In this document: positions 1 through 64,000 of the stretch, one piece after another | Layout: each line of letters starts with the position of its first letter | Numbering within the stretch: the stretch's first letter is position 1 | Source of the DNA: Gordonia oryzae | GTDB lineage: Bacteria > Actinomycetota > Actinomycetes > Mycobacteriales > Mycobacteriaceae | Reading direction: 5' to 3' | Assembly (NCBI RefSeq): GCF_003797185.1 | Contig: NZ_RKMH01000010.1 | Span: 1 to 64,000, forward strand | Length of the DNA: 64,000 nucleotides | The notes under the pieces: generated by a model | What the model was told of the DNA's origin: nothing | The model's input: the letters and a program-made list of their open reading frames with translations, nothing else | The model's database searches: none | Program-made: the position numbers and the translations under genes

Positions 1-58
1 ACGCTCCACACCGACCGGCCGGTGGAATGGCACAACCGACGCAACCGGCAAGTGATCG

Positions 59-735
59 TCACCCACCCACGATGACGAGGTTTCCCAGTGGGCTGAAACC
101 TGCTTGTTGGACATGGACGAGGATGCGACCGTCGCCGACCGGGTGGCGGACGCCGACATCGAGTTCGCGGCCCTCCCGCTCGATGCGCACGAGCCCGTCG
201 ATCTCGGCCTGCTCGACCGACTCCTCCCCGGCACTCTCGGTCAGCACGTCAAGGTTCAGCGGTTCGCACAGGCTGAGATACGTCAGCGCGGTCAGCACCG
301 CCTCCTATCGCGGCGCGCCCGCGCGACTTGCCCATGCCGTTGACCTGACGCCGAGTGTTTGCCCGGCGCGCACCGTCGACGAGACTCTGCAGGAGTAGCG
401 CGTTGCGTCCCGACGCCGCCCACATCTGATCGGCCGAGTGCTCCTCGAGCCGGCCACGAAGGTCCGCCTGCACCAAATCCACACTCTGCCCTTTGGCGAA
501 CGGCGACAAGGTGATCGGTAGTAGATGGGTGATCCTTGCACCGCGACGTCAGCGCGTCCGGGACGGACTCACCGCTGCGACCGGTCGCCGCGATGTTTAC
601 CGCGCGGTCGATGGCGAGCAACGAATCGCGGGCCGCCGTAAGACTGGTGACCGGATCGCTCGCCGTCGCCGGGCCGAGTAGGTGGGCGACGACACCGAGC
701 GGACCGATTCGATCCCGGCCATGACGTGCCGCGCG
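59..735 (-). pseudogene. Decayed LuxR-type ATPase regulator
   Basis: Three minus-strand pieces in different frames read as consecutive parts of a large LuxR-family regulator with an AAA/STAND ATPase domain. The first (about 720-545) contains VTSLTAARDSLLAIDRAVNI. The second (about 545-330) contains LLPITLSPFAKGQSVDLVQA and then QMWAASGRNALLLQSLVDGA. The third (about 298-59) contains LTALTYLSLCEPLNLDVL and GLVRIEREGRELDV. Passing between them needs a frameshift near 540 and another near 305, where some residues also seem to be lost. No C-terminal helix-turn-helix can be found and the 5' end is missing. It is therefore a relic rather than a working gene. The family assignment rests on my recognition of these motifs. 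Confidence 0.6.
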
Positions 736-841
736 AGCGTTGTCATGCCGACACCGGTTCGCCGTGTGGGTGGTGCAGTCTTCGTATCAGCCACAACACA
801 GCTCGTATGCGCTGTTCGGCGGCCGCGGACGCCGTGACGGT

Positions 842-1621
842 TCACGCGTCGCGTTGGTTCGCCAACCACACCCCGGCGACGAAGACCACCACTGCCCACA
901 CCGCGAAGTACACCAGCGAGACACCGGAATTCCAGTGATAGTCATCGCCTACGGTGGCTCCGGACAGGAAGCGCGAGCCGTTGGCGAACGGCAGGAACGG
1001 CCCGAACCAGTCCTTCACCTTGGGCACCGCGCCGAGGATGGTCTCGACGACGAGCATCCACACCAGCACAATCGAGATCGCGCCCGCCGTCTGCCGCACC
1101 AGCGCACCGACCCCCATCGACAGCAGCACGCACAGCGCCGCGTACACGGGTATGCCCCAGATCTGCCGGATGACGGTGGCATCACCGAATCCGAAACCCC
1201 CGATGCCCACGACCAGCATGCCCACACAGATGAGGGTGAGGATCAGCATCGTGACGAACGTCAGCGTCACGTACACCGCCGCCTTCGCGAGCAAGGCCGA
1301 GATGCGCTTGGGCACCGCAAGGAACGTCGTGCGGATCGTCGAGAAACGATATTCGCTGGTGATACCGATGACGGACATGATCATCAGAACGATGACGGCG
1401 AACTGATTGAGCCCGAGGAGGGCGACGGTCAGCGCGGAGCCATCGACACCGCCCGAGGCCGATGTGGCGGTGTCCGGTGCGGCCGTCTCGTTGACACTCC
1501 CGGCCAGAGCCGCGAACAGTCCGGTGACGCCAAGGCTGAGGATCACCACGAGGCCCAAGCACCAGTAAGGCGAGCGGATGGAGGTGAGCTTGATCTGTTC
1601 AGCGCGCAACAACTCGATCAT
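842..1621 (-). CDS. ABC transporter permease (ABC-2 type)
   Basis: Encodes a 259-residue integral membrane protein with about six hydrophobic segments. An N-terminal amphipathic stretch (MIELLRAEQIKLTSIRSP) is typical of ABC-2 permeases, followed by one membrane span, a short external loop and four to five more spans ending in VVVFVAGVWLANQRDA. The start is placed at ATG 1621, which overlaps the stop of the upstream ATPase gene (ATGA), so the two are probably translationally coupled. Together they should form an exporter in the cytoplasmic membrane. The substrate cannot be told from the sequence; related pairs move drugs, lantibiotics or lipids. A longer reading upstream only translates the repeat tail of the ATPase gene in another frame and is not real. 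Confidence 0.85.
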   Translation of the reverse strand: MIELLRAEQIKLTSIRSPYWCLGLVVILSLGVTGLFAALAGSVNETAAPDTATSASGGVDGSALTVALLGLNQFAVIVLMIMSVIGITSEYRFSTIRTTFLAVPKRISALLAKAAVYVTLTFVTMLILTLICVGMLVVGIGGFGFGDATVIRQIWGIPVYAALCVLLSMGVGALVRQTAGAISIVLVWMLVVETILGAVPKVKDWFGPFLPFANGSRFLSGATVGDDYHWNSGVSLVYFAVWAVVVFVAGVWLANQRDA

Positions 1622-2739
1622 CGGTGTCCCCCGTCCGCAGGACCCTGCTGCTGGTGACCACCAGGGGGCGGGTGTTGGCCCGGCGGGTACTGCCCGGGCG
1701 GGTACTGCCCGGGCGGGTTTTGGCCCGGCGGGTACTGCCCGGGCGGGTACTGGCCGGGCGGGTACTGCCCGGGCGGACCCCACCGGCCCGGCTGACCGGG
1801 CGCAGACGCGGGCACACCCGAATGCTCATTGCCGCCGTGGTACTCCACGGCGTGGGCGGTCATCGCCATGAACGCCTCCTCCAGCGAGGCGGTGTGCGCG
1901 ACGAGTTCATGCACGGTGACGCCCGCGGCCGCGGCGACGTCACCGACTTGATCGGTGGTGACGTCGTCGAGAGCGATCACCGGCCGCCCCTGCTGGTCCC
2001 GCTCAGGGCGCGGCGACAGTCCGGCCGAGACCAATGCGGAGTGAAGCTGTTCGGGTTGCGGGGTCCGGACCCGCACCCCAGTGCGAGCCGACGCGGTGAA
2101 GTCCGACACCGAACTGTCGGCGATCAATCTCCCCTGACCGATCACCACCAACCGTTCGGCGGTCAGGGACATCTCGGTGAGCAGGTGACTCGACACGAGG
2201 ACCGTACGACCCTCGGCGGCCAGGGATTTCATGAAGTTGCGAATCCAGACGATGCCCTCGGGGTCGAGCCCGTTGACCGGCTCGTCGAACAGCAGGGTGT
2301 GCGGATCACCGAGCAGCGCACCGGCCAGCCCGAGCCGCTGCGACATACCCAACGAGAAGCCGCCGGCACGTTTGCGGGCCACCTGCGTCAGGCCGACGGT
2401 CTCGAGCACCTCGTCGGCCCGCGTTGCGGGGATCCCGTTGCTCGCGGCCAGCCACCGCAGATGCGAGCGCGCACTTCGGTTGGGGTGCACCCATTTCGCG
2501 TCCAGCAGCGCGCCGACCTGACGCAGCGGATGATCAAGCTCGCGGTAGGGCTTGCCGTTGATGATGGCGCGGCCAGATGTCGGCCGGTCCAGTCCCAGCA
2601 TCATCCGCATCGTGGTGGACTTCCCGGCACCGTTCGGGCCGAGGAAGCCGGTGACGACCCCCGGACGAACCTCGAACGACAGGTTGTCGACGGCACGGAC
2701 GTTGCCGAAGTCCTTGGTGAGGTTCTCAACACTCAGCAT
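1618..2739 (-). CDS. ABC transporter ATP-binding protein with Pro-Gly-Gln repeat tail
   Basis: A 373-residue ATPase partner of the downstream permease. Walker A is GPNGAGKST (about residues 34-42), the signature is FSLGMSQR, and Walker B is TLLFDEPVNGLDPEG, as in DrrA/BcrA-type drug or lantibiotic exporters. The usual family length is near 300 residues. The extra about 60 residues at the C-terminus are a low-complexity tail of PPGQY/PPGQN/PPGQH pentapeptides, encoded by 15-bp direct repeats. The tail should be disordered and cytoplasmic; its role is unknown. The start MLSVENLTKDF at 2739 matches the usual start of the ATPase fold; an in-frame upstream extension looks non-coding. The stop overlaps the permease start by four bases. 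Confidence 0.88.
   Translation of the reverse strand: MLSVENLTKDFGNVRAVDNLSFEVRPGVVTGFLGPNGAGKSTTMRMMLGLDRPTSGRAIINGKPYRELDHPLRQVGALLDAKWVHPNRSARSHLRWLAASNGIPATRADEVLETVGLTQVARKRAGGFSLGMSQRLGLAGALLGDPHTLLFDEPVNGLDPEGIVWIRNFMKSLAAEGRTVLVSSHLLTEMSLTAERLVVIGQGRLIADSSVSDFTASARTGVRVRTPQPEQLHSALVSAGLSPRPERDQQGRPVIALDDVTTDQVGDVAAAAGVTVHELVAHTASLEEAFMAMTAHAVEYHGGNEHSGVPASAPGQPGRWGPPGQYPPGQYPPGQYPPGQNPPGQYPPGQYPPGQHPPPGGHQQQGPADGGHR
1666..1776. repeat. 15-bp coding minisatellite (PPGQY tail)
   Basis: About seven imperfect copies of a GC-rich 15-bp unit (GGTACTGCCCGGGCG on the plus strand). On the minus strand they encode the PPGQY pentapeptides at the end of the ABC ATPase. One copy has Asn and the last has His in place of Tyr. 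The in-frame unit length lets copy number change without breaking the gene. Confidence 0.85.
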
Positions 2740-2811
2740 GCCGACGACACTACACACCGTGCGGAACCGCAGACCTGCCATCGAATGACCCCGCACCATC
2801 GGGTGGCTCCC

Positions 2812-3795
<984 letters not shown>

Positions 3796-3799
<4 letters not shown>

Positions 3800-4908
3800 G
3801 TCACATTCCTCTCCACGCCCACACCGACGAGCACCCCGTCGTCGGTGAGCAACTGCATGAACATCTCGGAGGTGTACGGCGCCAAGATGATTCCATTGCG
3901 CCCGTGGCCACCGGCGACGACGATCCGCTCGTCGAGTCGTTCGACGAGCGGTACACCATCGGCTGAACACGGACGAAATCCCGCTGCCACCTCGACGAGC
4001 GCATAGTCGCGAGCACCGGGGAAGACCTCGATCGCATCCGCGAGCAACTCGGCGACGCCGCCGGCCTGCGGCGTCGCCAAACCCGAGCGCCATTCATCCA
4101 TATCGCCCTCGTATTGGGTTGCGCCAACCACAATTCCGTCGTGACGGGGCACCAGATACACCATGCGCCCGTCGACCCGCGCCCGGATCACATGGCGTGG
4201 AGGTGGCACCGTCATGCGGTCGGCGCGCAGCCGCAGCACCTCCCCCTTGGCGAGATGGACAGGGGCGGCCGGCCACAGATCCGCCAAGCCGGCGCCCGCC
4301 GCGAGCAAGATCTGATCGGCGTCGTCGAGGTCGGCGAGATGGGCCACCTCACGCCTGGTGATCCGGCCACCGGCCGCGACCAAAGCAGACTCGAGAGCAG
4401 CGATCAGTCGCCGATTGTCCACAGCCCCTTCACCTCTCGCGAGGTAGCCACCCCGCACCCGCGCGCCGATCGCCCGTTCCCGCACCCGGACTCCGGCGGC
4501 GTCGATGCGGCTGAGTCGATCCACGGCGTGCGGATGCGTCGACCACACGAAGTCGGCGAGTTGGGTCAGGTAGGCCGCGTCGGCGGTGGTCGTCGCGACG
4601 AAGAGTGAGTCGGCGGCGGTGGCGATCCGCGGGTCACCGAGTCGCTCGATGAACGCCGGCCATAGGCGGGCCGACCGCTCGGAGATCGCGAACAACGCAT
4701 CCTCACCGGGGCGCCCCTCGCCGAGGGAGCCCAGCATCCCGCCGGCCACCCACGCCGCGCACCGGTTCCGGCCGGCGTCGACGACCTTGACCTGCCAGCC
4801 TGCATCGGCGGCAGCAAGTGCGCAGGTCAACCCGATGATTCCGCCGCCGACGACGGCGAGGGTGCGGCGTGCGCCGCCCACGGTGTCCGTGCGGCCGGCG
4901 GGGTTCAT
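3796..4908 (-). CDS. thiO: Glycine oxidase ThiO
   Basis: A 370-residue FAD-dependent amine oxidase of the DAO family that oxidises glycine to the imine used by ThiG. The N-terminal Rossmann motif GGGIIGLTCALAAADAGW begins near residue 21, and the C-terminal FAD-binding segment with VAGGHGRNGIILAPYT is intact. A central substrate domain separates the two. It is the first gene of thiO-thiS-thiG, and a TPP riboswitch lies directly upstream. The start ATG 4908 precedes MNPAGRTDTVG; a slightly later start nearer the Rossmann fold cannot be excluded. Confidence 0.94.
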
Positions 4909-4929
4909 GCTCGGATACCCATGCTCTGC

Positions 4930-5025
4930 AGTCCTTCCTTCGCCGGCATGATCCGGATCAGGTGTGACGGTCAGCGGGGGCGTCCCGCACTCTCAGCCCG
5001 GCGTACCCCGGACTCCCGTGTCGTG
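4930..5025 (-). promoter_or_regulatory. TPP riboswitch (THI element)
   Basis: On the minus strand, upstream of thiO, the RNA carries the two conserved TPP-binding blocks: GGGCTGAGAGTGCGG in the first half and CACCTGATCCGGATCATGCC followed by GGCGAAGGAAGG in the second. Flanking stretches can pair to form P1. Ligand binding should lower expression of thiO-thiS-thiG. The end of the element lies only about 20 bases from the thiO start, which favours control of translation initiation over a separate terminator; I saw no clear U-tract. Confidence 0.95.
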
Positions 5026-5085
5026 TCCTCCACCCTAACAGCGCTGCGATGGGTGCGGGTACGCCCGTGCCCTAGCCTGTGAGAC

Positions 5086-5787
5086 ATGCCCCGAGAGAAC
5101 CGGATAGCGCGTGACGGCGCCACCACCGACGACCCGCGGCGGGCGCGTCTGCGTGCCGCGCGGCTCTACCTGTGCACCGACGCCCGACGCGAACGCGGAG
5201 ATCTGTTGGAGTTCGTCGACGCCGCCCTGGCCGGTGGTGTCGACCTCATCCAGTTGCGCGACAAGGGATCTGCTGGCGAACGGGAATTCGGGGCGCTCGA
5301 GGCGGGTGAGGAGTTGGCGATCCTGGCGGCGATGCGCGAGGTCGTCGAGGCTCATGGGGCGTTGCTGTCGGTCAACGATCGCGCCGACATCGCGCTGGTC
5401 GCCGGCGCCGACGTCGTACATCTCGGCCAGGGTGATCTACTGCCCGAGCAGGCTCGGCGCATCGTCGGCGACGACGTGATCATCGGGGTCTCCACCCACG
5501 ATCCCGACCAAGCCCGCGCGGCGATCGCCGACGACGCGGTCGACTATTTCTGCGTCGGTCCGTGCTGGCCGACCCCGACCAAACCCGGACGATCTGCTAC
5601 CGGGCTCGGTCTGGTGCGCCAGGTCGCAGGTGTCTCCAAGCCGTGGTTCGCCATCGGCGGCATCGACTCCGCGCGGCTGCCCGAGGTCCGCGCGGCCGGG
5701 GCCCGGCGCGCGGTGGTGGTGCGCGCGATCACCGCCGCCGACGACCCGACAGCCGCTGCCGCGCAGCTGCGCGGCAGTCTGACGTAG
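5086..5787 (+). CDS. thiE: Thiamine-phosphate synthase ThiE
   Basis: A 233-residue TIM-barrel enzyme that joins HMP pyrophosphate and thiazole phosphate to thiamine phosphate. Visible motifs are [10 protein letters not shown] at the first strand, [32 protein letters not shown] with the pyrophosphate-binding residues, [18 protein letters not shown], and [19 protein letters not shown]. It is divergent from thiO and shares the roughly 180-bp region holding the TPP riboswitch, which serves only the minus strand. An N-terminal tail of about 25 residues precedes the barrel, so a later start is possible. Divergent thiE and thiO is also the M. tuberculosis arrangement. Confidence 0.95.
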
Positions 5788-5868
5788 ACCGCACCGCACA
5801 CCTGTGCCGCCCGCGCACACCCGGAACCCCTTGCCCGCCGGCGTGCGGCAGCGTTAGGGTGGCCCATC

Positions 5869-5913
5869 ATGTCCACACGAATCGCGCTCGTAGCCCGCCG
5901 CAGCGGGGTCTGA
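5869..5913 (+). CDS. Putative leader peptide (MSTRIALVARRSGV)
   Basis: A 14-codon reading frame with ATG at 5869 and TGA at 5911, in the 329-bp gap between thiE and the LeuA regulatory-domain gene. It contains Ile, Leu and two Val in a short hydrophobic run. Its last codons form the left arm of a long hairpin and the stop lies at the loop edge. This is the layout of an attenuation leader peptide. Since the next gene carries an isopropylmalate synthase regulatory domain, branched-chain amino acids are the natural candidate signal. This is inference; there is no run of one amino acid codon. Confidence 0.55.
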   Translation: MSTRIALVARRSGV

Positions 5914-5939
5914 TCTGACCGACCCCCCGCTGCGGGGTC
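5898..5939 (+). promoter_or_regulatory. Attenuator-like pair of competing hairpins
   Basis: Two mutually exclusive stems can form. In the first, CCGCAGCGGGGTC (5898-5910) pairs with 5921-5935 around a small bulge. In the second, GACCCC (5921-5926) pairs with GGGGTC (5934-5939) around a short loop, followed by GTTGCGAGTTTT, a weak U-rich tail. A ribosome over the end of the leader peptide would mask the left arm of the first stem and free the second. No gene lies between here and the start at 6117. Confidence 0.5.
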
Positions 5940-6116
5940 GTTGCGAGTTTTCGTCGGTCATCTTCTCTTTGACCGAAACGATGATTCACGATGCATAGCC
6001 GTCACCTTTTCCCCGCACCCTGTTCCTGTACCGAGTCGCGCGCTGCCGCGGGTCCGCGTTCCCGCAGCCCGCTCACGACACGACTCCCCCGAGGTATCCG
6101 TGAGGAGGCAGACGGC

Positions 6117-6485
6117 ATGACCTGGCAGGAATTCACCGAGCTGTACGCCGACACCGGCACGATCCGGCTCGGCTCGCTCTCGATCACCCCCGCACCGGCC
6201 GACATGATCGAATGCCGCGCGACGATGGCCGTCGCCGACCGCATCATGTCGATGTCGGCCACCGCCACCGGACCAGTCGGTGCGATGACCTCGATCCTGC
6301 ACGAACTCGGCGCCTCGGTGTCGATCGTCTCGCTGCACCAGCGCCCCACCGATCGCGGGTTCGCGGCGTTCCTGCTGTGCGAGCGTGACGACCGGCAGTG
6401 CTGGGCCTACGGCGACGGCGCAACCGGCGACGAGGCCAATGTCAACGCCCTGATCGCCGGCGCCAACCGGCTGCTGCCCCGGTAG
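6117..6485 (+). CDS. Stand-alone LeuA allosteric (regulatory) domain protein
   Basis: A 122-residue protein that resembles only the C-terminal leucine-binding regulatory domain of alpha-isopropylmalate synthase. It reads FTELYADTGTIRLGSLSI, then SMSATATGPVGAMTSILHELGASVSIVSLHQ, then ERDDRQCWAYGDGA. The catalytic TIM barrel is absent and no fragment of it lies upstream. The start ATG 6117 follows a strong GAGGAGG site; frames starting farther upstream read through the leader region. It could tune a full-length LeuA in trans by forming mixed dimers, or be a diverged sensor. The leader peptide and attenuator upstream support amino acid control. It sits between thiE and the Nudix gene, where M. 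tuberculosis has nothing comparable. Confidence 0.75.
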   Translation: MTWQEFTELYADTGTIRLGSLSITPAPADMIECRATMAVADRIMSMSATATGPVGAMTSILHELGASVSIVSLHQRPTDRGFAAFLLCERDDRQCWAYGDGATGDEANVNALIAGANRLLPR

Positions 6486-6500
6486 GCAATCGAGGCCCGT

Positions 6501-6983
6501 TCAGTTCTGGGGATCGAGCGCGGCAATCCGGTCCCGCAGGCCGGGCCAGGCCTCACCGAACGCGGGATGCAGCGGCAGCCCGTCGACGTCGGCCTCGTCG
6601 ACCCAGCGCAGTTCCGCCGATTCGCTATTCGGGACGGTCCGAACGGCTTCGTCGATGTCGGCGATGACGGTGGTGTACGTCCAACCGCCCTTGGCCCGGT
6701 GGGTGACCAACGCCGCGACGACCTCGACGTCGGCGGAGTCGAGACCTGCTTCTTCCTGCGCTTCGCGCAGCGCGGTGTCGATGGCACTCTCGTGCGAGTC
6801 GCGCGCACCACCGGGCAGTCCCCACGTGCCGCCCTCGTGCGACCACACCGCGCGATGTTGCAGCAATATCAGTGTGCGGCCGTCAGGTTGCAGGGTGCGC
6901 AGCAGCAATCCGGCCGCCCCGTTGACACCCCAATACCGTGACCCATCGGTGTCGATGACCCAGCCGTCCCCGTCTCCACGCAC
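6501..6983 (-). CDS. Nudix hydrolase (MutT3-like)
   Basis: A 160-residue Nudix-fold phosphohydrolase. The Nudix box is complete: GGARDSHESAIDTALREAQE followed by EAGL (pattern GX5EX7REUXEEXGU), supplying the metal-binding glutamates. Upstream strands read LILLQHRAVWSHEGGTWGLP. The start is set at GTG 6983 because AGGAG lies five bases before it; a much longer in-frame reading to 7337 runs back over the glnX promoter and looks non-coding. Substrate is unknown; MutT-type enzymes clean nucleotide pools or hydrolyse dinucleoside derivatives. It is divergent from glnX exactly as mutT3 (Rv0413) is from glnX (Rv0412c) in M. tuberculosis, which supports orthology. Confidence 0.88.
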   Translation of the reverse strand: MRGDGDGWVIDTDGSRYWGVNGAAGLLLRTLQPDGRTLILLQHRAVWSHEGGTWGLPGGARDSHESAIDTALREAQEEAGLDSADVEVVAALVTHRAKGGWTYTTVIADIDEAVRTVPNSESAELRWVDEADVDGLPLHPAFGEAWPGLRDRIAALDPQN

Positions 6984-7247
6984 CGCGACTCCTGACGCCG
7001 ACCGGCGATCCGGGCTCTCCGGGATTCGCCGCCAACCTCCACCGTATGTGAGTGGGGCCACTACGGCCAGGTTCGCCGAAACACCACCGCGTGGTGAGGC
7101 GCAGGTCACGTACGCGCGGCTAGGGTGGAAACAGACCGGCACCGAAGCAGCGATAAGGCCCCTGGGGGCCACGTTGTCGCTTCGGAAGGGGATGCCGGGG
7201 CGAGGGGCAACGACACGTGCGACCGACGAGCCAGAAGGGATCGTGTG

Positions 7248-8693
7248 GTGACCGGCCAGGCATCTCCCGTGCGGACGGTGCTCACCCGTGCGGGCAAGAC
7301 CATCCGGCCCACTGCGTCGTCGCCACCGATCCGTCAAGTTCTCGCCGACCGCCGGGAGCTGATGTCGCTGGGCCGCACGCGAACCCGATCACCGCTGGCC
7401 ACGGTGCACCATTATGCGGGTACGACACCCGGGAAGCTGGTCATGATCGGGGTGGTGCTCGTACTCGCCATCCTGAGCGTGGGCTGGTACGGGTCCACCG
7501 TGCTGCAGGATCGCACCAACGCGTTGAAGAGCACGATCGACCAGGGCGAACCGCTCGCCGAGGCCTCACAGGTTCTCTACAGTTCGCTGTCGATCGCCGA
7601 CGCCTCGGCCAACTCGGCCTTCATCTCCGGCGGTCTGGAGTCCCCCGACCTGCGTAGTCGCTATTCGAATGCGCTGGCCACCGCGTCGGCGTCGTTGATG
7701 AAGGCCGCCGGCACCTCCGGGGCGCCCGGCGAAAACACCGACGACGACGATCGTGCGGTCAACGCCGACCTGCAGACCCTGGCGACGACGATCCCCGTCT
7801 ACAGCGGGCTCATCGAGACCGCACGCACCAACAACCGGCTGGGCAACTCGGTGGGCAGCGCCTATCTCGGGCAAGCGTCGGCGTTGATGCACGATCAGAT
7901 CCTGCCCGCGGCGCAGCGCCTCTACGACCGCCGATTCGACGCCATCGCCGATCCCCAACGCACCCTGACCATCCCCCCCTATGGGGTGTATTTCGGGTTG
8001 CTGGTCCTCGCGCTCTCGCTGATCGGTACGTCGCGGTTCCTCACCACCCGCACCCGCCGCCGGTTCAACATCGGGGTGGTTGCCGCGCTGATCGCGATTC
8101 TCGGCGGACTGGTCTGGCTGTTGGTGTCGGGGCTGGCGTCGGTGGCGGCCACCAATTCGGCGAAAACCGACGGTGCCGCCCTCCTGCGGCAACTGACCGA
8201 GGCCCGCATCCTCACGCAACAGGCGCGTTCGGCCGAGACCCTGTCGCTGGTGCAGCGCACCGATCAGTCCGATCTCGATCAGAGCTTCTCCGGCGCCACC
8301 GGCGGCATCAGCACGATCCTCGCCGACCTCGGTGGGCAGACGAGTTCGGACGACGGCGCGTTGACCACCACCCAGGTGCGGTCCATCACGACGGCCCTCG
8401 ATCAGTGGCGCGAGTCCGACCGGCAGACGCGCGCGGCCATCGAGCGCGGCGACTTCACTCAGGCCCGAACACTCACCGTCGGCGCGGACCCGCAGAGCAC
8501 CGCGAGCAGTTACGCCGCGGTCGACTCATCCCTCACCGACGCCATCACCACCACCCGGACGTCGTTTCGCGACGACATCAACACCGCCCAGCGGGTCATC
8601 GGATACACCGGGTCGGGGATTCTGGTGTTGACCATATTCGCTGCCGTGGCACTGGCCCTCGGCCTGGTGCCACGGGTCCGGGAGTACCGATGA
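7248..8693 (+). CDS. glnX: GlnX-like membrane sensor protein
   Basis: A 481-residue membrane protein, first gene of glnX-glnH-pknG. Membrane segments are visible near residues 64-83 (MIGVVLVLAILSVGWYGS), about 248-265, about 282-305, and at the C-terminus (GILVLTIFAAVALALGL). Two long helical extracytoplasmic parts lie between them, rich in Ala, Ser, Thr and Asp, like methyl-accepting or sensor periplasmic domains. In mycobacteria GlnX is thought to pass the GlnH amino acid signal across the membrane to PknG. The start is GTG 7248 or the preceding GTG 7245 after AAGGGA; an in-frame extension to 7125 is unlikely. The stop overlaps the glnH start by four bases. Confidence 0.9.
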   Translation: MTGQASPVRTVLTRAGKTIRPTASSPPIRQVLADRRELMSLGRTRTRSPLATVHHYAGTTPGKLVMIGVVLVLAILSVGWYGSTVLQDRTNALKSTIDQGEPLAEASQVLYSSLSIADASANSAFISGGLESPDLRSRYSNALATASASLMKAAGTSGAPGENTDDDDRAVNADLQTLATTIPVYSGLIETARTNNRLGNSVGSAYLGQASALMHDQILPAAQRLYDRRFDAIADPQRTLTIPPYGVYFGLLVLALSLIGTSRFLTTRTRRRFNIGVVAALIAILGGLVWLLVSGLASVAATNSAKTDGAALLRQLTEARILTQQARSAETLSLVQRTDQSDLDQSFSGATGGISTILADLGGQTSSDDGALTTTQVRSITTALDQWRESDRQTRAAIERGDFTQARTLTVGADPQSTASSYAAVDSSLTDAITTTRTSFRDDINTAQRVIGYTGSGILVLTIFAAVALALGLVPRVREYR

Positions 8694-9688
8694 GGCGCCG
8701 GGTAGTCCACGGTCGCGGTGACGTCGTCGCGGCCGTGCTGCTCGCGTGCGGCCTGCTCACCACCGGTTGCGTCACCTTCACCGCGCCTGACTCGCCACCA
8801 CCCGCGGCGCAGGCCATCGCCCCGACCCCACCGGGTGCGGAGACCGAGACCACCACCGAACCGGCCCCCGACGCCGACGCCTGCAACGCGACGGCCAGCC
8901 TGCGACCGCCCGATCCGATGCCGGAACCCAAACAGATGCCGCCGGGCAGCGCCATGGCAGCAATCGCGGCGCGCGGACGACTCATCGTCGGCACCGACAT
9001 CGGCTCCAATCCGTTCAGCTTCCGTGACCCGATCTCCGGCGACCTGCAGGGTTTCGACGTCGACCTCGCACGCGAGGTATCGCAGGCGATCTTCGGCGAT
9101 CCCTACCGGATCGAGTTCCGGGTACTCAGTTCCAACGATCGCATCGACGCGTTGCGCGGCGGCGCGGTGGACATGGTGGTCAAGACCATGTCGATCACCT
9201 GTGACCGGTTGGCGTCGGTCAGCTTCTCGACCCCGTATTACATTGCCTCGCAGCGCATACTCGTGTTGCGCAACTCCGGGATCACCGATGTCGATGGGCT
9301 GGCCGACAAACGGGTGTGCTCGGCCCGCGGCGCCACCTCGATCGGACGGATGCAGGCCGAACAGCCACGTGCCAAGGTAATCACGGCCGTCACCTGGGCC
9401 GACTGCCTGGTGATGTTGCAGCAGGGTCAGGTCGACGCCGTCACCACCGACGACGCGATCCTCGCCGGCCTGGCCGCACAAGATCCTTGGGTGCAGATGG
9501 TGGGCCCGGGGTTTGGTTCGGAGTACTACGGCATCGGGCTCCCCCAGGGGCACGACGACATGGTGCGTTTCGTCAACGGCGTGCTCGCGCAGGCTGTGGC
9601 CGACGGTCGCTGGTATGCCATCTACAACCGGTGGCTGAGCAACATCGGCCCCGGTTACGGTCCACCACAAGCGATTTATCGGGACTGA
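8690..9688 (+). CDS. glnH: Amino acid-binding lipoprotein GlnH
   Basis: A 332-residue lipoprotein of the type 3 solute-binding family. The signal peptide has Arg-rich start MRRRVVHGRGD, a hydrophobic core and lipobox LLTTGC (Cys 25 or so), followed by a Pro-rich linker. The binding domain begins at GRLIVGTDIGSNPFSFRDP and contains GFDVDLAREVSQAIFGDP, NDRIDALRGGAVDMV and a typical second lobe. In M. tuberculosis GlnH binds Asp/Asn/Glu and signals through GlnX to PknG. It overlaps glnX by ATGA, and pknG begins directly after its stop. No permease or ATPase gene accompanies it, which fits a sensor rather than a transporter role. Confidence 0.95.
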   Translation: MRRRVVHGRGDVVAAVLLACGLLTTGCVTFTAPDSPPPAAQAIAPTPPGAETETTTEPAPDADACNATASLRPPDPMPEPKQMPPGSAMAAIAARGRLIVGTDIGSNPFSFRDPISGDLQGFDVDLAREVSQAIFGDPYRIEFRVLSSNDRIDALRGGAVDMVVKTMSITCDRLASVSFSTPYYIASQRILVLRNSGITDVDGLADKRVCSARGATSIGRMQAEQPRAKVITAVTWADCLVMLQQGQVDAVTTDDAILAGLAAQDPWVQMVGPGFGSEYYGIGLPQGHDDMVRFVNGVLAQAVADGRWYAIYNRWLSNIGPGYGPPQAIYRD

Positions 9689-12202
<2,514 letters not shown>

Positions 12203-12238
12203 TCTCGTCAGCCCGGGAGCCGACGCCGCTTCTCCCAA

Positions 12239-12279
12239 TGGTCGAGGTGCACGGCGCCCAGGCGCCGGGCCTCGAGACC
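12239..12279. repeat. Palindromic intergenic repeat, copy 1
   Basis: Begins ATGGTCGAGGTGC and ends GGGCCTCGAGACC. The arms GGTCGAGG and CCTCGAGACC are inverted repeats around a GC-rich centre. Related copies lie at 12341, 14060 and 60267. Behaves like a REP/BIME-type element; none lies inside a gene. Confidence 0.75.
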
Positions 12280-12340
12280 CTCTTCCCCGATGGTCGAATA
12301 GACCCACCCCACCCGGCCGTCGCGAACCCCCTCTTCCCTC

Positions 12341-12388
12341 GATGGTCGAGGTGCGAGCCGCGTGCGGCGAGCCTCGAGCCTCGAGCCC
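12341..12388. repeat. Palindromic intergenic repeat, copy 2
   Basis: Begins GATGGTCGAGGTGCGAGCCG, has a CGTGCGGCGAG centre and ends in a doubled GCCTCGAGCCTCGAGCC. The doubled right arm suggests a small local duplication. Confidence 0.75.
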
Positions 12389-12652
12389 CGGCGAGATGGC
12401 GCTCTTCCCAACCACATCCACCGTCATACGACTTGAACGCGAGCCGAACTTGCAGGCGCCCCCAATGCAAGTCCCCCAACCACATCGAAAGCAAGACGAA
12501 CAAAAGCCGCACCCTTACCACGCCGCACCGACAGAAAATCAGCGCCGAAACACGTTGTACACACGCAGAATTGATTAAGATGCCCCGTGCATCGAACACC
12601 CTGGCGAGGTACACTGGACCCATCACACCGATCAGCCACCGGGGAGGGGCCC

Positions 12653-13942
12653 ATGATCGACACCACCACAACCCTCGGCGTCAAAGATGTTGACACCGCG
12701 GAAGTTTTCGCCGCCTTCGTCACCCAACTCAGCAACCTGCAATGGAACCCGGACATGACCGGACCCCAAGCCTTCGGCGCCATGAAACAAGTCCTGCTGT
12801 TGCGGAACCTGGTTGATCACCACGCCACCACCCTCACCGGCGAACTGGACCGGCTGGGCATCGCCGACCACAAAACCACCCGGCTGCGAGAACTGTTGAT
12901 CAGCATGGGCTTCGCACCCGCCGTCGCAGGTCGGTACGTGCGGATCTCAGCCACCAGCGATATTGATCTGTTGCTCGCGCACGCCGCGGACGGGTCCATC
13001 TCCTCCGAACACACCGACGCCATCATCCGCGGGCTGGGCCACATCGACACCCGCTCCCCCGAACCCCTCGACACCGTCCAACGGTGCGAATACCTGCGGA
13101 AACTGCTGTCGCACTACTTCGCTGGTTTCACCCCCGCCGAGATCAACCTCTACGCACGGCAGTTGGGTAACGAGCTCGCCGCGGAGACTCCGGGTGGTTT
13201 ACCGGCCGCCGAAGACAAGAACATCAACTCCTACGCCGACCGCATCACCGACGACGGCCGGCTGGAAATCTCGGCGAACCTCGACATCATCGCCGGCGAG
13301 AAAATCCGCACCCTGATGGAAACACTGTCCAAACCAAAGCCCCAACCCGACGGGTCCCCGGATCCGCGGACACCCGAGCAGATCTGTGCTGCCGCGTTCG
13401 AGACGATCGTCGAACTCGCGGCACAAGGATTGGCCGATACGACCTTCTCCGCGAAACCGACCAACTGCCTGTTGTGGACCTGGTCAGCCGACAACCCTGC
13501 GCTTGGCGGGGACCTGCAGAATATGGGTGCGATCACCGAGGCCACCGCGCGGATGTTGTCGTGTGACACGACGATCACCAAAATTGTCCTCGACCCGAAC
13601 GGTGTACCGCTCAGTGTTGGTGAAGAGAAACGCTTCTTCACCCCCGGCCAACGCAAAGCGTTGTTGGTCCGTGACCGTGGATGTATCAAATGCGGTGCCC
13701 ACGCCGGACGGTGCCAAGGACACCACCTCGTGCATTGGAGTAGGGGTGGTCCCACCAACCTCGACAACGGGTGCCTCCTCTGCACCAGCTGCCACGACGA
13801 TGTGCATCACCACGGGTGGGACATCATCATGGGATTCGACCGACACCCCTGGCTGATCCCACCCGCCAGCGTCGATCCGAAACGACAATCGATACCGTCC
13901 TACCACCGACGCACCGTGCGACTCGACGACGCAGCAGCCTGA
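12653..13942 (+). CDS. DUF222 protein with C-terminal HNH nuclease domain
   Basis: A 429-residue member of the actinobacterial 13E12-repeat/DUF222 family. The N-terminal three quarters are the helical DUF222 region (for example MTGPQAFGAMKQVLLLRNLV, TRLRELLISMGFAPAVAGRY). The C-terminus is an HNH nuclease: two CxxC zinc pairs (CIKCG and CTSCH) around GHHLVHWSRGGPTNLDNGCL. The start ATG 12653 follows GGGGAGGGG; a longer reading from 12587 lacks a site. These genes occur in many near-identical copies in mycobacterial relatives and are thought to be mobile or recombinogenic, but their function is not established. Palindromic repeats flank it on both sides, which fits insertion between pknG and ackA. 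Confidence 0.9.
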   Translation: MIDTTTTLGVKDVDTAEVFAAFVTQLSNLQWNPDMTGPQAFGAMKQVLLLRNLVDHHATTLTGELDRLGIADHKTTRLRELLISMGFAPAVAGRYVRISATSDIDLLLAHAADGSISSEHTDAIIRGLGHIDTRSPEPLDTVQRCEYLRKLLSHYFAGFTPAEINLYARQLGNELAAETPGGLPAAEDKNINSYADRITDDGRLEISANLDIIAGEKIRTLMETLSKPKPQPDGSPDPRTPEQICAAAFETIVELAAQGLADTTFSAKPTNCLLWTWSADNPALGGDLQNMGAITEATARMLSCDTTITKIVLDPNGVPLSVGEEKRFFTPGQRKALLVRDRGCIKCGAHAGRCQGHHLVHWSRGGPTNLDNGCLLCTSCHDDVHHHGWDIIMGFDRHPWLIPPASVDPKRQSIPSYHRRTVRLDDAAA

Positions 13943-14059
13943 CCTACGCTGCCCCACTAACTGATTCCAGCACCCGGCCGGCCGGGACCGCATCTGTTGT
14001 TTGAGAACTCCATAGTGAAATCCCACGGTGGTGACCCCCGGAGGGCGGGGTCACCACCC

Positions 14060-14100
14060 GATGGTCGAGGTGCGAGCCGCGTGCGGCGATCCTCGAGACC
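14060..14100. repeat. Palindromic intergenic repeat, copy 3
   Basis: Reads GATGGTCGAGGTGCGAGCCG then CGTGCGGCGATCCTCGAGACC, close to copy 2. It lies between the DUF222 gene and the convergent monooxygenase gene, so the DUF222 gene is bracketed by copies in the same orientation. Confidence 0.75.
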
Positions 14101-14134
14101 ACCTGCTATGACGCTGGATTTGGACCGCAGGACG

Positions 14135-15631
14135 TCACGAGCGAGCCAGCGGTCCGCGGACCGGGCCGGGTACTCCGATCACGTGGTCAGCGGGGGCGAA
14201 GTGCGACATCATGCGGCGGTATGTGCCGGTGTAGGTCGGCCACATCACCGAGTTGCGGCCGGTCGAGTCGATATACCAGCTACCACAACCCCCGGAATTC
14301 CAGACGGTGCCACTCAGCTGGGCGTCGATATCGGCGACGTACGCGTCGTGTGCCGCCTCGGTGACCTCGACGGTTGGTGCGTCTACGGCTTTCAGGTGCG
14401 TCAGGGCTTGCCCGATGTAGTAGGCCTGGGCTTCGAGCATCAAGATGATCGACGAGTGACCGAGATTGGTGTTGGGTCCGTACAGCAGAAAGAGATTCGG
14501 GAAATCGGGGACCTCGACGCCACGGTAGGCGCTCGGCGAACCGTGCCACACCTCGTCGAGTCGCCGACCATCGCGTCCGACGATGACTTTCGCCAACGGC
14601 GGACTCGTCGGGGTGAAACCCGTCGCGAAAATGACGGTGTCGACGTCGAATTCGGTACCGTCGGCGCTCACCGCACCGGTCGGCGTCAGCGATGAGAGAG
14701 CACCGGTCACCCTGGTGCGCGGATGCGCCAGCGCCGGATACCACCTGTTGCTGATCAGGATTCGTTTGCAGCCGATGGTGAAGTCCGGCGTGAGTCGTCG
14801 ACGCAACTCCGGATCGGTGACCTGCCGACGAAGGTGCGCCAGCGAGAGTGCACGAAACGCCCGCAGGACCCGGTGGTGGTGCGCCATCGCGAACACGTGG
14901 AACTCGTGGGTAAGCCACGTGAGCTTCCGGACGGCCCGGTGCGCTTTCGGGAATCGCCGATAGACAGCTCGCTGCATTGGTCCGATGGTGCGGTCCACAC
15001 GCGGGATCACCCACGAGGGCGTGCGCTGGAACACCACGAGTTCGGCCACCTTGTCGACGATCTCGGGGGCCACCTGGATCGCCGACGCCCCGCTGCCGAC
15101 CACCGCAACCCGACGGTCCGTCAGATCATGCGCGTGATTCCATGCAGCCGTGTGGAAGACGGTGCCTTCGTACTTGTCGAGCCCCGGTATCGCAGGCGTT
15201 GTCGGTGCCGACAACGCACCGGGCGCCGCGATGAGAAAGCGGGTCCGAATCGGGCCTTCCGAGGTCTCGACGATCCAGCGGTGATCATCGGAGTCCCACG
15301 TTGCGCAAAGCACTTCGCATTCGTAGCGGATCTGATCGGCGAACGCTGCGGCGACGGATTCGGCATAGTTCTTGATTTCCGCTCTGCGCCCGTAGGTGTG
15401 GGACCAGTCCGGATTGTCGGCGAACGACAACGAGTACAGCGAGGTGGGCACGTCGCAGGCGGCACCCGGATAACTGTTGTCTCGCCACACCCCACCGGGG
15501 CTCTCGGCGCGCTCGACCGCCAGCACTGCCAGATCCGGATGGTCGGTCCGCAGACGATGTAGCGCGGCGAGGCCACCGAATCCGACGCCGACGATCAGCA
15601 CATCGGGTTCGGTCACAGGGTTCGTGCTCAT
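14135..15631 (-). CDS. Flavin-containing (Baeyer-Villiger type) monooxygenase
   Basis: A 498-residue FAD/NADPH monooxygenase. The FAD Rossmann motif VGVGFGGLAAL begins near residue 14, followed by GGVWRDNSYPGAACDVPTSL as in cyclohexanone-type BVMOs. The fingerprint appears as YEGTVFHTAAWNH (consensus FxGxxxHxxxWP/D, so Tyr replaces Phe and Asn the last position). The NADPH Rossmann motif is VAVVGSGASAIQ. Such enzymes insert oxygen into ketones or oxidise heteroatoms; the substrate is not predictable here. It forms a two-gene unit with the TetR gene upstream, joined by an ATGA overlap at 15628-15631, so the repressor probably controls its own operon and senses the substrate. Confidence 0.9.
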   Translation of the reverse strand: MSTNPVTEPDVLIVGVGFGGLAALHRLRTDHPDLAVLAVERAESPGGVWRDNSYPGAACDVPTSLYSLSFADNPDWSHTYGRRAEIKNYAESVAAAFADQIRYECEVLCATWDSDDHRWIVETSEGPIRTRFLIAAPGALSAPTTPAIPGLDKYEGTVFHTAAWNHAHDLTDRRVAVVGSGASAIQVAPEIVDKVAELVVFQRTPSWVIPRVDRTIGPMQRAVYRRFPKAHRAVRKLTWLTHEFHVFAMAHHHRVLRAFRALSLAHLRRQVTDPELRRRLTPDFTIGCKRILISNRWYPALAHPRTRVTGALSSLTPTGAVSADGTEFDVDTVIFATGFTPTSPPLAKVIVGRDGRRLDEVWHGSPSAYRGVEVPDFPNLFLLYGPNTNLGHSSIILMLEAQAYYIGQALTHLKAVDAPTVEVTEAAHDAYVADIDAQLSGTVWNSGGCGSWYIDSTGRNSVMWPTYTGTYRRMMSHFAPADHVIGVPGPVRGPLARS

Positions 15632-16212
15632 CGGTTCAGTGCCTCCATCAACGTGGTGATCATCCGACGCGCGAACTCGCGGTCGGCGTCGGGCTCGCGC
15701 AGTAGACGTGAAATGGCCAGGCCGCGTGCCAGTTCGGCGGCCAGCTCTATCTGTTCGGTCGAATACCGGCGACCGAATACCGCGACGCCGGTGGTGACGA
15801 GTTCACTGGCGATCCGCTCCTCCACCGGGATCAGTGCTTCCCGAAGGACCGGATCGGTGCGGGCCGCCACCCACAATTCCAGTGCGGCGTAGAACAGCGG
15901 CCCGTCAAACACCTCGAGGAGCAGCGTCAGATCCTCCGCACCACCGGCGGCACGTTCGATGATCTCGTCCTTGCGTCGATCGACGAGATGGCCGATCGCA
16001 GCGACCACAAGGTCCTCGCGCGTGGGGAACTGATGCAGCAGCGCCCCGCGCGACACCCCGGCTCTGCGGTTGACCTCTTGAGTGGTCGTCGCCCCGTATC
16101 CCCGCTCGACCAGCGAGGCGACGGTCGCGTCGAGCACCTTCTCGCGCGTCGCCGCCGACCGTTGCGCCTGAGTGCGCGGCACGGTTGCAGGCGCGGCGTC
16201 GGTATCAGCCAT
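15628..16212 (-). CDS. TetR-family regulator (monooxygenase operon)
   Basis: A 194-residue TetR-type regulator. The N-terminal helix-turn-helix reads TTTQEVNRRAGVSRGALLHQ then FPTREDLV (residues about 43-71). The C-terminal helical half should bind a ligand. It is the first gene of an operon with the Baeyer-Villiger-type monooxygenase, with a four-base stop/start overlap. Regulators in this position usually repress the oxygenase until its substrate is present. No operator palindrome could be assigned with confidence in the short 54-bp gap before ackA. Confidence 0.88.
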   Translation of the reverse strand: MADTDAAPATVPRTQAQRSAATREKVLDATVASLVERGYGATTTQEVNRRAGVSRGALLHQFPTREDLVVAAIGHLVDRRKDEIIERAAGGAEDLTLLLEVFDGPLFYAALELWVAARTDPVLREALIPVEERIASELVTTGVAVFGRRYSTEQIELAAELARGLAISRLLREPDADREFARRMITTLMEALNR

Positions 16213-16266
16213 GGCGGCGATCGTAGCCGCAAGATCAAGAACGGTCCAGCATGCCCGTAAGTTGGC

Positions 16267-17478
16267 TCAGAGGCGCTTCCCGACCACCTCGGCCGCCTGC
16301 CGGGCGATCGCGAGTTCCTCATTCGTCGGGACCACCAGCACCGCGACCGCACTGTCGTCGGTGGAGATCCGTCGCGCCGTCGCGCTCCGCTCCGCATTGC
16401 GGTCGGGATCGACGACAATTCCGTAGTTCTGCAATCCGGCGAGCGCATCGGCGCGGACGCCCGCAGCATTCTCCCCGACACCCGCGGTGAAGGTGATCGC
16501 GTCCACCCGACCCAGATCGATCATGTAGGCACCGATGTAGCGGCGGAGCCGGTGGATGTAGACGTCGTAGGCGAGTTTCGCGGGCACGTCGCCGCGTTCG
16601 ATGCGCTCGGTGACCGACCGGAAGTCGTTGTCACCGCAGAGTCCTTTGAGACCGGAGTTCTTGTTGAGGAGGGCATCGATCTGGTCGGCGTCAAGCTGGA
16701 CGACCCGATGGAGATGCAGCACCACGCCGGGATCGATGTCGCCGCTGCGGGTACCCATCACCAGCCCTTCGAGCGGCGTCATCCCCATACTGGTATCGAT
16801 CGGGTGGCCACCAGCAATGGCCGACGCCGACGCACCGTTGCCCAGATGCAGAACGATCTGATGCACCTCGGACGGTTGCTTGCCCAGAAGCGGCGGCACC
16901 TGCTCGGACACGTACTGATGGCTGGTCCCATGAAACCCGTAGCGTCGGATGGCATGCTCCTCAGCCACACCGCGATCGATGGCGTAGGTCGCCGCGGCCT
17001 CGGGTAGTCCGTGAAAAAAGGCAGTATCGAAGACCGCCACCGACGGCACGTCGGGCAGCATGTCGCGTGCCGCCTCGATCCCGGTCAGATTCGCCGGATT
17101 GTGCAGGGGTGCCAGCGAGGAAATCCGGCTGATCTCGCCAATGACCTGGTCGTCGATGAGTGTCGGGTGATAAAAGGTTCGTCCGCCGTGTACCACACGG
17201 TGCCCCACCGCCGAGAGCCCCGCACTCGCGAGATCGATACCGCCCGAGGCGAACAACTGCCGCACCCGCCCAATGGCGGCGAGATGATCCGGGAGTTCGA
17301 GGGTCTCGGTGGTCTTCTCGCCGGCGTGCTCGTGAGTGATCGAACCACCGTCATCGCCGATCCGTTCAGCGATCCCCTCGGCCACCACGAACTCTGTATC
17401 AGGATGAACCAGTTGGTATTTCAGCGAGGACGAGCCCGCGTTGAGGACCAGGACCGCCCCGGCGATGTGGTCGCTCAT
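16267..17478 (-). CDS. ackA: Acetate kinase AckA
   Basis: A 403-residue acetate kinase that converts acetyl phosphate and ADP to acetate and ATP, or the reverse. Motifs in order: VLVLNAGSSSLKYQL at the N-terminus, VGHRVVHGG, SVAVFDTAFFHGLPEAAATY, YGFHGTSHQYV, LHLGNGASASAI, GTRSGDIDPGV and FTAGVGENA near the C-terminus. The start lies within the pta stop (ATGA, 17475-17478), so the two enzymes of the Pta-AckA pathway are coupled. Length is normal. The same pair lies beside pknG and fgd1 in M. tuberculosis. Confidence 0.97.
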   Translation of the reverse strand: MSDHIAGAVLVLNAGSSSLKYQLVHPDTEFVVAEGIAERIGDDGGSITHEHAGEKTTETLELPDHLAAIGRVRQLFASGGIDLASAGLSAVGHRVVHGGRTFYHPTLIDDQVIGEISRISSLAPLHNPANLTGIEAARDMLPDVPSVAVFDTAFFHGLPEAAATYAIDRGVAEEHAIRRYGFHGTSHQYVSEQVPPLLGKQPSEVHQIVLHLGNGASASAIAGGHPIDTSMGMTPLEGLVMGTRSGDIDPGVVLHLHRVVQLDADQIDALLNKNSGLKGLCGDNDFRSVTERIERGDVPAKLAYDVYIHRLRRYIGAYMIDLGRVDAITFTAGVGENAAGVRADALAGLQNYGIVVDPDRNAERSATARRISTDDSAVAVLVVPTNEELAIARQAAEVVGKRL

Positions 17479-19634
17479 GCGTCGTCCCGCCTCGTTGCCG
17501 CCATGTTCTGCGCCTGGATCGCGGTGATCGCCACGGTGTTGACGATGTCGTCGACCAGAGCGCCTCGGGACAGATCATTGATCGGCCGCCGAATGCCTTG
17601 CAGCACAGGTCCGATCGCAACCGCCCCGGCGCTGCGCTGAACAGCCTTGTAGGTGTTGTTCCCGGTGTTCAGATCAGGAAAGATGAGCACGGTCGCGCGT
17701 CCGGCCACCGGTGAGTCCGGCATCTTCGTCGCCGCCACCGACGGTTCGACGGCGGCGTCGTATTGAATCGGACCTTCCACCAACAATTGTGGGGCGCGCT
17801 CGCGGACCAGATCGGTGGCCACGCGCACCTTGTCGACGTCGGCACCGGTTCCCGAACTCCCCGTCGAGTACGAGAGCATGGCCACCCGCGGCTCGATGCC
17901 GAACCCGGATGCCGTTGCCGCCGAGGAGATCGCGATATCGGCGAGTTGCTCGGCGGTGGGGTCGGGCACTATCGCGCAATCACCGTAGGCGAGCACCTTG
18001 TCGGCCAGACACATGAAGAACACGCTCGAGACCGTCGAGACCCCCGGCGTCGTCTTGATCACCTCGAATGCGGGCCGGATCGTATGTGCGGTGGTGTGGG
18101 CGGCGCCGGAGACCATACCGTCGGCACGACCGGTGTAGACCAGCATCGTGCCGAAGTACGACACGTCGCGCATTCTTTCCTGCGCCTGCTCGAAGTCGAC
18201 ACCCTTGTTCTTGCGCAGCTCGGCGTAGATACGTGCGAACTCGTCGGTGAGCGGTGAAGTCGCGGGGTCGATGACCTCTACACCGTCGAGATCGGCCCCG
18301 AGCTCGTGCGCGCGGCGCCGTACCGACGTTTGGTCGCCGAGGATGATCAGCGACACCACCCCACGACGAAGCAATCGCCCTGCTGCGCGCAGGATTCGGT
18401 CGTCGTCACCCTCTGGCAGCACGATGCACCGACGGTCGGCGCGGGCCCGCACGATCAGCCCGTACTCGAACATCTGCGGCGTCATGATGTCCGGGGTCGG
18501 CACCTTGAGTACCGTCATCATCGCCTCGGGATCGATGTGGGTCTCCATCAATCCCAGTGCCGCCTCGATCTTGCGCGCCGACCCGGCCGCCACGCGGCCG
18601 CGAGTATTGGCCGCGGTGCGGGCGGTCTCGTAGGTTCCCTGTTCGCACATGATGATCGGCAGCGTCGACTGCAGACCGGCGACGAGCGCGTCGATCATCG
18701 GATGTGGCCGCATGCCACCGTTGAGGATGATGCCTGATAGCCGCGGAAATCCTTGTGCTGCATTCGCATTGACGAGAGCTAGCAGGACATCCGAACGGTC
18801 GGCGGGTGCGATGACCACGGTACCCTCAGACAGCCGTTCCAGGATGTGCTCGACGGTCATCCCGCCGACCATGACCTTGAGTGCTTCCCGGTCGAGGAGC
18901 TCGGGGTCGCCGCTGAACAGACTCGCCCGCAACGAATCCTTGAGTTCAGCCATCGTCGGAGCGAACAGCACCGGCTCCTCCGGCAGACACCACGTGGGCA
19001 CCGAAATCCTCGACAGCTCGGTCGCCACCGCCGACATCTGTTCGGGATCGCAACGATTCGCGATCACGGCGGCCGTGGTGGCGTGGATGGCGGCAATGTC
19101 GGCGAGCAAATGCTCGGCAGCCTCCCGCACCTCCATCGGCGTGCGTCCGGAAGCGTTGAGCGCCAAGATGATCGGCGCCGCAAGATTGGCGGCGACGCGC
19201 GCGTTGTAGGCGAGTTCGGACGGGTTGCCGACGTCGGTGTAGTCCGAGCCGACGATCACCACCGCATCGCAGCGCGCCTCCACCGCGTGGAACCGGGCCA
19301 CGATCTCGGCGATCGCACCGTCGGGCGCGGCGTGTACCTGGTCGTAGGTGACGCCGATGCAGTCGTCGTAGTCGATGTCGGCCGAGGCGTGCTCGATGAG
19401 CATCTCGACGAGGTAGTCGCGTTCACCCGCACCGGCCCGCGAGATGGGACGAAATACCCCAACCCGACCGCCGGTGGCACTCAACAGCGACAGCACACCG
19501 AGCGCGACGGTCGACTTCCCGGTGTCACCCTCGGCGGAGGCGATGTAGACCTTCGTGGACACCGCCGGGGTGAATACCACCGCCCGGTCGTTCGATCCGT
19601 CCTCGTCGGTGGCGGTGGTCGACTTTGCACCCAT
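17475..19634 (-). CDS. pta: Phosphate acetyltransferase Pta (long form)
   Basis: A 719-residue phosphotransacetylase interconverting acetyl-CoA and acetyl phosphate. It is the long, multidomain form: an N-terminal P-loop ATPase-like domain with YIASAEGDTGKSTVALGVL (residues about 30-48), a central DRTGG domain (about 220-330), and the C-terminal catalytic PTA domain from about 390, with VLPEGDDDRILRAA, RADGMVSGAAHTTAHTIRP, SVFFMCLADKVLAYGDCAI and FPDLNTGNNTYKAVQRSAGA. In enteric bacteria the N-terminal domains stabilise the oligomer and transmit allosteric signals. First gene of pta-ackA. Confidence 0.97.
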   Translation of the reverse strand: MGAKSTTATDEDGSNDRAVVFTPAVSTKVYIASAEGDTGKSTVALGVLSLLSATGGRVGVFRPISRAGAGERDYLVEMLIEHASADIDYDDCIGVTYDQVHAAPDGAIAEIVARFHAVEARCDAVVIVGSDYTDVGNPSELAYNARVAANLAAPIILALNASGRTPMEVREAAEHLLADIAAIHATTAAVIANRCDPEQMSAVATELSRISVPTWCLPEEPVLFAPTMAELKDSLRASLFSGDPELLDREALKVMVGGMTVEHILERLSEGTVVIAPADRSDVLLALVNANAAQGFPRLSGIILNGGMRPHPMIDALVAGLQSTLPIIMCEQGTYETARTAANTRGRVAAGSARKIEAALGLMETHIDPEAMMTVLKVPTPDIMTPQMFEYGLIVRARADRRCIVLPEGDDDRILRAAGRLLRRGVVSLIILGDQTSVRRRAHELGADLDGVEVIDPATSPLTDEFARIYAELRKNKGVDFEQAQERMRDVSYFGTMLVYTGRADGMVSGAAHTTAHTIRPAFEVIKTTPGVSTVSSVFFMCLADKVLAYGDCAIVPDPTAEQLADIAISSAATASGFGIEPRVAMLSYSTGSSGTGADVDKVRVATDLVRERAPQLLVEGPIQYDAAVEPSVAATKMPDSPVAGRATVLIFPDLNTGNNTYKAVQRSAGAVAIGPVLQGIRRPINDLSRGALVDDIVNTVAITAIQAQNMAATRRDDA

Positions 19635-19663
19635 GTCCGTAACCCTAGTGGTTCTGCTCGCCC

Positions 19664-20254
19664 TCAGTCGGCCGGCCGATCGGTGGGAGGAGCAGCGTCG
19701 GGCGCATCGCTGACGATGGCGCGCACCACCAGGTCGGCGATCTGCTCATCGGACAACGAGCTGTCGGGCACGAGCATCACCGAATAGATCGTGCGCACCA
19801 AGAATTCGGCTGCCCCCCGCGCGTCGGGCATCAGGTGTTGACCGATCTCGGGCGCCATGTCGGGTAGGGCTTCATCGACGATCCGTGCGACCAGGGAGGC
19901 GCTCTCGGAGTCGCGGGTGCTGATCAACGCCCGCACGATCTCCTCGGGTTCGTGGCGCAGCACGTACTGCAAGGCCTCATGCTCGCGAATGTAGGGCAGC
20001 ACGTGTCGGATCTGGGCGCGCACCTTGCCTGCGGCGTCGGGTTCGGTCGCCGCCCACTCGCGCAACTGCACGCGCAACTGGGCGACCTCGCGGTCGACAA
20101 TCGCGGCGACCAGCGCGTCGCGGCCACCGAACATGCGGTAGGCGGTCGCCCGCGCAACCCCGGCGTGCCGGGCCACCGAGGTCAGACTCAGTGTCTTCGC
20201 GCCGAAGCGCGACACGAGCCCAACTCCCACCTCCACCATCCGATCGCGATCCAC
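19664..20254 (-). CDS. TetR-family regulator
   Basis: A 196-residue TetR regulator with helix-turn-helix LSLTSVARHAGVARATAYRM then FGGRDALV at residues about 23-50. The C-terminal domain is acidic and helical. It lies 29 bp upstream of pta in the same direction but is probably separately transcribed; the M. tuberculosis block has no regulator here. It may control pta-ackA or the divergent acetyltransferase gene 94 bp away. The target is not evident from the sequence. Confidence 0.85.
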   Translation of the reverse strand: MDRDRMVEVGVGLVSRFGAKTLSLTSVARHAGVARATAYRMFGGRDALVAAIVDREVAQLRVQLREWAATEPDAAGKVRAQIRHVLPYIREHEALQYVLRHEPEEIVRALISTRDSESASLVARIVDEALPDMAPEIGQHLMPDARGAAEFLVRTIYSVMLVPDSSLSDEQIADLVVRAIVSDAPDAAPPTDRPAD

Positions 20255-20347
20255 CTGAAGAACTTATCGAAGACCCCGCGTCGATGTGGAGCGCCCGCAT
20301 CAGTGAGAATCGCCTCGTCATACACGTACCGACCACCGGGGGCCGCC

Positions 20348-20935
20348 ATGCACATCCGCGACGCCAAACCCGACGACGCCGCCGGCATCACCGCCATTTA
20401 CAACCACGCCGTCGAGCACACCACCGCGATCTGGAACGAAAAGCTCGTCGACACCGACAACCGCCGCGAGTGGCTCGCCGGGCGGCAAGCCGACGGTTTC
20501 CCCGTACTCGTCGCCGTGGAAGGCGTCGCCGTGGAAGGCGTCGCCGTGGAGGACATCACCGTGAAGGGTCTCCCCGAGGACACCAGAACTCCGGCGGCAG
20601 AACATGTCCTGGGCTTTGCGACCTACGGTCCGTACCGCCCGCACGACGGCTACCGCCACACCGTCGAACACTCGGTCTATGTCCGCGAGGGACAGCAGGG
20701 ACGCGGTATCGGCAGTCTGTTGATGGATGCGCTGATCACCCGCGCCCGCGAGAATCGGGTACATGTGATCGTCGCCGGTATCGACGCCGCCAACACCGGG
20801 TCGATCCGGCTGCACGAACGGCTCGGTTTCTCCCGGGTGGGGTTGCTCACCGAGGTCGGGACGAAGTTCGGGTCATGGCTTGACCTCGCATTCCTCCAGC
20901 TCACGCTCGACGATCGGGCGCCCGCCGACGACTGA
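20348..20935 (+). CDS. GNAT acetyltransferase (phosphinothricin acetyltransferase type)
   Basis: A 195-residue acetyltransferase of the PAT/MnaT group, which N-acetylates phosphinothricin or methionine sulfoximine-like amines. It starts MHIRDAKPDDAAGITAIYN. The acetyl-CoA motif is YVREGQQGRGIGSLLMDALI, followed by IVAGIDAANTGSIRLHERLGF. An insertion of roughly 30 residues in the centre contains VEGVAVEGVAVED, encoded by a short tandem repeat; most relatives lack it. The 3' end overlaps the convergent DMT transporter gene by 63 bp. The start ATG 20348 is clear; the longer frame upstream runs over the antisense strand of the TetR gene. Confidence 0.88.
   Translation: MHIRDAKPDDAAGITAIYNHAVEHTTAIWNEKLVDTDNRREWLAGRQADGFPVLVAVEGVAVEGVAVEDITVKGLPEDTRTPAAEHVLGFATYGPYRPHDGYRHTVEHSVYVREGQQGRGIGSLLMDALITRARENRVHVIVAGIDAANTGSIRLHERLGFSRVGLLTEVGTKFGSWLDLAFLQLTLDDRAPADD
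20517..20552 (+). repeat. 15-bp tandem repeat in acetyltransferase gene
   Basis: Two identical 15-bp units GTGGAAGGCGTCGCC and a partial third encode VEGVA repeats. They lie in the loop inserted in the middle of the acetyltransferase and keep the frame. Confidence 0.7.
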
Positions 20936-21868
20936 TCGCCCGCCGCCGGGCACCTTGATGAGGCCGCGGGTGAGTGCCACCCCGAACAGGCACAGCACTC
21001 CGCCGACGATGCGCAGTGGTGTCGGGATCTCCGAGAGCAGCAGCCACGATGCGACGATGACCAGGGCCGGAACGACGAGGGTGGTCGCGGCCATCGCGCC
21101 GGCGTCGGTGCGCGAGAGGGCATACGCCCAGGTGGTGAACGCGATCGCGGTGGGTCCGACGCCGAGGAACACCATCGCGGCGAGGTCGGCGGCCGAGGCC
21201 GAGGCGACCTCACCGATCGCGGCGGGCACGAACGGCAGGGTGACCACCAGACCGGCGACCGCGCCCCAGAAGGTCGCGGTCAGGGCGTCGACGGTGGCCA
21301 GCGCCACCTTCTGCAACAGCACGCCGGTGGCGTAGAGGACCGCGGCGAGCAGACCCAGCCCGACGCCGAGCCAGTCGGCGTGCGCTCCCCCGCCGCCGAA
21401 CGTGATGAGTACGACGCCGGCGAAGGCGATGGCGATCCCGACGCTCAACTGGGTGGAGAACCCTTCGCCGAGAAAGAGTCCCGCGAAGACCGCGACGAGG
21501 ATCGGGGCGAAGTTCACCAGCAGCGAGGCGGTCCCGGCGTCGATGTGGCGTTCGGCCCAGTTGAGCACCACGCTGTAGACGCCGAACCAGGCCACCCCGT
21601 AGGCCAGCACGAGTACCAGGGCCCGGCCGCGCGGCGGGCGGAACGCCGAGCGTCGAGCGCCTCGTCGGGTCTTCATGCCGGCGATGGCGACGATCACCGC
21701 GAGGGCGGCCACCGCGACGGCCAACCGCCCGAGCGCGAGCACGCCGGGCGAGAATGCGTGCCCGGCCGAACGGATCGCGATGAACGACAGTGCCCACAGC
21801 GTGACCGTGGTCAGTGCGGCCAGCGCCGGGAGATTCAGGGTGCGCGATCCGAGGGTCATGTGTCTCAT
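20873..21868 (-). CDS. EamA/DMT-family transporter
   Basis: A 331-residue membrane protein with ten predicted spans arranged as two EamA repeats, starting LPALAALTTVTLWALSFIAI and, in the second half, LGVGLGLLAAVLYATGVLLQ. This family exports amino acids, metabolites or drugs by drug/metabolite exchange. The soluble C-terminal tail (about 25 residues, Gly/Arg/Glu-rich) is encoded on the strand opposite the end of the acetyltransferase gene. The start is ATG 21868 or ATG 21859. It is divergent from a LysR regulator across a 75-bp gap, a classic regulator-exporter layout. Confidence 0.87.
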   Translation of the reverse strand: MRHMTLGSRTLNLPALAALTTVTLWALSFIAIRSAGHAFSPGVLALGRLAVAVAALAVIVAIAGMKTRRGARRSAFRPPRGRALVLVLAYGVAWFGVYSVVLNWAERHIDAGTASLLVNFAPILVAVFAGLFLGEGFSTQLSVGIAIAFAGVVLITFGGGGAHADWLGVGLGLLAAVLYATGVLLQKVALATVDALTATFWGAVAGLVVTLPFVPAAIGEVASASAADLAAMVFLGVGPTAIAFTTWAYALSRTDAGAMAATTLVVPALVIVASWLLLSEIPTPLRIVGGVLCLFGVALTRGLIKVPGGGRSVVGGRPIVERELEECEVKP

Positions 21869-21943
21869 CGTCGACCATTGGAGACTTCAGCACAATTTCA
21901 TATTTCTACACACACCCATCAGTGTGACTGTATGTTCTTGAGC

Positions 21944-22897
21944 ATGATCGACCCCCACCGCCTCCGCATCTTCCGCGCCGTGGTCGCCGAGGGGTCGATC
22001 GGCGGCGCCGCGGCGGCGCTCGGTTACACCCCGTCGGCGGTCAGTCAGCACATCGCCGGGCTGCAGCGCGAGACCGGACTCGCGCTGATCGAGCGGGTAG
22101 GGCGGGGAATCGTCCCGACCGATGCCGGCACGACGCTGGCCGCCGAGTCCTCGGTGGTCTTCGACAGCCTCTCGCGCCTCGACGTCCTGGTCGACGATCT
22201 GCGACACGGCAACGCCGGCACCCTGCGCGTCGCCTACTTCGCCTCGGCGGGTGCGGCATGGATGCCGGAGATCATCGCCACCATCGGCCGCGAGTTCCCG
22301 GACACCAGACTCGATCTGCGGCTGATCGAGCTGGCCGATCCCGAGGCGGGCGCACCCGACATCGAGATCTATGTGGAGAGCCCGGAGAGCGCCCTGGGCC
22401 GAGCACCGATCGTCACCCCGGTTGCCGGCTTCGACTCCGTACCGCTGGTGACCGAGGACTATCTGGTGGTCGTCGGTGAAGCCTCGGCGTACGCCGATCG
22501 CGACCAGGTGACCCTGCGCGAACTCGCCGACGACGCCTGGATCGACAACGACGTGGCACGCGGACCGTGTCGTGAGGGCGTGCTGAGAGCTTGTACCGCA
22601 GCAGGTTTCACTCCGAACTTCCGTGTCGAGACGCACGACTACGGCACCGCCATGCGCTTCGTCGCCGCCGGCGTCGGACTGACCGTGGTGCCGGCACTGG
22701 CGGTGATCGACCTTCCGGCGGGCGTGCGCACTGTCACGATCGCCGAACCCACCCCGCGGCGAGCGCTGGCGTTACGCCGCCATCACCGGGCTCGGCAGAA
22801 TCCGGTGGCCCAGCGCGTCATCACCCTGCTCTACGAACAGGTGCACCGCACGCACGGGATGGCGGAGCCATCGTCATTGGCGCCCACCGACGCCTGA
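21944..22897 (+). CDS. LysR-family transcriptional regulator
   Basis: A 317-residue LysR-type regulator. The N-terminal winged helix reads LRIFRAVVAEGSIGGAAAAL, then GYTPSAVSQHIAGLQRETG, and the co-inducer domain starts near residue 95 (GTLRVAYFASAGAAWMPEII). ATG 21944 gives the usual family start (MIDPHRLRIF); an in-frame ATG at 21932 would add four residues. It is divergent from the EamA transporter gene, and the 75-bp gap, AT-rich for this genome, should hold the shared operator. The likely job is ligand-dependent activation of the exporter and self-repression, by analogy with LysE/LysG pairs. Confidence 0.9.
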   Translation: MIDPHRLRIFRAVVAEGSIGGAAAALGYTPSAVSQHIAGLQRETGLALIERVGRGIVPTDAGTTLAAESSVVFDSLSRLDVLVDDLRHGNAGTLRVAYFASAGAAWMPEIIATIGREFPDTRLDLRLIELADPEAGAPDIEIYVESPESALGRAPIVTPVAGFDSVPLVTEDYLVVVGEASAYADRDQVTLRELADDAWIDNDVARGPCREGVLRACTAAGFTPNFRVETHDYGTAMRFVAAGVGLTVVPALAVIDLPAGVRTVTIAEPTPRRALALRRHHRARQNPVAQRVITLLYEQVHRTHGMAEPSSLAPTDA

Positions 22898-22910
22898 CAA
22901 GCCGCGAAAA

Positions 22911-23933
22911 TTATTCGGCAACAGTCAGTTTGCGCAACCGCGGCGCGAGATCCTTCTCGAAGTTCGCCAGGAACCGCCGCTGATCGTGACCGGGCGCGTG
23001 GAACACCAGGTGGTTGAGGCCGGCGTCGGTGTAGAACGCGACCTTCTCGACGGCCTCATCGGGGTCGGAGGCGACGATCCAGCGCTTGGCGACCTGCTCG
23101 ATCGGCAGTTCGTCGGCCAACCGCTCCATCTCCGTCGACGAGTTGACGCTGTGCTTCTGTTCGGCGGTCAGCGACAGTGGGGCCCAGAATCGGCAGTTCT
23201 CCAGCGCCAGTTGCGGATCGGGATCGTAGGAGATCTTGATCTCGATCATCCGGTCGATCGTGGTGAAGTCGCGCTCGGCCTTCTCCGCACCCTCCTTGAC
23301 CGCCGGGATCAGCTTCTCGGTGTAGAGTTCGGCACCCTTGCCCGACGTGCAGATGAACCCGTCGCCTGCCCGTCCTGCGTACCGCGCGACGACCGGCCCG
23401 CCGGCCGCCACATACACCGGAATCGGTTGTTCGGGAACGTCATACATGTAGGCGCCCTGGGTGTGGTAGTAGTCGCCGTCGAAGTCGACCTGGTCACCGG
23501 ACCAGAGTTGGCGCATCAGCGCGATGGCCTCGCGCAGTCGCGCGAAGCGTTCTTTGAACTCCGGCCACTCCCCCTGGAAACCGGTCGCGTACTCGTTGAG
23601 CGCCTCACCGGTGCCCACACCGAGCATGATGCGCCCCGGGTACATACAGCCCATCGAGGCGAAGGCCTGGGCGATGACCGACGGGTTATAGCGGAACGTC
23701 GGCGTCATCACCGAGGTACCGATCTGCACCCGCTTGGTGCGTTCGCCGACCGCGGCCATCCACGCCAGCGAGAACGGCGCATGCCCACCGTTGTGGCGCC
23801 ACGGCTGGAAGTGGTCGCTCACCGCGACCGAGTCCATCCCGTGCTCCTCGGCGGCAACCGCGATCTCCACCAGCTCTCGGGGATCGAACTGCTCCGCCGA
23901 CGCCTTCAGTCCGAGCTTGAGTTCCTGTGCCAT
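22911..23933 (-). CDS. fgd: F420-dependent glucose-6-phosphate dehydrogenase
   Basis: A 340-residue luciferase-like TIM-barrel enzyme that oxidises glucose 6-phosphate and reduces coenzyme F420. Characteristic stretches are [89 protein letters not shown] and [20 protein letters not shown]. Similarity to M. tuberculosis Fgd1 runs end to end, including the C-terminal [16 protein letters not shown]. The host must therefore make F420. It is the last gene of the Rv0407-Rv0417-like block; the siderophore locus begins divergently 212 bp away. Confidence 0.96.
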
Positions 23934-24070
23934 GCCTCCACCTCACTGCCGGCCACATCGGCGGCCACGAACCGAACGAACACTCAGTGTTCCAACCTAC
24001 TCATGGAATCGATCGTCTGTCAGTGCAGCCTCCGCCACCGGCGGACAGGGACCACCGGCGGCGGAGGGAC

Positions 24071-24089
24071 TTAGGTAAGGCTTCATATA
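24071..24089 (+). promoter_or_regulatory. IdeR/DtxR-like iron box upstream of the importer operon
   Basis: TTAGGTAAGGCTTCATATA against the consensus TTAGGTTAGGCTAACCTAA matches 11 of 12 positions in the left half and about 12 of 19 overall. It lies about 57 bp before the first permease start. Iron-bound IdeR should repress the locus here. The right half is poor. Confidence 0.6.
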
Positions 24090-24145
24090 GACTCGCTGCG
24101 GATCCGGCGAAAGCGGCACCGAGTGCACCGGGAGAGGTGGTGACG

Positions 24146-25198
24146 ATGACGGCAACGGCGGCAGTACCCCCGTCGACACCCCCATCGACGACGACCGCAA
24201 CCCGGCGCCGTGTGCTCACCGTGTCGGTCGCGGTCGTCCTGATGCTGGTGGGCGCGGTGCTGTCGATGTGGATCGGCACCCGCTGGACCGAACCGGCCCA
24301 GGTGATCGACGCCCTGACCGCGGGGCGGGGCCATGGCGGCGACATCGGGATCATCGTGTGGGATCAGCGAATTCCCCGCACACTGATGGCCCTCGCGGTC
24401 GGTGCGGCGATCGCCCTGTCCGGTGCGCTCGTGCAGGGCCTGACCGGCAACCCGCTCGGCGATCCGGGAGTCCTCGGCATCTCCGGCGGCGCCGCATTCT
24501 TCTCCGTGCTCGCGGTCTTCCTCTTCGGCCTGCAGAGCGTGTCGGCCTACGTGTGGTTCGCCGTCGCCGGCGCGATCATCGCGGCCGCCCTGGTCTTCGG
24601 GGTGGCTTCCCTCGGCGGCGGAGGCGCCAACCCGCTGTCACTGATCCTCGCCGGTGCGGCGTGCTCGGCATTCTTCATCGCCGGGACGACGGCGGTGATC
24701 CTGAACGATCAGGCCAGCCTCAACCAGTACCGCTTCTGGAGTGCCGGCTCGCTGGTGGAACGCGACCTCGGCATCCTCGCCGGTGTCGCGCCGCTGATGA
24801 TCGTCGGCGTGGTCGTGGCCCTGGCATGCGGCCCGTCGCTCAACGTGCTCGCCGCAGGTCCGGAACTGGCCACCGCCCTCGGCGTCCGGGTCGGAATGAT
24901 CCGCGGCGCATGCTTTCTCGCCCTGACCCTGCTGGCCGCCGCGGGCACCGCGGCAGCCGGACCGATCGCCTTCCTCGGGCTGGTGGTGCCGCATATCGTG
25001 CGGCATTTCACCGGACCCGACCATCGCTGGCTACTCGTGGCGTGTATGCCCGCCGGTGCCGCGCTGATGCTCGTCGCCGACGTCATCGGCCGGGTGGTCA
25101 TGCGTCCCGCCGAGGTCCAGGTCGGGGTGATCCTCGCGTTCATCGGCGTGCCGGTCTACATCTATCTGGTCCGTCGCCGCCGGATGGTGCAGACATGA
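24146..25198 (+). CDS. Ferric-siderophore ABC permease (FecCD family), subunit 1
   Basis: A 350-residue FecCD-type permease with nine to ten membrane spans. Family motifs are RIPRTLMALAVGAAIALSGA then LVQGLTGNPLGDPGVLGIS, and near the end GPIAFLGLVVPHIVRHFTGP, the coupling region that contacts the ATPase. It corresponds to CchC/CchD of the coelichelin locus. The start ATG 24146 has GGAGAGG eight bases upstream. First gene of a long operon, it overlaps the next gene by ATGA. Expected role: half of the membrane channel importing the ferric siderophore delivered by the lipoprotein at 45855. Confidence 0.93.
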   Translation: MTATAAVPPSTPPSTTTATRRRVLTVSVAVVLMLVGAVLSMWIGTRWTEPAQVIDALTAGRGHGGDIGIIVWDQRIPRTLMALAVGAAIALSGALVQGLTGNPLGDPGVLGISGGAAFFSVLAVFLFGLQSVSAYVWFAVAGAIIAAALVFGVASLGGGGANPLSLILAGAACSAFFIAGTTAVILNDQASLNQYRFWSAGSLVERDLGILAGVAPLMIVGVVVALACGPSLNVLAAGPELATALGVRVGMIRGACFLALTLLAAAGTAAAGPIAFLGLVVPHIVRHFTGPDHRWLLVACMPAGAALMLVADVIGRVVMRPAEVQVGVILAFIGVPVYIYLVRRRRMVQT

Positions 25199-26253
25199 CG
25201 GCCACTCTTCCCCGCCCCGACGAACTCGTCTGGCCGCTACCGCGCATGCGTATCAAGCGCCGAGGGGTGCTGCTGACGCTGCTGCTGGCGGCGATCGTGG
25301 TCATCGCCGCCCTCGTCGAATTGGCGTCGGGACCCTATTTCATCCCGCTGGCCGACGTGGCGCAGGTCGTGGTCGGCGGCGGCGATCGCATCGACCGGGT
25401 GACGGTGCTCGACTGGCGGATGCCGCGGGTGCTGGTCGGTCTCGGCGTGGGTGTGGCGCTAGGTGCGGCCGGTGCGATCACGCAGTCACTGGCCCGGAAT
25501 CCGTTGGCCAGCCCCGATTTGCTGGGCGTCTCGATGGGCGCCTCGGCGGCCGCCGTCACCATGCTCGTGCTACTGCCCGCGGGCCTGCTGATCGGCGGGG
25601 TCACCATCGGAACACTCGGGGCCGCGTTCCTCGGCGGCATCCTGGTGTCCGTCGTCATCACCGCGCTGGCCTACCGGGGCGGGCTGGAATCGATGCGGTT
25701 GGTGCTCATCGGGGTGGGGGTCAATGCCCTGGCCACCGCCGTCATCTCGCTGATGCTGGTGCAGTCGCGTCTGGCCCAGGCCGCCGACGTCGTGTCGTGG
25801 CTGACCGGCTCGCTGGAGGCCCGCACCTGGGGACAGGTCGTCCCGCTGTGGATCACCATCGGCGTCGGGATGTCGTTGATCGCATTGGCGGCGTTCGACT
25901 TTCGGGTCACCCATCTCGGCGACGCCGTCTCCCGCGCGCTCGGTGTACCGATCCGCACCACCCTGTTGTTGCTGTGGATCCCGGCTGTGGTGATGACCGC
26001 GGCGACGGTCGCCGCAGCCGGCCCCATCACCTTCGTCGCGCTGGCCGCACCGCAATTGGCCCGGCTCCTCTATCGCAGCCCCACCCCGCCGGTGATCGGC
26101 AGTGCACTGGTCGCGGCGGCGCTCGTTCTCTACGCCGATCTCCTCGCGCGTTACGCCCTGGGATCGGCTCCGGTCGGCATCGTGACCTCCGCCCTCGGTG
26201 CGCCGTTCCTGCTCATCCTGCTCATCCGCGTGAATCGAAAGGTGACCGTATGA
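25195..26253 (+). CDS. Ferric-siderophore ABC permease (FecCD family), subunit 2
   Basis: A 352-residue FecCD-type permease that should pair with the preceding one. It contains MPRVLVGLGVGVALGAAGAI then QSLARNPLASPDLLGVSMGA, and the C-terminal coupling motif AGPITFVALAAPQLARLLYR. About nine or ten spans are visible. The start overlaps the previous stop (ATGA) and its own stop overlaps the ATPase start, so the importer genes are translated as a block. Two different FecCD subunits plus one ATPase is the usual hydroxamate and catecholate importer layout. Confidence 0.93.
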   Translation: MTATLPRPDELVWPLPRMRIKRRGVLLTLLLAAIVVIAALVELASGPYFIPLADVAQVVVGGGDRIDRVTVLDWRMPRVLVGLGVGVALGAAGAITQSLARNPLASPDLLGVSMGASAAAVTMLVLLPAGLLIGGVTIGTLGAAFLGGILVSVVITALAYRGGLESMRLVLIGVGVNALATAVISLMLVQSRLAQAADVVSWLTGSLEARTWGQVVPLWITIGVGMSLIALAAFDFRVTHLGDAVSRALGVPIRTTLLLLWIPAVVMTAATVAAAGPITFVALAAPQLARLLYRSPTPPVIGSALVAAALVLYADLLARYALGSAPVGIVTSALGAPFLLILLIRVNRKVTV

Positions 26254-27098
26254 GTGCGCCCCCCACCGAGGCCCTGGCCGCCCGCGGCATCAGCGTCGGC
26301 TACCGCGGCACGCCGGTGATCACCGACCTGGACCTGACCATCCCCCGTGGCCGGCTGACCTGCATCATCGGCCCCAACGGCTGCGGCAAATCGACACTAC
26401 TCAAAGCACTGTCGAGGCTGATCCCCATCTCGTCGGGACGGGTGGAGATCGACGGGCGGGCGCTCGGCGATCTGTCCACGCGGGAACTCGCCACCGCGAT
26501 GGCGGTACTGCCGCAGAGTCCGATCGCGCCGGAGGGCATCCTGGTGGCCGACCTCGTCGCCCTCGGCCGCCATCCCCACCAGAGCTGGTTGCGCCAGTGG
26601 TCGGCGGGCGACGGCGATGTGGTGCACGCGGCTCTCGCCCAGACCGGGGTGGCCGACCTCGCCGACCGCACCGTCGATTCGCTCTCCGGCGGCCAGCGGC
26701 AGCGGGTCTGGATCGCAATGGTGCTCGCACAACAGACCGACACCCTGCTGCTCGACGAGCCGACCACGTTCCTGGACCTGTCCCGCAGCCTCGAGGTCCT
26801 CGACCTCATCGACGTCCTGCACACCGAACAGCGGCGGACGGTGGTGATGGTGCTGCACGATCTGGCGCTGGCCTGCCGCTACAGCGACGAGTTGGTCGTG
26901 ATGCGCGACGGCGCGGTGATCACCCAGGGAGCACCGCAGGAGGTGATCACCGAAGAGATGCTGTGGGAGGTGTTCGGTCTGCGTAGCCGCGTCATCGCCG
27001 ATCCGGTGTCGTCGCGGCCGCTGGTGGTACCCGTCGGCGAACGGTGTACCGACATCGTGCCGGGTGGCCGCTCGAAATCACGGGGCCGCACCGTATGA
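26250..27098 (+). CDS. Ferric-siderophore ABC ATPase (FecE family)
   Basis: A 282-residue ATPase powering the importer. Walker A is GPNGCGKSTLLKALSRL (about residues 40-56), the signature LSGGQRQRVWIAM, Walker B TLLLDEPTTFLDLS and the switch His is in MVLHDLALACRYSD. It fits the FepC/FecE/CchE family in length and motifs. ATGA overlaps join it to the second permease and to the first exporter half downstream. The C-terminal 40 residues extend past the usual ATPase core and are basic. Confidence 0.95.
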   Translation: MSAPPTEALAARGISVGYRGTPVITDLDLTIPRGRLTCIIGPNGCGKSTLLKALSRLIPISSGRVEIDGRALGDLSTRELATAMAVLPQSPIAPEGILVADLVALGRHPHQSWLRQWSAGDGDVVHAALAQTGVADLADRTVDSLSGGQRQRVWIAMVLAQQTDTLLLDEPTTFLDLSRSLEVLDLIDVLHTEQRRTVVMVLHDLALACRYSDELVVMRDGAVITQGAPQEVITEEMLWEVFGLRSRVIADPVSSRPLVVPVGERCTDIVPGGRSKSRGRTV

Positions 27099-28927
27099 CG
27101 CAGGCGAAGCCGGAGCACCACGAGTCCGACGCATCCACCCTGCTGCCGATCGCGACGCCGCGTGAGGTGCTCACCTACCTCGGCGCCGAGCTGCGTCGGC
27201 ATCTGCCGCTGAGCATCGGGGTGGTGCTCACCTCGGTCATCGGCGCAGGTGCCTCGCTGGTCGCGGTGCTCGCGCTCGGCTCGATCGTCGACGCGGTCCG
27301 GGCGGGCAACGACCGCGGAATCCTCATCGGCATCGCGATCGCGGTGGTGATCGCCGCGGTGGTGACCGCCGTGTTCACCGCGCTGTCGGAAACGTTGCTC
27401 GCCACCCTGATCGCGCGCCTGCTGGCCACCATGCGCGAACGGGTGGTGGCCGCGGTGCTGTGCCTGCCGGTCACCCGGATCGAACGGGCCGGCCACGGGG
27501 ATGCGCTGTCGCGGGTCGGCGCCGACATCGCGGTTCTCGTCGCGGGCTCGCGCACCGCGATCCCCGCGATCTTGCGCTCGTCGGTGCTCATCGTCGTCTC
27601 GGTGGCGGGCTTGTTCTCCCTCGACTGGCGGTTGGCGCTGGCCGGCCTCGGCGCCGCACCGGCCTATGTCGCGGCCATGCGCTGGTATCTGCCCCGGTCC
27701 TCGCCGAAGTATCGTGAGCTCCGCACCGCCGAGGCCGATCACATCGACCGCCTCGTCGGAGGTATCGACGGGCTGACAACGGTACGTGCCTACGGTCTCG
27801 AGGCCGTCACCCGCGACCGGATCGACTCCTCGGCCCGCTCGGTACGCGACATCTCCGTCTCGGTGTTCGGGGTACTCGAACGGTTCGTCTCGCGCGAGAA
27901 TCGTGCCGAATTCGTCGGCCTCTCACTGATCATCGTCGTCGGATGGCTGCTGCTGCGCGCAGGTGACGTCAGCCTCGGCCAGGTGGCCGCGGCCACCCTG
28001 CTCTTTCATCGGCTCTTCAATCCGATCGGCGCCATCCTGACCTTCTTCGACGAGGCACAGCGGTCGGGGGCGGCGATGACCCGGGTCGTCGGGGTGATCG
28101 ACACCCTCGCTCCGGAAACCCGGCCGCATCTGCCACCCGCCGAGCCGGGGCCGGTGGAGATCGTGGTCCGCGGGCTGCGACACCACTATCACGCGAACGG
28201 CGCCCCGGCCGTCGACGACGTCGATCTGACGATCCCGGCAGGCACGAGTCTCGCGCTGGTCGGCGCCTCCGGTGCCGGCAAGACGACCATCGCCTCGCTG
28301 ACCGCCGGGGTGCTCACCCCGATCGGCGCGCCACCGGACGCGATCCGCTACAACGATGTACCGATCTCTGGTCTCGGCGAGGACCGGATCCGTGCGTTCG
28401 CAAGCGTGGCAACGCAGGAGACCCATGTGTTCGCCGGAACCCTCGCCGACGATCTGCGTCTGGCCCGACCGGACGCCAACGACGCACAGCTGTGGTCGGC
28501 GCTGGCCGAGGTGGGTGCCGATCACTGGGTCCGCGAACTCGACGAGGCCCTCGATACCCGTATCGGCTCCGGCGGCCTCACGCTCGACCCGATGCGCGCC
28601 CAGCAGATCGCGCTGGCACGGCTGTTGTTGCGGGACACCCCGGTGGTCGTTCTCGACGAGTCGACCGCGGAGGCCGGCTCTCGCAGCGCGGCGCGTCTCG
28701 AGGCCGCGGCGGCGGCCGTCACCCGCGGGCGCACCGCGTTGATCGTGGCCCACCGCCTCAGCCAGTCGGCGGCGGCCGATGCCGTCGCAGTCATCGACGG
28801 CGGCCGGGTGGTGGAATACGGCACCCACCGAGAACTCCTCGACGCCGACGGGCGGTACGCCGCGCTGTGGCGCGTGTGGTCGAGCGCGACCGAGCACGAC
28901 GGGATTCGAGAGGACGGCGCCCGATGA
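27095..28927 (+). CDS. Heterodimeric ABC exporter, half with intact Walker A but degenerate signature
   Basis: A 610-residue exporter half: six membrane spans (about residues 35-320), then a nucleotide-binding domain. Walker A is intact (GASGAGKTT), as are the Q-loop (ATQETHVFAGT), Walker B with catalytic Glu (VVVLDEST) and the H-loop (AHRLS). The ABC signature is not: LTLDPMRAQQ stands where LSGGQRQR is expected. The partner encoded next has the opposite defects, so a single canonical ATP site should form between this Walker A/B and the partner's signature. The position inside the siderophore operon suggests export of the iron-free siderophore, comparable to CchG/CchI. Overlaps both neighbours by ATGA. 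Confidence 0.88.
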   Translation: MTQAKPEHHESDASTLLPIATPREVLTYLGAELRRHLPLSIGVVLTSVIGAGASLVAVLALGSIVDAVRAGNDRGILIGIAIAVVIAAVVTAVFTALSETLLATLIARLLATMRERVVAAVLCLPVTRIERAGHGDALSRVGADIAVLVAGSRTAIPAILRSSVLIVVSVAGLFSLDWRLALAGLGAAPAYVAAMRWYLPRSSPKYRELRTAEADHIDRLVGGIDGLTTVRAYGLEAVTRDRIDSSARSVRDISVSVFGVLERFVSRENRAEFVGLSLIIVVGWLLLRAGDVSLGQVAAATLLFHRLFNPIGAILTFFDEAQRSGAAMTRVVGVIDTLAPETRPHLPPAEPGPVEIVVRGLRHHYHANGAPAVDDVDLTIPAGTSLALVGASGAGKTTIASLTAGVLTPIGAPPDAIRYNDVPISGLGEDRIRAFASVATQETHVFAGTLADDLRLARPDANDAQLWSALAEVGADHWVRELDEALDTRIGSGGLTLDPMRAQQIALARLLLRDTPVVVLDESTAEAGSRSAARLEAAAAAVTRGRTALIVAHRLSQSAAADAVAVIDGGRVVEYGTHRELLDADGRYAALWRVWSSATEHDGIREDGAR

Positions 28928-30573
28928 GCCGGACACCCGACCATGCCGCGGTGGCCCTGCTGCGCGACGCTGTCCGACGCAATCGCGGCGCGGTGGCGGT
29001 GGGCTCGGTACTGCTGTGCGTGTACCAGGCAGCCGAGGCGGCGGTGCCGGTGCTCCTCGGTGTCATCATCGATCGAGCGATGACCTCGGACAGCTGGTGG
29101 GCACCGGTGATCTCGATCGCGGCCCTCGGTGCGGTCATCGCATGCGTGTCGGTGTCGTGGCGCACCGCCTACCGTGGGCTGCAGCGCGCCAATGCCGGAC
29201 ACGTGCGTCACCTGCGGGCGATGTTGTCCGCCAAGGTGATCACCGCGCGGGACAACGATTCACCACTGTCGCGCGACGAGTACGTCACGGTGATCGCCGA
29301 GGACACCGCACAGGCCTCCGACATCACCGAGGTGATCCCGGTGACCATCTCCTCGGCGGTCGGTGTGCTGGCCGGTGCCGTGGTGCTGACGGTGATCGAT
29401 CCCCTGCTGGGCAGCGTCGCCCTGATCAGTACGGTGCTCCTGCTGGCCATACTGAACCTGTTGTCGCGCAGGGTCACCCACCGAACCGAGGAGCAACAGG
29501 AGTTCATCGCCCGGGCCACCGGAGCGGTCGTGGATCTGTTGCGCGGACTACGGCCGCTGAGCGGCTTCGCCGGGCGCGGCCCGGCATACGACCGCTACCG
29601 CACACTGTCGGCCACCACGCGCGGCCACGCCGAACGCCTGGCCCGAATCTCCGGCGTGTACGAGGGCATCTCCGCCGGTGCCGCAGCCCTTCTCGTCGGC
29701 GTGGTCGGCACGCTGGCCGGCGTCCGCGCATTCTCCGGAGACATCTCCATCGGCGATCTGGTCGCGGTGGCCGGACTCAGCCAATTCATCGCCGAACCCC
29801 TCGGTCAGCTCAGCCGGATGCCTCGATTCGCTGCGCTGGCACGGGGTTCGGCCCGCCGGGTGGTGCTGCTGGGATCCGGGCGCACCGGCGAGGGGGGCGA
29901 GTCGGTGACCACCCCGGCGCCGTCGGACACGGTCCACCGCAGTACGCATCCCGACCTCCTCGTGCGGGTGGACACCACCGAGATCGCCGTGACCGCAGGC
30001 GCCCTGGTGGCGGTCGACTGCACCAGCGACCAAGCAGCACGGGTGGCCACCGCTCTCGCGGCGGGGCCCGATGCGCCCCCCGAGGCACCATCGATCTCGG
30101 TGCGCGGCACCGAGATCGGTGATCTCGACGCGGCCGGTCTCCGGCGGGTGGTGCTCGCCGATGCGCGGCACCCGGCGATCTTCGGCGGCCGCCTGGGCGC
30201 GGTCGTCCACCCCGACGGGACGCACTACGAGCCCGGTTCGGAGCCGGCGGACATCCTCACCGAGTTGGGTCTCGACGAGTTGGTCGACGACACCGCCGCG
30301 CTCCTGGATCATCCGGTCGCCGACCGCGGGAGCAACCTCTCCGGCGGACAACGCCAGCGGGTGGCACTGGCCCGCGCGCTCCATGCGAATCCGGACATCC
30401 TTGTGCTGGTGGATCCGACCTCCGCGGTAGACGCGGTGACCTCGGCAATCACCGCCGACACGGTCCGCCGACGCCGGCAGGGAAAGACCACTCTCGTCCT
30501 CGCCGCGAGTCCCGCGTTTCTCCGGTTGGCCGACAATGTCGTATATTTGGAGGACAAACAAAGGCTAGGCTAA
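28924..30573 (+). CDS. Heterodimeric ABC exporter, half with degenerate Walker A
   Basis: A 549-residue exporter half with six spans and a nucleotide-binding domain that cannot hydrolyse ATP by itself. Where Walker A should be it reads VAVDCTSDQAARVATAL with no GxxGxGK. Walker B ends LVLVDPTS, so the catalytic Glu is Pro, and the H-loop His is Ser (LAASPAF). The signature NLSGGQRQRVALARAL is perfect. This complements the preceding subunit exactly. The stop codon lies inside an IdeR-like box that precedes the monooxygenase gene. Substrate is inferred from location only. Confidence 0.87.
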   Translation: MSRTPDHAAVALLRDAVRRNRGAVAVGSVLLCVYQAAEAAVPVLLGVIIDRAMTSDSWWAPVISIAALGAVIACVSVSWRTAYRGLQRANAGHVRHLRAMLSAKVITARDNDSPLSRDEYVTVIAEDTAQASDITEVIPVTISSAVGVLAGAVVLTVIDPLLGSVALISTVLLLAILNLLSRRVTHRTEEQQEFIARATGAVVDLLRGLRPLSGFAGRGPAYDRYRTLSATTRGHAERLARISGVYEGISAGAAALLVGVVGTLAGVRAFSGDISIGDLVAVAGLSQFIAEPLGQLSRMPRFAALARGSARRVVLLGSGRTGEGGESVTTPAPSDTVHRSTHPDLLVRVDTTEIAVTAGALVAVDCTSDQAARVATALAAGPDAPPEAPSISVRGTEIGDLDAAGLRRVVLADARHPAIFGGRLGAVVHPDGTHYEPGSEPADILTELGLDELVDDTAALLDHPVADRGSNLSGGQRQRVALARALHANPDILVLVDPTSAVDAVTSAITADTVRRRRQGKTTLVLAASPAFLRLADNVVYLEDKQRLG

Positions 30574-30578
30574 CCAAA
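30560..30578 (+). promoter_or_regulatory. IdeR/DtxR-like iron box before the ornithine monooxygenase
   Basis: AAAGGCTAGGCTAACCAAA matches 15 of 19 consensus positions, with a near-perfect core AGGCTAACC. It covers the TAA stop of the exporter gene (30571-30573) and ends about 17 bp before the monooxygenase start. It marks a second iron-regulated promoter for the biosynthetic genes. Confidence 0.75.
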
Positions 30579-30594
30579 TCATAGGTGGGTGATA

Positions 30595-31953
30595 GTGAAG
30601 CCGATGACCACAACTCGCGACGTGGTGGGCGTGGGGTTCGGCCCGGGAAACCTCGGGCTCGCGATCGCCATGAGCGAATACGACGACGCAGACCAGAACT
30701 CTCCACCGCTCGACGCGGTGTTCCTCGAACGTCGCCACACGTTCGGCTGGCACCCCGGCATGCTCCTGCCCGGGACCAACATGCAGATCTCGTTCCTCAA
30801 GGACCTTGTCACCCAACGGAATCCGCGCAGCCGATTCACCTTCGTCAACTATCTGGTGGAGAAGGACAGGCTGACCGGCTTCATCAACCGGCAGACCTTC
30901 ACCCCCGAACGGGTCGAATTCGCCGACTACCTGTCCTGGGTCGCCGACCACGTCGCCGCCGATGTCCGCTACGGCCGCACCGTGATCGGGATCGAACAGG
31001 TCGGTCCCCACGACGCCGACGCCCCGGCGGGAGCACGCTTTCGCGTGGTGACCACACTGGACGACGGCTCGGTCGAGACATACTTCTCGCGCACCGTCGT
31101 CGTCGCGCTCGGCCTGCGAGAACGGTTGCCGGAGTGGGCCGATCGCCCCGAGCTCACCGAGAGCGGCCGGGTCTTCCACAACCACCGCTTCCTCGACCAT
31201 CTCGACGCCCTGCGGGCCGACATCGCCGGATCGGAATTCCTGGTCGTCGGCGGTGGGCAATCGGCCGCCGAGGCCATCGACCACCTCTACACCCGGGGCG
31301 CAGTCGTCACCTCCACCTTCCACGGCTATGGCTTCGCCCCCGCCGACGACAGCCCGTTCGCCAACCAGGTGTTCGACCCCTCCGCGGTGGACGATTTCTA
31401 CGCCGCATCCGAGGATGTCCGTGCCGACCTGCTCAATCGGCATCGCTACACCAATTACTCCTGTGTGGAGCCGCAATTGCTGACCACCCTGCACGATCAC
31501 CACTACCGCGAGTCGGTGACCGGCCAGAACCGACTGCACCTGCGCCGATCGACCGCGGTGACCTCGGCGTCGGTCACCGATCGGGGTCGTGTGCAGGTGG
31601 AGTTGTTCGACCGCATTCATCGCACCCGCGACACCATCACCGTCGATGCCGTCGTCTGCGCCACCGGATTCACCTCACCCGGCGTCGAGGGCATCAGCAC
31701 CATCGGCGACACGTGCGTCGTGGGCCGCGACCACCAGGCGATCGTCGACGGCACCCGCATCGCCGGACTCTTCGTCCAGGGAGCCACCCAGGGCACCCAC
31801 GGTCTCGGGGCCACCCTGCTGTCCAACATCGCCATCCGGGCCGGCGAACTGCGCTCGGCCATCATTTCCGAACTGGCACAGCCGGAACAGGCCGAAGCGG
31901 ATTTGGCGGCGTCGGGACGGAGTGGGCCGCATCGCTCCCATCCGGGCATGTGA
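30595..31953 (+). CDS. L-ornithine N5-monooxygenase (siderophore)
   Basis: A 452-residue flavin-dependent N-hydroxylating monooxygenase of the PvdA/SidA/CchB group that turns L-ornithine into N5-hydroxyornithine with NADPH and oxygen. The FAD motif is VVGVGFGPGNLGLAIA, followed by NMQISFLKDLVTQRNPRSRF, which is typical for this family. The NADPH motif is VVGGGQSAAEAI, and the C-terminal FAD-closing motif is LFVQGATQGTHGLGATLLS. I take GTG 30595 as start because AGGTGG lies six bases before it; GTG 30589 or ATG 30604 are alternatives. Lysine versus ornithine is not certain from motifs alone, but the two hydroxyornithine codes in the next gene favour ornithine. Confidence 0.93.
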   Translation: MKPMTTTRDVVGVGFGPGNLGLAIAMSEYDDADQNSPPLDAVFLERRHTFGWHPGMLLPGTNMQISFLKDLVTQRNPRSRFTFVNYLVEKDRLTGFINRQTFTPERVEFADYLSWVADHVAADVRYGRTVIGIEQVGPHDADAPAGARFRVVTTLDDGSVETYFSRTVVVALGLRERLPEWADRPELTESGRVFHNHRFLDHLDALRADIAGSEFLVVGGGQSAAEAIDHLYTRGAVVTSTFHGYGFAPADDSPFANQVFDPSAVDDFYAASEDVRADLLNRHRYTNYSCVEPQLLTTLHDHHYRESVTGQNRLHLRRSTAVTSASVTDRGRVQVELFDRIHRTRDTITVDAVVCATGFTSPGVEGISTIGDTCVVGRDHQAIVDGTRIAGLFVQGATQGTHGLGATLLSNIAIRAGELRSAIISELAQPEQAEADLAASGRSGPHRSHPGM

Positions 31954-32082
31954 CCTCACCCCACCATCCCGGCTCGATATCACCCGGTCCGACTCCACAG
32001 GGTCCCCACCATCACGGGCCTATCCGCCGGCAGTGCATGAACGTGTCTCTCGCATGCCGCCGGCGCCACAGAGAGGTTGACG

Positions 32083-35000
32083 ATGAGTTCGCTCGGTTCG
32101 AATGTCTTCACCACCATCGCCCCGACAGCTCTACAGGAGATGCGCTCGCGCCTCGGTGACGTGGGAGTGGGAGCCACCGCGGCCACCATCGCACTGGCCA
32201 CCGCCTGGTGGGCCGCGCGCGCCGGCGCCGTCGATGGCGCAACCGCGCCCGTGGGGTCGCTGAGCATCACCGACGGCCGGGGCACGACCACCGAGATCAG
32301 CACGACACCACTGTTCGGATCGAACTCCCCCGGCGAGGTCGGCCTGGTCGATCTGGCCGGCGGGCTGGACACTGTTGCGGCGCTGGACACTGTTGCGGCG
32401 CTGGACACTGTTGCGGCGCTGGACACTGTTGCGGCACCGGGAAATGGCACAGACATCGCCGAGGTCGCAGACATCATCGCCGAGGTGGGATCGGTGCGGG
32501 TCAGCACCCGCCTCGACGGCGACGGGCTCGGCGTGAGCGTCGACGCGCCCGTCGCGTGCGACGACCTCACCGATCTCGTCGGCGATCTCGTCACCCACCC
32601 CGACCGGCGCCTGGACTCCGTGCGGCCCGACACCGCCGAGCAGCGTCTGCGGCGCCAGCGTCGTTGGAATCACACCGATGCCCCGCGGCGACGACCGGAT
32701 GTGGTGGAACTGATCGCCGACCACGTGCGGGCCACACCGGATGCGCCCGCCGTGGTCGACGACCGGCATCGATTGTCGTATCGCGAACTATGGGTCCGCG
32801 CAGCCTCTCTGGCCGACCAACTCGAGGACCGCGGTATCGGTGACGAGGCGCTCGTCGGGATCGCGATGGACCGCGGGGCCGACATGGTGGTGGCCATCGT
32901 GGCCGCGCTGATGACCGGTGGTGCGTTCGTGCCGGTCGACCCCGAGTGGCCCGATGCCCGCCGGCGCGATGTCATCGAGCGCGCGCAGGTACGGGTGCTC
33001 ATCACCCGTCGGTGGACGCCCTTGCCCCACGACGGCGCGGACGACCCGGTGATGATCGAATTCGACTGCGACGCGGCGCTACCCGACCATGCGGTGAATC
33101 CCGTCACGCGACCGATGCGCGGAGCCGGCCTGGCCTATGTCGTATTCACCTCGGGATCGACCGGAAAACCCAAGGGCGCCATGATCCGGCGTGAGGCCAT
33201 CGTCGAACGACTGCTCTGGCAACGCGACGATATCCTCGGGTTCGGCTCGACCGATGCCGCATTGTTCAAGGCGCCGTTGGCCTTCGACATCTCCATCAAC
33301 GAGATCCTGCTGCCGCTGATCAGCGGTGGCCGGGTGGTGGTCGCCCATGCCGGTGGTGAGCGTGATCCGCAGTATCTGCTCGATCTGATCGCCCGCGAGC
33401 ACGTCACCTTCGCCTATCTGGTCTCGTCGATGCTCGACGTGCTGCTCGCACTGGCCGACGGCGGGCCGCTGCTGGACTCGTTACGTCATGTCTGGTGTGG
33501 CGGGGAACTGTTGACACAGGCACTGTTCCGGCGTTTCCGGGAGCAACTGCAGATCCCGATGTGCCACGGATACGGCCCGGCCGAGGCGACGATCGGTGTC
33601 TCCCACGTGATCTATTCCGGCGACGAGGATCGCATGGGCCCGTCCATCGGGTCGGCGAACCCCAACACCGCACTGTATGTCCTCGACGCCGAGTTGCGGC
33701 CCAGTGTGGCCGGCGAGCCCGGCGAACTGTATGCGGCCGGGTTCCTGCTCGGGCGTGGATATGTGGGCCAGGGTGATCTCACCGCGGCTCGCTACGTGGC
33801 CGATCCGTTCGGGTGGCCAGGTGAGCGCATGTACCGCACCGGCGATCTGGCCCGACGCCTCGGCGACGGATCGCTGGAGTTCCTCGGCCGCGCCGACAAT
33901 CAGGTCAAGGTCCGCGGTATGCGCCTCGAACTCGAGGACGTCGAGGCCGGGCTGGCCGAACATCCCGACGTGCGGATGCCCTGTGTGACACTTCAGGACG
34001 GCCGGCTGATCGGCTACGTCGTCTGCCATCAGGACCGCCACCCGAGCGGGTCGGACATCCGGGAGTGGTCGCGGTCGGTGCTGCCCGACTACATGGTGCC
34101 CGCGACGGTGATGGTGCTCGACGCGTTCCCGATGACGGTCAACGGCAAGCTGGATCGGCGCGCGCTGCCCGATCCGGACTTCTCCGAAGCACTCGGCCCG
34201 GAGCCAGATCTCGCGGTCGGCGGCCCTGGTGCAGCGGTGTCGCCGGCGCTGGCCGCGGTAACCGCGGCACTCGCCGGAGCCCTCGGTGTCGACCGGATCG
34301 GCCCGGACACCGACTTCTTCGAGGTCGGCGGGGATTCGTTGCGCGCCATCGGGGTCCTCGGCGCACTGCGCCGAGACGGCTGGAGCGCAACGGTGTCCGA
34401 TGTCTTCGACGCCCGCACGCCGCGCGCATTGGCCACGCGCGTCACGCGCACCGGCCACCAGCCCGACCCCGACGATCGTCCGGACGGCGTCGTCGACGCG
34501 ATGCCGATCATCCGGTGGGCGGACGAGATCGCAGAGCACATCCACGGATTCGTGCAGGCCGTCGAGCTCCGCGCTCCGGACGATCTCGATCAGGCTGCCG
34601 CGCAGTCGATCCTGACCGCAACGGTGCGCACGCACCCGTCACTCGCGGCGACCGTCGTCACCGGGCCACGGCTGCACCTGCGGATACCGCGCGCCGAGGA
34701 GATCGACGTCGTACCCGTGACCGAATTGGATTCGGCCACCACGGATGAGGGTATCGAGTGGCTGACCGGACAGCTCGATCCGGCACACGGCGTGGTGCTG
34801 GCCGCCGGTCTGCGCGTGGCGACCGACGGCACCCGCGGACTTCTCCTCGTCATCCACCACCTGGTGATCGACGGCGTGTCCTGGGACATCCTCACCGACG
34901 ACCTCACGCGCGCAATGGCAGCGCGACGCGAGGGGTCACTCGACGATTCCGGTTCTTCAACAACCGATGTGGCCCCGCCGGTGCACGCCGAGGGCACCTC

Positions 35001-38000
35001 ACTGCGGCGGTGGAGCGAACTACTCGCCGCGGCCGCCCCCGGACTCGAGGCCGGTCGCGCCTACTTCGACAACGTGCTCGCCCACCCCGACTCCCCGCTG
35101 GCCGACGACCCCACGGAGCTGACCGCCCGCGTCGCCGACGAGGTGACGCGGGTGCACGAGTTCGGCGGGCCGGGGGCCGAGGCACTGCTCGGTGAGGTCG
35201 TCACCGGATACGCCGCCACCGCCGAAGCGGTGTTGATGACGGCATTGTCGCTGACGTTGGCCCGGTTCCGATCAGAGCAGCCGCGAGCCGAGCACCGGGG
35301 AGCAGACGCCCACACCCACAGCGTCATCGAACTCGAGGGCCACGGCCGCGAGACCCGCCACATCCCGACCCCGGGTGGCGGCGAGGCCGACCTGAGTCGC
35401 ACCGTCGGCTGGTTCACCACGCTGTATCCGGTGCTCGTCGACCCCGGCGCCGTCGACCTCGACGACCCCGCGGGCGTGAGCCGCGCACTCAAGGCCGTCA
35501 AGGACCAGCTCGCCGTGGTTCCCCACCGCGGAATCGGTTACGGCATCGGACGTTATCTCGGCCCAGAAGCCGATACCGCGCCGGACCGGTCGCCGCAGGT
35601 GCTGTTCAACTATCTGGGCCGGGTCGGGACCCCCGAGGCCAAGGACTTCGCGCCGCTGGGTCCGACGGGCCAACTCGGTGAGCGTCGCGACCCGCGGCAA
35701 CGCCTCCCCCGAGAACTCGAGTTCAACGCCATCACCGAACCCGGCCCCGACGGACCTGTCCTGCGCACAACGATCTCCTGGGCCGCCGGGCGATTCGGCG
35801 ACGACCGGATCGACCGGCTCCTCGACCTGTGGGAGCGTTCACTCCGAGCGGTGTCCGGGATCGCCGCGCTGGCATCGCATTCGGCCGGCGACTTCGCCCT
35901 GACCCCGGGCGGTGAGGTGATCCTCGATCAGGACGAGCTCGACGCCATCGACGGTCCTGGCCTTGTCGACGTGCTGCCGCTTACGCCGCTGCAGCAGGGT
36001 ATGCACTTCCACAGCACCTTCGACGGCGCACAGTCGAGTATGTACGTGGAGCAACAGATCCTGACGCTGCGCGGAACCCTCGACGTCGAGCGGCTGCGGA
36101 CTGCGGCCGCGATGTTGTTGCGGCGCCGCCCGACCCTGGCCGCGGCGTTCCAGACGACACGGTCGGGTCGGGTGTATCAGGTCCTCGACACCGACTGCGC
36201 CGACCGGCTCGAGTTCACCGTGCTCGACGCGGCCACCGGACCGGCGAGCATCGACGAGATCGCCCGGGCCGATCGCGACCGCGGCTTCGATCCCGAGACG
36301 GCACCCCTGATGCGCTACACGGTGATCCCTGACGGTGAGGACCATGTCGTGGTGCAGACGGTGCACCATCTGATCGCCGACGGGTGGTCGGTGCCGATCG
36401 CGTTGCGCGAGTTGTTCGCCGCCTACCGGGATACCGGCTACCGGGATACCGGCTACCGGGATATCGCCGGACGCGACCGCACCGAGGTGCCCGCACACCG
36501 CCTCGATCGCGGTTTCGCCGACTACCTGCGCTGGATCGCCGCCCGCCCCCACGACGCCGACGTGGCGCGCTGGCGCGACGAACTCGACGGTCGGCTCCAT
36601 CCGGTGGTGGTGGCGCCGGGCGCGACGGCATCGCGTGCCCTGTCCGAGTTGGCGCTCGACGCACCGGAACTCGCAACGCTGGCGGCGCGGACCCGCGCGG
36701 CCGGGTTGCGCCTCCCCGATGTCGTGGAGGCCGCATGGGGATTGGCGCTGCGCCGGATGACCGGTGTCGACGATGGCACCGACGTGGTGTTCGGTTCGAC
36801 CGTCTCGGGACGGGACGCACCGGTAGACGGAATCGACGACGCCGTCGGCATGTTCATCAACACCGTGCCCGTCCGCGCGCCGGGCGCGGCGCCCACCCGG
36901 CGCGCCCGCGACCTCGTCGATGGTCTCGCCGCACACCACGACCGGGTCCGCGACTGCCTGCACATCGGCCTGACCGACATCGCCCGCACGGCCGGACGGT
37001 CGGCGGGAGAGCTGTTCGACACCCTCGTGGTGGTGGAGATCGGCACCGGAGCCGATCAGATCGACACCAGCGGACCGGGTCTGGAGATCGTCGGCATCGT
37101 CAACGACGGCGCCCCACATTATCCGCTCACGCTGGTGATCACCCCGGACGCCCCTGCACCGCTGCGAATGATCCACGACGAGTCGGTGATCCCTCGCGCT
37201 CGCGCCGAACGCATCGCCGCGCACCTCGTCACCGCGACCACGATGCTGCTGACCGACTCCACCGTCGCGGAGGTGAGTTCGGCTCTCGACTCCCCCGACG
37301 ATCGCGATGATGCGACGCTCGCGCACGTGTGGAACTCGGCGGTCCGCGCGCACCGCAGCCGTCCGGCGCTCGGCGACCTGCGGGCCCAGTCGGCCCCGGC
37401 CGCCCGCACCTACGGCGAGATCGACGCCGCTGCAACAGCACTCGCCGAGCAGATCCGCGGCGCCCTACCAGCCTCGAGCGCCGGTGACCCACCACCGCGC
37501 GTCGCATTGCTGATCGAGCGCTCGAGCCGCTTCGCCGAGGCCGTCATCGCTGCGGTACTGGCCGGGGTCACCTATGTCCCGCTCGATCCGTACTCGCCGC
37601 AGCAGCGCCTCGACCTCATCGTCGACGACTGCCGGCCCGCCCTGATCGTCGCCTCTCCCGACCATGCGTGGCTCGCGAAGCGTCTCGCCGACGACCACAT
37701 CCAGGTCCTGTGCCCCGATCCCGACCGGCGCGATTCACCCGCCGGGCCGGGCGGTGCACTCCCGCAACCGCATCGCGTCCGCCCCGACGACCCCGCATAC
37801 ATCCTCTACACCTCCGGCTCCACCGGAGTCCCCAAGGGCGTCGTGGTGACGCACCGCAACGTCGTGTCGCTGCTACGCAACGCCGCGAGCCACGTGGTGA
37901 CCGGCCCCGACGACACCTGGTGCGTCGCACACTCCTTCGCTTTCGACTTCTCGGTCTGGGAGCTGTGGGCACCGCTGCGCGCCGGCGCGCTGGCCGTCGT

Positions 38001-41000
38001 GGTCGATCACGCGCTGACCCGCATCCCGGCCGATCTCGCCTGCGCACTGCGCGATGCGCGGATCACCGTGCTCAATCAGACGCCGACGGCCTTCGCCGCG
38101 CTCGACGCGACTGGCGTGACGCTTCCGGATCTGCGGTACCTGATCTTCGGTGGCGAACGTCTCGAGCCGGCGCTGACCGGCCGGTGGCTGGATCGCCACC
38201 CCGATGCGGTGGCGATCAACATGTACGGGATCACCGAAACCACGGTGCACGTCACGGCGCTGGGGATCACCGAAGGGATACGCGAGGACTCGGGCAGCCC
38301 CATCGGCCGTCCACTCGACGGTCTGGTGACGCATGTGCTCGACGAGCAACTCCGTCCGGTGGCGGTGGGCGACACCGGCATCCTGTACGTCTCCGGACCG
38401 CAGGTGTCGGCGGGATACCACCGGCGTCCGGACCTGACCGCCACCCGATTCGTCGCAAACCCGTTCCGTATCAATGCTTTGCGAGCCGGTGGCTACCGTC
38501 TGTACTGCTCCGGTGATGTGGTGCGGGTGCGGGCCGACGGCGGCATGGATTACATCGGGCGGGCCGATCGGCAGGTACAGGTACGCGGCTTCCGGATCGA
38601 GACGGGCGAGGTGGAGGCCGCGTTACGCCGCTCCGGTGTCGCCACCGAGGCCGCGGTCGTGGCCGTCGACACCGCCGACGGCCCGCGCCTGCGTGCTGCG
38701 ATCGTCGCCGACGGCGCACCGGGCTCCGGCGGGGATCACGCGGCTCGCGCGCGGCGTGCGGCCCGCGAGTCCCTTCCGGCGCACATGGTGCCCGACGAGG
38801 TGCTCGTGGTGGATGCCCTCCCGCGCACCGTCAACGGCAAACGCGACGACGACCGGCTGCGGGAACTACTCGCCGCGATCCCCGTCGCCGAGATCCCCGA
38901 GGTGGCAGCACCGGACAGCGGGGATCCCCACGTCCCGGACTCGCGGGTCACCGCCGTGGCGTCGGTGATCGCCGAAGCCCTCGACGTCGACGAGGTCGGC
39001 GGCGATGACGATTTCTTCATGCTCGGCGGCGACTCGATCGTGGCGATCCGGGTGGCCAACCGCCTCGCCGCGCGCGGTGTCAAGGTGACCCCGCGCGATG
39101 TGTTCCTCGGCCGGACCCCGGCACGGATCGCCGAACGCCTCGGCGCCGACGCGGTGGCCGTCATGAGCAGTGCGGCAACCGATTCCGGAGCCGGCGCGGC
39201 ACCCGTGCCGACGCCCATCCTGCTCCGCCAGCACGAGTGGGGATTCCCCGGCGACCTGGTGCAGGCACGGCTGCTCCGGACGCCGCAGGGCGTCACCGCC
39301 GATCAGCTCCGCGCTGCTCTCACCGCCGTCGTCCAGGCGCACCCGATGCTCGGCGCCGTGATCACCGGCACCGAGCCCGAAGCGGCGCTGTCGATCTCGA
39401 TGCCGGATTCCGGTCCGGTGGCGCCGCCGGTGCGGGAGTCGGCGTCGGCCGACCCGGTCGATGCGGTGCCTGAACTGATCGGCGACATCAGCCTCGCCGA
39501 CGGCCGACCGATCGCCGCCGCCCTCCTCGACGCCGGACACGGCGTGGTGCTGCTGGCCCACCATGCGGTGGTCGACAGCGTGTCGTGGATGGTCATCATC
39601 GACGACCTCGAGCAGGCCCTTCGTGGCGGGCGTCCGGTTGCGGAGCCGAGTTCGTATGCCACGTATGCGCAGCAGGTGATGCGCGCGGCCTACAGCCCCG
39701 TCATCACATCGGACCTCGGTCATTGGCGAGACCTGCACACCACCGAGCCTCTGGTCGCGGCAACGGTATTCGACGCAGACCGGATCACCGCCCACACCGT
39801 CGAGGTCGACGGTCCGGAGGTGGCCGTCGTCGTCGACGAGGCCGCGCCCGCGCTCGGCGGGGCGGTCACCGAGGTGATCGTCGCCCTCATGCTTGCGTCG
39901 ATCGCACGTCTGCTCGGCACCGAACCCACCCTGCTCGTCGACGTCGAAGGGCACGGTCGCCCCGATCCGGGTGACCCGGTGCGCGGCGGCGACGCGGCAC
40001 TGGACTGCGGTCGCACCGTCGGATGGTTCACCCAGATCGCTCCGGTGCGGGTGACGGCCCGCGCCGACGCCGCGGTGACTTCCCGCGAACTGACCGCCGC
40101 TCTCGCCGATCGGCCGGACCCGTTGGGCTACATGGCCTTACGCCACGTCCACGCGCGGACGTCACGACTGCTCGCCGAGGGCGGCGCACAGATCCTGGTG
40201 AATTATCTGGGCCGCGGCGAGAGCCGTGAGGTGCTGCCCACCCCGCCGCCGTCCGCCCCGCCGCGCACCCCGTACGCCGTCGAGGCCGACGTCTGGGTCA
40301 GTGGGTCACCACCGCGCCTGGTGGTGCAATTCGCCGTGGCCGAGTCGATCTCGGAGATCGCCGGCCAGGAGATCACCGCCGAAACGATCACCGACGCGGT
40401 GCGGAGCAGCGTCGGTGCGCTGGCCGCCGAGATCGACCGGACGGCCGATCGCGGCCCGGTGCAGGTGCCGCCGACGGTGTTGCAGCGTGGCCTGCTGTTC
40501 CAGTCACAGGTCGCGCCGTCGGGGTCGTATCACGCGCAGACCGCGTTGACCTTCGATCGCGAGATCGACCCGGATCAGCTCGCCGAGGCGTTCGCCGACG
40601 CCGTCGTCGTGCACCCGGCGATGGGCGCGCGATTCGACCTGGCCGCGGCAACACCCACCCAGTACCTACCCGGCCGTGACGAGCGCGTGCTGTTGCCGGT
40701 CGAGATCGTCCACACCGACGGCACCTCGGCCGACGAGCACACCCTGCGGGAACGTGATCGCGCACAGCCGATTCCGCTCGATCGTTCACCCGCAGCCCGT
40801 GCGACCATCGTCCGACGCGCAGGCCACGGAGACACGGTGTTGTTCACCTATCACCTCGCACTGCTCGACGGGTGGTCGAGGGCGCGTTTCCTCACCGAGT
40901 TCCTCGACCGGTTGCACGATCGCGAACAGTCCGCGGTGCGTACCCCACGGCCGGCACGGCCCGGCTTCGCCGAGGTTGCCACACTGCTCGAGGACCGAGA

Positions 41001-43560
41001 TCACCAGCAGGACCTCGCGTTCTGGCGTTCGGTACTCGACGGGATGGCCGGGCCGACACTGCTCGGCCGGCCCGCGGCGCTCGACGCGCCGCCCCCGGCT
41101 GCCGCCGAGGCATTGCCGCGCAGGATCATCCGGTCCCTCGACACCACCGAGACCGCCGACCTGCTCGCCGCGGGCCGGGCGCACGGGGTGACGCTGACGG
41201 CGCTGGCCACGGTCGCGATGGCGCTGACCCTGCACAGTGCGACCGGGGAATCCGACGTGCTGTTCGGTTTGTCGGTGTCGGGACGCGATCTGCTGGAGGT
41301 GCCCGGCATCGACGAGGTCGTCGGCGTGCTGCTCAACACCGTGCCGGTGCGTGTCGAGGTCGACGCGTGGCGCCCCGTCCGAGAGATGTTGCGCAGCGTT
41401 TCCGACGATCGTGCTGCGGCGATGCCGCACGACGGCGCCGATCTCGGTGAGATCCATCGCGAGCTGGGCGTCACCGCCCTTTTCGATTCGCTGGTGGTGA
41501 TCCAGAACTTCCTCGATCCGGAGGCGGCCCGCGAGACCCGGGATCGGCACGGGATTCTCACCGAGGAGGCCGAGGACTCCACCCACTTCGCGCTGACCTG
41601 GGTCTTCACCCCCGGCGACGAGATGACGTTGAAGGTCGAGTATCGCGCCGAGCTGGTCGGCGAGACCACGGCGACGCGGCTGGCCGACCACGCCATGGCC
41701 GTGCTGCGGGCACTCTCGCGCACCGCGCAGGCGCCGGATACGCCGTTGGCCGCCCTGCCGGTGGCATCCGATCCTGCCGTGCCAGGCCCGAATCCGGCTG
41801 CGGTGGCGGCCGCGAACCGGCCGTGGACATCGACCGTGATGGACGAGTTCGCCGCGGCGGTGCGCCGCGAGCCGGAGTCGGTGGCACTGGTGTGTGGCGC
41901 GGTGCGGTGGAGCCTCGGGGAGCTTGCCGATCGGGTCATGCGGCTGGCCGGCCGGCTCGCGGAGGCGTCGGTCTCGCCCGGCTCGACCGTCGCGATCGCC
42001 GTTCCCCGCTCCGCCGAGGTGGTCGTCGCCATCCTCGGGGTGCTGTGGTCCGGCGCGCGTTACACGCCACTGGATCTCGAGCATCCCGACAATCGGCTGC
42101 GTGCGATCTGCGACGACTGCGATCCCGACGTGGTCCTGGTGTCCGACGAGTCGAGCCATCGCATGTCGGCGGTGGTTCCCGCCGACCGGCTGATGCTGGT
42201 CACCGGCGATCCCACGGCTCCGGCACTGGCCGTCTCGCGCGCCCGCCCGGACGGCGACGCATACGTGATCTACACCTCCGGGAGCACCGGAACCCCCAAG
42301 GGCGTCGTCATCGGCCACGCCGGCCTGGCAAACATGCTGGTCAATCACCGGCATCGGATCTTCGCCCCGGCGGTGCGGGCCGCCAACCGGAGATTCCGGG
42401 TGGCCCATGCCATCTCGTTCGCCTTCGACATGTCGTGGGAGGAGTTGCTGTGGCTCGCCGAGGGGCACGAGGTGCACATCTGCGACGAGGAGTTGCGACG
42501 CGACGCCACCGCGCTCGTCACCTACGTCGCCGAGCACGGGATCGACGTCCTCAATGTGACGCCCGGACAGGCCGATCAACTCGTGGCCGAGGGACTACTC
42601 GGGGCACAGGCACACATTCCGCCACTCATCCTGCTCGGCGGCGAGGCGGTGTCGACCACCCTGTGGGCGCGGTTACGGGCCACCGCGGGTACCCGCGGCT
42701 ACAACCTGTACGGTCCCACCGAATACACCATCAACACCCTCGGCGTGGGTACCGACGAGTCGGCCACGCCGTCCATCGGACGGCCGGTGGACAACACCGA
42801 GGTGATGATCCTCGACAAGTGGCTGCGTCCGGTTCCCGACGGGGTGGCCGGCGAGTTGTACGTCACCGGTGTCGGATTGGCTCTCGGCTACCTCCATCTC
42901 GCGGCCCGGACCGCTGCGACGATGGTGGCGTGCCCGGCCGGTGCCGCCGGTGAGCGGATGTATCGGACCGGAGATCTGGTGCGGCGCAGCACCGACGGCC
43001 TGATCGACTACCTCGGACGCACCGACGACCAGGTGAAGATCCGCGGGCATCGCGTCGATCCCGGCGAGGTGTCGGCGGTGGTGCTCGAACGCTTCGCCGA
43101 TCGTGTCCGCGATGCGGTGACCCTCGCCCGTGACGGGGTGCTGTGCTGCCATCTGGTGGCCGACACCGACGATCCGGCGCATCTGACGACCCTGGTGCGC
43201 GACGGCTTACGTGACGCGCTGCCCGACTATCTGGTGCCCACCCGGTTCTCGGTGCAGGAGCGGATTCCGTTGACACTCAACGGCAAGATCGACCATGCGA
43301 AGCTCGGCGCGGGAGACCTCGTCGAGTCCGGCGGCCGCCCGCTGGCCGGACCACAGGAAGAACTCGTCGCCGAGCTGATGGCCGAGGCCCTCGACTGCGA
43401 CGATTTCGACTCCGACGTCGACTTCTTCGTGGTCGGCGGCCATTCGATGTCAGCGGTTCGTCTGGCCGCGCTGCTGCGTGGCGAGTTCGGCCGGCCGGTC
43501 TCGGTACGGGAGGTTTACGAGCTTCGGACCGTCTCGGCGATCGCCGCCGAATTCGGATGA
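32083..43560 (+). CDS. Three-module coelichelin-type NRPS (A-T-E-C-A-T-E-C-A-T)
   Basis: A 3,825-residue synthetase. An N-terminal remnant resembling the end of a condensation domain (1-205, with minisatellite) precedes module 1: A1 (core FTSGSTGKPKG at 355), T1 (Ser 752), E1 (HHLVIDG at 925, EGHGRE). Module 2: C (HHLIADG at 1428), A2 (core near 1909), T2 (Ser 2318), E2 (HHAVVDS at 2493). Module 3: C (YHLALLDG at 2923), A3 (core near 3397), T3 (Ser 3788). There is no thioesterase. By alignment to GrsA the A-domain codes read DINYWGGIGK, DFWNIGMVHK and DMENLGLINK, as I recall them for CchH modules 1-3: N5-formyl-N5-hydroxy-Orn, Thr and N5-hydroxy-Orn. Domain order is also that of CchH. Expected product: coelichelin or a near relative. 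ATG 32083 is preceded by AGAGGTTG. Confidence 0.95.
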   Translation: MSSLGSNVFTTIAPTALQEMRSRLGDVGVGATAATIALATAWWAARAGAVDGATAPVGSLSITDGRGTTTEISTTPLFGSNSPGEVGLVDLAGGLDTVAALDTVAALDTVAALDTVAAPGNGTDIAEVADIIAEVGSVRVSTRLDGDGLGVSVDAPVACDDLTDLVGDLVTHPDRRLDSVRPDTAEQRLRRQRRWNHTDAPRRRPDVVELIADHVRATPDAPAVVDDRHRLSYRELWVRAASLADQLEDRGIGDEALVGIAMDRGADMVVAIVAALMTGGAFVPVDPEWPDARRRDVIERAQVRVLITRRWTPLPHDGADDPVMIEFDCDAALPDHAVNPVTRPMRGAGLAYVVFTSGSTGKPKGAMIRREAIVERLLWQRDDILGFGSTDAALFKAPLAFDISINEILLPLISGGRVVVAHAGGERDPQYLLDLIAREHVTFAYLVSSMLDVLLALADGGPLLDSLRHVWCGGELLTQALFRRFREQLQIPMCHGYGPAEATIGVSHVIYSGDEDRMGPSIGSANPNTALYVLDAELRPSVAGEPGELYAAGFLLGRGYVGQGDLTAARYVADPFGWPGERMYRTGDLARRLGDGSLEFLGRADNQVKVRGMRLELEDVEAGLAEHPDVRMPCVTLQDGRLIGYVVCHQDRHPSGSDIREWSRSVLPDYMVPATVMVLDAFPMTVNGKLDRRALPDPDFSEALGPEPDLAVGGPGAAVSPALAAVTAALAGALGVDRIGPDTDFFEVGGDSLRAIGVLGALRRDGWSATVSDVFDARTPRALATRVTRTGHQPDPDDRPDGVVDAMPIIRWADEIAEHIHGFVQAVELRAPDDLDQAAAQSILTATVRTHPSLAATVVTGPRLHLRIPRAEEIDVVPVTELDSATTDEGIEWLTGQLDPAHGVVLAAGLRVATDGTRGLLLVIHHLVIDGVSWDILTDDLTRAMAARREGSLDDSGSSTTDVAPPVHAEGTSLRRWSELLAAAAPGLEAGRAYFDNVLAHPDSPLADDPTELTARVADEVTRVHEFGGPGAEALLGEVVTGYAATAEAVLMTALSLTLARFRSEQPRAEHRGADAHTHSVIELEGHGRETRHIPTPGGGEADLSRTVGWFTTLYPVLVDPGAVDLDDPAGVSRALKAVKDQLAVVPHRGIGYGIGRYLGPEADTAPDRSPQVLFNYLGRVGTPEAKDFAPLGPTGQLGERRDPRQRLPRELEFNAITEPGPDGPVLRTTISWAAGRFGDDRIDRLLDLWERSLRAVSGIAALASHSAGDFALTPGGEVILDQDELDAIDGPGLVDVLPLTPLQQGMHFHSTFDGAQSSMYVEQQILTLRGTLDVERLRTAAAMLLRRRPTLAAAFQTTRSGRVYQVLDTDCADRLEFTVLDAATGPASIDEIARADRDRGFDPETAPLMRYTVIPDGEDHVVVQTVHHLIADGWSVPIALRELFAAYRDTGYRDTGYRDIAGRDRTEVPAHRLDRGFADYLRWIAARPHDADVARWRDELDGRLHPVVVAPGATASRALSELALDAPELATLAARTRAAGLRLPDVVEAAWGLALRRMTGVDDGTDVVFGSTVSGRDAPVDGIDDAVGMFINTVPVRAPGAAPTRRARDLVDGLAAHHDRVRDCLHIGLTDIARTAGRSAGELFDTLVVVEIGTGADQIDTSGPGLEIVGIVNDGAPHYPLTLVITPDAPAPLRMIHDESVIPRARAERIAAHLVTATTMLLTDSTVAEVSSALDSPDDRDDATLAHVWNSAVRAHRSRPALGDLRAQSAPAARTYGEIDAAATALAEQIRGALPASSAGDPPPRVALLIERSSRFAEAVIAAVLAGVTYVPLDPYSPQQRLDLIVDDCRPALIVASPDHAWLAKRLADDHIQVLCPDPDRRDSPAGPGGALPQPHRVRPDDPAYILYTSGSTGVPKGVVVTHRNVVSLLRNAASHVVTGPDDTWCVAHSFAFDFSVWELWAPLRAGALAVVVDHALTRIPADLACALRDARITVLNQTPTAFAALDATGVTLPDLRYLIFGGERLEPALTGRWLDRHPDAVAINMYGITETTVHVTALGITEGIREDSGSPIGRPLDGLVTHVLDEQLRPVAVGDTGILYVSGPQVSAGYHRRPDLTATRFVANPFRINALRAGGYRLYCSGDVVRVRADGGMDYIGRADRQVQVRGFRIETGEVEAALRRSGVATEAAVVAVDTADGPRLRAAIVADGAPGSGGDHAARARRAARESLPAHMVPDEVLVVDALPRTVNGKRDDDRLRELLAAIPVAEIPEVAAPDSGDPHVPDSRVTAVASVIAEALDVDEVGGDDDFFMLGGDSIVAIRVANRLAARGVKVTPRDVFLGRTPARIAERLGADAVAVMSSAATDSGAGAAPVPTPILLRQHEWGFPGDLVQARLLRTPQGVTADQLRAALTAVVQAHPMLGAVITGTEPEAALSISMPDSGPVAPPVRESASADPVDAVPELIGDISLADGRPIAAALLDAGHGVVLLAHHAVVDSVSWMVIIDDLEQALRGGRPVAEPSSYATYAQQVMRAAYSPVITSDLGHWRDLHTTEPLVAATVFDADRITAHTVEVDGPEVAVVVDEAAPALGGAVTEVIVALMLASIARLLGTEPTLLVDVEGHGRPDPGDPVRGGDAALDCGRTVGWFTQIAPVRVTARADAAVTSRELTAALADRPDPLGYMALRHVHARTSRLLAEGGAQILVNYLGRGESREVLPTPPPSAPPRTPYAVEADVWVSGSPPRLVVQFAVAESISEIAGQEITAETITDAVRSSVGALAAEIDRTADRGPVQVPPTVLQRGLLFQSQVAPSGSYHAQTALTFDREIDPDQLAEAFADAVVVHPAMGARFDLAAATPTQYLPGRDERVLLPVEIVHTDGTSADEHTLRERDRAQPIPLDRSPAARATIVRRAGHGDTVLFTYHLALLDGWSRARFLTEFLDRLHDREQSAVRTPRPARPGFAEVATLLEDRDHQQDLAFWRSVLDGMAGPTLLGRPAALDAPPPAAAEALPRRIIRSLDTTETADLLAAGRAHGVTLTALATVAMALTLHSATGESDVLFGLSVSGRDLLEVPGIDEVVGVLLNTVPVRVEVDAWRPVREMLRSVSDDRAAAMPHDGADLGEIHRELGVTALFDSLVVIQNFLDPEAARETRDRHGILTEEAEDSTHFALTWVFTPGDEMTLKVEYRAELVGETTATRLADHAMAVLRALSRTAQAPDTPLAALPVASDPAVPGPNPAAVAAANRPWTSTVMDEFAAAVRREPESVALVCGAVRWSLGELADRVMRLAGRLAEASVSPGSTVAIAVPRSAEVVVAILGVLWSGARYTPLDLEHPDNRLRAICDDCDPDVVLVSDESSHRMSAVVPADRLMLVTGDPTAPALAVSRARPDGDAYVIYTSGSTGTPKGVVIGHAGLANMLVNHRHRIFAPAVRAANRRFRVAHAISFAFDMSWEELLWLAEGHEVHICDEELRRDATALVTYVAEHGIDVLNVTPGQADQLVAEGLLGAQAHIPPLILLGGEAVSTTLWARLRATAGTRGYNLYGPTEYTINTLGVGTDESATPSIGRPVDNTEVMILDKWLRPVPDGVAGELYVTGVGLALGYLHLAARTAATMVACPAGAAGERMYRTGDLVRRSTDGLIDYLGRTDDQVKIRGHRVDPGEVSAVVLERFADRVRDAVTLARDGVLCCHLVADTDDPAHLTTLVRDGLRDALPDYLVPTRFSVQERIPLTLNGKIDHAKLGAGDLVESGGRPLAGPQEELVAELMAEALDCDDFDSDVDFFVVGGHSMSAVRLAALLRGEFGRPVSVREVYELRTVSAIAAEFG
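32365..32436 (+). repeat. 18-bp minisatellite, four copies, in NRPS N-terminus
   Basis: Four consecutive 18-bp units CTGGACACTGTTGCGGCG (last base differs in copy 4) encode LDTVAA four times near residues 95-118. The unit is lower in GC than the rest of the gene and lies before the first adenylation domain, where expansion would be tolerated. Confidence 0.95.
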
Positions 43561-43591
43561 GAAAACACGATTTCGGCCCGTCACAGCAGGG

Positions 43592-44830
43592 TCAATGCCG
43601 TGTGGTGAGCTCGTCGCAGAGGTCACGGAGCAACGCGAGCCGCCACACGGCGTGATCGTGGCCGCCGTCGATGACGCGCATCACCACCCGGGCACCCCGG
43701 TCGGCGAGCGCAGCACGCACCGCATCGACGTGCCGGTGCAAGGCAGGCTCGCCACTACCGACGGTGAACCGGAACGAGCGGGCCAGCGACGAGAGGTCGA
43801 ACGTGTCGTCGTCGAGTTCTCCGAGGACCGCACCACCGTCGGGTCCGTCGAGTGGCCCGCCCGCCGCCGGAGCCGGCCACCAGAACGAGGGTGATTGTGC
43901 GACAACGGCATCGATACCCTGTGTCGCCGAGCCCGCGCGCGCGGCGGCCACCGCGGCACGCACCGCGGCGATTCCGCCGAGGCTCTGCGCGGCCAGGACG
44001 GTGTATCCGCGACACAACCCGCGCCCGACGAGATCGGCGTCCACGGCGGCCAGCACCGACGTCGCCACCGCGGATGCCGTTGCGGCCGAGGTCAGTTCGT
44101 CCTCCCGCGCCGACCGGTCGAGCGGTGCGGGCAGGTAGGCCAATGCCACCGAGTCGAGCACGGACACCCACTCGGACGATCCGGCGGCCGCGGCGGCCAG
44201 CGCGGACGACAGCGGATACAGGTGCAGCCAGTCATCGCCGTCGAGCAGCAACACCACCGGGACGACGCCGTCGTCGGCGGGCCGACGCGGAACGCTCAGG
44301 TGCATCGTCGCGCGACGTCCGAGGACGCCACGATCGAGTCGAATGCGCTGCGGGCGAGCACCTTCGGCCGCCTCGGCGGCCCCGTCGGGCGAATCCGGTC
44401 GCCACAGGTCCACCCCGTCGAGCCCCGACCGCGGCGCGTGCGGATGGGTGAGCAGCGACACCAGCCCACCCGGGCTATCGGCGTTGAACGGGTCGGCGCC
44501 GGGTGCATCGTCACCGAGTGCGATGCGATAACTGGTTGCCGGAAAGGCGATCTCGACGCGGGCGACGCCGGGCGCCTCGGGCAGCGGCAACGACGCGCCA
44601 CCCACCAGCGCCGCGAGATCGTCGGCCGCGATCGGCACGAACCCGACCGTCGGACCGCCGTCCTCGCGGACGACGGTGGCGCGGCGCGCGTCGAGGTCGG
44701 TGATCAGCAACGCCTCGGCACCGCCGTCGGGCAGGACGCGATATCGCGGCCAGCACGGCGATCTGCGCTCATCCACGAGATCGAAGACCACCCCGGGGTG
44801 CGGTGTGAGCAGATCAGCGGAGACGGTCAT
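43592..44830 (-). CDS. Ferric-siderophore esterase (Fes/CchJ-like alpha/beta hydrolase)
   Basis: A 412-residue enterochelin-esterase-like hydrolase: an N-terminal beta domain typical of Fes (SPCWPRYRVLPDGGAEALLI, then VEIAFPATSYRIAL) and a C-terminal alpha/beta-hydrolase domain with VPVVLLLDGDDWLHLYPL, the nucleophile elbow VLAAQSLGGIAAVR, and the catalytic His in VIDGGHDHAVWRLALLRDL. Convergent with the NRPS, ending 31 bp from it. In the coelichelin locus cchJ encodes such an esterase, suggested to release the product because the NRPS lacks a thioesterase; the alternative role is opening the ferric siderophore after uptake. AAAGGG precedes the ATG. It shares a divergent iron-box promoter with the formyltransferase. 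Confidence 0.88.
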   Translation of the reverse strand: MTVSADLLTPHPGVVFDLVDERRSPCWPRYRVLPDGGAEALLITDLDARRATVVREDGGPTVGFVPIAADDLAALVGGASLPLPEAPGVARVEIAFPATSYRIALGDDAPGADPFNADSPGGLVSLLTHPHAPRSGLDGVDLWRPDSPDGAAEAAEGARPQRIRLDRGVLGRRATMHLSVPRRPADDGVVPVVLLLDGDDWLHLYPLSSALAAAAAGSSEWVSVLDSVALAYLPAPLDRSAREDELTSAATASAVATSVLAAVDADLVGRGLCRGYTVLAAQSLGGIAAVRAAVAAARAGSATQGIDAVVAQSPSFWWPAPAAGGPLDGPDGGAVLGELDDDTFDLSSLARSFRFTVGSGEPALHRHVDAVRAALADRGARVVMRVIDGGHDHAVWRLALLRDLCDELTTRH

Positions 44831-44856
44831 TTCGACCCTTTCGTAGGATTGACTAA

Positions 44857-44875
44857 TAAGCTAAGGCTCAACTAA
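44857..44875. promoter_or_regulatory. IdeR/DtxR-like iron box between esterase and formyltransferase
   Basis: TAAGCTAAGGCTCAACTAA matches about 14 of 19 consensus positions. It lies in the 51-bp gap between two divergent genes, 27 bp from the esterase start and 6 bp from the formyltransferase start, so one site could repress both directions. Confidence 0.6.
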
Positions 44876-44881
44876 CCTACC

Positions 44882-45826
44882 GTGGTGCGCGTAGTGACCT
44901 TCGGTTATCAGACCTGGGGACACCGGACTCTCACCGCGGCCCTGAATTCGGGGCACGACGTCGTCCTGGCCGTCACCCATCCCACCAGCTCTCACCCCTA
45001 CGAGCAGATGTTCAGCGACTCCGTCGAGGATCTCGCGCGGGCCCACGAGGTTCCGGTCCACGTGGCCCTACGGGCTGACGACGCCCTGATCGACGCGGTG
45101 CACCGGGCCAAGCCCGACGTGATCCTGGCCAACAACTGGCGGACTTGGCTACCCAAGAGCGTCTTCGACCTGCCCACCCACGGCACCCTCAATGTCCACG
45201 ACTCCCTGCTGCCCGAGTACGCGGGGTTCTCGCCGGTCCTCTGGGCCCTACTCAATCGGGAGAGCCGCGTCGGGGTGACGGTCCACCGCATGGACGAAAC
45301 GCTCGACGGCGGCCCGATCGTGGCGCAGCAATCGATTCCGGTGGGACCGACGGCCACCACCACCGAACTGGTGGCGGCCACCACCGACCTGATCGAACCC
45401 CTGGTGCTCTCGACGTTGTCGGCGCTCGCCGAGGGCACCCTCACCGATCACCAGCAGGACCCGGCTCGCGCCACGTACTTCCACAAGCGCTCCGACCGCG
45501 AGTCCCGAATCGACTTCACCGCGAGCGCCGCCGACATCGAGCTGTTGGTGCGCGCCCAGTCCGACCCGTACCCAAACGCGCACTTCCGATTCCGTGGAGA
45601 GCGGTTGCGGGTGATCCGCGCGCACGTGTCGCGGGGTCGCTTCGGCGGCACCCCCGGACGCGTCACCGTCGAATGCGAAGGCGGCATCGCGGTGGTGTGC
45701 GGCTCCGACGCCCCCAATCGTCCGGCCCCGGCGATCGTTCTCGATCGTCTGCGCCTCGACGACGGCCGGGAGGTACCGGCCACCGAGCACTTCGGCACGC
45801 GTGCCGGTTATGTGGACGAAATCTGA
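44882..45826 (+). CDS. N5-hydroxyornithine formyltransferase (CchA-like)
   Basis: A 314-residue member of the methionyl-tRNA formyltransferase fold. The catalytic Asn, His and Asp are visible: LNVHDSLLPEYAGFSPVLWA and, further on, VHRMDETLDGGPIVAQQ. The C-terminal domain is present. The start VRVVTFGYQTWGHRTL and the gene context differ from housekeeping Fmt. In siderophore loci this enzyme formylates N5-hydroxyornithine with N10-formyltetrahydrofolate, supplying the residue read by the first adenylation domain. No Shine-Dalgarno site precedes the paired GTG codons at 44882/44885, and the iron box ends six bases upstream, so a leaderless transcript is possible. Confidence 0.9.
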   Translation: MVRVVTFGYQTWGHRTLTAALNSGHDVVLAVTHPTSSHPYEQMFSDSVEDLARAHEVPVHVALRADDALIDAVHRAKPDVILANNWRTWLPKSVFDLPTHGTLNVHDSLLPEYAGFSPVLWALLNRESRVGVTVHRMDETLDGGPIVAQQSIPVGPTATTTELVAATTDLIEPLVLSTLSALAEGTLTDHQQDPARATYFHKRSDRESRIDFTASAADIELLVRAQSDPYPNAHFRFRGERLRVIRAHVSRGRFGGTPGRVTVECEGGIAVVCGSDAPNRPAPAIVLDRLRLDDGREVPATEHFGTRAGYVDEI

Positions 45827-45854
45827 TCGGCTTCGCCGAGAGAACACAGGAGAT

Positions 45855-46877
45855 ATGGTGACGTTCAACAAAATTCGTGGTGGTGCGATCCTGATGGCGC
45901 TCGTCGCCCTGGTGGCGGCGCTTCTCACGGCCTGCGGCTCGGATTCGGACGACTCGTCGTCGAGCGCGGCGCCGGCGGCCGAGCAGGGTGCACTGCCGGC
46001 GACCATCACCCACAAGTTCGGTTCCACCAAGGTCACCGCGGTACCCAAACGCGTGGTGTCGCTGGGCTACACCGACCAGGACGCATTGCTCGCGCTCGGC
46101 GTGGTGCCGGTGACGGTGCGCAACTGGGACGGCATGACCACCACCAAGGGCGCGGCGGTCGGCGCATGGGCCACCGACCTGCTCAAGGGCCAGAAGCCGG
46201 AGATCTACAACGCCGAGGAGATCGATCCGGAAGCCATCGCCGCGATGAAACCGGATCTGATCGTCGCCGTCTACTCCGGTATCGACAAGAACACCTACGA
46301 CGCGCTGTCCAAGATCGCCCCGGTGATCGCACAGAAGGCCGATTACGCCGACTACGAGCAGCCGTGGGACGTGACCACCGAGGAGATCGGTGCCGCGGTC
46401 GGACAACCCAAGAAGGCCGCCGAACTCGTCGCAGGCGTGAAGAAGAAGATCACCGACCTCGGCGCCGCCCACCCGAATTGGAAGGGCAAGACCATCAGCG
46501 TCGCCACCTATGACGGCAGCGCACTGTCGGCGTTCTCCGCGGCCGATCCCCGTACGCGGTTCTTCACCTCGCTCGGCTTCACCCCGAACACACAGGTCGA
46601 TCAGGCCGCCGGGGACAAGTTCTATGCGACGCTGTCGCTGGAGGAAGCACGCAAGCTCGACACCGACGTGATCGTGTGGGATCAGCTGTCCTACGCGCCC
46701 AAGGGCAAGCAGACGATCCTGGACCAGAGCGCGCTGGCGAACCTGCCCGCGGTCAAGAACAACCACAGCGTCTACCTCCAGGGTGAACTCGAGAAGGCGT
46801 TCGGCTGGCAGACCGTGCTCAGCCTCGGTTACGTCGTCGACAACATCGGGACGCCGCTGGCGCAGGCTGCCGGATAG
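45855..46877 (+). CDS. Ferric-siderophore binding lipoprotein
   Basis: A 340-residue type 8/FepB-FhuD-like solute-binding lipoprotein. The signal peptide ends in lipobox LLTACG (Cys about 27), followed by a Ser/Asp/Ala-rich linker. The binding domain starts TITHKFGSTKVTAVPKRVV, continues with SLGYTDQDALLALGVVPV and IAAMKPDLIVAVYSGIDKNT, and has the long spanning helix of the family. It should capture the ferric siderophore outside the membrane and deliver it to the two FecCD permeases at 24146-26253, although it is encoded 20 kb away with the formyltransferase. AGGAG precedes ATG 45855. A strong terminator follows. Confidence 0.93.
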   Translation: MVTFNKIRGGAILMALVALVAALLTACGSDSDDSSSSAAPAAEQGALPATITHKFGSTKVTAVPKRVVSLGYTDQDALLALGVVPVTVRNWDGMTTTKGAAVGAWATDLLKGQKPEIYNAEEIDPEAIAAMKPDLIVAVYSGIDKNTYDALSKIAPVIAQKADYADYEQPWDVTTEEIGAAVGQPKKAAELVAGVKKKITDLGAAHPNWKGKTISVATYDGSALSAFSAADPRTRFFTSLGFTPNTQVDQAAGDKFYATLSLEEARKLDTDVIVWDQLSYAPKGKQTILDQSALANLPAVKNNHSVYLQGELEKAFGWQTVLSLGYVVDNIGTPLAQAAG

Positions 46878-46896
46878 TTCCGGCACCTATCGACGA

Positions 46897-46939
46897 GGGC
46901 CCGTACCGTCACCTCTCCCCGAGGTCTCGGTACGGGCCC
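46897..46939 (+). terminator. Rho-independent-type terminator after the binding-protein gene
   Basis: A perfect 12-bp stem GGGCCCGTACCG / CGGTACGGGCCC with a 19-base loop, followed by TTCTCAT. It separates the formyltransferase/binding-protein transcript from the ABC exporter gene. The U-tract is short, as usual in high-GC actinobacteria. Confidence 0.75.
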
Positions 46940-47013
46940 TTCTCATACTCCGGGACCAGTCGTTCTGTTCCTGCCTGGACATCAAGTTCACTCGAAGTTC
47001 TAACCTGGCTGCC

Positions 47014-48921
47014 ATGAGTATGGAATCGGTCGCGTGGGACGTCATGTACAAATCGACGATCTCCCCCGACGGCACGCCCCGCAGTTCGGATCGGCGCGGC
47101 ACCCTGCGCCGAATCGGGGGATTCGCCCGCCCGCATGCCCGCCGAATCGTCGCCTTCCTGGTGCTGTCGATCTTCACCGCAGTGCTCACGGTGGTGACGC
47201 CAGTGCTGGCCGGGCACGTGGTCAACCTGATCACCGCGCAGGATTCCGGAGCTGCCGCGGCCATCGCGGGCTTTGCCGGCCTGATCGCCGTGATCGCGGT
47301 GGCCGAAGCGGCGGCGTCGGTGGTGACTCGATGGCTCTCGGCGAACATCGGCGAGGGTCTGATCCTCGATCTGCGCCGCGCGGTCTTCGACCACGTGCAA
47401 CGCATGCCCGTCGCGTTCTTCACCCGCACCCGCACCGGCGCCCTGGTGAGCCGGCTCAACAACGACGTCATCGGCGCCCAACGTGCGTTCAGTGACACGC
47501 TCTCGGGGGTGGTGTCGAATCTGGTGACACTGGCGCTCACGCTGGGTGTGATGATCGCGATCAGCTGGCAGATCACGGTGCTGGCGTTGATCCTGTTGCC
47601 GGTCTTCGTCATTCCGGCCCGCCGCCTCGGCAAGCGGATGGCGGCGTTGTCACGCGAGGCCGCAGAACACAACGCCCGGATGTCGACGCAGATGACCGAA
47701 CGGTTCTCCGCCCCGGGAGCGACGCTGGTCAAACTGTTCGGACGCCCGGAGCAGGAGTCGGCGGAGTTCGCCGACCGCGCGGATCGTGTGCGCGACATCG
47801 GGGTTCGGCGCGCGATGCTGCAGACCGTGTTCATAACGGCGCTGACGTTGGTCTCGGCGCTGGCACTGGCATTGGTGTACGGACTCGGGGGCTGGCTGGC
47901 CGTGCACCAGCACCTGTCGGCCGGGGCCGTCGTCTCCCTGGCCCTGCTGCTCACCCGCATGTACGCGCCGCTGACCGCGCTGGCCAACGCCCGCGTCGAG
48001 ATCATGAGTGCGCTGGTCAGCTTCGAGCGGGTCTTCGAGGTGCTCGACCTGCGACCACTGATCGTCGACAAGCCCGACGCCGTCGACGTCCCCAGTTCCG
48101 ACGCCGGGGTGTCGGTGCGCTTGCGTGACGTGTCGTTTGCCTACCCGTCGGCCGACAAGGTGTCGCTGGCCTCCCTGGAAGAGGTTGCGCAACTGGATAA
48201 TCGGGGTGGCCAGACGGTGCTGCACCACATCGACCTCGAGGTCCCCGCCGGCGGCATGCTCGCCCTCGTCGGCAGCTCCGGCGCCGGCAAGTCGACCATC
48301 GCGTCGCTGGTCACCCGCCTTTACGACGTCGATGACGGCAGCATCGAGCTCAATGGCGTGGATCTGCGTGACCTCACCAGCACCGCCGTGCACCGCACCG
48401 TCGGACTGGTCACCCAGGACGGCCACCTGTTCCACGACACCGTCCGCGCCAATCTTGTTCTGGCACAGCCGGAGGCATCCGACGACGAGATCTCCGAGGC
48501 GCTGCGGCGGGCACGACTCGAGGAGTTGATCGCGTCGCTGCCCGAGGGCCTCGACACCGTCGTCGGCGAACGCGGCTACCGCCTCTCCGGCGGCGAGCGG
48601 CAGCGGCTGACGATCGCGCGACTGCTCCTGGCGAGGCCGTCGGTGGTGATCCTCGACGAGGCCACCGCACATCTGGATTCGACGTCGGAGGCCGCGGTCT
48701 CCGAAGCGCTCGGCGAGGCGCTGGCCGGACGCACCTCCATCGTCATCGCGCATCGCCTCTCGACGATCCGCGCCGCCGATCAGATCGCCGTCATCGAGGA
48801 CGGCCGGATCGTCGAACGCGGTGACCACCCCACGCTTCTCGCGCGAGGCGGCCGGTACGCACAGCTCTATCGCACGCAGTTCGCCGCCGACGACGAGGCG
48901 TACCGCGCAGCCGAGGCGTAG
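47014..48921 (+). CDS. ABC exporter, fused membrane and ATPase domains
   Basis: A 635-residue half-transporter that probably works as a homodimer. A cytosolic N-terminus (MSMESVAWDVMYKS) precedes six spans (about residues 50-340) and a complete nucleotide-binding domain: Walker A GSSGAGKST, Q-loop TQDGHLFHDT, signature RLSGGERQRLTIARLLLA, Walker B VVILDEAT, H-loop AHRLST. This differs from the degenerate pair at 27095-30573. As the last gene of the siderophore locus it is a second candidate for exporting the siderophore, comparable to CchI, but its own promoter after a terminator leaves room for an unrelated role. Start ATG 47014, or ATG 47020. Confidence 0.9.
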   Translation: MSMESVAWDVMYKSTISPDGTPRSSDRRGTLRRIGGFARPHARRIVAFLVLSIFTAVLTVVTPVLAGHVVNLITAQDSGAAAAIAGFAGLIAVIAVAEAAASVVTRWLSANIGEGLILDLRRAVFDHVQRMPVAFFTRTRTGALVSRLNNDVIGAQRAFSDTLSGVVSNLVTLALTLGVMIAISWQITVLALILLPVFVIPARRLGKRMAALSREAAEHNARMSTQMTERFSAPGATLVKLFGRPEQESAEFADRADRVRDIGVRRAMLQTVFITALTLVSALALALVYGLGGWLAVHQHLSAGAVVSLALLLTRMYAPLTALANARVEIMSALVSFERVFEVLDLRPLIVDKPDAVDVPSSDAGVSVRLRDVSFAYPSADKVSLASLEEVAQLDNRGGQTVLHHIDLEVPAGGMLALVGSSGAGKSTIASLVTRLYDVDDGSIELNGVDLRDLTSTAVHRTVGLVTQDGHLFHDTVRANLVLAQPEASDDEISEALRRARLEELIASLPEGLDTVVGERGYRLSGGERQRLTIARLLLARPSVVILDEATAHLDSTSEAAVSEALGEALAGRTSIVIAHRLSTIRAADQIAVIEDGRIVERGDHPTLLARGGRYAQLYRTQFAADDEAYRAAEA

Positions 48922-48931
48922 GGCGGGTCAA

Positions 48932-49097
48932 CTAGGGTGTGTCTCCCAATTCTTCTGCGATTCAGTGGCGCGAACGATTGCGTTCTGGCAAGGCGGAGGA
49001 GGAAGCGATAGCGGCGGCTATCGTGACCGACGACAACGCGGCCAGGGCGCAATCGGGCCGCCAAGACCCGCACAGGGAATTGGGAGACACACCCTAG
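48932..49097. mobile_element. 166-bp MITE with perfect inverted repeats and CTAG duplication
   Basis: The ends are perfect inverted repeats: GGTGTGTCTCCCAATTC at the left and its complement at the right, each flanked by CTAG, giving 21 bp of symmetry in all. The 132-bp centre has no plausible gene. A 4-bp CTAG duplication is typical of IS5-group insertions, so this is probably a non-autonomous derivative of such an element; no transposase is present in the window. It starts 10 bp after the exporter stop codon, and its right CTAG includes the stop codon of the next gene. Confidence 0.88.
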
Positions 49098-49336
49098 GAG
49101 CCCTCGTCCGCGTCGGACGGCGCGGGCGGGGTGAGCCGAGCCTTGCGGTAGGTCATCACGAGCATCGCGATATTCACCACGATCAGGGCGATGCCGAGGG
49201 TGACCCACAGCCACCGGCCGTCGCGCCACCAGATGTAAGTGAGGAAGCCGACGCAGACCATCACGATGATCGCCCCGATGGTCACCATGCCCCGCGAGAA
49301 GGTCTGCGCGGCGCTTTGGAAGTGGTGATCGGTCAT
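49094..49336 (-). CDS. Small two-span membrane protein
   Basis: An 80-residue protein with two strongly predicted membrane segments, MVTIGAIIVMVCVGFLTYIW and WLWVTLGIALIVVNIAMLVM, joined by a short charged turn (WRDGR). The C-terminus YRKARLTPPAPSDADEGS should be cytoplasmic or disordered. I do not recognise a family. The TAG stop is part of the CTAG at the edge of the MITE, so the insertion has left the coding sequence complete. Short tandem repeats lie just upstream of its start. Confidence 0.7.
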   Translation of the reverse strand: MTDHHFQSAAQTFSRGMVTIGAIIVMVCVGFLTYIWWRDGRWLWVTLGIALIVVNIAMLVMTYRKARLTPPAPSDADEGS

Positions 49337-49358
49337 GGTGACGCCGACCCTCCTGGTC

Positions 49359-49435
49359 TGTAGCTCGGGAAATACTGCTGTAGCTCGGAAAATACTGCTG
49401 TAACTCGGAAATACTCGGTAACTCGGAAATACTCA
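49359..49435. repeat. Short tandem repeats (about 19 bp, four copies)
   Basis: Four degenerate units around TGTAGCTCGGAAAATACTGC; the last two are a base or two shorter and carry TAACTCGGAAATACTC. The array is much poorer in GC than its surroundings. It occupies the promoter-proximal space before the small membrane protein gene, 23 bp from its ATG, and touches the end of the next gene. Confidence 0.8.
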
Positions 49436-49678
49436 GCGGACGACGGCCATCGTCAACGCGATCGCCACCGCACTCACCACTATGGCAGCGACCACCAGCC
49501 GCAGAAGCGAGGACCCCGGCATCGGGCCATCGGGCCACCCCCTCCCACGCAACACCCGATCGGTACGTCGCCACCGCCAACCGCCCACGCCTGCAGCCCC
49601 ACCATCACCAGGCCGAGGGTCGTCCTCGGTGTTCGGTCGTTGGATCTCGGGGGGCCACGTAGACAATCGCGACACCAC
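49433..49678 (-). CDS. Hypothetical single-span protein
   Basis: An 81-residue reading from the GTG at 49678. It has an Arg/Gly/Pro-rich soluble part and one clear C-terminal membrane segment, LLRLVVAAIVVSAVAIALTM. It lies between the tandem repeats and the esterase gene on the same strand. There is no convincing ribosome binding site and no family I recognise. The hydrophobic end looks genuine, but the N-terminal part could be non-coding. Moderate doubt that it is a gene. Confidence 0.4.
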   Translation of the reverse strand: MVSRLSTWPPEIQRPNTEDDPRPGDGGAAGVGGWRWRRTDRVLRGRGWPDGPMPGSSLLRLVVAAIVVSAVAIALTMAVVR

Positions 49679-49762
49679 CGGACAGGAATCCCAGCAGGGG
49701 CCGGACCTACCCGAGTAGCGTCCGCTCGCCACACTCCCGACAGCGCGCATCCGGCCCGCTCG

Positions 49763-50737
49763 TCATCCGGCCCACTTGTTGGCTCGGCCGTCAGCGCTTT
49801 TCGCCTCTCGGATCGCGCGGCCGGCGAACTCGGCCGACACCTCGATGGCCTCCAGCGTCTCCCGATGATGCGAACCGAACACCGGAAACGCATGAATCTG
49901 CCACGAATAGCTGTGCGCCTCCGCCCGGACCCCGGCCTCGTCGAGGTTCTCGACGAGATCGATGACATCGGGTTCGAGCAGTTCGTCCTGCGCGGTGATC
50001 ATGATGGTCGGCGGGAAGCCCTCGAGGTCGAGGTCGGCGATGCGCCGCACCCCGGTGAAGGCGACCGGGCCGCGCAAGAAGTGCGGAGCCAGCTTGACCA
50101 GCGCGGACAACGGGATGTAGGCGTCGGAACGACTACTGCGGTCGGGATTGTCGGCCAGGCCGAGATCCAGCAGCGGGGAGTACCCGATCAGCGCCGCAGG
50201 CGCCGGGAGTCCTTGTGCAGCAGCCCCTTCGACGACCTTGGCGGCCAGGAATCCACCCGCCGAATCGCCGGCGACGACGACGCGTCGGTATCCACGTTCG
50301 GTCAGCAACTCCCGGTAGGCCGACACCGCGTCGCTGACCGAGGTACCGACCCCGGCCGCGGGTAACTGCCGGTAGACGAGAGAGAACACCGGCACCTCGC
50401 AGGCACGCGAGAGCCGCGCCGCGATCGAGCGATGCGTTCCCACCCCGCCGACGACGAAGGCACCGCCGTGCAGGTAGAGGATCGCGGTGTCGGAATCGCG
50501 GCGCGAGGGACCGGTGGGCACGATCACCTCAGCCGGCCGGTCACCGAGGCGGATCTGCTCCCGGACGACGTGGTGCGGCTTGGGTCCGACTGCGAACATG
50601 CGGTCGATGAGGAACAGGCCGGCCATTCCCGGCCGGTTCAGCGGCCATAGCGACAGCAACGGCTTCAGGAACACCCGGCTGCCCACCCAGATCGGATACG
50701 AGCGCACGCTGGCCTTGCGGTGCTGGACGATCGGCAT
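49763..50737 (-). CDS. Alpha/beta-hydrolase esterase (HSL family)
   Basis: A 324-residue hormone-sensitive-lipase-type esterase. The oxyanion-hole motif is LYLHGGAFVVGG, the nucleophile motif VVAGDSAGGFLAAKV, and the acid and His are expected in ITAQDELLEPD and SWQIHAFPVF. An N-terminal cap of about 60 hydrophobic and basic residues (FLKPLLSLWPLNRPGMAGLF) could lie on the membrane. The start at ATG 50737 is fixed by an AGGAGG site; a longer frame runs on to 51097 but reads over the promoter of the synthetase. Divergent from the Pls-like gene. Substrate unknown; related mycobacterial Lip proteins hydrolyse short and medium esters. Confidence 0.88.
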   Translation of the reverse strand: MPIVQHRKASVRSYPIWVGSRVFLKPLLSLWPLNRPGMAGLFLIDRMFAVGPKPHHVVREQIRLGDRPAEVIVPTGPSRRDSDTAILYLHGGAFVVGGVGTHRSIAARLSRACEVPVFSLVYRQLPAAGVGTSVSDAVSAYRELLTERGYRRVVVAGDSAGGFLAAKVVEGAAAQGLPAPAALIGYSPLLDLGLADNPDRSSRSDAYIPLSALVKLAPHFLRGPVAFTGVRRIADLDLEGFPPTIMITAQDELLEPDVIDLVENLDEAGVRAEAHSYSWQIHAFPVFGSHHRETLEAIEVSAEFAGRAIREAKSADGRANKWAG

Positions 50738-51003
50738 ACCCGAGTACCTCCTGTACCGGCGTCCTGTACCGGCGTCGGGGCGTGTCCGATGGGGCGACAT
50801 GACCGGTGCGGACGTGTCAGCTCCCATCTCTGGTGACAGCGAACCTACACCGGGATCAGAGTTCATTGCGCCTGTTCGGCGGCCTTTGCGTGCAGGGTCA
50901 CCGCCCAGAGACAACAGAGACGATCGACACCTTCCGTTCACCCGTGTCCGGCGCAACTGGTCGAGAAGTCGCGATATATTTCTCGTTCCATGTCTAAACA
51001 ACG

Positions 51004-54000
51004 GTGGTGAGTGTGGAGATCCCAGCACAGTATTTGCTGTCGTCGCAGGCCAGCGACCCGCGAACACTCTGTGACATCCTCGACGAGACCGCCGCACGGT
51101 ACCCCGATGCGCCCGCGATCGACGACGGCGAGCGGGTGTACAGCTACGCGCAACTGCGCGCGGTGACCCGCCGTGGCGCCGACCGTCTCGTGGCGGCCGG
51201 GGTGCGGCGCGGCGGGCGCGTCGGTATCCGGATGCCGTCGGGGTCGCGGGACCTCTACACCGCGATTCTCTCGGCGATCTATGCAGGTGCGGCGTATGTA
51301 CCCGTCGACGCCGACGACCCCGACGAACGCGCCGAGCTCGTCTTCGGCGAGGCCGGGATCGACGTACTGATCGACGCCGACGGCGTGCACCCGGCGTCGA
51401 CTCCCGACAAACCCGATGCCGCGCCCGGAGATACGGCCGCCTGCCGTCCCACCACGGACGACGACGCGTGGATCATCTTCACCTCCGGATCCACCGGGAC
51501 CCCGAAAGGTGTTGCGGTGACCCATCGCAACGCCGCGGCCTTCGTCGACGCCGAAGCGCGGCTGTTCCTCACCGACGAGCCGATCGGCCCGGGCGACCGG
51601 GTGCTGGCCGGATTGTCGGTGGCCTTCGACGCGTCGTGCGAGGAGATGTGGCTGGCCTGGCGCAACGGTGCGTGCCTGGTGCCCGCGCCGCGGTCACTCG
51701 TCCGCAGCGGAATGGACCTGGGCCCGTGGCTGGTGGCGCGCGACATCACCGTGGTGTCCACCGTCCCGACCCTGGCGTCGCTATGGCCGCCGGAGGCTCT
51801 CGAGGCGGTGCGTCTGCTGATCTTCGGCGGGGAGGCGTGCCCACCGGAACTCGGTGAGCGGCTGGCTGTTCCGGGCCGCGAGGTGTGGAACACCTACGGG
51901 CCCACCGAGGCGACGGTGGTGGCCTGTGCGGCACCGTTGGGTGGAGAGGGCCCGGTACGGATCGGATTGCCGCTTCCCGGTTGGGATCTCGCGGTGGTTG
52001 ATGCCGAAGGGCTGCCGGTCGCCGAGGGCGAGGTCGGCGAGCTCATCATCGGCGGCGTCGGACTGGCCCACTACCTGGACCCGGCCAAGGACGCCGAGAA
52101 GTATGCGCCGATGCCCACTCTCGGTTGGGAGCGCGCCTACCGCAGCGGCGATCTCGTCCGGCTCGACGCGCAGGGCCTGGTCTTCCAGGGGCGCGCCGAC
52201 GATCAGGTGAAGGTCGGCGGTCGACGCATCGAGCTCGGGGAGATCGACAATGCGCTGCAACACCTCCCGGGCGTGAGCGGAGCAGCAGCGGCGGTACGCC
52301 GATCGACGGCCGGTAACGCACTGCTCGTCGGCTACCTGGTCTCCACCGACCCCAACTTCGATGTCTCGGCAGCGCATGCCCTGCTCTCCGATCGACTGCC
52401 GGCGCCGATGGTGCCGCGACTGGCACTCGTCGACGAACTGCCCACCCGAACCTCCGGCAAGGTCGACCGCAATGCGCTGCCCTGGCCGCTGCCCGGAGCG
52501 GGCACCGACGACGACGATGACGCGGACGACTTCACCGCCACCGAACAATGGCTCGCCGACCGCTGGACCGATGTCCTCGGCGCTCGCATCGCCAGCGTCA
52601 ACGCCGACTTCTTCACCGAGGGCGGCGGATCGCTGTCCGCGGCGCAGCTGGTGACCGCGCTGCGGGAACGGTACCCGCAGGTCACCGTCGCCGACCTCTA
52701 CGATCACCCGCGGTTGGGGTCGCTGGCTCGGATGCTCGACGCGATCGCGCCGGCCACGGTCGTCGTCGAACGCGAGATCACCCCGACCCCGCGTCGTACC
52801 GGTATCGCCCAGATCCTGCTGTCGGTGCCGCTGACCACCCTGACCGGACTCCAGTGGGCCACGTGGCTGGGCGTCACCAACAACGTCGCGGGCGCCGCGG
52901 CCCGCGCACTCGATGTCTCGGTGCCGTGGCTGGTCGAGGTGAACTGGTGGGTGGTCATCGTCGCCTTCGCGATCGTCATCACCCCGCCGGGCCGGATGCT
53001 GATCGCCGCGGCCGGAGCGCGGGCACTGCTGGCCGGTGTCACCCCCGGCGACTACCCGCGGGGCGGATCAGTGCACGTCCGGCTGTGGGTGGCCGAGCGA
53101 CTGTTGGAAGCCGCGGGCGCGGCGAACATGTCCGGTGCGCCGTGGATGATCTACCTGGCCCGCGCGTTGGGCTCGAGCATCGGCCGCGGCGTCGACCTGC
53201 ACACCATCCCACCGGTGACCGGCATGCTCACCGTCGGCGAAGGCGCGTCGATCGAACCCGAGGTCGACCTATCGGGGTGGTGGATCGATGGCGACATCGT
53301 GCGCATCGGTGAGATCGTCATCAAACGCGGCGCCTCGATCGGCGCCCGCTCAACGCTCGCTCCGGGTGCGGTGATCGGCCGCGACGCCGAGATCGGACCG
53401 GGCTCGGCGGTGTTCGGTCGGGTGAAGAAGGGCCAGCACTGGGCCGGATCTCCCGCGGTCAAGGTGGGCAAGGCCGGCCATCCGTGGCCGGCACATCGCC
53501 CACCCCGCCGATCGGTCTGGGTCCCGGTGTACGGCGTGTCGTCGCTGCTACTGGCCGCGATCCCGCTGATCTCGCTGGGTGCGGGGCTCGTGGTGATCGG
53601 CACCTGGGCGCTACACGCCGACCGGCTGCGTGACGTCGCCGTCCGCGCGTTGATCCTGACCCCGGCCGCCACACTGGTGAGTCTCGGCGTGTTCGCCGTG
53701 ATCACCGCGGTGCTCGTGCGGCTTCTCGCGCTGGGGATGACCAAGGGGTATCACCCGGTGCGGTCGCGGGTCGGCTGGCAGGTGTGGATGACCGAACGGC
53801 TGCTCGATTCGGCGCGGACATACCTGTTCCCGCTGTACGCGAGCCTGTTGACGCCCTGGTGGTTCCGCATCCTGGGCGTCAAGGTCGGCAAGGGCACCGA
53901 GATCTCGACGGCGCTGGTGTTGCCGAAGTTCACCACCATCGACGACGGTTCCTTCCTCGCCGACGACACCATGGTCGCCTCCTATGAGCTCGGCGGCGGT

Positions 54001-54897
54001 TGGCTGCACATCGACGACGCGAAGATCGGCAAGCGCTCCTTCCTGGGCAATTCCGGGATGGCCGGGCCGGGTCGCAAGGTGCCCAAGAACGGCCTGGTCG
54101 CCGTGCTGTCGGCAGCGCCGGATCGGGCCAAGTCCGGGTCGAGCTGGCTGGGTAGCCCGCCGGTTCGGCTGCGCCGCACCGCCGCCCGGACCGATACCTC
54201 ACGCACCTTCGATCCGCCGCTGCGCCTGAAGGTCGCCCGGTCGGTCATCGAGACCCTGCGTCTGATCCCGGTGATGGTGTCGTTCGTGCTCGGGCTGTTC
54301 GTGCTGATCGGTCTGCAATACATCGCCTTTCACGCGAACTACGTGATCGCCGGGTTGGTGAGCGGACTGATCCTGCTCGTCGCGGGCGCAGCGGCCTGCT
54401 GTATCGCCGCAGCCGCCAAGTGGCTCGTCGTCGGACGCATCGTAGTGTCCGAGCACCCGTTGTGGAGTTCGTTCGTGTGGCGCAACGAGCTCTCGGATGC
54501 GTTCGTCGAAACCGTTGCCGCACCGTGGTTCGCCAACGCTGCCACGGGAACGCCGATCCTGAACCTGTGGTTGCGGATGCTCGGCGCCACCATCGGACGT
54601 GGGGTGTGGTGCGAGACCTACTGGCTTCCCGAAGCCGACCTGGTGACATTGGGTGACGGAGCGACCGTCGAGCGCGGCTGCGTGGTGCAGACGCATCTGT
54701 TCCACGACCGGGTGATGGCCATCGACCGGGTGGTCCTGGAGCCGGGTGCGACGATGGGCCCGCACTGCGTCGCGCTGCCCGCCTCAGGAATCGGGACGTC
54801 GGCGACGGTCGGCCCAGCGTCGCTGGTGATGCGTGGTGACGTGGTGCCGGCGCACACCCGGTGGCAGGGCAATCCGATCGCACCCTGGTTCGGCTGA
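51004..54897 (+). CDS. Pls/PosA-family single-module peptide synthetase
   Basis: A 1,297-residue protein with an adenylation domain (core FTSGSTGTPKG from residue 159), a carrier domain (Ser 543 in EGGGSLSAAQ) and a membrane-bound C-terminal half: about six spans interleaved with three tandem domains rich in hexapeptide-like turns (IGRGVDLHTIPPVTG; VGKGTEISTALVLPKFTTI; IGRGVWCETYWLPEADLV). This is the architecture and length of Pls, the epsilon-poly-L-lysine synthetase, and PosA relatives, in which the tandem domains join activated monomers. By eye the A-domain code is DAESIGTVVK, close to lysine-type codes such as bacitracin's, so a basic amino acid is the likely substrate. Product unknown. 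GTG codons at 51004, 51007 and 51013 are possible starts; no clear ribosome site. Confidence 0.85.
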   Translation: MVSVEIPAQYLLSSQASDPRTLCDILDETAARYPDAPAIDDGERVYSYAQLRAVTRRGADRLVAAGVRRGGRVGIRMPSGSRDLYTAILSAIYAGAAYVPVDADDPDERAELVFGEAGIDVLIDADGVHPASTPDKPDAAPGDTAACRPTTDDDAWIIFTSGSTGTPKGVAVTHRNAAAFVDAEARLFLTDEPIGPGDRVLAGLSVAFDASCEEMWLAWRNGACLVPAPRSLVRSGMDLGPWLVARDITVVSTVPTLASLWPPEALEAVRLLIFGGEACPPELGERLAVPGREVWNTYGPTEATVVACAAPLGGEGPVRIGLPLPGWDLAVVDAEGLPVAEGEVGELIIGGVGLAHYLDPAKDAEKYAPMPTLGWERAYRSGDLVRLDAQGLVFQGRADDQVKVGGRRIELGEIDNALQHLPGVSGAAAAVRRSTAGNALLVGYLVSTDPNFDVSAAHALLSDRLPAPMVPRLALVDELPTRTSGKVDRNALPWPLPGAGTDDDDDADDFTATEQWLADRWTDVLGARIASVNADFFTEGGGSLSAAQLVTALRERYPQVTVADLYDHPRLGSLARMLDAIAPATVVVEREITPTPRRTGIAQILLSVPLTTLTGLQWATWLGVTNNVAGAAARALDVSVPWLVEVNWWVVIVAFAIVITPPGRMLIAAAGARALLAGVTPGDYPRGGSVHVRLWVAERLLEAAGAANMSGAPWMIYLARALGSSIGRGVDLHTIPPVTGMLTVGEGASIEPEVDLSGWWIDGDIVRIGEIVIKRGASIGARSTLAPGAVIGRDAEIGPGSAVFGRVKKGQHWAGSPAVKVGKAGHPWPAHRPPRRSVWVPVYGVSSLLLAAIPLISLGAGLVVIGTWALHADRLRDVAVRALILTPAATLVSLGVFAVITAVLVRLLALGMTKGYHPVRSRVGWQVWMTERLLDSARTYLFPLYASLLTPWWFRILGVKVGKGTEISTALVLPKFTTIDDGSFLADDTMVASYELGGGWLHIDDAKIGKRSFLGNSGMAGPGRKVPKNGLVAVLSAAPDRAKSGSSWLGSPPVRLRRTAARTDTSRTFDPPLRLKVARSVIETLRLIPVMVSFVLGLFVLIGLQYIAFHANYVIAGLVSGLILLVAGAAACCIAAAAKWLVVGRIVVSEHPLWSSFVWRNELSDAFVETVAAPWFANAATGTPILNLWLRMLGATIGRGVWCETYWLPEADLVTLGDGATVERGCVVQTHLFHDRVMAIDRVVLEPGATMGPHCVALPASGIGTSATVGPASLVMRGDVVPAHTRWQGNPIAPWFG

Positions 54898-54903
54898 CGC
54901 GCA

Positions 54904-54932
54904 GGGCCGCAACCGGAATCCGGTTGCGGCCC
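54904..54932 (+). terminator. Terminator after the Pls-like gene
   Basis: A perfect 13-bp stem, GGGCCGCAACCGG and its complement, around the loop AAT, followed by AATCTTGTC. It starts seven bases after the stop codon and separates the gene from the convergent HdeD-like gene. Confidence 0.85.
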
Positions 54933-54960
54933 AATCTTGTCGATTGTTCGCGCGACGCGC

Positions 54961-55536
54961 TCAGAAGGTATCGGGGCCGCTCTCGATCTTCTTGGGCAAA
55001 GTGCACAGCGTGACGATGCTGATGACGACGAGCATGACGCCGCCGACGAACACGACCACGGTGACGGCATACTGGCCGAGGATGATCATCACGATGCCGG
55101 CGATCACCGAGATCACACCGGAGAGGATCAGGAACCAGGTCGGAGAGTGCTGGGAGCCGGACACCGCACTGAACAGGTCGTGCACACCCTGAAAGACCCA
55201 GCCGATGCCGATGAACAAGGCGAGCAGCCACACCGCGTCGCCCGGGCTGAACAGGGCGATGATGCCGACGAGCAAGGTGAGCACCCCGACGACGCCGAGC
55301 ACCGCCCGCAACCCGGTGGAAAGAGCCGTTGCGGCAAATGCCTGGTACAGCCGGAAGATTCCGGCGATGATCAGCGAGATGCCGAACAGCACGGCGAGCA
55401 CGAGCGTGGTCGCGCGGGGCCAGAAGACGGCCACGAGGCCGAGCACGATCCCGACGATGGAGGTCACGATCAGCGCCGTGCGGACCGCGCCGATGATCTC
55501 GTTCGGGAATTGTCTGGTATTCACACCGAATGTCAT
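54961..55536 (-). CDS. HdeD-like membrane protein (DUF308)
   Basis: A 191-residue membrane protein with six spans in three similar hairpins, such as TALIVTSIVGIVLGLVAVFW, LRAVLGVVGVLTLLVGIIAL and FLILSGVISVIAGIVMIILG. This is the HdeD/DUF308 family, linked in E. coli to acid resistance at high cell density; the molecular function is not known. It is convergent with the Pls-like gene and divergent from the thioesterase-like gene. The start MTFGVNTRQF is preceded by a short soluble stretch. Confidence 0.85.
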   Translation of the reverse strand: MTFGVNTRQFPNEIIGAVRTALIVTSIVGIVLGLVAVFWPRATTLVLAVLFGISLIIAGIFRLYQAFAATALSTGLRAVLGVVGVLTLLVGIIALFSPGDAVWLLALFIGIGWVFQGVHDLFSAVSGSQHSPTWFLILSGVISVIAGIVMIILGQYAVTVVVFVGGVMLVVISIVTLCTLPKKIESGPDTF

Positions 55537-55666
55537 TTCCGAAGATTATCCCGAATTCGGGGTCGGGGAGCAGAGGTCGGCGCAGGTTGGGTCGAAGCAC
55601 TCTCGGCGAGATCCCCGGGCCGCCCCGCGCATCCCCCACAGCGGGTGAACCGGTAGACAAGATCAC

Positions 55667-56533
55667 GTGACCGACATCGCCTTCTTCCGGCCCGACACCG
55701 ATGGGCGGGTCCTGCCCCTGCCCTACTCCCGCAGTCTGTGGGCTCCGGGCACCCTCAACGGTCCTGCCGTTTGCGCGCTGGCCGCGCACGCAGCCGAGGA
55801 ACAGATTGCCGAGCAGGGGTTCCGGGCCGCACGTTTCACCATCGACCTCTTCAAGGCCGCGCGGGAGGTACCGACCGCCACCCGAGCCCGGATACTGCGA
55901 TCGGGCGGGCGAATTCGGGTCGCCGAGGTCGACATCGTGCAGTTCCCCGACGACGGCGAGCCAGAGGCAGAGGTGACCGTGGCGCGGGCGACCGCGGTGT
56001 TCCTGCGCGAGTCGCAGAATCCGCCGGGGCAGCGTTGGCAACGTGACTCCGAGAGCGTCACGTTCTCGCCTCCGGTGGCCGCGATCGACGACTGGGCGCC
56101 CCGCTTCGCCTCCGACTCTCCCGATGCCGACGCCGTCGGGGCGTGGGGCAGGAACATGGGCGATCACCAGAATGGGCTGCGCAAACGGGTGTGGACCCGG
56201 GCCGCACCGGCCGTCGTCGGCGTGGAACTGACGCCGTTCGTCCGCGCCGTGACCAGCGCCGAATCCACCAGCCTGATCTGCAATTGGGGGACCACGGGGA
56301 TCGGTTTCATCAATTGCGATCTGACCGTGACCCTGTCTCGACTGCCGCGTGGCGATCGCATCGGCATCGAAGGCGACTCCCACATCGAGAACGACGGGAT
56401 CTCGGCGTCGACGGCTGGGCTGTACGACGTCGACGGAATGTGGGGTGTCGGAATGGTGACGGCGGTGAACAATGCCGCGGCCGAAATCGACTTCACCAGT
56501 ATTGATCTGCGTGGCCGGTATCGCGAAGCGTGA
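55667..56533 (+). CDS. Acyl-CoA thioesterase-like protein (double hotdog)
   Basis: A 288-residue protein with two hotdog halves. The first starts PLPYSRSLWAPGTLNGPAVC and has RAARFTIDLFKAAREVPT; the second contains TSAESTSLICNWGTTGIGFI and SHIENDGISASTAGLYDVDG. It fits the actinobacterial thioesterase family related to TesB, which hydrolyses acyl-CoA. The start is GTG 55667. The acyl chain specificity cannot be told. It lies in a region of single-gene units without an obvious operon partner. Confidence 0.75.
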   Translation: MTDIAFFRPDTDGRVLPLPYSRSLWAPGTLNGPAVCALAAHAAEEQIAEQGFRAARFTIDLFKAAREVPTATRARILRSGGRIRVAEVDIVQFPDDGEPEAEVTVARATAVFLRESQNPPGQRWQRDSESVTFSPPVAAIDDWAPRFASDSPDADAVGAWGRNMGDHQNGLRKRVWTRAAPAVVGVELTPFVRAVTSAESTSLICNWGTTGIGFINCDLTVTLSRLPRGDRIGIEGDSHIENDGISASTAGLYDVDGMWGVGMVTAVNNAAAEIDFTSIDLRGRYREA

Positions 56534-57120
56534 TCGCTTGGGAGTGACCCGGCGCACGCGTGATCCCCGCTGTCGTCAAGGTCCACCGCATGACGCGGCC
56601 CCGTCGGCGCCCGAGATCCGTTCCCCCGGGGCCCGAGAACGGCGGTGCCCAACGCGGCCACGACGATCGGCACACCCACGGGCGCCGCGCCATCCACGGC
56701 GCGAAGTGCACGCACCGACATGGCGAGATCCTCACCGCCGTCGGTGATACCCAGGTCCTTCGACGGCGGGCCCAGCTCTCCTGGTCGTTGTTCCACTGGC
56801 ACTCGAATGTGTTGTTGTGCAGCACCAATCACAACCTGGCCGAGGGCATGACCTTCACCGACCACACCGGACCACCCCAGGCACGCCAGCCGATTGCTCA
56901 CACCCGACAGCCGTTGGGTGTGTCGGGTGTGAGGGCGGGCGACCTCGCGGTCTTCCTCGACGACCAGCACTCGGGGTACGCCGCTCAACCATCAGAGGCC
57001 GACGTCGGGATCGACGCGGTATGTCACCTACGTCGTGTCGTTCGGCAATCAGGTCTACCTGATGCGGTTGCCGCTACGGCACGCATGATGTCGCAGGTGA
57101 CCTACCGCGTCGAGGTGTGC
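56534..57120. other. 587-bp region with decayed coding scraps
   Basis: No intact gene is visible. On the minus strand near 56936-56990 a reading VPRVLVVEEDREVA looks like the first strand of a response-regulator receiver domain, but what follows does not continue the fold. On the plus strand 57014-57088 reads TRYVTYVVSFGNQVYLMRLP to a TGA, like a gene end, with no matching upstream part. Both may be remnants of deleted genes or chance. Confidence 0.4.
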
Positions 57121-58923
57121 CTACCGGCCGAGCATGGCGTTCATCCGATCGATCTCGGCCTGCTGGGTGCTCTTGATCTGCGTTGCGAGCGAGCGCGATT
57201 CGGGATTGATCCCACCGGCGAGTTCCACATCGGCCATGGTGATCGCCCCGTGATGATGAGCGATCATGCCCTGCAACCACAACATGTCGAACTGTGCGCC
57301 ACGGGCATTCTCGAGCGACGTCATCTGCGCGTCGGACATCATCGCGCCCATGTCGCCGTTCATCGAGTGGCCACCACTGCCGCCCTCATCGTCGACTGCC
57401 ACGCCCCACGACTTGAGCCGTGCGGTCATCTGATCGATCTCGGGCTGCTGGGCGTTCCTGATCTGCGTTGCCAGCGTGCGCAATTGGGCATTGTCGGTAC
57501 GGCTGGGCACCAGGTCGGCCATCTCGACCGCCTGCTCGTGGTGCGGGATCATCATCTGGTTGAACATGACATCGGCCTGGTTGTGCGGCGCGTTCTGGCT
57601 CGACGAGGTTGCCGTCGTGCCGTGACCCGAGGACTCGTGCCCGGTGGGCGACGAGGACTCCGACGACGAACAGCCCGCCACGCGAGGAGCAATGAGCTTG
57701 CGGTCGACGAGTTGGTAGACGGCGACGACGAAGGCCGCCAATGCCCAGCCGAGCAGGACGTCGAACACGTAGTGCTCAGCGGTGTAGACGAGGGTGAACG
57801 CCATGGCAAAGGCGTACCCCAGGAACAGCGTTCGGCCGAGCGCTGTGACGCGAGGCCACATGAACAGGGCGAGCAGCATCGTCAGCGCGGCGTGTAACGA
57901 GGGGATGGCGGCCACCAGATTGGACTTGCCCTGGCCGATCTCGATGAGGTTGGACGCGACGTGGACGTGGAGGAATTCCCATCCGCGGGCCGAGATCCGT
58001 TCGACGTACGGCGCCGCGCCGGCGTGACTCGGGTCGAAGGGACCGAGGATCCCGCCGGGCTGGGTGGCCTGCGGGGTGGTCATGCAGATCGCCTCGCGCG
58101 GTCCGTCGGCGACCTCGGCGGAGGTGCACCGGGCCGCCGCCCAGGGCGGTGCCGCGGGCACGAACGTATATCCGATGAGTCCGAGGAAGGTGGTGGCGAT
58201 GAAACACGCGGCGAACCGCCGCCACGTGGCCCGGTCGCGCAGCCACAGGATGGCCGCGAGCGCGTACGGGACGACGAAGTACGACATGTAGACAACGCTG
58301 GTGATGACCTCCCACCACGGCGCCGACGGCGACTTCAGATGTGCCTGCAGCCACACCGTCGGGACCACCCCGAAGATGGCCTTGTCGACGTCGGGGGCGA
58401 GATGCCAGGCCACTGGCACCCGGATGAACTCGGCGACGTTGCGGGTCCAGTCGTAGAGCAACAGGATCAGCGCGAACGGCGCCCAGTCGATGATGACGGT
58501 GATGACACGGCGCCGGCCGATACTGGCCGCAATCAGCCCGAGGCACAGCAGGATGATCAGGCGGGTGCGGTCAAAGGCGAGCCCGTGTTCGACGATCTCC
58601 CACACCATGAACAGCGCCCATGCGACGATCGCGACCCGGCGGACCATGGTGAGGTCGCGACGCTTCTCGGGTTCGGCCTCCATCTCGGCGTCCGCAGCGA
58701 TGTCGGCGTCCGCGGCGATGTCGGCGTCCGCAGCGATGTCGGCGAGAATCCGTTCGAGGTCCGGCGGGTTGTCATCGCCGAATGCGTCGTCGGACTCGGT
58801 CTCCTCGACGCCGGCGCTCGCGTCATTCGGATCCACGGCTGATTCGCCCACATCGTGCCCAGGAGCCTGCCGTCGGCGGTGATCGTCCGGCGAGGGCACG
58901 TCGATTACCTCGTCAACACTCAC
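57121..58923 (-). CDS. PAP2/AUR1-like membrane protein fused to a DUF305 domain
   Basis: A 600-residue protein in three parts. Residues 1-90 are acidic, with a triple ADIAAD repeat. Residues 93-415 are a polytopic PAP2/inositolphosphotransferase-like domain with about seven spans and the phosphatase-type residues in AAIPSLHAALTML (His 344) and YTAEHYVFDVLLG (His 384, Asp 388). Residues 418-600 form a DUF305 domain with paired motifs MMIPHHEQAVEMADL and GMIAHHHGAITMADV. The junction VAGCSSSESSSPTG looks like a lipobox plus linker of a formerly separate lipoprotein, so an in-frame deletion probably fused two genes. The DUF305 part should face the outside. The combination may be lineage-specific. 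Confidence 0.82.
   Translation of the reverse strand: MSVDEVIDVPSPDDHRRRQAPGHDVGESAVDPNDASAGVEETESDDAFGDDNPPDLERILADIAADADIAADADIAADAEMEAEPEKRRDLTMVRRVAIVAWALFMVWEIVEHGLAFDRTRLIILLCLGLIAASIGRRRVITVIIDWAPFALILLLYDWTRNVAEFIRVPVAWHLAPDVDKAIFGVVPTVWLQAHLKSPSAPWWEVITSVVYMSYFVVPYALAAILWLRDRATWRRFAACFIATTFLGLIGYTFVPAAPPWAAARCTSAEVADGPREAICMTTPQATQPGGILGPFDPSHAGAAPYVERISARGWEFLHVHVASNLIEIGQGKSNLVAAIPSLHAALTMLLALFMWPRVTALGRTLFLGYAFAMAFTLVYTAEHYVFDVLLGWALAAFVVAVYQLVDRKLIAPRVAGCSSSESSSPTGHESSGHGTTATSSSQNAPHNQADVMFNQMMIPHHEQAVEMADLVPSRTDNAQLRTLATQIRNAQQPEIDQMTARLKSWGVAVDDEGGSGGHSMNGDMGAMMSDAQMTSLENARGAQFDMLWLQGMIAHHHGAITMADVELAGGINPESRSLATQIKSTQQAEIDRMNAMLGR
58687..58746. repeat. 18-bp coding repeats in the PAP2-DUF305 gene
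   Basis: About three units of an 18-bp motif (GCGATGTCGGCGTCCGCA on the plus strand) encode the ADIAAD repeats in the acidic N-terminal tail. Confidence 0.8.
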
Positions 58924-59157
58924 GTAACCGCCTCTTCATCGCCGCACTACCGACCCGTAACCCGAAATCAGCCTAATGAACATTTGTAAAAGTGGCCGGT
59001 CGCCTCACCTCTTCGCACGTCAGGAGTGTCGACGAGGCGGACGGCCCGACAACGATCGGCAAAGCGACATAGACTGCGAGTGGGGCACATCACATAAGCG
59101 GCGTGATTGTGACATGTACCCGATCGACAAGGCCGGCATTCGGTCAGGAGGTTGTAG

Positions 59158-59364
59158 ATGCCCAACAGGTTCCTGCGCTACGGCGATCAGCGCTACATCA
59201 TCACCAAAGAGGCCGAAGCGCGGCTCGACCGCGCCCTGGAGTCCGTGTACTCGAACGGCGGCGGCCACCAGTGGTTGAACCTGTACCCCGACACCGAGGC
59301 ACCGTGCCGACTGTTGATCGCGTCGGGCGTGCCGATCACTGTCGAGACCGAACCCAACGACTGA
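59158..59364 (+). CDS. Small hypothetical protein (68 aa)
   Basis: A 68-residue soluble protein, MPNRFLRYGDQRYIITKEAE and so on, ending with a beta-rich stretch (LLIASGVPITVETEPND). An AGGAGG site lies seven bases before the ATG, and codon use is that of a real gene. I recognise no domain; the segment HQWLNLYPDTEAPCRLLI suggests a small alpha/beta fold. It precedes the endonuclease IV gene by 66 bp in the same direction and may share its promoter. Confidence 0.75.
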   Translation: MPNRFLRYGDQRYIITKEAEARLDRALESVYSNGGGHQWLNLYPDTEAPCRLLIASGVPITVETEPND

Positions 59365-59430
59365 GCAACGCCGATCCGCGGGCGCGGGCGATGGCACTCG
59401 AGTCGGGGTGCGCACCCTAAGCTGACACCC

Positions 59431-60201
59431 ATGCGCATCGGAGCTCATTTGCGGGAGGACGACGACCCGCTGACCACCGCATCGGACCTCGGCGTCGACG
59501 TCTTCCAGATGTTCGTCACCGATCCTCAGAAGTGGAAGAAGCCCGTCCCTCGTCCGGACGCGCAAGCCTTCCGCGAATCCCCCATCGACGTCGTCGTCCA
59601 CTCGAGCTATCAAATCAATGTGGCCAGTCTGAACAACCGGCTCCGCATGCCCTCCCGCAAGGCCGTCGAGGAGCAGGCTGCCGCAGCCGCCGACCTCGGG
59701 GCGTTCGGTCTCGTCGTCCACGGCGGTCACCTGCGCGACGGGGAGGATGCAGCGGAGGGGTTTGCCAACTGGCGCAAGCTGTTCGACCGTCAGGCCGACA
59801 AAGGCGGCTTCGGGGTCCCGATCCTCATCGAGAACACCGCGGGCGGCGACCATGCGATGGCCCGAACCCTCGAGGCCATTGATCGACTCTGGGAGGCGGT
59901 CGGCGACTTCGAGCAGGCCGGCTTCTGTCTCGACACCTGTCACGCGTGGGCCGGCGGCGAGGATCTCGTCGGCCTCGTCGAGCGGGTTCGGGAGATCACC
60001 GGGCGCATCGATCTGGTGCACCTGAACAACTCCCGCGACGAATTCGACTCCGGCCGCGACCGTCACGCGAACCTGGGGGCGGGACACATCGATCCCGAGG
60101 TACTCGTCGCCGTCGCGGCAGCGGCCGACGCCCCCATCATCCTTGAGACGCCGGCCGAGGGAATCCCCGACGATCTCGACTACCTGCGGTCGGCGCTGTA
60201 G
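59431..60201 (+). CDS. nfo: Endonuclease IV (AP endonuclease Nfo)
   Basis: A 256-residue TIM-barrel AP endonuclease with three zinc ions that cuts 5' of abasic sites in base excision repair. It starts MRIGAHLREDDDPLTTASDL and carries the metal-ligand segments in order: VVHSSYQINVAS, LVVHGGHLRDG, ILIENTAGG, FCLDTCHAWAGGED, VHLNNSRDEFDSGRDRHANL with GAGHI, and a final ILETPAE. It is somewhat shorter than the 285-residue E. coli enzyme. In mycobacteria the counterpart is often called end. Confidence 0.94.
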   Translation: MRIGAHLREDDDPLTTASDLGVDVFQMFVTDPQKWKKPVPRPDAQAFRESPIDVVVHSSYQINVASLNNRLRMPSRKAVEEQAAAAADLGAFGLVVHGGHLRDGEDAAEGFANWRKLFDRQADKGGFGVPILIENTAGGDHAMARTLEAIDRLWEAVGDFEQAGFCLDTCHAWAGGEDLVGLVERVREITGRIDLVHLNNSRDEFDSGRDRHANLGAGHIDPEVLVAVAAAADAPIILETPAEGIPDDLDYLRSAL

Positions 60202-60266
60202 CGCACAAGCCGGGCTTTCCTGACGGCCTACTCCCCTCGCGTCTGTGACAAGACGGCCTTCCCTCT

Positions 60267-60309
60267 GATGGTCGAGGTGCCCGGCGCCCCGGCTGCGGGC
60301 CTCGAGACC
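60267..60309. repeat. Palindromic intergenic repeat, copy 4
   Basis: Begins GATGGTCGAGGTGCCCGGCG and ends GGGCCTCGAGACC, closest to copy 1 at 12239. It lies 66 bp after the endonuclease IV stop, far from the other copies, so the family is dispersed in this genome. Confidence 0.75.
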
Positions 60310-60530
60310 TCGTGCACGACAGCTGGTTCCGCCTCACCGGGAGACGCTGTCACCGCGGGTAGGTGATGATCACCGGCACCGTCTGTCGGTTTCGCCACTC
60401 CACCCGGCGGCCGCTCGTCCGACGACCGGCTGCAGCCCGACCTTCGCCGCCCAGCGCCACCCGTTCCCAGACACCCCGATTTGTCGGCAATCCACCGACC
60501 GAGCAGATGCTCGCCCTGTCCGCCCGATCC

Positions 60531-60554
60531 CGACACCGACACCGACACCGACAC
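60531..60554. repeat. Hexanucleotide tandem repeat (CGACAC x4)
   Basis: Four head-to-tail CGACAC units in non-coding DNA upstream of the fadE gene. Confidence 0.85.
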
Positions 60555-60823
60555 TCAGAGCGTGTCGCAGTCCGCAGCGTCCGGCGTCGTTCCCCCACGT
60601 TCGAGGAATCGTTCGATGACGCACGAGACGTGGCGTCATCGGCACGAGTGCCGAAGTACATGCATCCGAAGGCCAAGGAGCCAGTGGACATGCGGACAAG
60701 CTCATCTCCGGATATCGCGAGAACAAGGCCCCAATGTGCAATACGGTACATTGCGCTTGCAGAAGTTAGCAGAGGTCACAGCGATATCGGCTTGTCGAGC
60801 ATGCGGCCGAGTTGTATCCTCGG

Positions 60824-60839
60824 GTTACCGACGAGTAAC
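60824..60839. promoter_or_regulatory. Candidate operator palindrome upstream of fadE
   Basis: A perfect inverted repeat GTTAC-CGACGA-GTAAC, 120 bp before the fadE start, in an AT-richer stretch. TetR-type regulators of lipid catabolism bind sites of this size and symmetry. The cognate regulator is not in evidence. Confidence 0.45.
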
Positions 60840-60959
60840 TTAGCGGTCGTTCGGTCGTGCTCACGTCAGAGCATCCACCGGGCGTCTGCACAAGTTCACC
60901 TGCCGATACATCCAGCGACCACCCGCGAGGGATTCAGCCCGCGTCAGATAGGAATCCAA

Positions 60960-62795
60960 ATGGGCCACTACAAGAGCAACATGCGCGACCTGCAGTTCAA
61001 CCTCTTCGAGGTCTTCGAACTGGACAAGGTGCTCGAGTCGGGGGAGTTCGGCGATCTGGATCATGAGACCGCAGTGGACATGCTCCGCGAGGTCCGGACT
61101 CTCGCCGAGGGCCCGATCGCGGAGTCCTTTGCCGAAGCCGACCACAACCCGCCGGTCTTCGACCCCGAGACCCACAGCGTCGCCATCCCGGAGAGCTTCA
61201 AGAAGTCCTACAACGCCCTCGTCGAGGGTGGCTGGGACAAGGTCGGCGTCAACGAGGAGCTCGGTGGTATGCCGGCGCCCCGATCGCTGTACTGGGCAAT
61301 AGCTGAGATGATCCTCGGCGCCAACCCGCCGGTGTTCATGTACGCAGCAGGCTCGGGCTTCGCGAACATCTTCTACGACAACGGAACCGACGAGCAGAAG
61401 AAGTGGGCCGCCATCTGCTCTGAGCGCGGCTGGGGCGCCACGATGGTGCTCACCGAGCCCGACGCCGGGTCCGATGTGGGCGCCGGACGTACCAAGGCTG
61501 TTCAGCAGGAGGACGGCTCCTGGCATATCGACGGCGTGAAACGCTTCATCACCTCCGCCGACCAGGACATGACCGAGAACATCTTCCACCTGGTGCTCGC
61601 CCGCCCCGAGGGCGCCGGCCCGGGCACCAAGGGTCTGTCTCTGTTCTTCGTCCCGAAGTTCCATTTCGACTTCGAGACAGGTGAACTCGGCGAGCGCAAC
61701 GGCGTTTTCGTCACCAACGTCGAACACAAAATGGGCATCAAGGCGTCGGCCACCTGCGAGGTCACCTTCGGTCAGCACGGCATCCCGGCGAAGGGCTGGC
61801 TCGTCGGCGAGGTTCACAAGGGCATCGCGCAGATGTTCCAGGTGATCGAGCACGCACGAATGATGGTGGGCACCAAGGCGATCTCTACGCTGTCGACCGG
61901 TTACCTCAACGCTCTCGACTACGCCAAGGAGCGCGTGCAGGGCGCCGACATGGTGCAGATGACCGACAAGGCCGCGCCGCGGGTCACCATCACCCATCAC
62001 CCCGACGTCCGTCGTTCGCTGATGACCCAGAAGGCCTACGCGGAGGGGCTGCGCGCGATCTACCTCTACACCGCCTCGCACCAGGATTCCGTTGCCGCAC
62101 AGATCGTCTCCGGCGCCGATCCCGAGATGGCACACCGCGTCAACGACCTGCTGCTGCCGATCGTCAAGGGTGTCGGCTCCGAGCGTGCCTACGCCAACCT
62201 CGGCCACGAGTCACTGCAGACCTTCGGCGGTTCGGGCTTCCTGCAGGACTACCCGATCGAGCAGTACATCCGTGACTCGAAAATCGACTCCCTTTACGAG
62301 GGCACGACCGCCATCCAGGCGCAGGACTTCTTCTTCCGCAAGATTATTCGCGACAAGGGGCAGGCGCTCGCGCATGTTGCCGGGCAGATCCAGTCGTTCA
62401 TCGACTCCGAGGCCGGCAACGGCCGCCTCAAGGCTGAGCGCGCGTTGCTCACGACCGCGCTGGAGGACGTCCAGGCCATGGCCGCGTCGCTGACGGGCGA
62501 CCTCATGGGCGCGCAGGAGAACCCCAAGGACCTCTACAAGGTCGGGCTGGGATCGGTGCGCTTCCTGATGTCGGTCGGCGATCTACTCATCGGCTGGCTG
62601 CTCCTGCGCCAGTCCGAGATCGCGCTGGCCAAGCTCGATGAGGGCGTGACCGGAGACGACAAGTCCTTCTACGAGGGCAAGGTCGCCGTCGCGAGCTTCT
62701 TCGCCAAGAACATGCTCCCGCTGCTCACCTCGATCCGCACCACCGTCGAAAACATCGACGGCGAGATCATGGAGCTCGACGAAGCCGCCTTCTGA
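60960..62795 (+). CDS. fadE5: Acyl-CoA dehydrogenase (FadE5-like)
   Basis: A 611-residue flavin acyl-CoA dehydrogenase of the long FadE5 type, the same length as I recall for M. tuberculosis FadE5. It begins [20 protein letters not shown], a family signature. Then come the helical N-terminal domain, the beta domain with [16 protein letters not shown] and FITSADQDM, and the C-terminal helical domain with [40 protein letters not shown] and [20 protein letters not shown]. It catalyses the first step of beta-oxidation of fatty acyl-CoA with broad chain length. It is a single-gene unit, followed by a strong terminator. The reading frame stays open far upstream, but ATG 60960 fits the family start. 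Confidence 0.95.
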
Positions 62796-62815
62796 CACAG
62801 ACGGAACTCCGCACG

Positions 62816-62859
62816 AGCCGAGGGGTCGGGATCTCCGTCGAGATCCCGGCCCCTCGGCT
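62816..62859 (+). terminator. Terminator after fadE
   Basis: A long stem: AGCCGAGGGG, a two- to three-base mismatch, then GGGATCTC pairs through loop CGTC with GAGATCCC and CCCCTCGGCT, followed by ATTGACA. It lies 20 bases after the stop. Confidence 0.85.
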
Positions 62860-62970
62860 ATTGACACGCATCCGGGCACCGATCGGCACCCATGGCCGGG
62901 CGCGCATACCTAGCGTGAGTTGCGGGGGGCGTGAGACACCGGGGAACCCGACCACGTGAGGTGACACCAG

Positions 62971-64000
62971 ATGAAGGCACCCGTTTTCCACGGTCCCGGC
63001 CAGAAGGCCTGGGAGGACGTCCCCGACCCGAAACTCAGCGAACCCACCGACGTCATCGTCAAGATGGACACGACGACGATCTGCGGCACCGACCTGCACA
63101 TCCTCAAGGGTGACGTTCCCGCGGTCACTCCCGGCCGCATTCTCGGACACGAGGGCGTCGGCACGATCACCGAGGTCGGCGACGCCGTGACGACGCTGGC
63201 CGTCGGCGACCAGGTGATCTTGTCCTGCATCTCCTCATGCGGGAAATGCTCGTTCTGCAAACAGGGCGTCTATTCGCACTGCCTGGGCAGCGAGGGCACG
63301 TCGGGTATCGGCTGGATCTTCGGCCATCTCATCGACGGCACCCAGGCCGAGTACGTGCGGGTGCCCTACGCGGAGAACTCGGTCCACAAGCTGCCGTCGG
63401 CGGTCAGCCCCGAGCAGGGCACGTTGCTCTCCGACATCCTGCCCACCGGCCACGAGATCGGCGTGCGCCACGGTGCGGTGAAACCCGGTGATGTGGTCGC
63501 GGTGATCGGGACCGGCCCGGTCGGGCTCGCCGCCATCGCCACCGCGGGTCTCTACGGGCCAAGCCGGGTCATCGCCGTCGACATCGACGCCAACCGGGTC
63601 GAACAGGCCCGCCGGTTCGGGGCGACCGATGGGGTCGTGTCGACCTCATCGGGGTGGCGCGAGGAGATCCTGGCGATGACCGACGGACTCGGTGTGGACG
63701 TCGCGATCGAGGCCGTCGGCATTCCCGACACGTTCCAGATGTGCCTCGACATCGTCCGCCCCGCAGGCCATGTCGCCAATGTCGGTGTGCACGGCAAGCC
63801 CGTCGAGTTGCCCATCCAGGATCTCTGGATCTCCAACATCGTGATGTCGATGGGCCTGGTGAACACCAATACCCTTGGCACACTTCTGAAGTTGGTGGCA
63901 CAACGCCGTATCGATCCAGAACCGTTCATCAGCCACCGATTCGGGCTGGGCGAGATCATCGACGCCTATGACGTGTTCTCCCGTGCGGCAGAAACCAAGG
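62971..64000 (+). CDS. Zinc-dependent alcohol dehydrogenase (3' end outside the window)
   Basis: The first 343 residues of a medium-chain zinc dehydrogenase; the reading frame is open to the window edge. Catalytic zinc ligands lie in TTICGTDLHILKGD and RILGHEGVGTITEVG, and the structural zinc Cys cluster in SSCGKCSFCKQGVYSHC. The NAD(P) Rossmann motif is VAVIGTGPVGLAAIATAGLY, and substrate-domain features include SDILPTGHEIGV. It resembles secondary-alcohol or isopropanol-type dehydrogenases. The start ATG 62971 follows GAGGTGACACC. Only the last few tens of residues should be missing. Confidence 0.92.
   Translation, partial: MKAPVFHGPGQKAWEDVPDPKLSEPTDVIVKMDTTTICGTDLHILKGDVPAVTPGRILGHEGVGTITEVGDAVTTLAVGDQVILSCISSCGKCSFCKQGVYSHCLGSEGTSGIGWIFGHLIDGTQAEYVRVPYAENSVHKLPSAVSPEQGTLLSDILPTGHEIGVRHGAVKPGDVVAVIGTGPVGLAAIATAGLYGPSRVIAVDIDANRVEQARRFGATDGVVSTSSGWREEILAMTDGLGVDVAIEAVGIPDTFQMCLDIVRPAGHVANVGVHGKPVELPIQDLWISNIVMSMGLVNTNTLGTLLKLVAQRRIDPEPFISHRFGLGEIIDAYDVFSRAAETK

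What the first reader, a model, noticed from the sequence alone, without database searches (positions are those of the whole stretch)
24071..48921. A coelichelin-type siderophore locus in a mycolic-acid actinobacterium
The NRPS architecture A-T-E-C-A-T-E-C-A-T without thioesterase, with a formyltransferase, ornithine N5-monooxygenase, Fes-like esterase, FecCD-FecCD-FecE importer, binding lipoprotein and ABC exporters, is gene for gene the coelichelin set of Streptomyces coelicolor (cchA-J). The three adenylation codes extracted by eye, DINYWGGIGK, DFWNIGMVHK and DMENLGLINK, match what I recall for CchH modules 1, 2 and 3. The neighbouring Rv0407-Rv0417-like block is mycobacterial in type, so the locus is likely a transferred or shared island beside fgd. 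Predicted product: the tetrapeptide D-hfOrn, D-allo-Thr, L-hOrn, D-hfOrn, or a close relative.
Basis: partly seen in the sequence, partly recalled or inferred. Interest (0 to 1): 0.85.

Follow-up and report, generated by a model that had tools for sequence, protein, structure and literature searches.

The report
Coelichelin-type siderophore island in Gordonia
A Gordonia bacterium carries a ten-gene set, inserted between two old neighbour genes, that should make and recycle an iron-gathering peptide of the coelichelin kind; the kind is known, but the insertion site, the gene order and an odd enzyme domain shared with its relatives are details worth testing.

Summary
In 15 aligned sequences (window included) codes 1 and 3 are identical; code 2 varies at two positions. 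The host is a Gordonia: G. polyisoprenivorans VH2 has this enzyme at 94% identity.

Corrections. (1) The exporter at 47014-48921 is an old fgd neighbour, not a cluster gene: it lies within 3.6 kb of fgd in 31 of 56 Gordonia regions without the cluster. The island is about 24.0-46.97 kb, ten genes. Of 59 Gordonia genomes searched, 3 have it. (2) It is not a recent Streptomyces copy: it falls in a Gordonia/Dermatophilus/Corynebacterium clade, and its order is that of Corynebacterium dentalis. (3) It lacks cchK (MbtH); the genome's only MbtH is on another contig.

Extra result: the last condensation domain reads HLxxxDG, not HHxxxDG, in all coelichelin-type enzymes examined. Variants without the second His precede the hydroxyornithine code in 53 of 53 cases, and 25 of 29 in a second sample. 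Product and function are predictions.

The parts
24007..46974 (.). coelichelin-type island, outer limits (ten genes), inserted between the fgd promoter region and an ABC exporter gene
   Evidence: whole-window blastn of 27 cch-less fgd loci reaches at most 24006 on the left (24003-24006 in 6 of 27) and restarts at 46975-46996; exporter-side match starts at 46975 or 46976 in 16 of 17 (46996 in one)
24071..24089 (+). IdeR/DmdR-like box (perfect left half TTAGGTAAGGCT, poor right half, 5 mismatches in all) before the importer operon
   Evidence: half-site: only hit in the window, none in 100 shuffles; half-site conserved in G030, G031; consensus recalled
24146..25198 (+). FecCD permease (CchC/D-like)
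   Evidence: 42-45% to the non-Corynebacterium coelichelin-type loci
25195..26253 (+). FecCD permease (CchD/C-like), ATGA overlap
26250..27098 (+). FecE ATPase (CchE-like), ATGA overlap
   Evidence: 60-67% to the non-Corynebacterium coelichelin-type loci
27095..28927 (+). ABC exporter half, CchG-like, ATGA overlap
   Evidence: 49-53% to the gene before the NRPS in the non-Corynebacterium loci
28924..30573 (+). ABC exporter half, CchI-like, ATGA overlap
   Evidence: 38-43% to the gene after the NRPS in the non-Corynebacterium loci
30560..30578 (+). IdeR/DmdR-like box (4 mismatches) before the monooxygenase gene
30589..31953 (+). L-ornithine N5-monooxygenase (CchB-like); the only full-length one of 12 PF13434 matches in the genome
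32083..43560 (+). trimodular NRPS A-T-E-C-A-T-E-C-A-T, no TE (CchH-like)
40849..40875 (+). non-canonical motif YHLALLDGW in the last C domain (HL for HH)
43592..44830 (-). Fes-like esterase (CchJ-like), proposed release enzyme or iron-release hydrolase
44857..44875 (.). IdeR/DmdR-like box (3 mismatches) in the divergent esterase/formyltransferase promoter
44882..45826 (+). formyltransferase (CchA-like)
   Evidence: 70% to C. dentalis, 53-56% to the Streptomyces and Kitasatospora loci where it was found
45801..46877 (+). siderophore-binding lipoprotein (CchF-like)
46895..46941 (+). strong inverted repeat after the binding-protein gene, likely end of the island's last transcript
   Evidence: fold of 46881-46965: -44.4 kcal/mol, no shuffle control; not listed by the consensus terminator scan
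22911..23933 (-). fgd-like (luciferase-like monooxygenase family) gene, old left neighbour, not part of the cluster
   Evidence: match in 59 of 59 Gordonia
47014..48921 (+). ABC exporter, old right neighbour of fgd, not part of the cluster
51004..54897 (+). A-T-hexapeptide (Pls-like) protein, conserved fgd-region gene, not part of the cluster
   Evidence: 53 of 56 regions

Best explanation
The stretch 24.0-46.97 kb is an iron-regulated coelichelin-type island. The CchB-like monooxygenase hydroxylates ornithine N5, and the CchA-like enzyme formylates part of it. The trimodular NRPS loads formyl-hydroxyornithine (made D), threonine (made D-allo) and hydroxyornithine, and gives a coelichelin-like tris-hydroxamate, most simply a four-residue one made by using module 1 twice. 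The Fes-like esterase releases the peptide or later frees iron. The CchG/CchI pair exports it, and the FecCD-FecCD-FecE importer with its lipoprotein brings back the ferric form. The sole MbtH of the genome, from another NRPS cluster, probably serves in trans. Shown here: gene content, codes, island, relatives. Inferred: every chemical step, regulation and MbtH sharing.
For: Domain order and codes. Codes shared by the 14 relatives aligned with the window, code 2 varying at two positions. The ten genes match the ten genes of the Streptomyces-type loci, whose order fits SCO0489-0499 as described in passages of PMC12161575. Three IdeR/DmdR-like boxes, one before each of three island promoters, conserved in two relatives. 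No IucA/IucC match, one full-length ornithine monooxygenase and one MbtH, on contig 30, in the genome. Empty site in other Gordonia.
Against: No product is known. The boxes are imperfect (3, 4 and 5 mismatches): in 60 simulated windows 0.23 are expected at up to 4 mismatches (2 seen) and 1.6 at up to 5 (6 seen, three of them not at these promoters); a stricter pattern found none. No MbtH in the locus. The composition of coelichelin with two hfOrn comes from the finding and recall; the passage read in PMC9854754 states two threonines and iteration of module 2 instead.
Confidence: 0.85

Rival explanations
1. The locus makes a close relative of coelichelin rather than coelichelin itself, for example a three-residue peptide, a threonine-rich variant, or one with a cyclised hydroxyornithine end as in amychelin. 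(This overlaps with the best explanation, which commits to a coelichelin-like product.)
For: Codes do not fix chain length, iteration or release; code 2 varies N/S and I/V between relatives; the Gordonia clade is separate from the Streptomyces one.
Against: Same codes in the aligned Streptomyces relatives; same ten genes as the Streptomyces-type loci.
Confidence: 0.3
2. The island was passed recently from Streptomyces.
For: Patchy presence, 3 of 59 Gordonia; clean empty site.
Against: Separate, fully supported clade with Corynebacterium and Dermatophilus; different gene order and 43-46% NRPS identity to the Streptomyces, Kitasatospora and Lentzea loci.
Confidence: 0.04
3. The island is ancestral in Gordonia and was lost in most species.
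For: A protein named G. sinesedis is a 59% relative, so within Gordonia the clade is not confined to the polyisoprenivorans group.
Against: None of 56 other fgd regions gave a match to the cluster queries that were printed, and 17 keep a gap under 200 bases between fgd and the exporter match. The site of the G. sinesedis copy was not tested.
Confidence: 0.3

Closest known systems
Coelichelin cluster cchA-K, Streptomyces coelicolor SCO0489-0499 (described in PMC12161575, passages; not itself compared)
   Same: by way of 26 Streptomyces, Kitasatospora and Lentzea loci: trimodular NRPS, monooxygenase, formyltransferase, esterase, importer set, two exporter halves; same three codes in the aligned Streptomyces relatives
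   Different: gene order rearranged (binding protein and formyltransferase at the right end, both exporters before the NRPS), no MbtH gene, 43-46% NRPS identity to these loci
Coelichelin-like locus of Corynebacterium dentalis (L055); clusters similar to coelichelin are reported in C. striatum (PMC10486106, passages read)
   Same: same order of all ten genes; formyltransferase 70%, binding protein 52%, monooxygenase 52% identical
   Different: C. dentalis has an MbtH gene between FecE and the first exporter; its chromosomal site was not examined
Exochelin-type loci of Mycobacterium (L025, L030; the name exochelin is my inference)
   Same: related exporters, monooxygenase and binding protein; code DMENLGLINK preceded by a C domain with HF in the motif
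   Different: NRPS of about 7600 residues; different architecture and product

Membership tests
coelichelin (cch) cluster | NRPS A-T-E-C-A-T-E-C-A-T, no thioesterase | tested here: met
coelichelin (cch) cluster | codes for hfOrn, Thr, hOrn | tested here: met
   same codes in aligned Streptomyces relatives; meaning of the codes recalled, no held paper prints the first code
coelichelin (cch) cluster | ornithine monooxygenase and formyltransferase | tested here: met
coelichelin (cch) cluster | Fes-like CchJ with catalytic Ser and His | tested here: met
   alignment to 3mga and 2b20
coelichelin (cch) cluster | CchCDEF importer and CchG/CchI exporters | tested here: met
coelichelin (cch) cluster | MbtH gene (cchK) in the locus | tested here: not met
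   also not found in 13 of 27 coelichelin-type loci as fetched, some of them cut short, so not a strict marker
coelichelin (cch) cluster | Streptomyces gene order | tested here: not met
   order equals that of C. dentalis
coelichelin (cch) cluster | iron regulator boxes | tested here: inconclusive
   three imperfect but conserved boxes
coelichelin (cch) cluster | direct comparison with S. coelicolor CchH | not tested
   no S. coelicolor record among the 80 loci returned
coelichelin (cch) cluster | product is coelichelin | not testable with these tools
   needs LC-MS

The most novel reading that the evidence does not exclude
Condensation domains that accept free N5-hydroxyornithine form a natural class that works without the second His of HHxxxDG, long argued to be the catalytic base. 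In the coelichelin enzyme the last C domain reads HL; elsewhere HF, QF, QV or RF occur, the Q and R forms with no His at all. The acceptor's own hydroxylamine, a good nucleophile that needs no deprotonation, could replace the base or be the site of acylation. This might explain how three modules build four residues with a branch at the side chain.
Probability: 0.3. Interest if true: 0.65.

Novelty: new member of a known kind. Interest (0 to 1): 0.42.

Why it matters
It extends coelichelin-type siderophores to a defined insertion in Gordonia, with a matching empty site, a gene order shared with Corynebacterium, and a possible dependence on an MbtH from another cluster. The odd C-domain motif gives a handle on two open questions: how a three-module synthetase makes a four-residue product, and what the second His of C domains does (its role is called debated in PMC11546977, passages read).

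Tried and rejected
Recent transfer from Streptomyces: disfavoured by the tree and gene order. The right-hand exporter as a third siderophore exporter: rejected. The Pls-like and alpha/beta-hydrolase genes as cluster parts: rejected, they lie beside fgd without the cluster. A plasmid-borne close copy: the formyltransferase search of plasmid records gave 8 records, all under 60% identity; the best, a Tsukamurella plasmid, carries an NRPS, MbtH and isochorismate genes, a different siderophore set. Mutual exclusion with desferrioxamine: IucA/IucC in 22 of 59 Gordonia and 0 of the 3 with the island; three close relatives are too few to conclude. A strict iron-box pattern gave nothing. One search used an antisense reading of MbtH; its hits were discarded and redone (my notebook says 13 of 27; the correct count is 14 of 27). 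I first thought that the HL domains acylate N5 only; siderophores with a cyclised terminal hydroxyornithine (PMC6024995, passages read) do not obviously fit that, so I keep it as a hypothesis.

Papers. Of the 12 papers that hold Gordonia, siderophore and coelichelin I read passages of four (PMC10100984, PMC12161575, PMC7767326, PMC7347517). I also read passages of PMC9680422 and PMC13036778 and searched PMC11117675 without a hit. None of these passages describes this cluster in Gordonia. Searches (25 of 546 listed; 25 of 253; 12 of 12) were otherwise seen as listings. So 'not in print for Gordonia' is not established. For the C motif I saw the listings (20 of 72; 15 of 15) and passages of PMC11546977, PMC6024995 and PMC5550956; no report of the link was seen.
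Full report
Host and observation. The window's NRPS (32083-43560) is 94% identical to one from Gordonia polyisoprenivorans VH2. In an alignment of 15 sequences chosen (the window and 14 relatives) codes 1 and 3 are identical in all and code 2 varies only N/S and I/V.

Gene content. Left to right the island holds FecCD, FecCD, FecE, two exporter halves, ornithine N5-monooxygenase, NRPS, a Fes-like esterase on the other strand, formyltransferase and binding lipoprotein. The first five genes are linked by four ATGA overlaps. The esterase aligns the serine and histidine of Fes.

Comparison with Streptomyces-type loci. I judged 27 coelichelin-type by NRPS length and neighbours: 26 from Streptomyces, Kitasatospora and Lentzea, one from Corynebacterium. 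In the 26 the order is FecCD-FecCD-FecE-binding protein-exporter-NRPS (L028 begins at FecE), with the second exporter after the NRPS in 25 (L019 ends inside the NRPS). Monooxygenase and formyltransferase usually lie at the left; the monooxygenase is elsewhere in L040 and L045, and one or both were not found in some loci. This order fits SCO0489-0499, for which PMC12161575 places CchCDEF at SCO0494-0497 and CchG/CchI at SCO0493 and SCO0491 (passages read). The window's order differs but equals that of Corynebacterium dentalis (L055), to which the formyltransferase is 70%, the binding protein 52% and the monooxygenase 52% identical. In the other loci where they were found the formyltransferase is 53-56%, the binding protein 33-37% and the monooxygenase, over its full length, 37-40% identical. 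A tree of the first module (32 rows) puts Gordonia, Dermatophilus and Corynebacterium in one clade (support 100/100) and Streptomyces, Kitasatospora, Lentzea and Nonomuraea in its sister (100/100). Dermatophilus is a long branch, and the branching inside the first clade is open.

The island. Of 59 Gordonia genomes searched, 59 have an fgd match and 3 have this NRPS (93-100% over the 1150-residue query; the next best is 48%). In a sample of 249 genomes of the order, 9 match at 1e-190; besides the window, two of them (51% identity) have an open frame of coelichelin length. I took the fgd region of the 56 other Gordonia; the room to the right of fgd was 1.4-11 kb. In 21 the match to the window's right-hand exporter starts within 1.4 kb of fgd, in 10 it lies 1.7-3.5 kb away, in 25 it was not found. 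The Pls-like gene was found to the right in 53. None of the 56 gave a match (E up to 1e-15) to the FecCD, monooxygenase, esterase, formyltransferase or binding-protein queries (FecE, the two exporter halves and the NRPS were left out of the printout). Blastn of the whole window against 27 cch-less fgd loci reaches at most 24006 on the left (24003-24006 in 6) and restarts on the right, where it does, at 46975-46996. In 17 genomes with a gap under 200 bases the exporter-side match starts at 46975 or 46976 in 16 and at 46996 in one; the fgd-side figures of that call are capped by the end of its query at 23956. So the island lies within about 24007-46974, and the exporter is not part of it. A strong inverted repeat at 46895-46941 (-44.4 kcal/mol for an 85-base stretch, no shuffle control) separates the binding-protein gene from the exporter; the consensus scan did not list it.

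Regulation. IdeR/DmdR-like boxes lie at 24071 (perfect left half), 30560 and 44857, before the importer operon, before the monooxygenase and between the divergent esterase and formyltransferase. All three recur in G030 and G031. In 60 simulated windows 0.23 hits are expected at up to 4 mismatches (largest 3) and 2 are seen; at up to 5, 1.6 are expected (largest 5) and 6 are seen, three of them not at these promoters. PMC12161575 counts four DmdR1 sites in the S. coelicolor locus.

MbtH and other siderophores. The genome has one MbtH match, on contig 30 near very large NRPS genes. The window has none. Of 27 coelichelin-type loci 14 carry one, among them C. dentalis; some of the rest are cut short. 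The genome has no IucA/IucC match and one full-length ornithine monooxygenase among 12 PF13434 matches. So this is the only hydroxamate route recognised here; salicylate-type routes were not searched.

The odd C domain. The last C domain reads YHLALLDGWS. In the ungapped register the second His is Leu. HL is found in 15 of 15 aligned proteins (window included) and 26 of 26 loci (L019, truncated, left out), while the first C domain is HHxxxDG in all of them. Over the loci fetched by then plus the window, 42 HL, 8 HF and 3 QF domains are all followed by the code DMENLGLINK; of 162 HH domains 3 are, and for 43 no A domain was found. That count took only motifs followed by W/Y-S and only these four pairs; rarer pairs were dropped as likely chance. 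That sample was recruited partly by a pattern of that A domain (FAFDMSW), so I drew a second one with A3 alone from 394 genomes of the class (it may share species with the first, and it holds only DMEN domains). Thirty-seven genomes matched, the window's own included; of the 38 other matches 29 gave loci, all with the code DMEN. Twenty-five of 29 have HL (19), HF (2), QV (2), QF (1) or RF (1) before it and 4 have HH. So HH also occurs with this code, and the link is strong but not complete. MAFFT and an HMM built from HH domains both place the motif without a gap. A one-residue insertion that keeps a His remains possible for HL and HF. In the Q and R variants (4 of 29) no His is left in either reading. 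Shared descent of a C-A pair can explain the spread; it does not say why the residue was lost and stayed lost. The role of this His is described as debated in PMC11546977, which also reports another natural variant, HQxxxDM (passages).

What is known. Clusters similar to coelichelin are reported for C. striatum (PMC10486106, passages). A survey of Gordonia specialised metabolism (PMC9680422, passages) has no word containing 'chelin' in its main text. No passage that I read describes this cluster in Gordonia, but most listed papers were not opened, so absence from print is not shown. The composition of coelichelin with two D-hfOrn is from the finding and my recall; PMC9854754 states two threonines, a conflict I could not settle.

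Verdict. A real, nearly complete coelichelin-type cluster, ordinary in kind, with a well-defined insertion site and the Corynebacterium gene order; the C-domain signature is the part most worth an experiment.

Noticed in passing
window 51004-54897: Pls-like A-T-hexapeptide protein of 1297 aa, found to the right of fgd in 53 of 56 Gordonia regions without the island; substrate not determined.
   Followed up: partly
G000 contig 30, about 197.8-260.2 kb: Very large NRPS genes (open frames of 13461, 4645 and 2762 aa) near the genome's only MbtH match; frames of similar size occur in several other Gordonia.
   Followed up: no
L206 (Tsukamurella tyrosinosolvens plasmid NZ_LR134468.1): Plasmid-borne siderophore set with NRPS, MbtH, monooxygenase, formyltransferase and isochorismate genes.
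   Followed up: no
L097, L098 (G016, G052): A 48% identical NRPS in open frames of about 2400 aa in two other Gordonia genomes, perhaps a different siderophore line.
   Followed up: no
window 32083-32700: The N-terminal part of the NRPS contains a short tandem repeat LDTVAA, and no Pfam match was listed before residue 215.
   Followed up: no
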